This document shows, one piece after another, positions 1 to 44,111 of a stretch of 44,111 nucleotides of DNA (the first letter of the stretch is position 1; the number at the start of each line of letters is the position of its first letter). The position numbers were made by a program, and so were the translations under genes. The notes below the pieces were generated by a model that worked only from the letters and a program-made list of their open reading frames with translations, had not been told where the DNA came from and made no database searches. Source of the stretch: a virus; IMG/VR virus record IMGVR_UViG_3300020469_000085, positions 1 to 44,111 of that record. One strand, 5' to 3'.

Positions 1-2957
1 GCATAGTCGCCAGTCCCTTGCGCTCCGCCAGTAGAATCCCAACTTAAAACTTGGCCATCTGATATAATAGTTGAACCGCCCGCATTATTTTTATTCAGAT
101 GAAAATCTACTTCATCTTGAATGGTATCACCGAGTCCATTTACAGTTGCACTATTAAACACGACTGTAGAACTAGAAAAATCAACAGTAGTAAGTGCCGC
201 ATTGATTGATCCGCCTGTGTCTATGTCTAAACTACCGGCGGCCACCTTGCCAGTGACAACTACACCCTGAGCATTATCTGCAATATTGGCTAAACCAACA
301 TCAGAATTACTAAGTCCAGATATAGATGCACCACTAAAATTTACCGTAGTATTAGTAAAATCCAATGTCGCAAGTGATGCGCTGATAGACCCACCAGTAC
401 CTACATTCAATGTGGTAGTTTGAATGGGCCCTGTAATCCACGTATCAGAAGTAATACGTTCAACAAACATTTCCTTACCAACACCGACTTTTCCACCCAT
501 GCCGCTGTGATTCGCACAGTAATAATAAAGCCTAGGTGTTGCATTTGTAACCGTTATCTCAACATATGCACCAGCAGAACCGGCAGTACCATTTACGGTT
601 ACGCCTGTCGTATATTCTGTCGCGCTGCCACCGGCGTGCGTTCCATCGGAAACTTCTGAAAATTTAAGTGGGTGCGTGGTGTTCGATGCATCAGATTGAT
701 CGAACCGATATGTTCTTCCTGGCTGTAATGTTAGAATTACCTGTTGTTCGCCATCAATATAAAATTTTCCAGCAGAAGTGGTGACAGTTGCAATATTATA
801 TAATTGATTTCTAACTCTGGCATCTGTATAATAAAGATTTGTACCTTCAGCTAAATTAGTGGTTGATTTTGTTGTCAACCAAGAATCGGCAGTAGAAGTA
901 AAATCTGTCGTTGCAAGTTTAGTTGCAATAGAATTTGTTACTGTGGTCGCAAAATTTGGATCGTCACCAAGAGCTGCAGCAAGTTCGTTTAATGTATCAA
1001 GTGTAGTTGGTGCGGTGTCAACTAGGTTTGCAATTTGAGTTGTTACATATGTTTGTGTCGCATATGTTAATGTCGTACCACCACCGACAGGAATTTGTTC
1101 TAATACACCACCATTATCTTTTAGTTCAATAGTCCCAAGTATGATAGAACTACCGCTCAGATACAAGTCGCGGAATTTGTGTGTAGAACTACCTAAATCA
1201 TATGTTACGTCTGTATCAGGTATAATATGTCCTGATATGTCACCAAGTTTAGTCTGTACTCTAGCATTCGTAAAGTATAGGTTTGTACCTTCACTTAAAT
1301 TTGTGGTAGATTTAGTGGCCAAGTCAGTGTTGAATTGCGCGGTATCTCTCGCGGCAGTATAATAAAGGTTTGTGCCTTCAGCCAAGTCCGAAGTTGTCTT
1401 ATTAGAAAGATCGAGACTTGATCCAACTTGAAGAGCAATTCTTGCATCTGTTCTTGATTCAGTATAGTATAGATTTGTACCTTCGGACAAATCTGTGGTA
1501 GTACTAGAAGATTCATCAAGTAATTTTATCCACGAACCAGCATGAGCAAAGTATCCTTTTCCAGTACCATGAACATGAGCAAACATACCATGATATGTCG
1601 ATGCACTTGGTAGATTGGCCTCCGCCGAATACATATTTGCAAATAAAACTTTATTTGAACCTAAGTCTAAATCTTGACTTTCTACATGACTGCGTACTCT
1701 TGCATCTGTATAATAAAGATTTGTGCCCTCAGATAGATCCGTTGTCGATTTTGAAGAAAAGTCTGTGTCAAAATCCGTACCAGTATATGCATTAGCAGTT
1801 AATGTGTTTATCTGAGTTTGTAGGTCATCATCGCCAGTTTCTCTATCAAATATTTCATCGTCAAGCTCGGACTGTATACTGTTTTCTTTTGCAGTAGCTC
1901 TTGAAATCTCATTTGTCAAGTTTGTAGATATAGTAGATTCTGCGTTTGTAGCTCTTGTGATCTCTGATGTTAAATTTGCGGATATTGGATTGGTGATACT
2001 TAAAACAAAAGATTCGGTTGCAATACTCTGAGCTGTAATTGCATATGTGACTCTTGCATCGACTCTCGCGGCAGTATAGTAAAGATTGTTACCTTCTGGC
2101 AAATCAGATGTAGAGTTGTTTGTTAGTGTTATTCCACCAGTTGTGTCAAGATTGAATGTTAATTTATTGTTGAGATCGCTGTATGTAGTAGAAATGTTTG
2201 TCCCACCAACAATTAAGGAATCTACTCTATCGTCCACTCTTTCATTGGTAAAATATAGATTTGTCGAACCTTCAGATAAATCATCTGTTGTTCTGGTATT
2301 GAGGAAAGTATTTACACTTCCTTCAATGATATCATCTGTATCAAACTCAGAAAAATCTATTGCAATATTTAAAAGATTACCGGCGTCATCATACGATTTT
2401 GTGATACCAACACCATCAGTAATCAGACTTGCAACTCTATCATCAACTCTTTCACTGGTATAATAAAGATTTGTACCTTCACTTAAATCTGATGTTGATT
2501 TTGATCCAAATAATGCATCAACATTACTTTGAACAGTAGAAATACTTGAGTTGATTGTAGTTATGAAATTTGCATCATCGCCGATCGCAGCTGCAAGTTC
2601 ATTTAAAGTATCTAATACGCCAGGAGCGCCATCAAGAATATTAGAAACTGCATTATCTACATATGATTGGGTGACATAACTATTAGTGTTTAAATATGCT
2701 GTAACTCTAGCATCTGTATAATAAAGGTTTGTAGTACCTTCTGGTATACCATCTGTATCAGGTTTATTTAATAACTGCGTCCAACTACCAGTTACAGCAA
2801 TAGCATGTAACCCCAGACTATTTCTCGCGCCCGCGGCTGTGGTCGCACCTGTACCACCGTGTACGAGTCCTAGTGTTTCGCCGGACAGGAATTCACTTAA
2901 TCCTGTTGTGTCACCAGAACCATCAACTACGACTCGAATTGGGGTTACGTCAGCCAT
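1..2957 (-). CDS. Tail fibre protein with EGTNLYYT repeats and a cupredoxin-like domain (C-terminus cut by window edge)
   Basis: I translated the whole minus frame from the ATG at 2957 and found no stop before base 1, so at least 985 codons are present and the C-terminus is missing. The start (MADVTPIRVVVDG) follows an AAAGAGG ribosome-binding site. The first two thirds carry nine copies of a motif close to EGTNLYYTDARV, and a LNELAAAIGDD-type segment occurs twice (about 930-1000 and 2540-2610). These motifs are known from fibre proteins of T4-like marine phages. Residues about 730-825 form a cupredoxin-like domain (listed separately). Near the left edge the protein reads DGQVLSWDSTGGAQG, a motif common in fibre tips. 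It is probably a trimeric host-recognition fibre; that role is inferred from the motifs. It follows a large paralogous structural gene, with a hairpin in the 88-base gap between them. Confidence 0.85.
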   Translation of the reverse strand, partial: MADVTPIRVVVDGSGDTTGLSEFLSGETLGLVHGGTGATTAAGARNSLGLHAIAVTGSWTQLLNKPDTDGIPEGTTNLYYTDARVTAYLNTNSYVTQSYVDNAVSNILDGAPGVLDTLNELAAAIGDDANFITTINSSISTVQSNVDALFGSKSTSDLSEGTNLYYTSERVDDRVASLITDGVGITKSYDDAGNLLNIAIDFSEFDTDDIIEGSVNTFLNTRTTDDLSEGSTNLYFTNERVDDRVDSLIVGGTNISTTYSDLNNKLTFNLDTTGGITLTNNSTSDLPEGNNLYYTAARVDARVTYAITAQSIATESFVLSITNPISANLTSEITRATNAESTISTNLTNEISRATAKENSIQSELDDEIFDRETGDDDLQTQINTLTANAYTGTDFDTDFSSKSTTDLSEGTNLYYTDARVRSHVESQDLDLGSNKVLFANMYSAEANLPSASTYHGMFAHVHGTGKGYFAHAGSWIKLLDESSSTTTDLSEGTNLYYTESRTDARIALQVGSSLDLSNKTTSDLAEGTNLYYTAARDTAQFNTDLATKSTTNLSEGTNLYFTNARVQTKLGDISGHIIPDTDVTYDLGSSTHKFRDLYLSGSSIILGTIELKDNGGVLEQIPVGGGTTLTYATQTYVTTQIANLVDTAPTTLDTLNELAAALGDDPNFATTVTNSIATKLATTDFTSTADSWLTTKSTTNLAEGTNLYYTDARVRNQLYNIATVTTSAGKFYIDGEQQVILTLQPGRTYRFDQSDASNTTHPLKFSEVSDGTHAGGSATEYTTGVTVNGTAGSAGAYVEITVTNATPRLYYYCANHSGMGGKVGVGKEMFVERITSDTWITGPIQTTTLNVGTGGSISASLATLDFTNTTVNFSGASISGLSNSDVGLANIADNAQGVVVTGKVAAGSLDIDTGGSINAALTTVDFSSSTVVFNSATVNGLGDTIQDEVDFHLNKNNAGGSTIISDGQVLSWDSTGGAQGTGDY
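483..770 (-). other. Cupredoxin-like (type 1 copper) domain inside the tail fibre
   Basis: Residues about 730-825 of the fibre read FYIDGEQQVILTLQPG, then YRFDQSDASNTTHPLKFS, a Thr/Gly-rich stretch, then YYYCANHSGMGG. Order and spacing match cupredoxins: a first histidine (H762, bases 672-674), then a C-x2-H-x2-M cluster (C814, H817, M820; bases 516-518, 507-509, 498-500), all four ligands of a type 1 copper site. The C-x2-H-x2-M spacing is the one found in amicyanin. The fold call rests on this pattern alone. Copper binding is inferred; the domain could be structural only. Confidence 0.65.
813..2750 (-). repeat. Nine in-frame copies of the fibre motif (D/N)L(S/A/P)EG(T/N)NLYYT(D/A/S)(A/E)RV
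   Basis: Copies lie near 813-857, 1260-1305, 1354-1386, 1441-1494, 1697-1736, 2050-2105, 2233-2282, 2440-2490 and 2701-2750. They are diverged at DNA level but clear in protein. Spacing is irregular (about 30 to 70 residues), so this is a dispersed protein module and not a tandem DNA repeat. Such motifs probably mark repeating segments of a trimeric fibre shaft. Confidence 0.85.
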
Positions 2958-2976
2958 CAAAAACCTCTTTTAATAC

Positions 2977-2984
2977 TATTTAGG
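2977..2984 (-). promoter_or_regulatory. Late-promoter-like octamer CCTAAATA
   Basis: On the minus strand this reads CCTAAATA, 20 bases before the fibre ATG at 2957. It keeps the TAAATA core of the T4 late promoter TATAAATA but differs at the first two bases. It overlaps the edge of the hairpin at 2983-3020. Support comes mainly from its position, which matches the exact octamers before other genes in the window. Confidence 0.35.
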
Positions 2985-3020
2985 AGTCTGATATTACCCC
3001 TTGAGATTTTATCAGACTCC
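2983..3020 (-). terminator. Intergenic hairpin with a perfect 10-bp stem
   Basis: GGAGTCTGAT at 2983-2992 pairs perfectly with ATCAGACTCC at 3011-3020 across an 18-base loop. It sits between the stop of the large structural gene (3046) and the start of the fibre gene (2957). It is not followed by a T run on the minus strand, so a standard Rho-independent terminator is doubtful. An RNA-processing or mRNA-stabilising hairpin is equally possible. Confidence 0.5.
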
Positions 3021-3045
3021 CTCATAATTTACTAACTGACTAAAA

Positions 3046-6000
3046 TTAATTGTCCAGTAATCTAATGTCGGCATTGGTAGGCATAATAGAATCGCCTGCA
3101 GCATTTTCTGCTACTAGAAGAAGAATTCTCATCCCTGAACCAAACTCACCAGTTGACATCATCCCTCTATACAATCTTCTATAATCGCCATCAGATCCCG
3201 TACCACCTTGCCCGGCTGTACTCATTCTATCACTAGAAATCAAAGTATCTTGTCCGACCGCGCCAGCAGCACAGAAACCGATCAAATCAATTTCTCTGCC
3301 GGTATACATAAATCTTTGCGATCCCAATCTATTTGGAAATTGAATTACAAGTTTTCCACGGTCATTGAGAGATAGTTGTTCAAGTGGATTTATAATAGAA
3401 GTAGAATCTCTTTCATTAACTCCAGCAAATACATGCCTATCCCAAGGTTTTAGAACATCTTTTTCTCGAACAACAAATCTTCTGAATCTACTTTGAGTTT
3501 CCAAATCTACCGATGTCATCTCAGCTGATTCTAGTCTTGATGTCATAAAGTCAAATGTTTGATTCCCTTCAAGATCGTATAGTCCCATATTTGCAATAGA
3601 AGATCTTCTTGACAAATCTTTTTCTGTAAAGAGTGGTTCTAAATCAGAATACAACAATGTCGGTTCTGAAGATTGATATACACAATGAATTGGTTGATGA
3701 TCACTTCCATCAATTCCCATATCAGGATAACCAGCACGAAATTGAGGCGCACTTGTGGTTCCAGTACCAACTTCTGCCGAAGAATGAACGTGTCTTTGTA
3801 TAACAAAAAATGCATTATCATCTGCCTGTGTTGAAGCTTGATCTCTAAGATAAAATGCAATTCCATGATCAACAATTGTCATATAATAACTCATAGGATA
3901 TGCTGGAGCAATATCTGAGCTTGATTTCCCAGTTCTTCTAAACAATCCCTTTTGCAGTCTTAAATTTCCATTATTATATGGTGTATCATGTACTAATTCT
4001 GTAGATGTACCCCTCAAATAATGTTCTTCATATCTATACTCATCATTTACTAAAATACCAGAATCATAATCTGTCAGAATTCTCGATCCAACCACTTTTA
4101 ATGGAATCTGTCCTTCACCCTCGCCTCCAACAGAAAAGTACTTCGGTACGCCTGCTACGGCGGCCACGGTCGAGGCGCCGCTGCCCGATGCTGACACCGC
4201 AGCGACTTCTTGAGTAAATACTGCTGTGTGGTCCAACAGCAGTTCGTGACTATCGTTGAAATGATGGATACCGACAACTCCTGAACTAAAATTAAAACCA
4301 GTTCTAACTCCGCTGTCAAGTTTCGATCTTTGAACAAAAGGATTTACCTTATGAACAGCAGTTTCTAAATACCCTTTATATTGTGGCCTGAGTCCACCCA
4401 AATGGCCTGGTTCTCTCATAGTGGTGGTAGCGGAGAGACCATCTTTCCCCTCGGGTTTTGCGACAGTTCCATCACCTTTAAGTTGAAATTCTGTAGCTAC
4501 ATGAACTTGTAAATATTCAAAAGAATTAGAAGAATCTTGCTCAGGATTAACTTGCAAAACTGCATCTGCAATATAAGGAGAAGCTTCTTGGATTTCATGT
4601 CCTCTGGTGATATTCAATCTTATTCTCCAAGGTTGATCACCTTCTATGTCACCCTCTCTGCCAGTTGGATAACCCGATAATTTGTGAAGTCTATCGGTTT
4701 CTAATACTACTGGACCCATAGAATAATCTGTGATATATTCGAAAGTTTCAATATCAATATCGTGAGAATAAGTTTCAAACTCTTCATAACCTACTATACC
4801 ATTTTGAACTCCGCCATGTGAAGTATTTGGGTGTTGTGCAATTACAATAGAATCGAAAGAAACTTGTGGACCTTCTGGTCTGCCCGTCTTTTTAGCAAGC
4901 ACCATTTGTTCATATGATGAAAAATACGAAGTTTTTCTAGAGGTTGCTGGAGCAACATAAGCTGTATATTGCCCATGAACCGGCATCGCAAAAGTACCTA
5001 AATCTCTCGCCAAAGGAAATTCTAATCTAACTCTTTTAATAGATGTTCCTAACCCCACTTGAATCACTTCGACTGCGCCATTATCTCCACGATAGTTGAA
5101 TGGATCTCCGGTTGTGTCTACAGTTTTAGCAGGAGTAAAATCATTCTCATCTAGAAGTGTTGCAGCGAGATATGTGGTATCTGTAGATGCAGATGTCCCG
5201 TCCGCTGCAACTCGCATTGCAGTTATATTAGTAGAACCGGAAACAGCATTACCCACAATATTGAATTTTGCTGCGGCAGGAACATCCTCTTCTGCGATAC
5301 CATTTATAGAAAATTCTTCGGAATTTGTTTGTCCTACTGTTTTACCAGTAAACAATACGGATCCTGTACCGCCTTGGGCGACACTATTTGCAGCAAGTAA
5401 TCCATGACTTTTTCCAACATCACCCTTTTTCATATATCCAGAAGAAAGTCTATTATATCTGAGAGTAATAGCATTTGAATTTGATATAACTTCCATATAT
5501 TTATTCATATATGCGTTTTGTCTAATCTTAGCAGCTATGGCCTCTGTTAATTGACCTGAGTTTAATGCAACACCTGTCTTAAAATAAATAGTTTCACTTC
5601 TGAGTGCTGGATTATTTACATCTGCCAATCCACCATTAGGAAGTTCATCTAACAGATTATTTATTGTGAACTCAAATTCATCATCGTTGTTTGCACCGCT
5701 AAACCCGCGCAATTGAATTTCATGTACATATCCATTTTCAAATGTGTTTAAGGTGTAAGCCGTACCACCATCGCCATTAGTCATTGTAGAATTGAATAGT
5801 GTGTTGTTATCAGTTACAATATATGATTGTATATTATTAGTAAAATTATCCATAGGTCTTGCAACTCTTGAAACAGATGACGTCAAATTGCTACCAATGT
5901 TGTTAGATTCTATAATTAACACACCATTTCTCTTGGGAGACAGAGTACCGCCATCTATAACAGAATATGCTCCGGATGCAGGATCAAATAATTCATTCTT

Positions 6001-7779
6001 TGAAAGAGCTTCAAAAACTGAATTGGTGAATCCGGCTACAGTACTTTGTACAACTTCTACAGGAATTGTAAATGTTTGTGCTCCAGCGCCAAATGCAGTA
6101 TGACTAAAAGAGAAAGTATATACATCGCCAGTTTGAAACACATTATTGTTATATGTCGAATCAAAACCAATCATCAATTCGCCTTCGAATTTTTTAGGTT
6201 CTACTGTTCCTGCTGGAAAAAAGTTTTCGTCTTTAAAATTTGAAATCCAAAAATCATGTGTGTCTGGGCCTTTTTCTTCTACAGTTTTTCTATAATTTCT
6301 AATAGTTGCTTTTGTATTGATTCCAGATGCAGAATCTGGCCGCATAACAACACCTCGAGATTGGTGTGTAAGAAGAGTTTTTACTTTATTAAATTCGTTC
6401 AAATATACCGCTTTCGAAATCTCCGACAATCCAACATATCCTGCTTGATTAAGATAAGCAGGCAAAGTTCGGTATACAGGAATGCTTGCGATTTGGTTTA
6501 CTTTGCCGCTGGATGCCGTGGGCGCGTTGATGGTGGGGGGTGTCGCAGTTGCGTCAGGCGTGCCGTAAAGGGCGACCAGCTCATATCCATTACTATCTAC
6601 AATATTTTTTTCAGAAAGTTCTGTTCCAGTGGCTGTACCTACTAGGATTACTTCAGAACCGGTCGCTATATCGGGGGACCCTGTCGTTTTTTTATAAAAA
6701 TGTCCGTCCTTCAGATCCAGTGGCCGCGTATTATCTGTCCGATCGCCACGTTCTTTATAAGCACCGGCTTGAGTGGGCCAGGTAAATCCACTTGAGGGAA
6801 CTAAATTCTTTACATCATTCCATCCAGAACCAAATGGAATTCCTTTAACACTACCTATATCGCTGAGAACACTTGAATCTAAAGTCGATATTCCAGTATG
6901 TGTAGATCCGTCTGCACCATTCCAAATACTACCATCATATGTATAGATGACCGGACCGTCATTCGTATGTATTGTGTGGGTATCTCCATTTGTCGGACTA
7001 GATGGAAAGTTTGGGGCAATAAAATCTCTTATTGCTTGTGTACTTCCGCGCATATTTGGATGTGGATTTAAATATGCAAAAAGTTCTGAATTTGGACCTA
7101 ATACTTGTCCAAAAACACTTGTGTCAAGTTCCTGTGCGTCCTGATCGTTCCAGTTCAACGTCGAGCCATTGCTTTGTTTTGCTTCCACATAGCCTGGAAT
7201 CAACGCAGAAACGTGTGTAATAGCAGTTCCGTCAGTAGCTTTAAAGAATTCAGCCGGATAATTAGATGTTCCTGTAATAACATTGTCTAGGGAGCTCGTC
7301 GAATGTGTCCCTTCCCTAATATTATAAGTGGGATATCCAATCGCTGGAATTTTTTTAGCAATATTTTCGTTCCAGTTTGGATTGTCGTATATATCATCAA
7401 TTTTTTTAATTCTACTACCATTTTCTCCATCAAGAAAGTATGTCGTAGCACTTAAATTTCCAACTTCATCTCGGTTAGTATAAACAGATGTGGCGGTATC
7501 ATAATCAGCGATCTTGCCAAAAACATTTATACCGCTGGCACCTTTTCCAACTTGACCAACACTCGAATCGTAATAAAAACAAATAAATTCATCGATAAAT
7601 TGTGTTAAATTATCATCATTGATACTAATCTTGGTAATTTGTGGACCTACATCTTTAAATCCATTATCCAACATATCTTCGGACATCTGTTGGATTAGTG
7701 GTTTGAAGGCCTCTCTTTTCCTATCTCTGTAATAATCATCCATATGGACAATTTCATTTCTGTTTATTGAAATAGACAT
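3046..7779 (-). CDS. Large virion structural protein, member 1 of a four-gene paralogous family
   Basis: This 1577-residue protein has no family I can name. It shares conserved blocks with three other proteins in the window (26013-28349, 21208-25950, 16259-21145): an N-terminal SINRNEIV (compare SIQRNEMI), a block at about 1281-1330 (YPMSYYMTIVDHGIAFYL followed by FFVIQRHV), then IHCVY, then at about 1431 RFVVREKDVLKPWDRHV, INPLEQLSL, LGSQRFMY and, near 1540-1555, YRGMMSTGEFGSGMRI. Its 1280-residue N-terminal part is specific to this member and has Ala/Gly/Thr-rich loops, two of them GC-rich. The ATG at 7779 follows AGGAG. It lies between two fibre-like genes, so a role in the baseplate periphery or fibre apparatus is inferred. 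Confidence 0.85.
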   Translation of the reverse strand: MSISINRNEIVHMDDYYRDRKREAFKPLIQQMSEDMLDNGFKDVGPQITKISINDDNLTQFIDEFICFYYDSSVGQVGKGASGINVFGKIADYDTATSVYTNRDEVGNLSATTYFLDGENGSRIKKIDDIYDNPNWNENIAKKIPAIGYPTYNIREGTHSTSSLDNVITGTSNYPAEFFKATDGTAITHVSALIPGYVEAKQSNGSTLNWNDQDAQELDTSVFGQVLGPNSELFAYLNPHPNMRGSTQAIRDFIAPNFPSSPTNGDTHTIHTNDGPVIYTYDGSIWNGADGSTHTGISTLDSSVLSDIGSVKGIPFGSGWNDVKNLVPSSGFTWPTQAGAYKERGDRTDNTRPLDLKDGHFYKKTTGSPDIATGSEVILVGTATGTELSEKNIVDSNGYELVALYGTPDATATPPTINAPTASSGKVNQIASIPVYRTLPAYLNQAGYVGLSEISKAVYLNEFNKVKTLLTHQSRGVVMRPDSASGINTKATIRNYRKTVEEKGPDTHDFWISNFKDENFFPAGTVEPKKFEGELMIGFDSTYNNNVFQTGDVYTFSFSHTAFGAGAQTFTIPVEVVQSTVAGFTNSVFEALSKNELFDPASGAYSVIDGGTLSPKRNGVLIIESNNIGSNLTSSVSRVARPMDNFTNNIQSYIVTDNNTLFNSTMTNGDGGTAYTLNTFENGYVHEIQLRGFSGANNDDEFEFTINNLLDELPNGGLADVNNPALRSETIYFKTGVALNSGQLTEAIAAKIRQNAYMNKYMEVISNSNAITLRYNRLSSGYMKKGDVGKSHGLLAANSVAQGGTGSVLFTGKTVGQTNSEEFSINGIAEEDVPAAAKFNIVGNAVSGSTNITAMRVAADGTSASTDTTYLAATLLDENDFTPAKTVDTTGDPFNYRGDNGAVEVIQVGLGTSIKRVRLEFPLARDLGTFAMPVHGQYTAYVAPATSRKTSYFSSYEQMVLAKKTGRPEGPQVSFDSIVIAQHPNTSHGGVQNGIVGYEEFETYSHDIDIETFEYITDYSMGPVVLETDRLHKLSGYPTGREGDIEGDQPWRIRLNITRGHEIQEASPYIADAVLQVNPEQDSSNSFEYLQVHVATEFQLKGDGTVAKPEGKDGLSATTTMREPGHLGGLRPQYKGYLETAVHKVNPFVQRSKLDSGVRTGFNFSSGVVGIHHFNDSHELLLDHTAVFTQEVAAVSASGSGASTVAAVAGVPKYFSVGGEGEGQIPLKVVGSRILTDYDSGILVNDEYRYEEHYLRGTSTELVHDTPYNNGNLRLQKGLFRRTGKSSSDIAPAYPMSYYMTIVDHGIAFYLRDQASTQADDNAFFVIQRHVHSSAEVGTGTTSAPQFRAGYPDMGIDGSDHQPIHCVYQSSEPTLLYSDLEPLFTEKDLSRRSSIANMGLYDLEGNQTFDFMTSRLESAEMTSVDLETQSRFRRFVVREKDVLKPWDRHVFAGVNERDSTSIINPLEQLSLNDRGKLVIQFPNRLGSQRFMYTGREIDLIGFCAAGAVGQDTLISSDRMSTAGQGGTGSDGDYRRLYRGMMSTGEFGSGMRILLLVAENAAGDSIMPTNADIRLLDN

Positions 7780-7823
7780 TTATGTGCTCCTATAATTTTA
7801 ATTCTGTGTATGTTTGTTTTTAT

Positions 7824-7831
7824 TATTTATA
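7824..7831 (-). promoter_or_regulatory. T4-type late promoter octamer TATAAATA
   Basis: The minus strand reads TATAAATA, an exact match to the T4 late promoter -10 element, in the 60-base gap and 45 bases before the ATG at 7779. It comes directly after a run of nine T that follows the stop of the upstream gene. Confidence 0.6.
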
Positions 7832-7839
7832 AAAAAAAA

Positions 7840-8757
7840 TTACACACCGTTAATAATGAGATCGATATTATCCTGTGTACCATTTGCCATGAAAAAATCT
7901 ACTTCGCCGCTAATCATTTCGTTGCCTGTGAATGTAGTTGTCAATGGAATATCATCCCTTGTACCATTAGTTTTTGTAAATTTTATAAACCCACCAGTTC
8001 CAAAATTATCATCAGGTACGAATTTGCCAGTATTTATATCATAAGCAATACTAACTTTACCCGCTGCAGACACTTGGGCGTTTGTATGACCGGAATATTC
8101 AAAATTTTGCAAGTTATTTTCTATGGTGTTTTGATCTGTAATAATTGTTGTTTCTACGCCAATAGCTCTGGTTCTTTCTGAGAATATAGCAGAATCCAGA
8201 AGTCCATCGGAATTTTTCAAAGATGTAGAGGTTGTCAAATAATTAGTGGTGCCATCGGCAGTATAAGTCCCATCCGCATTTAGTCCTGCTGCTGATTGTG
8301 TCGTATCAAGTTCGGATTGCAATGGTGTAAGATCTAAACTTGCGGTTGTAGTGTTTGTATTTGGATCATATGTCGAAATTATACTACCAGAAAATTCTAT
8401 ATTTCCCGTAATATTAGTATCGACCGTTAATGCTTCTGCAAGAGCTATCCAACTAGAACCAGTTGAATAATATAAATTAGAATTAAGCAAAGCTAAACGA
8501 CCACTATCAGCAACCTCAGATTGTAGTTCTGTCAATGTATTATATGTATCAAATTTTATCAAATCAAAATTTGATCTTACTTGACCTTTTATTGCTAATA
8601 ATTTTTCCGAATCGGTGGCAGTATCAGGGAGTCCACCATTACCGCCTGCACCAGTTCCGCCGTCTAAAATGCCAACGAAATCAGATTCTAAAAACTCTCC
8701 AAGTACAACATCTCCGGTAGTTTGTACAATAGCCTTGAGTGGAAATGCGCCTGCCAT
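7840..8757 (-). CDS. Fibre-like structural protein, 305 residues
   Basis: Starts MAGAFPLKAIVQTTGDVVLGEF after a strong AGGAGAT site. The N-terminal segment (VLGEF..SDFVG) is of a type seen at the start of fibre proteins in T4-like marine phages. Residues 55-120 look like a short helical shaft (LLAIKGQVRSNFD, LTELQSEVADS). A module near 165-200 (GTTNYLTTSTSLKNSDGLLD) resembles GSNYLSTANNLQGAVSLLD in the 396-residue protein at 31350-32540. The end repeats DDIPLTTTFTGNE and DNIDLIINGV, consistent with a small beta-rich tip. It sits between the tail-tip peptidase and a large paralogue, so it is probably a fibre or fibre-connector subunit. The exact function is not known. Confidence 0.75.
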   Translation of the reverse strand: MAGAFPLKAIVQTTGDVVLGEFLESDFVGILDGGTGAGGNGGLPDTATDSEKLLAIKGQVRSNFDLIKFDTYNTLTELQSEVADSGRLALLNSNLYYSTGSSWIALAEALTVDTNITGNIEFSGSIISTYDPNTNTTTASLDLTPLQSELDTTQSAAGLNADGTYTADGTTNYLTTSTSLKNSDGLLDSAIFSERTRAIGVETTIITDQNTIENNLQNFEYSGHTNAQVSAAGKVSIAYDINTGKFVPDDNFGTGGFIKFTKTNGTRDDIPLTTTFTGNEMISGEVDFFMANGTQDNIDLIINGV

Positions 8758-8776
8758 TTAAAAATCTCCTATGTAT

Positions 8777-8784
8777 TATTTATA
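8777..8784 (-). promoter_or_regulatory. T4-type late promoter octamer TATAAATA
   Basis: Exact TATAAATA on the minus strand, 20 bases before the ATG at 8757, inside the 34-base gap after the tail-tip peptidase gene. Confidence 0.6.
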
Positions 8785-8791
8785 ACAAATA

Positions 8792-9730
8792 TCAACCAGT
8801 AGCATAACCATATTTTTTCAAAGTAGATATTGCCCAAGGGAATCTTGGAATACTTGTTCTACTGCCATTTGATCCCCATGCCCGTTTGCCTCCAATATCA
8901 ATGTGAGTGAAAGTATTATACAATCCAATACCCTTTATTCCTTTTTGGACACATATATCAATAAATCTAGCTCTATCTGTTTTACTATAACTAGACATTA
9001 TAATGTCCGTGGCCTTACCCTGTTGGTGCATACTTCCTTTAGCACCACCAACCTTTTTGTTATACTCTGGACTGCGATAGGCGCTGGTTATGTCAAGTGT
9101 CCGGCCCCATTCTTTAGCAACTTCAATAAGAATATTTTTCAGTGCTGGTTCAATTCTAGAATCTGTGTGTGGTAAGAAATTCAATGTTGGATCATCAACT
9201 CTTTCAAATGGAACACTATTATCTTCTATTGGAGCATCTTGTGGTCCGGTAACATTATTTACAGGACTTGTATTATTTGATAAGTATCCACCATCGCCAT
9301 TAGATATTCCACCATCACCATATTCAAAAGTTTCACTATTTTTTGGTGCAGTATTTATTCCTTCTTTCATATAATCTTCATGTTCTTGCGTGATATCTAC
9401 CGGAACATCCGATAAAGGTGTCACAGGTGGAGAACTATCTCCAGCAAAAACATTTCCACTTCCATCTCGAACATAAGAACCACACGCCACTGGATCGTTT
9501 ATTCTTCCGATTGGTTTTCCATTTGCAAAAACTGTTGCAGATCCAGCAGCAAGAACTGAACCATGCGGCGCATATATTTTTGGTGGACATACATGAACAT
9601 GCCACCCATCGCCTTTTCTATGTGCTCCCTTACTATTTACAAATACATCTGTACTTGCTGATCTATTCGGCCGAGGCGGGTGACAACCATGACCGGTACA
9701 TTGATCTCCTAATCTAGTTACAGCTGGCAT
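8792..9730 (-). CDS. PAAR spike-tip protein fused to an M15-family peptidoglycan peptidase
   Basis: Residues 1 to about 100 are a PAAR domain: MPAVTRLGDQCTGHGCHPPR, then HVHVCPPK, GSATVFANGKPIGRINDPV, CGSYVRDGSGNVFAGD, with the usual Cys/His residues for zinc. PAAR proteins cap the spike of contractile machines; T4 gp5.4 is an example. After a Pro/Asn-rich linker, residues about 185-312 form a peptidase M15 domain (Peptidase_M15_3 / VanY-like): LDITSAYRSPEYN, SMHQQGKATDI and FTHIDIG, giving zinc ligands H235, D242 and H276. Such enzymes cut peptidoglycan peptides. The protein should sharpen the spike and locally open the cell wall during infection. The gene overlaps the upstream gene by 17 bases and has a GAGGGGG ribosome-binding site, suggesting translational coupling. 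Confidence 0.93.
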   Translation of the reverse strand: MPAVTRLGDQCTGHGCHPPRPNRSASTDVFVNSKGAHRKGDGWHVHVCPPKIYAPHGSVLAAGSATVFANGKPIGRINDPVACGSYVRDGSGNVFAGDSSPPVTPLSDVPVDITQEHEDYMKEGINTAPKNSETFEYGDGGISNGDGGYLSNNTSPVNNVTGPQDAPIEDNSVPFERVDDPTLNFLPHTDSRIEPALKNILIEVAKEWGRTLDITSAYRSPEYNKKVGGAKGSMHQQGKATDIIMSSYSKTDRARFIDICVQKGIKGIGLYNTFTHIDIGGKRAWGSNGSRTSIPRFPWAISTLKKYGYATG

Positions 9731-12700
9731 AAACTGGATACCCCCTCAATTCTCTTACATCGTCTACATTATTATAGAAAGTCTGTTCGTCAACATTAAA
9801 ATCGCAATTTATTTTAAATACTTGTTTTCCGTTTTCTGTCTCTGAAATTGTATCCAAACTTTGTCCTCTATCTCTACCATCGTTTATAGGAAATTCTAAA
9901 ACGAAATCTTCACTAGTAATAGACATTATCAAATAATCGTTTTTTTGCCACATGTTGCTCTTTCTGTCAATATAGATAAATCGATCCAAGAAATTTTTAT
10001 ATTTTATTTTTTGATCGGGATCGATATAAATTCTACTTTCTACAATAATATCTCTTTCTTCTAAATATCTTTCTATACTTATAATAGAATCTTTATACTC
10101 TTTCATATATCCTATCAACATTTTGTCAATTTCGTTATTATTTAATTGTGGATCAAATAATCCCCTACCCTTAGATCTTTGATCTTCTACCCAATCAGTC
10201 CTGTTGGGGAATTCAGAATCAATGATAGAGCTATCTGTAAACAATCTCAAATCTCTATCAAATGACCAGTTGTTGCGTATTGTAAATATTAATTTTATAA
10301 ATTTTGTTACAACACCGCCTGTCAACATCTCAAGATCATCTACAACAAAACTATCTCCTTCTTCGTTCAACACATATTGATAGTTTACCTGTTTTCCAGA
10401 TGGTGTCTTTTCTATATAAGCATATCCAGTAGGATTTACCAAATCATTTTCTATAATAGTTGCACTTAATTCTTCTATTTGTTTTTGTAGAACTGAAGCT
10501 TTAAAATTGACAGAAAATTGCAATTCTTCTTGTAGATTATTTACTTCTTTTTGTAATTCTGACTTTCCGTCGACAAATGTTTCTACAAATAAGTCTGTCA
10601 ATGTTGTGATTTCTATCTCACCCCTAAGATTTTCAAATTCATATCTGTGAATAGTTTCAGTGATTAATCCGCCAGTAGCTCTATCGGTTTCTTTGTCAAA
10701 TTCTGAAACCTTTTCCACAATTTCAAATTCGCTACTTTGTCCCGCTATAGTCTGTGTTATTATATCACCTCTTTTTAATTCTACGCCATTATATACTAAA
10801 TCTATCGTTCCTTTGGTTATACTTCTGCCGGTGAGGTTGACTTCCCACTTTCTCGGTGTAATCAATTCAAAATCTTCATATGAAAAATCTAAACTGTCAG
10901 ATAGAGATATAAAATTACCATCTGAATCCGTTTCACCTTGTATTTTCATCCAATCTTCCCATGAATATTTTCTTAAAAATTTATCTGTTTCATGTACCGT
11001 TCCTGTTAATCGGCCATCATCAAAAGACAGACATTCGGGAAATCTACCGTTACTCGGATCCTCATCTATTGTATAGATAAAATTAAAAGTAGATTTTTCT
11101 TTATCTAATCTCCAATCTTCAGAATATGGACCTTTTGATTTTACATCATAATCCAGATATTGAAATTCATATAAATCTATATTTTGAATTTCTCTGTACT
11201 CTCCATCTCTATGAGTACCCGATCTTCCAGCAGCCTGTAGACTATTTTCTACATGCTCTTCCAAGTTAAATATTTTATTTTTGATAGAAGTTGGCCCAAC
11301 TTCAATAGGTAAAAGATCGTGACCAAACGCATTAGATCCGCCAGATAAACTCGGTCTTTTTGTCTGTATCACTTCATAAAATGTGTGTCCAAATTTATTA
11401 TAATCAAATTGGGTAGATGAAACAACCTCGAATTTTTCCATAATAAATTCATAGACCTGTTCATAAGATCTGAATCCTGGCCTATACAATTCCTCTATCA
11501 TTAAATGTTTGAACTTGTTTTTTGGGCCTTTTCCAATCGAAACGGTGCTGTGCATATAATTTTGTTCTATGAGAAATGTCTTATCTGGTGATTGTAAAAA
11601 AGGTTTAAACTTTGGCTTCCCAGTATCAAAATTCACAAAGAAAACCTTGTGAATAAATGGTTTATCTAATACCGGAGTATAGAAAACTTTTACAGGAACC
11701 TCTAGAGGATTCGTGCGTTCAAAATATGCCGTTTTAGAAAATTCAAAATTTAAAACCTTTATTTTATCTACCCAAGTAACATCATTCAAAGTAGTGTTTT
11801 TGACAATTTCGACAAATCCATCATCTCTTGAACTATAATTATCTAATAATTTTGAAAATTGATTATTTTTTAAAAAAGTATCTCTTGGATTGCTGACTGT
11901 TAAACTTATGGAAACAGCCTTATCTGCTGGTGGTCCATATCCCAGAGATCTATATATAGTGTTTGATTGGTTAAACATTTCCGGCTGCATAACATACAAT
12001 CCGCTTTTCATTTCTATTACATCATGAGTACTAGGATTGGATATGTGCATTGATCTTGCAAAGTTTTGATTTAATAAATTAAATGATTCTAAATGTCTTG
12101 AGAAATTAGAATTTTCGTCAATTAACTTTGATGTTTTAGAAATAAACTCAGTCGGTTTTGGAAAGTTGTATGCAATTCCTTGAAAAAATATTGGACGGTG
12201 TCCAAAACTGGTTCCAGATTCTAATAAAACTTGACCATCCCATGGCGGAGCTTTAGATTCTGGATCATCTAAAAATGGATTGTTGATAAGATGTTTTGAG
12301 GATGCTGTCTGTAGAAATGGTCGAATTTCCCAATCGCCTACAGTTTGTAGTCCAACTTTATAATCATTTCCAGTTATCGTATACAACAATGATTGATTCG
12401 ATAAAACTATATTTCTGTTAAAATCGAATGATTTTTTAGAAGCAGATCTATCTTCATATGAAGAAAATGTTCCTGTCATATAATTAAATGATTCTACAAT
12501 TACCGATGATTTTTGTTCATCAACATATTTTTCGTGGTGATATTCGGCAACAAATTCACTATTTGATTTTGGCCCAGTGTGAAGGGGCAATCCATCTGTA
12601 TATTCTACAATGACTTCTGATGATGATTTTTCTGTAGATGAAAAAAAATAATTTACATATGATACCTCGATACTGTAATTAGAATCGAATATTATATTGT

Positions 12701-12761
12701 CTATTGTTCTGGTAACTGTTTGAACTATCGGACCCACTCGGCCTTGAAATGAAACTGCCAT
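9714..12761 (-). CDS. Unrecognised virion protein, 1015 residues
   Basis: I recognise no domain. I chose the ATG at 12761 (MAVSFQGRVGPIVQT): it is 2 bases past the stop codon of the acidic repeat gene and has a GGA in front, whereas an ATG at 12821 would add 20 residues and overlap that gene. The protein is rich in aromatic and charged residues with little low complexity. A probable coiled coil lies at about residues 734-774 (ELQKEVNNLQEELQ, LQKQIEELSATI). The last 200 residues contain IERYLEERDIIVESRIYIDP and KNFLDRFIYIDRKSNMWQ. It lies between the acidic protein and the spike-tip peptidase and overlaps the latter by 17 bases. A role in the central baseplate or in attaching the tip is only an inference from position. 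Confidence 0.8.
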   Translation of the reverse strand: MAVSFQGRVGPIVQTVTRTIDNIIFDSNYSIEVSYVNYFFSSTEKSSSEVIVEYTDGLPLHTGPKSNSEFVAEYHHEKYVDEQKSSVIVESFNYMTGTFSSYEDRSASKKSFDFNRNIVLSNQSLLYTITGNDYKVGLQTVGDWEIRPFLQTASSKHLINNPFLDDPESKAPPWDGQVLLESGTSFGHRPIFFQGIAYNFPKPTEFISKTSKLIDENSNFSRHLESFNLLNQNFARSMHISNPSTHDVIEMKSGLYVMQPEMFNQSNTIYRSLGYGPPADKAVSISLTVSNPRDTFLKNNQFSKLLDNYSSRDDGFVEIVKNTTLNDVTWVDKIKVLNFEFSKTAYFERTNPLEVPVKVFYTPVLDKPFIHKVFFVNFDTGKPKFKPFLQSPDKTFLIEQNYMHSTVSIGKGPKNKFKHLMIEELYRPGFRSYEQVYEFIMEKFEVVSSTQFDYNKFGHTFYEVIQTKRPSLSGGSNAFGHDLLPIEVGPTSIKNKIFNLEEHVENSLQAAGRSGTHRDGEYREIQNIDLYEFQYLDYDVKSKGPYSEDWRLDKEKSTFNFIYTIDEDPSNGRFPECLSFDDGRLTGTVHETDKFLRKYSWEDWMKIQGETDSDGNFISLSDSLDFSYEDFELITPRKWEVNLTGRSITKGTIDLVYNGVELKRGDIITQTIAGQSSEFEIVEKVSEFDKETDRATGGLITETIHRYEFENLRGEIEITTLTDLFVETFVDGKSELQKEVNNLQEELQFSVNFKASVLQKQIEELSATIIENDLVNPTGYAYIEKTPSGKQVNYQYVLNEEGDSFVVDDLEMLTGGVVTKFIKLIFTIRNNWSFDRDLRLFTDSSIIDSEFPNRTDWVEDQRSKGRGLFDPQLNNNEIDKMLIGYMKEYKDSIISIERYLEERDIIVESRIYIDPDQKIKYKNFLDRFIYIDRKSNMWQKNDYLIMSITSEDFVLEFPINDGRDRGQSLDTISETENGKQVFKINCDFNVDEQTFYNNVDDVRELRGYPVYASCN

Positions 12762-12762
12762 A

Positions 12763-15700
12763 TTATCCGTAATCCCTATTAAGACCATTTCTGTCGATAA
12801 ATGGTCCGGTTCTGCCTGCAATAGTTATATGTGGATTCAAGTAATAAAGTTTCGTTTCGGCCGTACGCATATGAACGACCCCCCTTTGTTGGGAAAAATT
12901 ATCCGCACCGACAATAGTTTCTGGAGAAAATTCTGGAAATCTTTCTCCGGTAGTAACTGTCGGCGAAGAATTGTCCAAAGTTTGATTGTCATCTGAAACT
13001 AAAATTGTTGATTCGTCTGGCACTTCATCCACTGAAGCTTCAGATTGTTCTGGACTATCCGGTGTTTCGTCTGTTGATGTTTCAAATTGTTGTGGACTAT
13101 CAGGCGTGTCATCGGTTGCAGTTTCAAATTCTTGTGGCGTGTCTGGTGTGTCATCTATAGATGATTCGAATTGTTGTGGACTATCAGGCGTGTCATCGGT
13201 TGCAGTTTCAAATTGTTGAGGTGCATCTGGTGTATCATCAGTCGCAGTTTCAAATTCTTGAGGTGTGTCTGGAGTCTCGTCTATAGCTGTTTCAAATTCT
13301 TGAGGTGTGTCTGGTGTATCATCAGTCGCCGTTTCAAATTGTTGTGGACTATCAGGCGTATCATCAGTCGCAGTTTCAAATTCTTGCGGCGTGTCTGGAG
13401 TCTCGTCTATAGCTGTTTCAAATTCTTGAGGTGCATCTGGTGTCGCGTCTGTAGATGATTCGAATTGATCTGGGCTATCTGGTGTATCATCAGTCGCCGT
13501 TTCAAATTTTTGTGGACTATCAGGCGTATCATCAGTCGCAGTTTCAAATTCTTGCGGCGTGTCTGGAGTCTCGTCTATAGATGTTTCAAATTGTTGTGGA
13601 CTATCTGGTGTATCATCTATAGATGTTTCAAATTTTTGTGGACTATCAGGCGTATCATCTGTGGGAGATTCTATTTTGATAGGCTCATCTAATGAAATTT
13701 CTATATTTGATTCGTTTGTTATACCTTCTTCTTGAACACTTTCCCCATTGGCGGGGGAATCTGTGATTTGATCTTGACCAGTTTCAAAATTATCACTAGC
13801 TTCTGTGATTTGATCTTGACCAGTTTCAAAATTATCACTAACTTCTGTAACTTGATCTTCAGAATTTTCCTCATCGCCCTCGCTTCCCGACACATCGTCT
13901 AAAGTAATTTCGGTGTTATCAGTAGGATTTATCGTATCATCTATTTTCGTATCTTCTAAAACCGTTTCAGATTCCTCTAAAACTTCAGCATCTAATGATG
14001 TTACAATTTCTAATTGATTATCTTCTTCTCTTTCTGCGATTTCTATTTCTTCACGAATATTCTCAGAAAGAGTTTCTATAAATGTATTTACAAAATCTTC
14101 GCTGACTAAATCCAGATCCAATGTTGATGTTGATTCTTTGACAACTTCCTGTACTGTGTCGGTTGTAGTTAAGAATTCGGGCGAATTATCAAAGACTGTT
14201 TGTAATTGGGTGATCAGCTCTGTTATTGATAAAGTAGAGATATCACTTTCATCTGTAGTTTCTGATAATTGATCTAATACACTTTCTAATAAATCTTCGA
14301 TTATCTCTTCTGTAATTACAGAAACATCCGAAAATACTTCGGTGGTCAACTCTTGTATTTTTTCAAGTATTTTTTCTTCAAGAGTTTCACTATCTGAGAT
14401 AGATTCTCTCGTTTCTTCACTAGATAAATCTGTCTCAGCAATAGTAGCCAAATCGCCAGTTTCAGATGTTTCGCTTTCGATAACACTTTCTATTTCGTTT
14501 TCTGTGATAACATCTTCTATAGATGCGTTTTCAAACTCATTTTCATCTACAATATCATTATCGGTTTCGTTTTCTATATCCGAATCTGTTGTTAGTTCTA
14601 CATCTACTACATTATCAACAGCCGACAACTCCAAATCATCATCTACTGTCGCACTTTCCAAATCTGTTGTGGTAGATAAATCATCTATTGTTTCAGTCGG
14701 TGTGTCTGTGGTTTCTGCTAAATCATCCAGAGCTGCAGTTTCAGTGGCAGAAGTTTCCGCCAAATCATCTATTGTTTCAGTCGGTGTGTCTGTGGTTTCT
14801 GCTAAATCATCCAGAGCTGCAGTTTCAGTGGTAGAGGTTTCTGCCAAATCATCTACTGCCGCGGTTTCTGTTGTTTTAGTTTCTGCTAAATCTTCGTCAA
14901 CAGCGCTTTCTGTTGTTGTAGTTTCTGCTAAATCTTCGTCAACAGCACTTTCTACACTGAGTCCGTCTGGAGAATCTTCGTCAACAGCGTTTTCTACATC
15001 CAACCCATCTGACAAATCGACTACCGATGTGGTTTCGGCCGCCGCTGTTTCTACAGAATCTACTATTGTTTCTGTTGGTGTCTCTGTAGTTTCTGCTAAA
15101 TCTTCGTCAACAGCACTTTCTAACGCAGATGTATTTACAACCTCTTCAGGACTATCAAACTCTTTTTCTTTCGTAAGTAATAAATCTTCGGATGATGTAG
15201 ATTCTATATCTTCTGTGGTTGATATTTCTGTTATTTCAGTAACATCAATTTCTGATACTGATGCAATTTCATTAGCAGAAATAACAGAAATATCGGAAGT
15301 GTCAGATCTCTCGAGCGGAATATCCAACTCCAATATTAAAGTCTCTGTGTCATAGATATTGTCTATTTTTATTTCTCTAAGACTAATTATTTCAGAAGGA
15401 GAAAGAATATTTAATTCGGAGACAGTCGTTCTAGTTTTTTCAGAAATTATACCTATGACCTGATCTGATATTACCTCTTGCAACTCCTGCAAAGAAAACT
15501 CTATACTGGTTGATTTTTCTGCAATATCGCTTATCAGTTTTTCAAATGCATTAGCCACAACCGGAGCATTATCATATACAAGTTTTAAATCTGCGGCCTT
15601 AACTGGAATATTATGATGAGATATTTTCAAGTCATCATTTGATGAAGATTTTCTGACTTCGTTTTCTATGATATTCAACAATGGATCTGTCAATGAAACT

Positions 15701-16188
15701 GTCCAAGGTATATCGACACCATCTACATTTATTAAGAATATGGATGGTTGAGAAATATTAGCAATGTAATTTGAAGCTTCTAATTTGATAGTGTCGCCGT
15801 TTTCGACAGTAGTAGTATTACCGACAGAAGATCCATTTTTATAAATTTCGCCACTATCAAATGAAATCGTAACTGGTCCAGATAAACCATTTACCATTAT
15901 TAGATTTGAAAATACGCAAATTTTCCATTCATCGGTCAGATATCCATTCTCTCTAAACCCTATAGTCGACCAAGTGTATCGTAATTTTCCTTCATCTATA
16001 ACAGTATTAACCGGAATATTCCAACCAAAAGGATGTATATATTTCCAAGTTTCTCCATCTATCGTAATTGTATAATCACGATTGGCTGGGTCAGTTGTAG
16101 GCGAGCGAGAAAAATTCGAAGGACTTTCAACGCCTACTCTGACGATTATTACGTCATTAAATAAAAATATGTTAGATAATGTTGTCAT
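12763..16188 (-). CDS. Highly acidic repeat-rich virion protein, 1141 residues
   Basis: Residues 1 to about 170 look folded and beta-rich (YTITIDGETWKYIHPFGWN, VTISFDSGEIYKNGSSVG). Residues about 190-1050 are extremely rich in Asp, Glu, Thr and Ser. They include one 14-residue repeat family of the DDLAETSTTETAAL type (about residues 360-515) and a second tandem array of 15 units of the TDDTPDSPQQFETA type (residues 843-1052). The C-terminal 90 residues are ordinary again (VVHMRTAETKLYYLNPHI, ending GPFIDRNGLNRDYG). It could be a long, highly charged tether or spacer between two folded ends. No family is recognised. The ATG at 16188 follows a weak site (GCAGAG) just after a terminator-like hairpin. 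The next gene starts 2 bases past the stop codon. Confidence 0.85.
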   Translation of the reverse strand: MTTLSNIFLFNDVIIVRVGVESPSNFSRSPTTDPANRDYTITIDGETWKYIHPFGWNIPVNTVIDEGKLRYTWSTIGFRENGYLTDEWKICVFSNLIMVNGLSGPVTISFDSGEIYKNGSSVGNTTTVENGDTIKLEASNYIANISQPSIFLINVDGVDIPWTVSLTDPLLNIIENEVRKSSSNDDLKISHHNIPVKAADLKLVYDNAPVVANAFEKLISDIAEKSTSIEFSLQELQEVISDQVIGIISEKTRTTVSELNILSPSEIISLREIKIDNIYDTETLILELDIPLERSDTSDISVISANEIASVSEIDVTEITEISTTEDIESTSSEDLLLTKEKEFDSPEEVVNTSALESAVDEDLAETTETPTETIVDSVETAAAETTSVVDLSDGLDVENAVDEDSPDGLSVESAVDEDLAETTTTESAVDEDLAETKTTETAAVDDLAETSTTETAALDDLAETTDTPTETIDDLAETSATETAALDDLAETTDTPTETIDDLSTTTDLESATVDDDLELSAVDNVVDVELTTDSDIENETDNDIVDENEFENASIEDVITENEIESVIESETSETGDLATIAETDLSSEETRESISDSETLEEKILEKIQELTTEVFSDVSVITEEIIEDLLESVLDQLSETTDESDISTLSITELITQLQTVFDNSPEFLTTTDTVQEVVKESTSTLDLDLVSEDFVNTFIETLSENIREEIEIAEREEDNQLEIVTSLDAEVLEESETVLEDTKIDDTINPTDNTEITLDDVSGSEGDEENSEDQVTEVSDNFETGQDQITEASDNFETGQDQITDSPANGESVQEEGITNESNIEISLDEPIKIESPTDDTPDSPQKFETSIDDTPDSPQQFETSIDETPDTPQEFETATDDTPDSPQKFETATDDTPDSPDQFESSTDATPDAPQEFETAIDETPDTPQEFETATDDTPDSPQQFETATDDTPDTPQEFETAIDETPDTPQEFETATDDTPDAPQQFETATDDTPDSPQQFESSIDDTPDTPQEFETATDDTPDSPQQFETSTDETPDSPEQSEASVDEVPDESTILVSDDNQTLDNSSPTVTTGERFPEFSPETIVGADNFSQQRGVVHMRTAETKLYYLNPHITIAGRTGPFIDRNGLNRDYG
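13033..13662 (-). repeat. 15 tandem 42-bp units encoding the 14-residue repeat TDDTPDSPQQFETA
   Basis: The array fills residues 843-1052 exactly, 630 bp or 15 units, and fades into a sixteenth degenerate unit (VDEVPDES). Positions 1, 3 and 8 of the unit and the end (FETA/FETS/FESS) vary: T/I, D/E, S/T/A, Q/E/K/D. The variants recur in mixed order, as expected from unequal crossing-over of units. All units are in frame. Confidence 0.95.
14678..14831 (-). repeat. 70-bp perfect direct repeat, 84 bp apart, within a 14-residue-period region
   Basis: Bases 14678-14747 and 14762-14831 are identical over 70 bp and offset by 84 bp, which is two 14-residue units. They encode alternating DDLAETTDTPTETI and DDLAETSATETAAL units. 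Looser units of the same length (EDLAETTTTESAVD, EDLAETKTTETAAV, EDSPDGLSVESAVD) continue upstream in the protein to about base 15010. Confidence 0.9.
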
Positions 16189-16199
16189 GTATACTCTGC

Positions 16200-16224
16200 A
16201 AAAAAGGGGGAAACAAGTTCCCCC
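16200..16224 (-). terminator. Rho-independent terminator
   Basis: On the minus strand the sequence reads GGGGGAA, a CTTGT loop, TTCCCCC and then TTTTTT. The stem is 7 bp (16206-16212 with 16218-16224) and the T run comes from bases 16200-16205. It lies 35 bases after the stop of the large paralogue at 16259 and just before the acidic repeat gene, so it should end or weaken transcription arriving from the paralogues. Confidence 0.8.
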
Positions 16225-16226
16225 TC

Positions 16227-16234
16227 TATTTATT
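16227..16234 (-). promoter_or_regulatory. Late-promoter-like octamer AATAAATA
   Basis: The minus strand reads AATAAATA, one base off TATAAATA, 39 bases before the ATG at 16188. A transcript from it would start in or close to the terminator hairpin. Its position fits the pattern of the other gaps, but the match is not exact. Confidence 0.4.
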
Positions 16235-16258
16235 TTAAATTTTAATCTTTAGGTATTA

Positions 16259-19200
16259 CTATGGTGTGGTGAAATCATTGTTACCACTGTCTACTTGATC
16301 TCTAGGAGTATAATCTGTATATTGAGGTCTAATAGGTCCGCCACGAGTCAAAATAAATAACCTCATACCATTACCATAAGGTTTGGTAGATTGCATTCCC
16401 AAATAAGTTCTATGAGTACAATTATCAGGAGTATCAAATGCTGTCGATGGCGTGGCCGCAACTCGACCACTACGATATCCTAGATTGGAATTGTTCGCGG
16501 TGGTATTGACTGTGCCTTGGAATGGATTATGCCATGAATATTCTCTTCTGAAGTCTAAAAAATCACCATTAGAAGATTTTGCGACCTTGGCGTTACCCTC
16601 ATTTGCCGCTATGCCATCGTCATCAAAACCGTATTGAGGTTCAGTAGGCGAACTGGGATATGTGAAGTCCGATTCAGCTGCGTTCATATATCCACTAGTT
16701 TGTGCAGAATCCAAATCAAACTTAGTATCTGAAGTTTTAATAATACCACCTTGAGTAGAACTATCCGCACCAGCAATACAAATTATATCTGCTTCTGCAT
16801 CACTATAGATAAATCTTTGTGACGCTAATGGTGTTGGGAAGTTGAATATCACTGTTTTATCTTGAGTAATTGATAGTTGCTCAACAGGATTAATACATGC
16901 TGGACTGTCAATTTGTGGCAATACAGCAGAAACATGATAATCCCAAGGTTTTAGTACATCATTTTCTCTAACAACAAAACGATAAATGCCCTTTGAAACT
17001 TTGTGAATATCGTTCCAGATATTTGGAATATCTCTATCTTCAGGTACTTTAATTAGGTATGTAGATTTTCCGGTATCTCGTTCTTCTACATCTGAATAAT
17101 TTTCGTAAGAAAGTTTTACGATCTTATTATCTTCGACTGGCAATGCAAATTTCAATTTATCATTTGCTGTGTTATAAGCATAAATTGGTTTTTCAACGCC
17201 AAAATATTCCAATGATGAACTCGTCTCGCCAAATTCTATTTCGCCATCAGAGTTTATATCATAATTTATACCTTGAATTGCAGCATCGGCTTCTAATCCA
17301 TCAACAAAAACTTTTAGTCTATTTGTTTCAAATAAAGGATTTGAACCAATACCACTTCGTCCATAAAAGTTTGTATATTCACTGTTATGTCCCGCACCTT
17401 CCCATGCATATTCATATATAAGTCTGTCACCTTCAGGAAATGAACTTAATATATTAGTAATTCTAGCTGCAGGTCTTTCACTGGTCGAAGTCAAAGCAGA
17501 AGAGCCTTCAACACTCAGGGTTTGGGACGCAGAACCCTCAGTAACCCATTCATTCAGAGTAACAATATCGCCAACTCTAGGTAAAACTTGTTCGTTGCCG
17601 GCGGCGTTTATATTGCCAATTCTAGTTGAAAAAGATCCAGTTCCAGATGTATCTTCAGTAGTATTATCCGTATCTGATAGAGATTTATGTGCATAATATT
17701 TTTGAGTGCTTCCGCCAATATTGTTTGCCAGGCCTGGCACAGGTACTATTTCTGTTTTCAATATAGAAATTGGACCATTTGTTTCAGTTCCGTTTTCTGG
17801 CGTGCCGGTATTTTCCGAACCGAGCTCGGTGATTGCGGCGATGGTAGACGAAAAGTCATATGTCGCTGTATCGTAATTAGCTCTGTTCTGTGCCGTTGGT
17901 TCGGTTTCACTGCCATCGCTGACGCCTGCCGCCGCCGCGCTTGTGATTGTTGGTGTGATTATAGTGGAAGTTGTTCCATCATAAGTAAAAGTAACATAAT
18001 CATAATACATAATTTTGATACTACGAGTCTTTAAAAGATTCAGAGCAGCAGAAGATTTTGGTGTAAATATCGCAACGGCAGATGAAACAGGCAATTCTAG
18101 TGGTTTATTATCTTTGTCAACCCTTGGTGGTTGTTCCGATCTGTTTATAAATTGAATGTCACCTACATCCAATATTGTATCAAATCCGGATGCAGTTCTA
18201 TGACGAACTCTATGTAATTTGAGTCCCAATCTCGATGGGCCTTGCATTTGATTTCTGGCATTAACATAATTCGCCAATCCCATGTCGTCGCGGCCTGTCG
18301 TGTCTCCCTCTGTCACTCCGCCAGCAGCTCTGAAAAAGGCACTTGGTATTGAATTGCCCGATGATGCGTCAGTATATCTGGTTTCATTTTTCATATCAAC
18401 ATAATAATCGCCAACAGTTACGAAATTACTGCCAAAATTTCTACCATATCCCATCGGAAAAGCAAATATAGCTGGTTCGGTTACGGTGCCATCTACAACT
18501 ACTTCATCAATCACTGCTGAATCATCTAAGTTAGATTTTTCTAATCCGGTATAATTGGCTGAGGTGACAGGTGGAAATTCGATAAAATCATTGACGTTTG
18601 AATATCCAGAGGTTAAATCTGTGCCCATATTAGAAGCATCTGTAAGGCGCAATCCCCCTGTTGATGGAGGAGTTACATAGCTTGTTCCTTGTCCATATGG
18701 TGTTGTTCTAGACATAACTGGAAAACCAGAAGTCAAAATACTTTGATTTAGTGGAAGTCCGGGCGTAAGTTTTCTACCATTTATATCAAAAATTTCTAAA
18801 TCACCAAGAGTTTTTGATGTTACGGTAGTCGTACCGGTCTCAGGGTCTAACTTATTAACCACTTCAGCAAAGAATCCCATATTAAAATCACTAGTTTCTT
18901 CAGGTCTTTTTGATGGTGAATATAAACAATGAACTGGGGATTTTCCATCTTCGCCTTCAATTTTTCCAGAGACATTATTTACATGTCTTTGAATTACAAA
19001 CCATGCATAATCGTCGTCTTGGTCGACTGAGGCTTGATCGAACATGAAAAATCCTATACCGTGGTCAGTACAAGTAAGTCTATATGCCATTGGATAATTC
19101 GAATCTATTCCGTCATCAGTTTTCCCCTGTCTCCTAAAGAAACCGGATTTTGCTTTATTATCATCATTACTGAAATTATAATAAATTTCACTCAGTTCTC

Positions 19201-21145
19201 CTGGCTGTCTAAACACGGCATTTTTTATACCATCCCGACCTTGTCCACTTGTCAGATCACCATTATCCATAATTTGTAAGGAAGTTCCAACATTAACATA
19301 TAAATATTCATCTCTTGAATCATAATAAAATCTCATACGCCATTTTTGAGGTTTTCTCTGGTCTCTGACAGGTTGTGTTAAGTTTATCGTTCTTGGTATA
19401 GAAACTGAAGCTGAGCTCACATCGGCTAAAGATGAAAGAAGATCTGTCGCCTTTTCCGATTCTACAACAAACAAATCACCTATCCGACGAATACAACTCA
19501 TAACATCTCTATGATTTTGTTGTCCATTATCTCTAATGAGAATATGATTTGATGCAAATTCATCTATTCTAGGATAAATTAAATTATAGGGTTGCGCTTC
19601 GAATCCGCCAAGATTGGTATCGGGATATGTGCCGTTTGGATCAGCATGTTGGTCTATACAAAGTCTCCAATGATCCATAAGATAGAACTCCTGATTTGGA
19701 TCATCCCAAGTATTTACATCCTCTTCATTATAAGTTCCAGATTTTACCATAGTACAAGTCGCTACACCATCAGCCACGGCAGTAATATACATAGTACCAC
19801 TTCCGTAGGGTTCTATAATTCTCTTCTTTATATCCTCAGATTTAAAGCCGCCAGTCAATTCTGTTAATGCTACATTGGTTTCTCTATCGCGCAGTGTTGC
19901 TGTCACTTCAGCGGTGCCGGACGTGACCATAGTGCGCGGAGCGCCCGTCAGCTGCAGAGTAGCTTTTCTTTGAGCGACAGTACTCCATGCAGAACTATAG
20001 TAATTTGCATATGGATGTAAACAGAGGTCCTTAGCAAGTGTTCTTAAAAATCCATCTTCAGTCTTTGTGTCGATATTGGTGTCAATTGTATATTCCATAA
20101 CAACATCAACACCTGCTTCAAAAGATTCACTTCTCCAAATTGCAGTACCATGATCTAAATCAACTTGAGTTTGATCTGAGACTGATGAGACAGTTAATAC
20201 TAAATCATTTACGCCCACAGAATCGTCTTGAATTCCGCCCAGCTGGGATTGTGGGATTGTGAGTGTATCACCAACCAAAAATTTTTCGCCATAAGAACAG
20301 AAAGTAACTTTGCTAATTTTTCCTAATTGATTTACAAAAACTTGTATCATTAAATTATCTACAACACCATCAGTGCTATCGGTAGTAATTACTTTGTCGC
20401 TTCCGATTCCATTATGAGAAACAAACCAGACGCCCGGCCTATGTCCTGTCAATGTTGAAGATGTAATATCTATACTTGTTATTGCTCCCACACCCGTATC
20501 TTCGGTTTCTCCATTAAGTCTTGTTACAACGAACTGTCCTAACAATGGAGTTTCATCAATTTCCATTGTCAATGCTGGATAACCATTACCAGTATCCCCA
20601 GCGAGAGTGTAATTCTGTCCACCATCATGTATTGTAAATGATGTTATAGAACCGTTACCATCAGCCTTACAAGTAATGTTAGCTGGTCGAGGGACTTTGG
20701 TGTTTGTTTGTCCACCTCTGACACATACTCCATAATCAGCTCCAGGCGTATATCCTTGACCACCATTGGAAATAGCAAACTGTTGAATTACTCCTTCGCC
20801 CAATGGAGATGTAGAATCAGTTAAAACAATAGTTCCTAAAGTAGCTTTGTTAGAACCAGTTGCAAATTTATAAGTTAGAGGTTTTTTGACAGAACTAATG
20901 ACACCATTTTGAACTTCTCTTTTTTCTGATCTTATTTCGTATGCCGGAACTCTATCAAGTTGTTCTTGTGCTCCTCTGCCAAGTCCTTGTGCCGCTCGAT
21001 CAAACTTAGCGAAAGTTTGATTAAATTCGTTCATGAACTGAAATCTCTGCCGTTGTCTTGTTTGGGGGATTGATATCATCTCATTCCTTTGAATGGAATA
21101 TCCCCCCGACAGAAATGGAGTTTTCAGTGAGGTTGATGTTGGCAT
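16259..21145 (-). CDS. Large virion structural protein, member 2 of the paralogous family
   Basis: A 1628-residue protein sharing conserved blocks with 21208-25950, 26013-28349 and 3046-7779. Blocks: SIQRNEMISIP (17-27); FVVESEKATDLLSSL and KPQKWRMRF near 560-605; YPMAYRLTCTDHGIGFFMF, YAWFVIQRHV and SPVHCLYSPSKRP (about 682-740); RFVVRENDVLKPWDYHV (about 1387); INPVEQLSI, LASQRFIY and GNGMRLF near the end (about 1590). Between the IQRHV and LKPWD blocks lies an insert of about 670 residues with a GC-rich Ala run. Residues about 105-190 hold two copies of a beta module (FAISNGGQGYTPG, FTIHDGGQNYT). The start follows TAAGGAG. The order of the blocks is closest to the 1580-residue neighbour. Probably a peripheral baseplate or fibre protein; the exact role is unknown. 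Confidence 0.87.
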   Translation of the reverse strand: MPTSTSLKTPFLSGGYSIQRNEMISIPQTRQRQRFQFMNEFNQTFAKFDRAAQGLGRGAQEQLDRVPAYEIRSEKREVQNGVISSVKKPLTYKFATGSNKATLGTIVLTDSTSPLGEGVIQQFAISNGGQGYTPGADYGVCVRGGQTNTKVPRPANITCKADGNGSITSFTIHDGGQNYTLAGDTGNGYPALTMEIDETPLLGQFVVTRLNGETEDTGVGAITSIDITSSTLTGHRPGVWFVSHNGIGSDKVITTDSTDGVVDNLMIQVFVNQLGKISKVTFCSYGEKFLVGDTLTIPQSQLGGIQDDSVGVNDLVLTVSSVSDQTQVDLDHGTAIWRSESFEAGVDVVMEYTIDTNIDTKTEDGFLRTLAKDLCLHPYANYYSSAWSTVAQRKATLQLTGAPRTMVTSGTAEVTATLRDRETNVALTELTGGFKSEDIKKRIIEPYGSGTMYITAVADGVATCTMVKSGTYNEEDVNTWDDPNQEFYLMDHWRLCIDQHADPNGTYPDTNLGGFEAQPYNLIYPRIDEFASNHILIRDNGQQNHRDVMSCIRRIGDLFVVESEKATDLLSSLADVSSASVSIPRTINLTQPVRDQRKPQKWRMRFYYDSRDEYLYVNVGTSLQIMDNGDLTSGQGRDGIKNAVFRQPGELSEIYYNFSNDDNKAKSGFFRRQGKTDDGIDSNYPMAYRLTCTDHGIGFFMFDQASVDQDDDYAWFVIQRHVNNVSGKIEGEDGKSPVHCLYSPSKRPEETSDFNMGFFAEVVNKLDPETGTTTVTSKTLGDLEIFDINGRKLTPGLPLNQSILTSGFPVMSRTTPYGQGTSYVTPPSTGGLRLTDASNMGTDLTSGYSNVNDFIEFPPVTSANYTGLEKSNLDDSAVIDEVVVDGTVTEPAIFAFPMGYGRNFGSNFVTVGDYYVDMKNETRYTDASSGNSIPSAFFRAAGGVTEGDTTGRDDMGLANYVNARNQMQGPSRLGLKLHRVRHRTASGFDTILDVGDIQFINRSEQPPRVDKDNKPLELPVSSAVAIFTPKSSAALNLLKTRSIKIMYYDYVTFTYDGTTSTIITPTITSAAAAGVSDGSETEPTAQNRANYDTATYDFSSTIAAITELGSENTGTPENGTETNGPISILKTEIVPVPGLANNIGGSTQKYYAHKSLSDTDNTTEDTSGTGSFSTRIGNINAAGNEQVLPRVGDIVTLNEWVTEGSASQTLSVEGSSALTSTSERPAARITNILSSFPEGDRLIYEYAWEGAGHNSEYTNFYGRSGIGSNPLFETNRLKVFVDGLEADAAIQGINYDINSDGEIEFGETSSSLEYFGVEKPIYAYNTANDKLKFALPVEDNKIVKLSYENYSDVEERDTGKSTYLIKVPEDRDIPNIWNDIHKVSKGIYRFVVRENDVLKPWDYHVSAVLPQIDSPACINPVEQLSITQDKTVIFNFPTPLASQRFIYSDAEADIICIAGADSSTQGGIIKTSDTKFDLDSAQTSGYMNAAESDFTYPSSPTEPQYGFDDDGIAANEGNAKVAKSSNGDFLDFRREYSWHNPFQGTVNTTANNSNLGYRSGRVAATPSTAFDTPDNCTHRTYLGMQSTKPYGNGMRLFILTRGGPIRPQYTDYTPRDQVDSGNNDFTTP
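18977..19024 (-). repeat. 48-bp segment identical to 23782-23829 in the neighbouring paralogue
   Basis: These 48 bases encode the DQDDDYAWFVIQRHVN core and match bases 23782-23829 without a mismatch, although much of the rest of the two genes is diverged. This is the best DNA-level trace of the duplication. Confidence 0.9.
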
Positions 21146-21173
21146 TTATTGATCTCCTTAAATGTTTTACTTA

Positions 21174-21181
21174 TATTTATA
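21174..21181 (-). promoter_or_regulatory. T4-type late promoter octamer TATAAATA
   Basis: Exact TATAAATA on the minus strand, 29 bases before the ATG at 21145, in the 62-base gap. A strong TAAGGAG ribosome-binding site follows it. Confidence 0.6.
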
Positions 21182-21207
21182 CATAGTATTTTTCCGACTA
21201 ATAAACC

Positions 21208-24200
21208 TTAGGCTACAGGTGCGGCGCCATTTTCTACATCACTATATGAAATACTAGATCCGGTAACTTGTAAGAATATTCTCATACCATTTCCATTTGG
21301 CAATGTTGAAGGCATACCCTCATACCTTCTTTTATTTTTTCTCCAAATCTGGTAAGATCCATCCGGCGCCTCATGCCCACCATAAGCGCCAGCGTTTGTA
21401 GCGGTTATCTGATTTTTATCTTCATTGATTTCGTTGTTGGCGTCCGATGCCGCGCTGATAGCTATTTGAACTGGTTCTGTATAAGTGCCGGCCGTGATCT
21501 TGCCATCAGAGTCATTATACTTATCAATTTCTACATATCCTGCTTGAGTTGAGAAATCAGCAGAAGAAACACAAATCAGATCCAGTTCACTTTCTGGATA
21601 GTAAAATCTCTGACTTGTCAATTGTGTTGGGAAAGAAAATACGAAATTTCTTCCTTGAGTAATCGAAAGTTGTTCTTGCGGATTTATAATAGCATGCGAA
21701 TCTACTTCGTGCATGGTTGCAGAAACATGGTAATCCCAAGGCTTCAATACATCTTTTTCTCTTACGACAAATCTATTGATGGACTTAACATCGTTCATAT
21801 TTGTTTCGGGGAAATTTCTATCTTCGGGTGTAGAAATAATATAAGTTCCCTGAGAAGGATTTGATGTTTGGTAGTTGATCATAGAAATTGAGAATGACGA
21901 TCCTGATCTTGGAGAATTCTTAAAATAAAGAGATTTATTCCAAAAATCATACATATATTCGTTTCTACCAGTTGTATTTGTCCATATTACATCGCCCGGC
22001 AATTTAGAACTCAATTTTGAATCGTTGGCAGAAGCAACCAATTTACTAGAATCAATAACCCAGTGTGGATAATCCACACCCTGCACCCAATCGGTTTCAG
22101 CATCGTCCGTGGGTGTAGTTGTGCTACCACTCGCAAACCCTGAGCCAGTAGTATCCGGCGCGATGATGTCTCCGGCGGCATCCACATGTGAATATATACC
22201 TGTTGTTGTAGTATTCCATTCTGAAAAGAATCTTTTTCCAGTAGTAAAATTCTGTGTAGTATACGAAATAATATTGTTACTTGTAGCGTTTGGATCCATT
22301 CCTGGCTGTAACGCATTGAAATTTGGCACAGTACTCGCATCTATATTAGGAAGTTTAAAATTTGGTCCAAGATTGGTCACACCAGCAGCCTCTAAAGATT
22401 CCATAAATCTAGGAACAGTAGTCGGATCTCCTCTTCTTACCCATTCATCGTAAGTTAGGATATATGCTTTTGAATCTCTTATAACTTCAACTTCATCTAA
22501 GGTTACAACCATAGATTCAAATACTTTATCGACATTTTCTGGTTGTGCTGTATATAAAATGTCCATCAAAGCAGAATCACCTTCTGCATAATTAGTCAAA
22601 TTGATATTTTCTACAGAACTAGGTACACCAGTACCATCTTGAGAAGCATTTTTAAATGTTGACATTCTTTCAATAATTTGGGTTGGCCAAATTATATTTT
22701 GGGAGAGTTGTGAAGATGTGTCATTTCCGATCGCCCAATTAGCGGCGGCCGGTGTCGCATCTAAGAGATTATCACCAGTAGTCGTGATACCACGAATCAA
22801 TGCCTCAGCAGTAACAACACCACCTGTAACTTGTTTTTCAACTTGTTCAACAGCACCTGGCGCTGGTGACGCATTCAATGCTATAGATGTGTCTCTTCTT
22901 CTAGGCAAAGAATTAAATCCTGTAATAGCCAAATCTGTAATCTCGCTGGATGGTCCAGAGATATTCACATATGGCATAGTTTTTAACTTTAAAGTTGTTG
23001 CCTTGTATTCAGCAGTTCTTGTGAGCGCCTCGGTATCTGAAGAAAATGGTTGGAAAGTGCCATCTGTAACATCACCAGAATTTGACATACCAATTTCAAG
23101 CATGATCATACCAGCAGATGTCCCATCATCAGCGTCAATTAATTTCAATAGAGTATCTGCTGCGTTAGTGCTAACATCGGAGAGATTTTCACCTCGAATT
23201 TCATGGCCAGTAATATTATTTACCGATGAAATTGTAATTTTTCCAGTGGATGGGAACCATTCTTTTATTCTACCCCCCCATATAATAGGATTTGTGTCGG
23301 TAACGGAGCCAGCCTTGTTTCTACATGCCAAAAAATGTCCTTTTTGAATTTTTGGTGGATTTGTGGCGTCATCAATTTTAACAAAGAAAGAATATGTTTT
23401 TTCATACCACAAATCAGTATTGATTGCAGACATATTTCCCGACAATCCTCTAAATAAATCTACCTTTACATCAGAAATTTCTAAAGTGGTTGCAGCAACC
23501 GATCCTTGAGCAGTACCAGATGCATATCCATATCCATTAAAATCAATTGCATTTACCCTACCATTAAAAAACGCAGCATCTTTACTGATATATACTGTCG
23601 GTGCTTCAGTTTTATATACACCAGCAAGAGAACTATAAATGGTTGGTGGTTTGCTCATATCGTTTATGTCAGAAGATGAATAATATGGAGTCAGTGTACT
23701 CACATCTGTCGGTCTTTTTGATGGCGAATATACACAATGTACTGGTGATTTATCTGCAAATTCCGGTTGTCCAGTTGATTGATTTACATGTCTTTGAATT
23801 ACAAACCATGCATAATCGTCGTCTTGGTCAACAGAGGCTTGATCAAACAAGAACAATCCCATGCCGTGATCAGTACAAGTCATTTTAAAAGACATGGGAT
23901 AACTGCGAGCCATTTCTTTTTCGATTTGTGATTTTCTAAAAAATTGAGACTTCGCTCGTGAAATTGACACACTAGTACCACGGCCAATAGCAGGAGTTTG
24001 ATATACATCGCACAGTTCGCCCGGCTCTCTGAATATCGGAGACTTTATTCCATCTCGATTTTGCATTATTGATACAGTACAATCATCTAAAATTTGCAAA
24101 TCTGTACCAACATTGACTTTTAGAGATAGTGATGTCTCATCCCAAACAAATCTTATACGCCATTTCTGTGGTTTTCTATTACTTACAGGGCTGTTACTAT

Positions 24201-25950
24201 TAACAAAACTCAAATTACTATCAGACAGGAGATCGACACCTCTTTCTGATTCGACTACAAATCTATCTGTAATTTCTCTTAATTTGGATTTTATATCACT
24301 ATCGGAAGTCGCCAACCCCGAAGTAAGCGGTTGCGGATATATCAATTGAAATGGTCTTGAATATTCATCAGAAGATTTCATTTCCAGATACATAACATCA
24401 GAATCATTAATTTTAGCAGTATTCTTGTGTCTTCCCGAAAAGGACTCGGCGACTGCGATCGCAGACAATGATAATGGACCAGTTGTTGCTTCTTGAGCTG
24501 TTACTATAGTTGCATCAGTAGATCCGCTAGCGGTATGCCATCCAAAAAATGCATTTTTTGGATCAAGTGGTGCCAATTTGGTGGGCGACCTAAACGCCCT
24601 ACTAAATATCCAATACTTTTGTGTGGCTGAATCGCCGATACCACTATCGTAGGCCTGATCATCATGTGGGAAAGATACCTCATTAACTGGCAAAGTCGAT
24701 GTGACTTGATCTGGACCTAGTCCTTGTCTACCAACTAATGCTCCATAAGGAACATCGATAGATTTGCCCCAGACATATGCAATAGAGACTTCGACCGCTC
24801 CAAGATTTCTAATCCAAGGCATACCACTAGTTCTTTTTAATTTAAAAGTCGATCTTCTTGCTTCAACATCGCTGGTAACTATCCAATCATCTCTATTAAT
24901 CAGTTTTCCGTCAATAGAAACTCTAAATTCGCCACTACCAAGATCGCTCTCAATTAATGGGAAGTCTGTCATAAGTGGAATAGTTTGCGCTGTAATCTCT
25001 GCCGCGGTTGAAGCAGCTTGTAATTTGGCCAAGCTATATTCTCCAGCTATTGTGGGCAGCGTGTCCGTACCGAAAAGATCCGCATTGGTTGGCGCGCCGC
25101 CTGTGCCGCCGCTCATATTAATAGTTGCAGTTTCTTTGTGTTCTCTTACGACCTTCCACAAATTCTGAACAGTTCTTTGTGTCGCCTCTTTAATGTCATC
25201 ATCCAATAAATCTTTGTATTTTATAGAGAGGTTGTTTTTAAAAACTTTTAGATCCTCTGCAGCTATACCTGTCAAGACAGCACCAGCTGGTCCCAATGCA
25301 GCGAAATTATTTGATCCTGCGAGACCAGCAGAAGGAATGTTAGATACATATTCTTTACCAGCAGTCCCTCGCTCGTTGCCGGGTTCGGCGGCATTATCGT
25401 CCACGAATTCTGTGTAATTTCCAAAGTGGGCTTGAAATATTTCTGGTGAATCGAAAGGGTGAATACACATATCGTGTGCAAGTTGATATAATAAACCACC
25501 AGAACCAGTAAATTTACTTGTATGTTCTGTATATGAAATCTCAACTATTTCGCCCGGCATTGGTTGAGATGATTCATGGAATACAATAGCTCCAAATTCT
25601 CCATATTGAGAATCATACATAACAGTTCCTAGTCCTGCTGCAAGAGACCCTTCTGTATATGCATTTGCGTTCCATGCCACTTTTTCTGTTGGGTAAACTC
25701 CGCTTGGGCCAACGCCAGTCGAGGTGGTATTATTCCCATTCACCGCTAAAGCAGCTGCCCCTCGTTCTAGATGAGTTCTAACTTCACCCATTCGAATATC
25801 CCAATCCCAATTCTTGTCTTCATAATCTGGCAATGATCTCAAAAGATAGATTCTATCTCCCGAAATTGCATCGTGACTTTCGTATTGTTGCCTATGTGGC
25901 ACTTGTATAACGTCATTTCTCTGAATACTAAATCCGCTTGCAATAGACAT
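21208..25950 (-). CDS. Large virion structural protein, member 3 of the paralogous family
   Basis: A 1580-residue protein, colinear with its 1628-residue neighbour at 16259-21145. Blocks: SIQRNDVIQVP (8-18); LAHDMCIHPF near 165 (the neighbour has LAKDLCLHPY); FVVESERGVDLLSD and KPQKWRIRF near 570-610; YPMSFKMTCTDHGMGLFLF, YAWFVIQRHVN and SPVHCVYSPSKRP (about 680-740); TPEDRNFPE and RFVVREKDVLKPWDYHV (about 1393); INPQEQLSI, LTSQRFYY and RRYEGMPSTLPNGNGMRIF near the end. The segment between the IQRHV and LKPWD blocks is about 670 residues and mostly different from the neighbour's. The ATG at 25950 follows AGGAG. It is a virion structural protein by context and family; the site in the particle is not known. 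Confidence 0.87.
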   Translation of the reverse strand: MSIASGFSIQRNDVIQVPHRQQYESHDAISGDRIYLLRSLPDYEDKNWDWDIRMGEVRTHLERGAAALAVNGNNTTSTGVGPSGVYPTEKVAWNANAYTEGSLAAGLGTVMYDSQYGEFGAIVFHESSQPMPGEIVEISYTEHTSKFTGSGGLLYQLAHDMCIHPFDSPEIFQAHFGNYTEFVDDNAAEPGNERGTAGKEYVSNIPSAGLAGSNNFAALGPAGAVLTGIAAEDLKVFKNNLSIKYKDLLDDDIKEATQRTVQNLWKVVREHKETATINMSGGTGGAPTNADLFGTDTLPTIAGEYSLAKLQAASTAAEITAQTIPLMTDFPLIESDLGSGEFRVSIDGKLINRDDWIVTSDVEARRSTFKLKRTSGMPWIRNLGAVEVSIAYVWGKSIDVPYGALVGRQGLGPDQVTSTLPVNEVSFPHDDQAYDSGIGDSATQKYWIFSRAFRSPTKLAPLDPKNAFFGWHTASGSTDATIVTAQEATTGPLSLSAIAVAESFSGRHKNTAKINDSDVMYLEMKSSDEYSRPFQLIYPQPLTSGLATSDSDIKSKLREITDRFVVESERGVDLLSDSNLSFVNSNSPVSNRKPQKWRIRFVWDETSLSLKVNVGTDLQILDDCTVSIMQNRDGIKSPIFREPGELCDVYQTPAIGRGTSVSISRAKSQFFRKSQIEKEMARSYPMSFKMTCTDHGMGLFLFDQASVDQDDDYAWFVIQRHVNQSTGQPEFADKSPVHCVYSPSKRPTDVSTLTPYYSSSDINDMSKPPTIYSSLAGVYKTEAPTVYISKDAAFFNGRVNAIDFNGYGYASGTAQGSVAATTLEISDVKVDLFRGLSGNMSAINTDLWYEKTYSFFVKIDDATNPPKIQKGHFLACRNKAGSVTDTNPIIWGGRIKEWFPSTGKITISSVNNITGHEIRGENLSDVSTNAADTLLKLIDADDGTSAGMIMLEIGMSNSGDVTDGTFQPFSSDTEALTRTAEYKATTLKLKTMPYVNISGPSSEITDLAITGFNSLPRRRDTSIALNASPAPGAVEQVEKQVTGGVVTAEALIRGITTTGDNLLDATPAAANWAIGNDTSSQLSQNIIWPTQIIERMSTFKNASQDGTGVPSSVENINLTNYAEGDSALMDILYTAQPENVDKVFESMVVTLDEVEVIRDSKAYILTYDEWVRRGDPTTVPRFMESLEAAGVTNLGPNFKLPNIDASTVPNFNALQPGMDPNATSNNIISYTTQNFTTGKRFFSEWNTTTTGIYSHVDAAGDIIAPDTTGSGFASGSTTTPTDDAETDWVQGVDYPHWVIDSSKLVASANDSKLSSKLPGDVIWTNTTGRNEYMYDFWNKSLYFKNSPRSGSSFSISMINYQTSNPSQGTYIISTPEDRNFPETNMNDVKSINRFVVREKDVLKPWDYHVSATMHEVDSHAIINPQEQLSITQGRNFVFSFPTQLTSQRFYYPESELDLICVSSADFSTQAGYVEIDKYNDSDGKITAGTYTEPVQIAISAASDANNEINEDKNQITATNAGAYGGHEAPDGSYQIWRKNKRRYEGMPSTLPNGNGMRIFLQVTGSSISYSDVENGAAPVA
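23782..23829 (-). repeat. 48-bp segment identical to 18977-19024
   Basis: Second copy of the perfect 48-base match between the two long neighbouring paralogues; it encodes the same DQDDDYAWFVIQRHVN core. Confidence 0.9.
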
Positions 25951-25976
25951 TAAGGTCTCCTATCTAATTTTCTTAT

Positions 25977-25984
25977 TATTTATA
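25977..25984 (-). promoter_or_regulatory. T4-type late promoter octamer TATAAATA
   Basis: Exact TATAAATA on the minus strand, 27 bases before the ATG at 25950, in the 62-base gap, followed by an AGGAG ribosome-binding site. Confidence 0.6.
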
Positions 25985-26012
25985 AAAAATATTTTGTTGT
26001 TTCTCTTTTTAA

Positions 26013-28349
26013 TTATACTTCTATTCCAATTGGATCGTTGATATCCAATACTACATCACTATTATGAATATTCTGTCCGTTTACTAAAGCCATAATTCGC
26101 ATACCGTTACCAAAAGCTGCCGTGGAACGCATACCCTGATATCTGCGTTTATCTATGCTTGTACCATCATACTTATAAGTTGTCATTGGAATATTACTTG
26201 ACTCCGCAACTACTTCAGCAGATGAAAAACAAATCAAATCCATTTCTTCTTTTGGGTACATAAATCTTTGAGTCGTTAATCCGGTCGGAAATGTTATAAC
26301 AAATCTGTTTTCGTCCGTGATAGATAATTGTTCAAGTGGATTAATGACTGCGTTGCTGTCAACTTGATGTCGTGTGGCAAATTTATGAACATCTGTGGGT
26401 TTTAAAATATCAAATTCTCTTGCAACAAATCTCCAAATATTTTTTGCAGTATATTCATCTGCAAGATAATCTTCTCTATCATATGGACTGAGAATATAAA
26501 ATGTTTTGCTATTATCTAAGTTTGATAGATTATATGTGTTGCCTGATTCGTCATAAACTGTATCTACCGTATTTTCTGCATTTTGCAAATTGGCCGCTTC
26601 CTGAGAAAAATAAACACCAGCATCCCTAGAATATATAGAATCTCTTGAACATGAATACATCGTATGTAATGGAAACTTTGAACCTTCATCTGTTCTTGTT
26701 ACACCGGTCTCATTATTTACAGTTCTTTGAACTGCAAGCCATGCATAATCATCTGCCTGATCGGATGCAGCATCATCGTGAATATATAAAAATATTCCTC
26801 TTTCTGTCATAGTAAGTCTATATGAAAATGGATATGACCCTTGTAAAACTGGTTCTGTTTTAGGAAATCTTTTAAACCAACCAGAACCCTTTTTCTTATT
26901 TCTAAATCGAAGAGATCGGTTGTTTATATATTTTTTAAATCCCGTTACAGAACTTGGAGCCGTATCAGAACCCCATGTAGCAGACCCATGTGAAGTAGTA
27001 GGTACATACAACGTCAACAATGGAAATTCTGTAACAGTTTTTGCAACAGATGTTCCAACACCAGAAGATACTGTCCCGCCTTCAATGTATTGTTGAGCAG
27101 TACTCCAAAGAGTGCCATCTAATGGAATTGTACAATTTGAGTTCATATATACTCTAAATTGAGTTAAACTGCCAACAATAAGTTTTACATAATATGTGTT
27201 TCCGTTTAATGGGTTTATCGTCGGAGAGATAGAACTAAAATGTACTGGTTGGCCGTCAGTATATCCATGTGCCGCAGAGGTGGTCACAATCACAGGACTC
27301 GTATTAGTGACATCAGAAATCGGGGTGGTAGAAGCAGTGTTAGCAATCGCTCCATCATATTGATTTGATGCGTATTGATCTAAAAACACAGGAAAATAAT
27401 ACTTTGGTTGTGAATTGTCTTCTGTTATAGTCCCTTGTATATAATATGGACCTGTGTTGGAAGGGTCTGAAAGAACAGTGACATCTTCAAATGTCAAATC
27501 TACACACTCTCCTGGCATCCTCAAAATAGATGTATCTACTGTAGAACCATTTTCCAGTGTTATTAATCCATTGGTTTCTGTTTGTGGACTAGAAATATCA
27601 CCAGATGCCAATAATTGATTTGAACAACCCACATTAACCTTAAACCATCCATACATAGGATTTGGAATACCAATTTGATCCTCCCAACCAGAACTCCCAC
27701 TAAAACCAGATGCTGGGAGAATAAAATTATCAGGCCTGTATACTGTGTCGGGATAGTAAGAATTTGGTTTGAACGCTTGTTCGTTTATTTGGTTGCCAGC
27801 AGAATAATGATAAAGTCCTAAAGAATCCATTCTCATATTTAATTGATATAATTCTTGAGCAAATTCTCTGTCACCCAATCCGGTCCCATGATTAAAATAA
27901 AGTCTCGGTCTCAAATCTAACTCAAAACGTATCCTATAATTTTGATCCAATCCCCTAGAAACTGTACCGTTATTGGGTAAAATATCATTTGTGGATTGAA
28001 ATAACATAACATGTTGAGAGGGCGCAGAAGGTGTTGACTGACTATAGTTAGCAGACCCAGAATATGTTCCCGAAAAATCGCCTGTTCTGTTGAGTGATAT
28101 TTCTTCAAAGAATTGTTTTGTTATGGGTACATTAGATGAATCTATTAATTCATTTCCGACATCTGGAGCTCCGTTAAACATACCCCAAGTATTTTTCATA
28201 TCTAACGCTAAGGCCATCATCATTCCACCCGACACGACTTCATTAGAGTCGATAGAAGCGGTTCCATCAATTTTAGTAAATCCAGTTCTGAGTCTACTCA
28301 TTCCATAATTTGAGAATGTAGCGAGATTTGTTATTTGCCGTTGAGCCAT
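26013..28349 (-). CDS. Virion structural protein, shortest member (about 778 residues) of the paralogous family
   Basis: Holds the core of the family with few insertions: RIRFELDLRPRLYFN near 140, WFKVNVG near 230, YPFSYRLTMTERGIFLYIHD and YAWLAVQRTVN (about 501-545), FPLHTMYSCSR, YILSPYDRED, RFVAREFDILKPTDVH (about 640), INPLEQLSI, LTTQRFMYPKEEMDLICFSSA, and RRYQGMRSTAAFGNGMRI near the end. Residues about 340-416 carry a beta module often seen in phage structural proteins (TTSAAHGYTDGQPVHF followed by NTYYV). The start is uncertain: TTG at 28358, ATG at 28355 and ATG at 28349 are all in frame. I prefer 28349 (MAQRQITNLA) because it is 10 bases after AGGA, while 28355 is only 4. It probably shows the ancestral layout of the family. 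Confidence 0.85.
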   Translation of the reverse strand: MAQRQITNLATFSNYGMSRLRTGFTKIDGTASIDSNEVVSGGMMMALALDMKNTWGMFNGAPDVGNELIDSSNVPITKQFFEEISLNRTGDFSGTYSGSANYSQSTPSAPSQHVMLFQSTNDILPNNGTVSRGLDQNYRIRFELDLRPRLYFNHGTGLGDREFAQELYQLNMRMDSLGLYHYSAGNQINEQAFKPNSYYPDTVYRPDNFILPASGFSGSSGWEDQIGIPNPMYGWFKVNVGCSNQLLASGDISSPQTETNGLITLENGSTVDTSILRMPGECVDLTFEDVTVLSDPSNTGPYYIQGTITEDNSQPKYYFPVFLDQYASNQYDGAIANTASTTPISDVTNTSPVIVTTSAAHGYTDGQPVHFSSISPTINPLNGNTYYVKLIVGSLTQFRVYMNSNCTIPLDGTLWSTAQQYIEGGTVSSGVGTSVAKTVTEFPLLTLYVPTTSHGSATWGSDTAPSSVTGFKKYINNRSLRFRNKKKGSGWFKRFPKTEPVLQGSYPFSYRLTMTERGIFLYIHDDAASDQADDYAWLAVQRTVNNETGVTRTDEGSKFPLHTMYSCSRDSIYSRDAGVYFSQEAANLQNAENTVDTVYDESGNTYNLSNLDNSKTFYILSPYDREDYLADEYTAKNIWRFVAREFDILKPTDVHKFATRHQVDSNAVINPLEQLSITDENRFVITFPTGLTTQRFMYPKEEMDLICFSSAEVVAESSNIPMTTYKYDGTSIDKRRYQGMRSTAAFGNGMRIMALVNGQNIHNSDVVLDINDPIGIEV

Positions 28350-28381
28350 TTGCATCAATTCCTAATATTTTAGTTCATACC

Positions 28382-28389
28382 TATTTATA
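28382..28389 (-). promoter_or_regulatory. T4-type late promoter octamer TATAAATA overlapping a stop codon
   Basis: Exact TATAAATA on the minus strand. It contains the TAA stop codon (28385-28387) of the glycine-rich gene and lies 33 bases before the ATG at 28349. Confidence 0.55.
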
Positions 28390-31327
28390 ACGGTTTTGTC
28401 CGTCTAAATAGTTTTGATAATTCCTTAGATACACACACATATGTACCAACAATCATAGATATAGGATATATAACTATATCTGCGAGAGTGGAACCAAATG
28501 ATCTTTTTCCATATATTTTATGTTTATAATAATCTACAACTCTTCTAGACGACCAATCAGATTTTGAAATAAGAGTATCAGCGATTACTTTGCCCCAGAT
28601 ATCATATCCTTCTTGCCAGATCATAGGTTGTTTTCTGTGCCAGGCCCGAAGTTTTTTAACTTCTGTGAAAGTCATTATACCACGATTCTCAGCCGCAGTA
28701 CAACAGTGTGATGGCTTGAGGTTAATATCCCACCACTTATCTTTTGGTTTCACCCACGTATGTGCTACAGTTGTTCCAGTACCATTCTGTGCATTACCTC
28801 TATAACCACAACTAAAATGAGTAGTATTTGTAGCTCCGCCGGAGTCGGAAAAAATACTTCTAGCAAGAGATTCCCATCCATCTTTAATCCAATAGACTTG
28901 TTTACTATCTATACCATCTTCAGAAGTTTCCCAAGCTACTGTCTTATATCCAAATAAATCTGGAAAATTACTAGAATTTAAAGCTTTGGGCGCACCAATC
29001 GTTCCACCACCAATTGTCCAATTACTATTATATCCACCCAATGCCATACCATTACCATTCAGATGATTAATTCGATGGGCAAGATGATGAGTTTGTACAC
29101 CAGAAGATGCCGAGTTGGTTTTATCAATTCGAACTGGGGAAAAAGTATTTGAGCTCAAGTAAAACCCACCCATACCAGTATATGTAATTGCCATATCAGC
29201 ACTTGCAAAAGAGTTCATTCCACCACTTTCATCGAGTTGCATTTGATTTCTACTTCTTACAAAAGATGCAAGTCTGTTAGATGCTGAAGCGGACCGACCT
29301 GTACCATCCAAATTTTGTGGTTTTAATACATATCTTTCTCTTGATGCCATTGTGAATTCTATTACACTTTTACTTCTGCTCAAAGTAAAAGTATTTGGCC
29401 CGCCGCCGCGATCAGTTGGAACAGCAGTAGATGGCACTTTTGTAAATGTCGCTGTGTTATTATACGATCCTCTATGTGTCAATTCAAACTTAACAGGACA
29501 TGTTGGAATAAACCAATTATCTACTTCTTCGTAGTCGGTCTCCTCTCTGGGCATATAAACGCCGGTCACCTGTTCTACATCCAAAGATGTATCTGGATTT
29601 TCATATAATTTTTCTAAAATAGGACTATTCAAAAATATTTTTTGCGCCAATGCTTTTACTTTTACTGATTTTTTTCCTATGTGACAGAAGGTTGTTTTCA
29701 TAGGTACATCGCCATTTTTTCCAATTCTTGCACTAAATCTTAATCGGTACATTTTTGGATTGTTTACATCATTCGATCCCATTACGTCAATAGTTCTGGC
29801 AGAAGTCATTGCTCCTTGAAATGTTGTCTCTCCGCGAACGGAATAACTTCGTGCATAAGAAGATGATAAAATATTACCGAATTCATCTTCCAGTATCCAG
29901 CCAGGATGACTCAATTTGGAATGAGAATGTCCATAAGACCCAATTATTTGCACAACTCCATTTCCACCATAACCAGATTCAGAAATTCGAGTATTGGACA
30001 TACCGTCATAATCATCAGAAGCAGTTTCGGGATCAAAATCTTGATAATAATTAATAGAACTTTTTCCACCAGCGCCAACATTGATATTTACAATATCGCC
30101 CCCATTTACTTCAAAATCCCCAAAATATCCTGTCACCCCACTCTGTCCTGCTTGGGTTCCTGTATAACCAGTTTCATCAGATCCACGACCCCCATGTTGC
30201 CCTGCGGCGCCACCAACACCAAATGAGCTATCCGGCACCTGTGTTATATCTATTTGTCGTTCTCCAGCATATGTATATTCAATTCCTGGCGTGCCGCCTG
30301 TGCCGAACAGAGAATCTTCACCAAGGCCACTTTCGCGATTCGTAGCATGCCCACGAAGTTCTTTAGGACGGCCAATGTTATGCAAAATGTTAATAGGAAA
30401 ATTATTTCTTCCAAAAGAAATACTACCATTATCAGGAACCATTGTATCAGATATTATATATTCTGTCGGCGTTTCAGCTGATTTGTTTTCATATGAAGTT
30501 GCAAAACCACCAGTTACAATAGGATTTTCTGCTGTTGATAATGTCTGATCGTATTCATTACCAGACTTGATAACTCCACCATCTTTAGAGACATCCCCTC
30601 CACCAGCGCCACCGGTCAGATTTATAGATGCAGTTTCCAACCAAACGGAGGAATTTCCACCATCATAACCATTTTCTACAATACCTTTTGTTTTTTTATT
30701 TTTTAATTGATCACCAGACACAATAGTTTTCTGGACACTACCAGAACCACCACCAGAAACTATCATAATCTTGAGTCTTTTGAATTTTTTAGGTACTATC
30801 ATTTGCCAGTGACCAGAAGTAAAACTAGTTGTAGGCAATCCCAAATTTTTTGCGACAGTAGAAGTATTTTCTAAAATTCTTTCATATCTTAAATCTTCGC
30901 CCAGCTCGCTTCCAATATCAAATTTCAATGGAGGGATAGATATTGTTGCTTGTTCATTAAAAACTGGTATTGTCATTGAAGCTTCAGTATCATCGCGTCC
31001 TACATATTCATTAGTCGAATCTTTTACTCCATCCCAATTCTCAACACCCTTTCCAAAAAGATGAAACGAGTCTGTACAAAGTTCTGGAATTGGCCAGTAA
31101 TATTCAGATTGTAATCCAGATCCATGAAAATCTGACCATTTTATTTCTCTAGGAATACCAACAGATCTATATAATGGGATATTTCTATTACTGACAAAAT
31201 CTTTTACATTTCCATTTGGATGAGCCCTATAATATTCACTTATTGCATGAGATGCAGTGTTTTTTTCTGGACTAAAATTTACAACAATTTCAGATAATGA
31301 TATTTTTCCTGATTTTGGTATCGCCAT
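28385..31327 (-). CDS. Glycine-rich tail fibre / adhesin-like protein, 980 residues
   Basis: The N-terminus (IPKSGKISLSEIVVNF, then ISEYYR and, near 85, IPREIKWSDFHG) is a layout I know from fibre proteins of T4-like marine phages (SGxISLSDV ... ISLSDF). Residues about 186-466 are a glycine-rich region (MIVSGGGSGS, NLTGGAGGGD, GVGGAAGQHGGRGSD, VNINVGAGGKSS, GYGGNGVVQIIGS) like the glycine-rich domains of phage adhesins. Near 883-920 is a segment with RAWHRKQPMIWQEGYDIWGK, followed by a hydrophobic stretch (IVIYPISMIVGTYVCV) before a basic end. Together these suggest a receptor-binding fibre. It lies between the 396-residue fibre-like protein and the shortest paralogue. The ATG at 31327 follows AAAGAG. 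Confidence 0.8.
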   Translation of the reverse strand: MAIPKSGKISLSEIVVNFSPEKNTASHAISEYYRAHPNGNVKDFVSNRNIPLYRSVGIPREIKWSDFHGSGLQSEYYWPIPELCTDSFHLFGKGVENWDGVKDSTNEYVGRDDTEASMTIPVFNEQATISIPPLKFDIGSELGEDLRYERILENTSTVAKNLGLPTTSFTSGHWQMIVPKKFKRLKIMIVSGGGSGSVQKTIVSGDQLKNKKTKGIVENGYDGGNSSVWLETASINLTGGAGGGDVSKDGGVIKSGNEYDQTLSTAENPIVTGGFATSYENKSAETPTEYIISDTMVPDNGSISFGRNNFPINILHNIGRPKELRGHATNRESGLGEDSLFGTGGTPGIEYTYAGERQIDITQVPDSSFGVGGAAGQHGGRGSDETGYTGTQAGQSGVTGYFGDFEVNGGDIVNINVGAGGKSSINYYQDFDPETASDDYDGMSNTRISESGYGGNGVVQIIGSYGHSHSKLSHPGWILEDEFGNILSSSYARSYSVRGETTFQGAMTSARTIDVMGSNDVNNPKMYRLRFSARIGKNGDVPMKTTFCHIGKKSVKVKALAQKIFLNSPILEKLYENPDTSLDVEQVTGVYMPREETDYEEVDNWFIPTCPVKFELTHRGSYNNTATFTKVPSTAVPTDRGGGPNTFTLSRSKSVIEFTMASRERYVLKPQNLDGTGRSASASNRLASFVRSRNQMQLDESGGMNSFASADMAITYTGMGGFYLSSNTFSPVRIDKTNSASSGVQTHHLAHRINHLNGNGMALGGYNSNWTIGGGTIGAPKALNSSNFPDLFGYKTVAWETSEDGIDSKQVYWIKDGWESLARSIFSDSGGATNTTHFSCGYRGNAQNGTGTTVAHTWVKPKDKWWDINLKPSHCCTAAENRGIMTFTEVKKLRAWHRKQPMIWQEGYDIWGKVIADTLISKSDWSSRRVVDYYKHKIYGKRSFGSTLADIVIYPISMIVGTYVCVSKELSKLFRRTKPL

Positions 31328-31346
31328 GTTTTGTACTCTTTTTGTT

Positions 31347-31354
31347 TATTTATG
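31347..31354 (-). promoter_or_regulatory. Late-promoter-like octamer CATAAATA overlapping a stop codon
   Basis: The minus strand reads CATAAATA, one base off TATAAATA, and includes the TAA stop codon (31350-31352) of the upstream gene. It lies 20 bases before the ATG at 31327. Confidence 0.45.
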
Positions 31355-32540
31355 CAACAGAACCAATATATGCTACAATATCTCCGGTGCAAGTAATCCG
31401 CCTTGAAGTCCCTGCAGCCCCTTGCACTTTTAAATCACCATCGTTTATGTCTAGTCCATTATTCATACTATCACCATCGACCTTATTTCGTCTCACAAAA
31501 CCGCCATTATTATTATAATCATCTGCAATGGGTTTCAAGAGACCATAAACAATATTTATTGCATCTATGATAGTAGTTCCATTTAAACCATCACTTAAAT
31601 CTGAGACAGTTCCAACATCTTCTATTTTAGTTCTCTTCTCTATATCAGCACGTAATGCGTCGAGTTTTATTTCAATTTCGCCATCTAGTCTGTCATCCAA
31701 TGTTCTAATTTCATTATCCAATAACCTAACATTGGTCACAATATTTGCAGAAGTTGCATAATCATTCTCTGCATCGGGAACCATAGTACCCTGTACACTA
31801 TCAACACCCAAAGATGTAATAATATTTTGTATTTTGATTAAATTCAATTCTACAGCAGTTGTGTTTGCAAGTTGGGCGTCTGTATTAGTTTTAATTCTCT
31901 GATCGAGAATCACCATATTCTTTTTGATATTTGCACTGCCATCCAATTCTGTTGTCAAATAGTTTACCGTACTATCAGACCAATCAAATTTAGCCGTAGA
32001 GTCACTGCCTACAGTGGCTATCAGAGTGTCTAATAAATCTGCCTTAGTCTTGGTGGCCGCATCCAATAAGGACACCGCGCCCTGCAAATTGTTAGCAGTA
32101 CTAAGATAATTACTACCAACCATAGTATTAAATGTTCCATTAGAAAGTATGCCTAAAGATGTTTGGGTTAAATCCAATTCAGATTGAATTGCAGAATCTG
32201 CGGCTTTTCTATCAATAACTTCTTTGTCTATTTGTGAGTCAGTATTTTTCTTTTGATAATCATAATTATTGTTGATAGCTGAAACTAAATCTACAGCACT
32301 TATGTCTGATTTGAGAAGTGACAAATTACCAATAATTTGCGTGTTTTGATCTGCATGGGCATCGACTTCATTGATTGCGTTCACAATAGAAACTTTACTA
32401 TCGGTGTTTAGAAGTCCTAGATCACCAATGTTTTGTCTTCCGGCCTCTGTGTGAAGGATCATAGAATTGGTTTTTTTGCGCCATTCTTCGAATGTATCTG
32501 TATTTAAAACAGATACCAGTGTTGGATATTCTACGGCCAT
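31350..32540 (-). CDS. Tail fibre-like protein, 396 residues
   Basis: Starts MAVEYPTLVSVLNTDTFEEWRKKTNSMI; the NTDTFEEWRKKTN segment is a fibre N-terminal motif I know from T4-like marine phages. The middle is a long series of short helical and beta turns with a repeating LLD or LGLLNTD pattern (SAVDLVSAINN, GSNYLSTANNLQGAVSLLD, IVTNVRLLDNEI, LDDRLDGEIEIKLDALRADI), as in trimeric fibre shafts. Near the end RNKVDGDSMNNGLDINDGDL looks like the GDxM.G.L.I motif of fibre collars. The ATG at 32540 is one base past the stop of the small coiled-coil gene and follows GGAG. Function as a trimeric fibre or connector is inferred. Confidence 0.8.
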   Translation of the reverse strand: MAVEYPTLVSVLNTDTFEEWRKKTNSMILHTEAGRQNIGDLGLLNTDSKVSIVNAINEVDAHADQNTQIIGNLSLLKSDISAVDLVSAINNNYDYQKKNTDSQIDKEVIDRKAADSAIQSELDLTQTSLGILSNGTFNTMVGSNYLSTANNLQGAVSLLDAATKTKADLLDTLIATVGSDSTAKFDWSDSTVNYLTTELDGSANIKKNMVILDQRIKTNTDAQLANTTAVELNLIKIQNIITSLGVDSVQGTMVPDAENDYATSANIVTNVRLLDNEIRTLDDRLDGEIEIKLDALRADIEKRTKIEDVGTVSDLSDGLNGTTIIDAINIVYGLLKPIADDYNNNGGFVRRNKVDGDSMNNGLDINDGDLKVQGAAGTSRRITCTGDIVAYIGSVA

Positions 32541-32541
32541 T

Positions 32542-32751
32542 TTATTTTTTCTCCAATATCTTTATTAAAAGTTCTTTTATTTCTGACATCTCATTTTGCA
32601 AATCTCGGATATCTTCTTTTGTTTGTCTTTGTGCATTAATTTTTGTCATATACTGTTTATAAGATTTAATATCTGTATTGATAATTGCATTTGTAGAACT
32701 ATCTCTCACATAATTTTCGTGATCTTGTACTTTTATTTTTTCTTTTTTCAT
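32542..32751 (-). CDS. Small coiled-coil protein, 69 residues
   Basis: A short, strongly charged protein: basic N-terminus (MKKEKIKVQDHENYVRDSS), then TNAIINTDIKSYKQYM, then a probable coiled coil at residues about 40-69 (DIRDLQNEMSEIKELLIKIL). Small genes with the NAIINTD and terminal coiled-coil layout accompany the DUF4815 gene in T4-like marine phages as far as I recall. Its stop and start are 1 and 2 bases from the neighbouring genes, so it is in the same operon. It could be a small structural or assembly factor; this is not shown by the sequence. Confidence 0.75.
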   Translation of the reverse strand: MKKEKIKVQDHENYVRDSSTNAIINTDIKSYKQYMTKINAQRQTKEDIRDLQNEMSEIKELLIKILEKK

Positions 32752-32753
32752 CT

Positions 32754-35700
32754 TTAACTCGCCAATGCAATTATTCTTAGGTCTTTTACTTTTGGTACAA
32801 TAGATGAATTTTCAGTTGACATAACAATTTTTACCGAAACAGAAGTAAATTCTGGTAAATTTTGCACATCAAATTCAAACTCTTTGAAATCATCTCCGTT
32901 TATAGAATTGACGTCATAGACATCTGGTCTTTCCATTAATACCCAAGGCCGGTCAACAAAAACTTGTTCTTCTGAAGTTTTGATTCTATAGTAAAAATCA
33001 ATATCACATGGCGACTGTTTATTTACAGACGCAACGGTCTTCAGAGATGTGGACGACTGTTCTAGTGTGACTTCCTTTGTTATATATTTAGTTGCAATGG
33101 AACCGTTAGTTGGTTCCGTTTCTGCAATAAATCCAGTATTGACATATCCTCTCTGTCCAACAGTTGCGTTTGAAGGGCTGTTCGTTTTATTTGATATAAG
33201 AATTGCACTCATTCTTTGTGTATCAACAACAGGAGAAATATTATCAAATTCGCTTATCAGATTTAATTTTATTGCCAGAGATTTTTTGTCTAATGCAGTA
33301 CCGGATCTGTTAAAAAGGTTTTCATTTTTATTTGTTGCCATCATCATCGGAGAAGAAAATTCTATATTTTGATTGGGTACAAAATACTGATAATTTGCAT
33401 CCTTAATTCCTGGCACTTTGTTGGAATCTTGTGATGTTCCAGACAATCCTCTAAATTGTGCAGTAATATCAGTATTTGGCAATTCTATTGTTTGAATAGT
33501 CGGTTTAATCAAATCATATTTAAAATTACTTTTAAATCTAGGTAAAAATCCGGTATTACTTTTTGGAGTGTATGTATTAGTTACTGTTGGCAATTCAGCT
33601 GCAGAATATGCAATACTTTGAGAAGACGATCCCTGTTTATAAAAACTATTTCTCATATCAATAGTGAATGTATTATAAGTTGTTTCAGTAACTAAGTGGT
33701 CGCCGTTCAAAGACTCTGATGGAAATACATCATATGTTCCATGAAAATCTGATAAAGTAACATAATTATATCCTTGTCCAGACCACCGGTCTGTTGGAAC
33801 AAATCCAGAAGTGTCATTAACATTAAATGTAATTTTTGATGAATTTTCAGTTATTTTCATACTCTGTGGACTAAATTCTCTTGACCATAGATCGTTATTA
33901 TTATCATCATATTCTGTATTTTCTAGTATTACTTCGCCACGGGCTGATGTATCAAATACAGCTCTGTGTACTCTAAATTTCAAATCTTCCATTTGATCAG
34001 CTGTCCAAGTAGACGCATTTTGAGATTTAAAGAACACGCCCGCATGGGGTTGAGCAGAGATTGTTCCACTACCATCAACGGCTTCTTGTCCCATCCTAGA
34101 AATATGACATCTATAACCCTGAGTGTCTGCTAGGATAACAATACAATATTCTGTTTGATCTTGTACATAAATTGGAGAAGGGAATACAAACTGAGTCGGT
34201 GTTGTACCTAATTCAGAAATATTTACATCTTTTGGATATAAGACTTTTTCGCCCAAAATCTTAGGGCCAGGATATCCGTTTACAGTGTGTCTAATTTGAC
34301 ATGTAACAGGTTTAAAATCGTCTTTAGTGGAAAAGAATAGGTCTACGGCACTAATAAACATACCACCATCCATATCAACCATAATTGTCTGTGCAAGTGG
34401 ATCATACCAGCCACCACTCTGAAAAACTTGATTTATTGGCGGAAGCCGTTGACTAATAGGTTCTTCGTCACTAACATCGGTGACTGTAAATTCCGGAACT
34501 CTTGTCAAGACGATTTGATCAGCAACAGTTTCTATAATACCAGTTGCAGCATATGTTGTTTGTCCTTCTGTGCCTGCATCAGATGCATTGTTTAATTGAT
34601 CTGACATTCTAAAAATTCTTTCGCCAGTTTTAAATCTTATATTTGCACTATTGGGTAATGAGAATATTCCAGAAATAAATCCAGATTCATCCGTTTTTAG
34701 ATCTGAATTTGCCGCTACTACATTATCCCCAGCAGGCAATGTTCCTACACGTTTTTCAGAAAGACCAGTTGGACTATCTGGATCCGGCCACCTAACAGTC
34801 ATTTGTTCGCCAGTAGTATACGAACCCTCGCGACTACCAAATTGTGCAAATACATTATCTGGTCCTACATGCAATGTAATAGTGGTTGAATCGATCCAAT
34901 CAACATCGTATACATTAACTTTATGTTCGCTGGTGTCTCCTACCAAACCAACATTTCCTCTATTGTCTACTATCACATCTCTATTATTTTTAAACCACTC
35001 GGCAATAACCTCATTGGTATCCGTAAATGTGAATTTTCTAGTACTTTCACAAAACTCTGAAACTGCTACTCCATCAAAATACGCATACAATTTTGTATTT
35101 GGTTTCATTTTTTCAGCAGAGAAATAAACATTTCTTGAACGAATATAAGGAATCACTTCAGTTTTCAGAGTTTTGGTCCCGTAACTTTCTCTTTTATCTA
35201 AAGGCGCCACGGTTGTCTGTTGTCCTGTGCGAGTTTTTGTACCCACTCTTTTTTGTTGTGTTGTTCTTGTCGAAGTTCTAGGCACACCGAAGTTGGTCAA
35301 TCCCCGCGAAATTTTAAAAGCTTTATTTTGGGCCCATGAATTTTTTGTAACAGTAGTTCGGCCAGTTTCTACACCGGTCCAGTTATTTTCCCACTCCCCC
35401 CATTCTGTACCCATGACTCCATCGGCAGGAAGTAAATGTTCAAATACCTCATATTCATCTCTTTTATCTGTCACGATATCGGGAGCCTGATTAGTTTCTT
35501 TCCAATCATCAGTCGAAGGGAAAAGTTGCAAACTTCCTCTAAATGAGAAAATAGCAAATGGATTTACGTTAATAGTTTTAGATGATTTTTCTTGTGCCAT
35601 AATCTGTTCACTGGTATATGGCAAGTAAATTTTCTGTTCTTTAAGAGCATATCCACTAGATTCTACAGTGTTGATAGCAAGATTGATATTTTTTGATGTG

Positions 35701-38700
35701 TGGAAGGGCCGCAATTCTCCCCTACTACTGTCAATGGCAACTCTATAATCTGGGTCTGCTGTTGCACCAACACTATGATTTTGAAACTGATCTACAATGA
35801 ACCCATTTTTAAATCTATCATTTCCATCGGCATCTGTAACTTTCATATCCATTGTATCTTTTTCTAAAAGATTAAGAGATGTATAATATTCCAAATTGGA
35901 AATTCTCTTTTCCAATTTTCCAATATCCTTCATGGTATATCTTCTATTATCCATCATCGAAATTGATATAGATTCTGGGCCCTCAGTATATGGTAATGTC
36001 GTTAATTCATATAAAACCATTCCATTTACAGGATCATCCGGCATTTGAGGAGATACAGAAGAACTGCCATATTTTATTAAAAATTTACCTTTTTCTGTTG
36101 CATAAAGTTTATCTTTACGACCCAAATATCCCCGTAAATCGGCGCTGATAGCACTACCCGTTCTGGGGTAATCTCCAGATGGACTATTTACAACACCTAG
36201 TACATTTGGCCATCCACCACCAACTAATCCACCCGTCCCATCGAGTTGAGACCATTCTAATGCAGGTCTGAAATCAAAAACATCAGACAATCTGATATTA
36301 TCAAAACTGTCAATAAGTTCATAATCTGGATAAGAATCTACTGAAGCATAGTCTCCTACGCCATGTGACCAATACGAATATACTATAATAGGTCTACCTT
36401 TACAAGATTCTCCTGCGCCTTTAATTTTTACTTTACCAAGGCCTAAAACATTAGATTTTGATCCATCATCTAAAATATATCGATCTGTAATATCATTAAT
36501 TTTAACAGGTACATCAGATGGATTTGGAATTGCAGTTACACCAGAAACAAATAGATTTAATATTTCATCCGAAAATGGATTTTCTATACCAGAAATTGTA
36601 AGGGAATTTTTTACGTCATCATAAGTCAACCCACCTACAGCTGACAAAGTTACATTGAAAGGACTTGAACCAGTTTGTTCATAAAAATTATACGCTTTCA
36701 ATACAAATTCAAAATCTGACTCTGACATCTGGTGAATGTTTTTCTTATCAGATGAATCTATAGCAACTCTATACGCATAATTATTTACATTACATGTATC
36801 ATATATTTTTTTAAGGCTAACGATATCAGAATGATGTAATTGAAATTCGTTTATAGATAATGATAAATCTGTACTTACACCCAATCCAGTGAGAGTAGAT
36901 AAAAGTTGTCCAGATGAAGAAGATCTTTGAGAAGCAATATCAATATCATATGTATTAGTGTTATTTGTATCATTGTTCGTTGTGTTCGAATCCCAATTTT
37001 GTCCAGATATAGTACCGCCGGTCAAACTTGTCAATGTATATGGCATATATATTTGTGTGTTTTCAGTCTTTATTTTTTCTTTCGATTGTGTTTTTCTCAC
37101 AGGAACCAGTACATTTAAGTTCGGTATACTAGATAATGTAGTTATAAAAGTAACCGATTTTAGATCAGATGAGAATGAAAAGTTGCTTTGAGTTCCTACT
37201 TCGCCTGCAAATAAACTAGTTCCATTTGGAGGCATCCATACATTATATAATGTTGTAGTTTGCTCAAAATATTCGTCGGCTGCAGCTAGAGTAAGAGTTA
37301 CCGATCCTAAACTACTGGATGAAGTCACAAATTCTTTCATTACAGAATATTGTGTATCAACAGTAGAAGTACCACTGATATCATCTATACTTCGTATTGT
37401 CTGGAGCCAATTATTTCCAGTTTCAATTATACTTCCGCCAAGGGAATTTGATATAACCGATTTACTAAAGAGTCTAGCTATAGTTGTAGTATTGGAAATA
37501 GTTCCGTCTGTTGAATTTCCAGTATTAGAGAAATTGCCACCAGAACTAACTCCGATTGCCTCAAGAATTACCTCATTAAGAGCAAAACGATTTCTCGGTA
37601 AAATATTAACATCACCAACCGAACCATTTGATCCACCCGCATTTCCAGAATTTAATTCTTTTACCAATAAAGAACCAGTAAAAGAGTTGTAATCATAAAC
37701 GATGCCGCGAATAGCATCATTATTTTTTTGGTAAATCAAAGATTTTCTGGAAAAATTTCCTTCTTGTTGCATCATAGACATTTTTGTTAAAATATTTGAA
37801 CCAAAGTCATATACTTTTGTTGCGCCGTGTGTCTCTTGAGATGTAATAGACCTAGCATCTAATATATTATATTCTGTGTTAGTTCTGGGGTTAGTTTCAA
37901 AATTTATGTCATATAGATATAATTTATAGATCGCCGTTTCTTGTGTAGTAATAGGAGGTCTAAAATCTCCCGTTGTGTGATTATATGATCTGGCCCCACT
38001 GCTAGAATCTTCGTAATAAGAAATTGCTTTAACCTTTGCAGTACCGACAATATCAATACCATATACGTTTGATGTCAATGTTTCTGCACCACCATCAAAC
38101 ATAACTGGTGGGATTTCTCCAGCAACACCATCGACGGTCATTCCCGCTATATTGAGAGATGTTGAATTAGAATCTGCCGGTACGCTAACCCATTTTTCGG
38201 AAGCAGATTTACCTATGTGACAATTTACCAAATTGACCGAACTATTTATTTTTGGCAATCCCTTCATATCAGACACAAAGATATATGGGCCCAAATCTAC
38301 TGGAATAAACTCATTATTTTCTTTATAAATTTCTCTTGCTTTATTGTATATAAGATATTTACCCTGCTTGTTTAAAGCCTTGGGTTCTACTTCATATCCT
38401 TTTATATATGCCTTGCCAGATTCGATACCAATTGCAATTTTATTTCTAACTGCATTAATTAAATTCTGATGCGTAACGCCAGGATAATATTTTGTTTGCG
38501 TTGTATCTAACACCTGATCGGGATAATTATTAATATCTTGCTGTGTAATCTGATGCGATTGACCGACTCCATCGATGGTCATTCCATATTCGTCCGACAT
38601 TTTAGTTTCTGCCCAGAATCTAGCCTCAACATCAGTATCAAATACAAAGTCCGACATATCAAAAACGCCACCATTAAAATTTTCTTTATAATATTCTCTA

Positions 38701-39764
38701 ATATCTAATTTGAAAGGCCTGACAGTATAATCTCCTGACTCATCATAGGTTCTTCTTGCCAAAGTTTTCATCAAGATTTCATAATCATCTCTTGCTGCTT
38801 CTTTTGCTACAGTACCATTTTTAACAGTTATTAACTCAACGAAATCGGATGTATCTACTACATCAATATCCTTTTTTACTAAAGTCAATACAACTTTTAG
38901 TCTATCAGCTCCAGGCGCATTATAATTTACACTACCCAAAGATGTATCAAGTAAAGAACTATCATCATTAGAAGTGATAACAGATTGTGTAATATCCAGA
39001 CCAATTTTTGCAGTTGGTTCCGAAGTATATTTACTCAATACAATACTTTGTGCTTGGACTTTTACCAATTGTCCGCTGATATAATAAACACCCTCCTCGA
39101 TAAAGGCAATCGTACCTTGACCAATGGGCCCAGAGACAACAGAATTTGACATTACTTCGCAAGTTAAAGTAGAACCATCTGTTCCAGTTGTTACAAGAGT
39201 TTCGCCTTCAACAAATGTAGAAGTAGCCCCTTCAGCAATAGTTACGGTCTCTCCATTGACAGTAAATGTCGTGGTGCCCGGCACCGAATTTTGAATAGAA
39301 ACCAATCCGCTTCCCACATTAACTTGTGTATTCGGAGCAGGGGCTCCATCAAGATATTTCAAATATAGTGTAGTTGGTTCGTCGCCATCTGCGGCATAAT
39401 CTGTAAAATCTCCGTCGCTATTTCCATCAAAAATATCTACATGTTTAACAACTAATGCCTTTAAACCAGTTTTGTTACCTTGAACTATCTTTCCTACAAA
39501 ATCATTTGCAGATGGTAGAGCAGTTGGAAGCATAACTTTCACATACTGAGCATTTAAATCAATCGCTGATTGGCCAGGGATTACCATTGCCCCTTCTTTA
39601 AAGAAATGATCTGACAAATTAGTAATCTGTTGTTGTAACAAACTCTGCATTTGAGTCAATTCTCTTGCCTGAATAGAATTTCCAGGCTTGAATAGTATTT
39701 TTAAATATCCCTTGTTTATGTCGTAATCGTCAAAATAGGGGGTGACATTAAGATTTAAAGTCAT
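32754..39764 (-). CDS. Giant DUF4815-type virion structural protein, 2336 residues
   Basis: The N-terminus (NVTPYFDDYDINKGYLKILF, then SIQARELTQMQSLLQQQI, then HFFKEGAMVIPGQ) matches the DUF4815 family of T4-like marine phages. A second typical block lies near 440-480 (YYPGVTHQNLINAVRNKIA, KAYIKGYEVE). Residues about 1780-1900 hold another widespread segment (WYDPLAQTIMVDMDGGMF, VDLFFSTKDDFKPVTCQIR, NGYPGPKILGE, YCIVILADTQGYRCHISRMG). The family is known from virions, but its exact location is not clear to me. It is long for a T4-like structural protein and occupies 7 kb. It follows gp8 directly, so it is probably part of or attached to the baseplate. The ATG at 39764 follows AGAGAAG. Confidence 0.88.
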   Translation of the reverse strand: MTLNLNVTPYFDDYDINKGYLKILFKPGNSIQARELTQMQSLLQQQITNLSDHFFKEGAMVIPGQSAIDLNAQYVKVMLPTALPSANDFVGKIVQGNKTGLKALVVKHVDIFDGNSDGDFTDYAADGDEPTTLYLKYLDGAPAPNTQVNVGSGLVSIQNSVPGTTTFTVNGETVTIAEGATSTFVEGETLVTTGTDGSTLTCEVMSNSVVSGPIGQGTIAFIEEGVYYISGQLVKVQAQSIVLSKYTSEPTAKIGLDITQSVITSNDDSSLLDTSLGSVNYNAPGADRLKVVLTLVKKDIDVVDTSDFVELITVKNGTVAKEAARDDYEILMKTLARRTYDESGDYTVRPFKLDIREYYKENFNGGVFDMSDFVFDTDVEARFWAETKMSDEYGMTIDGVGQSHQITQQDINNYPDQVLDTTQTKYYPGVTHQNLINAVRNKIAIGIESGKAYIKGYEVEPKALNKQGKYLIYNKAREIYKENNEFIPVDLGPYIFVSDMKGLPKINSSVNLVNCHIGKSASEKWVSVPADSNSTSLNIAGMTVDGVAGEIPPVMFDGGAETLTSNVYGIDIVGTAKVKAISYYEDSSSGARSYNHTTGDFRPPITTQETAIYKLYLYDINFETNPRTNTEYNILDARSITSQETHGATKVYDFGSNILTKMSMMQQEGNFSRKSLIYQKNNDAIRGIVYDYNSFTGSLLVKELNSGNAGGSNGSVGDVNILPRNRFALNEVILEAIGVSSGGNFSNTGNSTDGTISNTTTIARLFSKSVISNSLGGSIIETGNNWLQTIRSIDDISGTSTVDTQYSVMKEFVTSSSSLGSVTLTLAAADEYFEQTTTLYNVWMPPNGTSLFAGEVGTQSNFSFSSDLKSVTFITTLSSIPNLNVLVPVRKTQSKEKIKTENTQIYMPYTLTSLTGGTISGQNWDSNTTNNDTNNTNTYDIDIASQRSSSSGQLLSTLTGLGVSTDLSLSINEFQLHHSDIVSLKKIYDTCNVNNYAYRVAIDSSDKKNIHQMSESDFEFVLKAYNFYEQTGSSPFNVTLSAVGGLTYDDVKNSLTISGIENPFSDEILNLFVSGVTAIPNPSDVPVKINDITDRYILDDGSKSNVLGLGKVKIKGAGESCKGRPIIVYSYWSHGVGDYASVDSYPDYELIDSFDNIRLSDVFDFRPALEWSQLDGTGGLVGGGWPNVLGVVNSPSGDYPRTGSAISADLRGYLGRKDKLYATEKGKFLIKYGSSSVSPQMPDDPVNGMVLYELTTLPYTEGPESISISMMDNRRYTMKDIGKLEKRISNLEYYTSLNLLEKDTMDMKVTDADGNDRFKNGFIVDQFQNHSVGATADPDYRVAIDSSRGELRPFHTSKNINLAINTVESSGYALKEQKIYLPYTSEQIMAQEKSSKTINVNPFAIFSFRGSLQLFPSTDDWKETNQAPDIVTDKRDEYEVFEHLLPADGVMGTEWGEWENNWTGVETGRTTVTKNSWAQNKAFKISRGLTNFGVPRTSTRTTQQKRVGTKTRTGQQTTVAPLDKRESYGTKTLKTEVIPYIRSRNVYFSAEKMKPNTKLYAYFDGVAVSEFCESTRKFTFTDTNEVIAEWFKNNRDVIVDNRGNVGLVGDTSEHKVNVYDVDWIDSTTITLHVGPDNVFAQFGSREGSYTTGEQMTVRWPDPDSPTGLSEKRVGTLPAGDNVVAANSDLKTDESGFISGIFSLPNSANIRFKTGERIFRMSDQLNNASDAGTEGQTTYAATGIIETVADQIVLTRVPEFTVTDVSDEEPISQRLPPINQVFQSGGWYDPLAQTIMVDMDGGMFISAVDLFFSTKDDFKPVTCQIRHTVNGYPGPKILGEKVLYPKDVNISELGTTPTQFVFPSPIYVQDQTEYCIVILADTQGYRCHISRMGQEAVDGSGTISAQPHAGVFFKSQNASTWTADQMEDLKFRVHRAVFDTSARGEVILENTEYDDNNNDLWSREFSPQSMKITENSSKITFNVNDTSGFVPTDRWSGQGYNYVTLSDFHGTYDVFPSESLNGDHLVTETTYNTFTIDMRNSFYKQGSSSQSIAYSAAELPTVTNTYTPKSNTGFLPRFKSNFKYDLIKPTIQTIELPNTDITAQFRGLSGTSQDSNKVPGIKDANYQYFVPNQNIEFSSPMMMATNKNENLFNRSGTALDKKSLAIKLNLISEFDNISPVVDTQRMSAILISNKTNSPSNATVGQRGYVNTGFIAETEPTNGSIATKYITKEVTLEQSSTSLKTVASVNKQSPCDIDFYYRIKTSEEQVFVDRPWVLMERPDVYDVNSINGDDFKEFEFDVQNLPEFTSVSVKIVMSTENSSIVPKVKDLRIIALAS

Positions 39765-39796
39765 ATGTTTCTTCTCTCATTAGGTAGTTAAACGAA

Positions 39797-41479
39797 TTAA
39801 AATTCAAAGACAACCTTGATATCTTCGATTTGATCTATGGCTCGAGATACTGGCTGTCTATTTTCAGTATACAAAACCTTACCAGAACCAGATTCTACAT
39901 CAAAAGTAGTTTCTCCTGAAGTACCCCAAGCATCAGACGTTGGCGTTGTATAAGATGGACCACGATATGATACGTTTGTTGCAGGAATAAGAGATGTTTT
40001 TTCAAGGGGATCTGCAACAATTGCGATTTGTCTAAACACAGAAGATGTGTCCGACACTGGAAACATTACTTTAGTTGTATCAGTACCCGCATCATTGGGT
40101 CTGGTATGTTGTTCATCATATTCAAGTCGCATAGCTATCATAATGTAATATCCACCAAGTTCTTCTATAGCATCAGATCCATGGCCCTTATCGGGACTAA
40201 TGATTGGCTTTACTTTACATGCATTCACATTATCTGCGCCAGAACTAAGAGCAGGCAAGTGATCGGTATCTATAACTGCTGAAGTAATCGTAGTATAATT
40301 TGTTCCTTTATTAGTAATGTTTATATTAGAAATTTTACCAGAAGAAACAATACCATATGCATCGAAACCTGAACCATTACCCGTAGTGGTAATTCCTGGC
40401 GCCACGATTATAGTAGTTGAGGCCTGTGCAGGAAGAGCACCATCGAGAGTAACAACAACAGTTGTTCCAGTAACTACCCAATCTGTAATTTTTTGTTGAT
40501 TTTGATTTTGTACATCTACAACATAATATCCGTTATACTTACCACTCAACATGCCAGATTCTACACCAGTGATTGTGACAGTACTTGTCCCATCAAGGAG
40601 CATGTCATTGCGAGAAATATTGTCGTGATAACCTACTCCTCCTGTTATTGATCCATTGACCTCATTAGGCATTATTTTTACATGATCTATATGGCCAGGC
40701 GCTGTCAGAGCAGCTTGTTGAATTTGCCATTGAACACCTTCAGCAGAAGAAGAATCTAATGGATCGTATTCAACAGTGGTTACAGGAATATAATCCTTTG
40801 TCAAAAACTTCAAGGAATCTGCAAGAGAAATAGAATACATATATTTCCACCTATAACCATCAGCTGTAGTTTCTATTTCTGATACAGAAGTGGATGTAGG
40901 TTTCACAGTCGATTGAACTGCGATAGATGTTGCACTGTCATCCACAAATTTTTGATTGTTTATGCATTTATACACATTGTATTGATTCGAACCTTCCGTT
41001 ATCACATAAGAATTTGGGATAATCTCTTCTGCCAAGTCATGTTCATACATCGTATAAACTGTATTTGGTGTCCAGTTAATTCTAGGAATTGCAAGAGTCA
41101 TATCAGTCTGTTCGACCTTTTTCATTGCAATAGAACCCTGTTTGACTGCATATCCATATCCGATAGAATCTTCAGGTGTTGGCGGATTTGCATCATTCAA
41201 CCAAGCAGTAGGTTTCCCAATCGACATATAAAGGTTATTATATACTGATTGTCCTAGATGAGCCCAAGTAATATTTCCATCAGTGGGCACGGACGGTGTT
41301 GGACCTGTAGTACCAGAAGTTCCATTACCCAAAGCAAGCCAAAGATTTCCATCTTTCACTACAGAAGTGCCTTCTGAATAAGTTGTTGATGCCTTCCAAA
41401 TTGGTGCGGATCTGTTAATAGATTGCAAAAATTCCTGAGCATTAAATATTCTCAGTTTATTTGTGATAATTGCTGCCAT
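39797..41479 (-). CDS. gp8: Baseplate wedge protein gp8
   Basis: Homologue of T4 gp8, a subunit of the baseplate wedge. Matching points to T4 gp8: residues 82-105 (NLYMSIGKPTAWLND ... PPTPEDS; T4 has TIFITFGRSEPW ... PYPTDS), LAIPRINWTPNTVY (T4 VIPRRDWGDTRY), DGYRWKYMYSI (T4 DGYVWEYLFEI), FRQIAIVADPLEKT (T4 FRQISIITNPLEAK) and the end YTENRQPVSRAIDQIEDIKV (T4 YMENRPPIIMAMDQTEEINI). It is 560 residues against 334 in T4. One extra segment is at residues 28-76 (WKASTTYSEGTSVVKDGNLW ... TDGNITWAHLG), and another near 380-420 carries a INITNKGTNYTT beta module. It lies downstream of the gp7-like gene, the same order as in T4. Confidence 0.93.
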   Translation of the reverse strand: MAAIITNKLRIFNAQEFLQSINRSAPIWKASTTYSEGTSVVKDGNLWLALGNGTSGTTGPTPSVPTDGNITWAHLGQSVYNNLYMSIGKPTAWLNDANPPTPEDSIGYGYAVKQGSIAMKKVEQTDMTLAIPRINWTPNTVYTMYEHDLAEEIIPNSYVITEGSNQYNVYKCINNQKFVDDSATSIAVQSTVKPTSTSVSEIETTADGYRWKYMYSISLADSLKFLTKDYIPVTTVEYDPLDSSSAEGVQWQIQQAALTAPGHIDHVKIMPNEVNGSITGGVGYHDNISRNDMLLDGTSTVTITGVESGMLSGKYNGYYVVDVQNQNQQKITDWVVTGTTVVVTLDGALPAQASTTIIVAPGITTTGNGSGFDAYGIVSSGKISNINITNKGTNYTTITSAVIDTDHLPALSSGADNVNACKVKPIISPDKGHGSDAIEELGGYYIMIAMRLEYDEQHTRPNDAGTDTTKVMFPVSDTSSVFRQIAIVADPLEKTSLIPATNVSYRGPSYTTPTSDAWGTSGETTFDVESGSGKVLYTENRQPVSRAIDQIEDIKVVFEF

Positions 41480-41510
41480 TGTTTTACCTTTTGCATATGA
41501 TTTTTTATAT

Positions 41511-41518
41511 TATTTATA
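41511..41518 (-). promoter_or_regulatory. T4-type late promoter octamer TATAAATA
   Basis: Exact TATAAATA on the minus strand, 32 bases before the gp8 ATG at 41479, in the 46-base gap after the gp7-like gene. An AAGGT ribosome-binding site follows. Confidence 0.6.
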
Positions 41519-41525
41519 ATCTTTT

Positions 41526-44111
41526 TTAGTCGATTGTCATAGTTTCTAAAATTTGATTCAATTCTTCAACAGTTGATGGTATATTTGCTGTCGTATATTT
41601 TACCAATGTAGATTCTGATGCGAAATTGGATTTGTCATTTATAGTGCCCGGCGATATAAATTTTTCAAATGTATTTTCGTCCAAAACACTAATGTTATAA
41701 TCAGATCCCGATTGTAGTTTTTCGTTAAATTTAGCTCTTTCTACTGAAAGATTTGTTGGGCCCATTCTTTTTCTTGTCCCTGATAGGGGAGTTTCTTCCG
41801 ACATAATCAAATAAACGGGCGAAATGTTTACAATAGAATCTAAAACCGCCCTATACTTCCTATCAGATTTAGTGACTACATCTGACATAACAGTATTTCT
41901 CCATTTATGGTCTGTTCCGTCAGTGGTAGATATCCATTCGTCATTTCCATTTTCTTCTACTGGCAAATTATACCACATATTATAATCCGGATGTCTAACT
42001 GCTATATGTGTCAAATTATTTCCTTGTACCAATTTTCTATGGTTATTATAAGGAGAACCTATCATTTCCGAAGCTGGACTAAACATTTGTTGCACCAATT
42101 CGTTACGAGGATAAGTATCCCTAAAATAAAATTTAAATCTTTCTAAAGATTTCCAAGTCGTATGTAATGTCGGCACATCGCCTTCTTTATTATTGTTAAA
42201 TCTTCCAGAAATATTTATAATCATTTTTTCATCGCGTGGATTTGCGCCGTCTGCAATAGAACCGATCCAACTATTGGCATTTCTATCTACATTTCCACGA
42301 AATATATTATCCCATCTAAATTCTACTCTATTTGGACCACCGAATACTGCATTATTCCATTCGGGCATGTCAGCAGAATAACTTGAAATCAATTTGACAT
42401 CATATACAACATATCTTTCGCCAACCGATGAATCAATTAGAGCTCCAATTATTTCATACTTTCCCCAAGGTCGAGTATTAATCCAATTATCAGAGATCAT
42501 ATATTCATCAGAAATATCGTAAATAGTTACAGTATTTCCTATAAGTCCGGAAGTATAATAGTGTGAATAGTCTTTTCCAAATGCTTCTCTAAAATTTAAT
42601 GCAATTTTTTTAACTTGCCACCATCCGCCAGAAGCGTTTGTACCATCAGCCTGTAGTAAAGCATATCTTCCAGATCCGTTATCTACTGTTGTAGATCCAG
42701 CGGTATCATCAGACACTTCGCCTTCGCCCACTCCATTATACATTCCATCTATTGTAGAATTTACACTTAGTTGTCTATTGTCATATGTGAATATATTTCC
42801 ATGAGAATTTAAATAATTTGTGTCCTGTCTTGTCGAAGTCGGATACCATTGGCCGTTAGTTTCTCCATATGCCCATCGACCAAGACCGTCCATATTTTTA
42901 ACTTTCATGTTGACATTTTTAATAATCTCATATATAAGTTGGGCCCATGCAATACCAGCACCTTTTCTGACTTCTGCAGCAGTAGAAATACTGTATTCTC
43001 CAAACATCATTAATCCGGCAGGGTGAATCACTTTTTTAACAATTTTTCTCCATTCGTCAATATATCTTCCGACTTTAACAACATAAGAAAACTCCTGCCA
43101 CAAATACCCATCATATAATCTATTGTCATCCGACAAAAATCCCTGTTTGTTTAAAAACTCGCCAGGACGCACACAAAGGGGTCCTGTCAATACAGTCGCT
43201 GTCGCTTGTCCATCACCAAAGGAACTTAGATCAATTACTGGGGGGGTAGTATAATCAACTCCAAACCCTTCTAGTTCTGATTGAAGTGCATTTCCTTTTA
43301 TTTTAAAACTTTCTATTTTACCTATGTCTTCGCCATGTCCTTTGAACCATGCACCCTTACCAATCGACTTATAAATACCAGTATATTCCTTGACATAACC
43401 ATATGGTTTTTTCATATAATTATTTCCAAAAGTAGACAAACTTACAATAGTAACCGCAGCTCTTGGTTTTGACGACCAAGAAACTCGCAAAGAATTTCCG
43501 TCCGGTAGAGCATAGGTAGAATATATGCCATTTTCGTCAGATTTTCGCAAAGAAATTTTATTAGCAGACACAGGATGATTTTCATTACGAATAATATATT
43601 CTACATCATCTTCAAGAACGCTCAAATAACTTATTTCTATTACTTCATCTATTCCCAAATCTGGAGAAAATGCAATTCCACTGCCCATTCCACTTATAGC
43701 ATTACCACCAGAATCTAAAGCCTGAGTCAATGAAAACTGTGCGCCGGTTTGGCCTGGTTGAATTAATTCGGAAGTATTTGTTATTATTTCACCAGAGGGA
43801 ACAGTAGAGTTTACACTTCTAGTAATTGTGGGGATTTCATTTATATCAAACATCATAGAAAATGCAGATTTATTTGACTCTGTCACTTTAAATGTAACCT
43901 TTAATGGTTCAGATTTTCGAATAGTAGTAACAGAAGGAATTGGATTTACATATATTGGATTCAATCCAACACCAGAGATAGAATTATCAGTACCCGTATC
44001 TTCAATGAGACCAGAGACTTCTTCATATCTACGGCCAGTTGTAAATCTCAGAGTTCCAAAGAAAGCATGATTATAATCTTCTATAGAATATGATGGGTCT
44101 TCTTTTTGTCT
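41526..44111 (-). CDS. gp7: Baseplate wedge protein gp7-like (N-terminus cut by window edge)
   Basis: The frame stays open to the right edge, giving 861 residues. A TTG at 43964 could start an 812-residue protein, but the frame continues in front of it with ordinary protein (YNHAFFGTLRFTTGRRYEEV), so the gene is simply cut. Near 43010-43170 it reads DGYLWQEFSYVVKVGRYIDE, then WRKIVKKVIHPAGLMMFGEY. This resembles the end of T4 gp7 (INRSRSYYVMKIKSN, then WKSDVIRFVHPVGF). Its place directly before gp8 also fits gp7, which organises the T4 wedge. Near 43232-43270 is a module with GFGVDYTTPPVIDLSSFGDG. The 400 residues after the VHPxG motif have no equivalent I can recognise in T4 gp7. Assignment rests on this motif and the gene order. 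Confidence 0.75.
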   Translation of the reverse strand, partial: RQKEDPSYSIEDYNHAFFGTLRFTTGRRYEEVSGLIEDTGTDNSISGVGLNPIYVNPIPSVTTIRKSEPLKVTFKVTESNKSAFSMMFDINEIPTITRSVNSTVPSGEIITNTSELIQPGQTGAQFSLTQALDSGGNAISGMGSGIAFSPDLGIDEVIEISYLSVLEDDVEYIIRNENHPVSANKISLRKSDENGIYSTYALPDGNSLRVSWSSKPRAAVTIVSLSTFGNNYMKKPYGYVKEYTGIYKSIGKGAWFKGHGEDIGKIESFKIKGNALQSELEGFGVDYTTPPVIDLSSFGDGQATATVLTGPLCVRPGEFLNKQGFLSDDNRLYDGYLWQEFSYVVKVGRYIDEWRKIVKKVIHPAGLMMFGEYSISTAAEVRKGAGIAWAQLIYEIIKNVNMKVKNMDGLGRWAYGETNGQWYPTSTRQDTNYLNSHGNIFTYDNRQLSVNSTIDGMYNGVGEGEVSDDTAGSTTVDNGSGRYALLQADGTNASGGWWQVKKIALNFREAFGKDYSHYYTSGLIGNTVTIYDISDEYMISDNWINTRPWGKYEIIGALIDSSVGERYVVYDVKLISSYSADMPEWNNAVFGGPNRVEFRWDNIFRGNVDRNANSWIGSIADGANPRDEKMIINISGRFNNNKEGDVPTLHTTWKSLERFKFYFRDTYPRNELVQQMFSPASEMIGSPYNNHRKLVQGNNLTHIAVRHPDYNMWYNLPVEENGNDEWISTTDGTDHKWRNTVMSDVVTKSDRKYRAVLDSIVNISPVYLIMSEETPLSGTRKRMGPTNLSVERAKFNEKLQSGSDYNISVLDENTFEKFISPGTINDKSNFASESTLVKYTTANIPSTVEELNQILETMTID

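Follow-up and report, generated by a model that had tools for sequence, protein, structure and literature searches.

Four paralogous virion proteins of a marine T4-like phage share a beta-rich core with long inserted loops and may build a heteropolymeric fibre or arm

The locus and its four paralogous genes

The window analyzed here, the entire 44,111-nucleotide stretch of IMG/VR record IMGVR_UViG_3300020469_000085, comes from a marine, T4-like phage and encodes on its minus strand four large paralogues, denoted A (3046..7779; 1577 aa), B (16259..21145; 1628 aa), C (21208..25950; 1580 aa), and D (26013..28349; 778 aa counted from the ATG at 28349). All four open reading frames lie where the initial annotation had placed them, and their combined length, given there as about 16.5 kb, computes to 16.7 kb. 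D is listed as an open reading frame starting at a TTG at position 28358; the ATG at 28349 is the better start, because the orthologue G001_170192 begins at the residue that this ATG encodes. D, C, and B are adjacent genes. A T4 gp8-like baseplate wedge protein (phrog_438, PF09215) is encoded at 39797..41479, also on the minus strand, so the paralogue cluster adjoins baseplate genes. A gene for a DUF4815/VrlC-like structural protein (32754..39764, minus strand) lies between gp8 and the paralogues, and A–D come after gp8 and DUF4815 in the order of the window.

The four proteins are related to one another well beyond chance. The best BLAST match per pair had an E value of 2.8e-59 for B–C, 2.5e-35 for A–D, 9.8e-28 for C–D, 2.8e-22 for A–C, 9.3e-22 for B–D, and 3.8e-19 for A–B, and 50 shuffles per protein yielded two matches only (E 7e-4 and 2e-3). 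The short blocks previously listed as shared are each present in the order claimed, with sequence variants that include SINRNE, IHCVYQ, and GSGMRI in A, and YPFSY..T..ERG, LAVQRTV, RFVAREFDILKPTD, and TQRFMY in D. The N-terminal block, weak in A, had been thought missing from D; it was located there solely through the structural model, which retains an N-terminal strand (residues 19–27, surrounding GMSRLRTGF) followed by a helix (residues 46–55).

A conserved core interrupted by loop insertions

Each of A–D combines long inserted loops with a single conserved, beta-rich core about 330 residues in length. The blocks, at first read as modules, are rather conserved stretches of one core of about 330–400 residues that is split by large loop insertions. 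The core of the relative PaBG gp261 was predicted by AlphaFold2 with a pLDDT of 93.0 and a pTM of 0.92; the model of D itself is of low quality (pLDDT 60). Every mapped insertion of at least 20 aa sits in a loop. At the loop that corresponds to residues 206/207 of PaBG gp261, C carries 636 aa (21808..23715, minus strand; residues ~746–1381), B carries 633 aa (17003..18901, minus strand; residues ~749–1381), D carries 55 aa (26460..26624, minus strand), and A carries 46 aa (3508..3645, minus strand). The core of A spans approximately residues 1046–1557 and is preceded by an insertion of about 1,000 aa on its N-terminal side.

Cores and inserts evolve at different rates. Median identity to orthologues, core versus insert, was.68 versus.33 for A,.85 versus.41 for B,.75 versus.40 for C, and.85 versus.48 for D; the cores are conserved (68–85%) and the inserts are fast-changing (33–48%).

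Family membership, distribution, and evolution

The initial annotation could not name the family. All four proteins match phrog_12249 (E 2.7e-34, 3.8e-32, 6.7e-40, and 1.8e-48 for A–D), but the "tail sheath" label under which this family is publicly listed is not valid for them. No other PHROG was matched at E<=0.01, no Pfam family scored above cut-off, and a direct sequence search of the PDB found nothing. Minimal members of phrog_12249, found in jumbo phages, are 320–400 aa long and consist of the core alone; their equivalent N-terminus comprises a strand (residues 3–11) and a helix (residues 14–27). A profile built from 83 of them spans most of the core in each of A–D, and the core is colinear throughout, N-terminal block included.

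The profile search for other carriers that had been proposed earlier returned 1 to 6 copies across jumbo phages. Counting near the match, and therefore limited by the available flanks, two copies occur in 45 of 62 jumbo contigs and a single copy in 12, PaBG being among the single-copy phages. CBB, phAPEC6, RaK2, BpSp (a curly-fibre phage), and T4 gave no match to the family profile and are ruled out as members.

PaBG gp261 is a virion protein, identified by mass spectrometry as a virion band with a listed mass of 34,778.2 Da (Table 1 of the PaBG report), and PaBG_00261 translated from Met5 fits that value at 34,777.7 Da. With paralogy established by BLAST, a family member seen in virions, and a core in common, the earlier proposal of a duplicated virion-protein family is borne out. 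The A, B, C, and D clades received support of 1.00,.99,.97, and.84 in the tree, which shows four old orthologous copies in one marine group and separate duplications in other lineages.

Relationship to paired tail fibre subunits

The JBD30 phage has three tail fibres, each built of three heterodimers of gp47 and gp48, which have similar folds (PMC11445458). Our connection to these proteins is indirect. Foldseek searches of the PDB with the PaBG core returned nothing at E<=0.001, and the chains of 8rk3 were absent among the 50 matches listed; the JBD30 link therefore runs via structures predicted for proteins from other phages, together with a profile match that is weak. In BFVD, once likely members of phrog_12249 were set aside, the placeable matches below E 1e-3 were MAR10 gp045 and FoX4 gp30 (E 6e-5 and 8e-5, probability 1.00), siphophage proteins with TM-scores of 0.40–0.51 and rmsd 7–10 Å to the PaBG core. 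Further BFVD matches, A7KUT2/3/4, may be from the curly-fibre phage 0305phi8-36 and are given no weight here. MAR10 gp045 and FoX4 gp30 belong to phrog_687 together with JBD24_049 and JBD24_050 (E<1e-98). JBD24_050 in turn matches PDB chain 8rk3_S across all 307 residues (E 6e-199), and MAR10 gp044 matches chain 8rk3_c; both chains are JBD30 proteins.

Profile comparison by hhalign gave a weak match. The best match between phrog_12249 and phrog_687, in the N-terminal block, had an E value of 0.006 at a probability of only 6%, and two further matches followed in colinear order. Neither the top score nor the colinear triple was reached in any of 200 column-shuffled controls, and the reversed-profile control gave nothing comparable. 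The E 0.006 match was obtained with 18 sequences; alignments of 5–6 sequences were uninformative (probability 0.3–0.4%). On this predicted-fold and profile evidence, the phrog_12249 core appears to be distantly related to the JBD30 paired fibre subunits.

How the paralogues may assemble

The initial annotation envisaged one hetero-oligomeric assembly, either a ring or a fibre set. A hetero-oligomer agrees with what is seen in the nearest relatives by fold and profile, as JBD30 gp47 and gp48 have similar folds and assemble as heterodimers in a fibre; between the two geometries, a fibre is favoured. Our preferred reading, which we hold tentatively and at close to even confidence, is that A–D all contribute subunits to a single heteropolymeric fibre or arm, located at the tail or baseplate, on which the variable loops are exposed. 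By analogy with gp47/gp48, non-identical cores would alternate next to one another along a fibre or lateral arm that is anchored to the tail or baseplate. The four paralogues would then occupy distinct positions along a single heteropolymer, and the inserted loops may face outward to touch the host or host-surface polymers. Heteropolymerization would not be obligatory, since some phages, PaBG for example, have a single copy near the match.

The gene neighborhood can also be read as that of baseplate proteins that close into a hetero-oligomeric ring, or form the wedge periphery, with no protruding fibre. A–D lie between gp8 and tail-fibre genes, with PAAR and peptidase genes interspersed, in the region that gp9–gp12 occupy in T4; the marine group repeatedly shows four copies, and conservation of the core is strong. 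We nevertheless consider this arrangement unlikely, because the closest fold relatives build a fibre and because 1–6 copies across related jumbo phages suit an open polymer better. Nor does the conserved core favour independent homotrimeric receptor-binding fibres or spikes held by a common attachment domain. The inserts do evolve fast and account for the greater part of A, B, and C, but minimal members are core-only, which makes the core more than an anchor, and its conserved stretches are spread along the protein instead of lying at one end; we regard this as improbable. The PHROG label, repeated in RefSeq annotations, would make A–D the tail sheath, which is exceedingly improbable and which we reject. 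A profile search found PF17482 absent from the window, and in PaBG the two known sheath proteins do not include gp261; they are gp213 and gp76. Separate sheath genes exist in G001 (a 203.8-kb relative, in which the sheath is gp18), G005, NCTB, PaBG, Lu11, Y3, and Atu_ph07, and no sheath protein occurs among the named structural matches in the PDB or BFVD.

A further candidate role is that of the hair-like whiskers of "hairy Myoviridae," whose proteins are not known (Day et al.). The family is present in Lu11 and Y3, reported as hairy, in JA29 and AD1, two Dickeya phages placed in the hairy class, and in Atu_ph07, which bears "hairy" whiskers. However, it does not extend to every hairy phage, the hairy Rak2-like CBB and phAPEC6 having no profile match; PaBG carries the family, and its electron microscopy description mentions no more than small appendages where the tail ends; the Dickeya phage appendages are described as unclear, and the Atu_ph07 whiskers are chiefly on the capsid. 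Since a single lineage accounts for most hairy carriers, the co-occurrence may reflect kinship, and we judge it distinctly unlikely that A–D are such hairs. A related and more speculative proposal, unlikely as well, is that the whiskers of Lu11, Y3, and Atu_ph07 would be linear heteropolymers of small beta-rich phrog_12249 subunits, unlike the common trimeric beta-helix fibres, and that a marine T4-like lineage would have elaborated them into a filament of four components with fast-evolving display loops of about 600 aa. The family gives the search for the hair proteins of these myophages a defined candidate.

Comparison with known systems

An unassigned and mislabelled virion family gains a role that can be tested and a confidently modelled core fold without a counterpart in the PDB at E<=0.001, and A–D exemplify how one virion protein can be duplicated repeatedly and acquire huge loop insertions. 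Known carriers are PaBG (gp261), Lu11 (gp246/gp247), Y3 (gp151/gp152), NCTB (241–244 and 246), and Atu_ph07 (gp321/gp323). Neighboring paralogues are common among them, and the minimal members have their secondary-structure elements in the same order as D. They differ in size, the known members being cores of 320–400 aa and A–D reaching 780–1630 aa through loop insertions, and the phage of the window differs in being a marine member of the T4 superfamily with four members.

T4 places gp9–gp12, its baseplate fibre region, after gp8, and A–D hold the same place in gene order; unlike gp9–gp12, phrog_12249 is the one PHROG that they match at E<=0.01, and none of the Pfam families reaches its cut-off. 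JBD30 gp47/gp48 (PDB 8rk3, 8rk5) may resemble phrog_12249 in fold, as BFVD matches at TM 0.40–0.50 to other phrog_687 members suggest, and in sequence profile, where the colinear match is weak and shuffle-supported; they are adjacent paralogous genes of similar size, and D, C, and B are likewise adjacent. The JBD30-type pair nonetheless belongs to a siphophage, has no long insertions, and directly follows a tape-measure gene, where the window has gp8 and DUF4815 instead; homology is not certain. The likeness suggests that the paired-subunit fibre architecture solved in one siphophage could also occur in jumbo myophages and in those of the T4 superfamily.

A duplicated family of large proteins

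The window is a 44,111-bp IMG/VR virus record whose late genes lie on the minus strand and include four large paralogues, namely, A (3046–7779; 1577 aa), B (16259–21145; 1628 aa), C (21208–25950; 1580 aa), and D (26013–28349; 778 aa with the ATG at 28349 as start). When A–D were compared with each other and with the window's remaining large ORFs, all pairs among A–D matched, with best E values ranging from 3.8e-19 (A–B) to 2.8e-59 (B–C); 50 shuffles per protein produced only two chance matches (7e-4 and 2e-3). The motif blocks on which the initial annotation had based this paralogy were all recovered in the order it described, with minor variants. A second, smaller duplicated family may exist within the same cluster, as the products of 31350–32540 and 7840–8757 (both minus strand) have a stretch in common (29% over 141 aa, E 3e-6) that is weaker than the A–D similarity and probably corresponds to a coiled region.

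The sole PHROG match of A–D at E ≤ 0.01 is phrog_12249 (E 1e-32 to 1e-48), labeled "tail sheath," and a Pfam search of the four returned no family above cut-off. By tblastn, 65 of 50,697 phage records matched, almost all of them jumbo myophages (NCTB, PaBG, Lu11, HRDY3, and Erwinia, Dickeya, and Yersinia phages), in which the gene encodes 320–400 aa and adjacent copies are frequent; Atu_ph07 carries two further members. Alcaligenes phage Afa-NA1 (PV550095.1, 78 kb) and Salmonella phage Sen-NF (PV359490.1, 108 kb) gave identical match statistics for their phrog_12249 genes, which is odd given such different hosts and jumbo-type genes; these records are possibly incomplete or mixed. Near the match in 62 more IMG/VR contigs, the family is present in one (12 contigs), two (45), three (1), five (3), or six (1) copies, the highest count being a row of six proteins of 305–654 aa (contig L125, 3036–11293). 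Scans that used D and C as queries retrieved marine contigs related to the window; where large marine contigs were searched over their whole length, D, C, and B stand side by side, with A further downstream wherever the contig extends that far. Two marine contigs encode D-like proteins of 2270–2701 aa, open at the contig end and far exceeding D of the window (L058, 2–8107; L061, 3–6815).

Virion location in PaBG and genomic setting

For A–D, the "tail sheath" label was rejected: a search of the window for the sheath C-terminal domain, PF17482, gave no match, and the sheaths of PaBG are other proteins. This domain resides in a separate gene in the 203.8-kb relative G001 (a gp18-like 1061-aa protein), a second compared record (G005), NCTB, PaBG, Lu11, Y3, and Atu_ph07, with two matches each in NCTB, Lu11, and Y3. 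PaBG has two sheath proteins, gp213 and gp76, and its gp261 is listed as a virion protein of unknown function with a mass of 34,778 Da (PMC7412058). In PaBG, phrog_12249 is represented by PaBG_00261, whose GenBank protein, counted from its fifth residue (Met), has a mass of 34,777.7 Da; this agreement makes its identification as gp261 secure. Thus, phrog_12249 is a virion protein in PaBG, distinct from the sheath. The label, which the PHROG v4 entry bears and which also occurs in RefSeq records of PaBG, Lu11, Y3, and Dickeya and Erwinia phages, appears to be wrong. Genes annotated as tail sheath lie ~5–8 kb from the phrog_12249 genes in Y3 (L063, 4666–6345), Afa-NA1 (L005, 7515–9092), and NCTB (L001, 10476–12116), and a second sheath and the phrog_12249 genes may constitute one module.

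As read from its ORFs, G001 encodes terminase, gp18, gp19, portal, and gp23 in the order expected of the T4 superfamily, and its gp23 is ~56% identical to those of Methylophilales phage Melnitz, pelagiphage HTVC008M, and cyanophage S-SKS1. In the window, gp8 (recognized through PF09215, E 6e-17) and a 2336-aa DUF4815/VrlC gene are succeeded by two genes and then by D, C, and B; after these come genes for an acidic product, a product of 1035 aa, a PAAR/M15 fusion, and a product of 305 aa, and then A and a fibre gene. This order from gp8 to fibre is the same in G001; the corresponding interval in T4 contains gp9–gp12. The PAAR/M15 protein (8792–9730, minus strand) fuses a PAAR spike-tip domain (PF05488) to an M15 peptidase (PF08291), and its G001 counterpart, only 102 aa, is apparently the PAAR part without the peptidase. 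The very acidic 1141-aa protein (12763–16188, minus strand) contains many near-repeats of DDTPDSPQQFETAT, and the 3′ end of its gene overlaps the next gene (9714–12821) by ~59 bases. Two proteins encoded near family genes, Atu_ph07 gp324 (L140, 14490–15422) and the product of G001:200743–203815, resemble each other at the N-terminus, in the region of QK(I/L)D(I/F)LWKK.

A conserved core with variable loop insertions

AlphaFold2 modeling of PaBG gp261 with 83 aligned minimal members, which consist of the core alone, yielded a mainly beta fold with a single N-terminal helix (pLDDT 93.0, pTM 0.92). The model of D is poor (pLDDT 60); its confident elements follow the order seen in gp261, N-terminal strand and helix included, and its best BFVD matches include the NCTB member and both Atu_ph07 members. 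When A–D are mapped onto the gp261 core, all insertions of at least 20 aa sit in loops. A single loop, between strands 199–204 and 211–217, holds 633 extra residues in B, 636 in C, 46 in A, and 55 in D; others lie between strands 82–88 and 149–155 and in the 276–301 interval. The N-terminal block is set apart from the rest by a long insert of hundreds to ~1000 residues. Median identities among orthologues are 68–85% in the core and 33–48% in the inserts, a difference that is large even though selecting core positions by match to the conserved profile biases towards it. This pattern suits a conserved assembly core bearing variable exposed parts.

Repeated duplication and possible assemblies

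In a phylogeny built from 200 columns of 124 core sequences, the A, B, C, and D orthologues form four clades (support 1.00, 0.99, 0.97, and ~0.84, respectively) that fall together within one marine group (0.97). Sister pairs also occur in Erwinia/Dickeya (0.997), Lu11-type (0.95), and L126/L128 (0.90) sequences, and NCTB-like phages have five copies. Several separate duplications follow from this tree, with the caveat that gene conversion could produce part of the same pattern. If a homo-oligomer turns into a hetero-oligomer, repeated duplication of a gene able to function in one copy would be expected.

The initial annotation had envisaged a hetero-oligomeric ring or fibre set. Most economically, the paralogues A–D would alternate as subunits of a fibre or lateral arm, although they may instead form a ring. 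A role for the family as the hairs of the "hairy Myoviridae," whose proteins are stated in the literature to be unknown, is tempting but seems rather unlikely. Carriers of the family include Lu11 and Y3, reported as hairy, JA29 and AD1 of Dickeya, classed as such, and Atu_ph07, but the hairy carriers are mostly close kin, the Dickeya phage images are unclear, the hairy phages CBB and phAPEC6 give no match to the family profile, and PaBG carries the family yet is described with small appendages only.

A probable distant relationship to the JBD30 tail fibre

A fibre or lateral arm of paired paralogues has a structurally characterized parallel. The gp261 model found no PDB fold at E ≤ 0.001; there were 226 matches at E ≤ 10, of which the 50 listed all had probabilities ≤ 0.08 and did not include 8rk3. 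In BFVD, 14 matches reached E ≤ 0.001, the first five being known or likely family members. Two of the remainder were placed, K7RFJ5 (295 aa) as MAR10 gp045 by length and record, and A0A858WHP8 (321 aa) as FoX4 gp30 by length; in both phages the tape-measure gene is followed immediately by two neighbouring genes, the second of which encodes the match. Both pairs (MAR10 gp044/gp045 and FoX4 gp29/gp30) match phrog_687, as do JBD24_049 and JBD24_050. JBD24_050 aligns with PDB chain 8rk3_S over its full 307 residues (E 6e-199), and MAR10 gp044 matches chain 8rk3_c; gene order and the paired chains identify 8rk3_c and 8rk3_S as gp47 and gp48 of JBD30, the paper's text giving no chain names.

When 18 phrog_687 sequences were compared with the 83-sequence profile by hhalign, the top three local alignments (E 0.006, 0.07, and 0.14) were colinear and spanned both proteins, with a low program-assigned probability of 6%. 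None of 200 column shuffles reached the top score of 27.9 (best shuffle 23.6) or gave a colinear triple, and reversal of the profile left a single weak match. Distant homology between phrog_12249 and phrog_687 is therefore probable rather than proven. The JBD30 baseplate bears three lateral tail fibres, each composed of three gp47/gp48 heterodimers rotated by 180 degrees, with pilus-interaction surfaces and with similar folds in the two proteins (PMC11445458).
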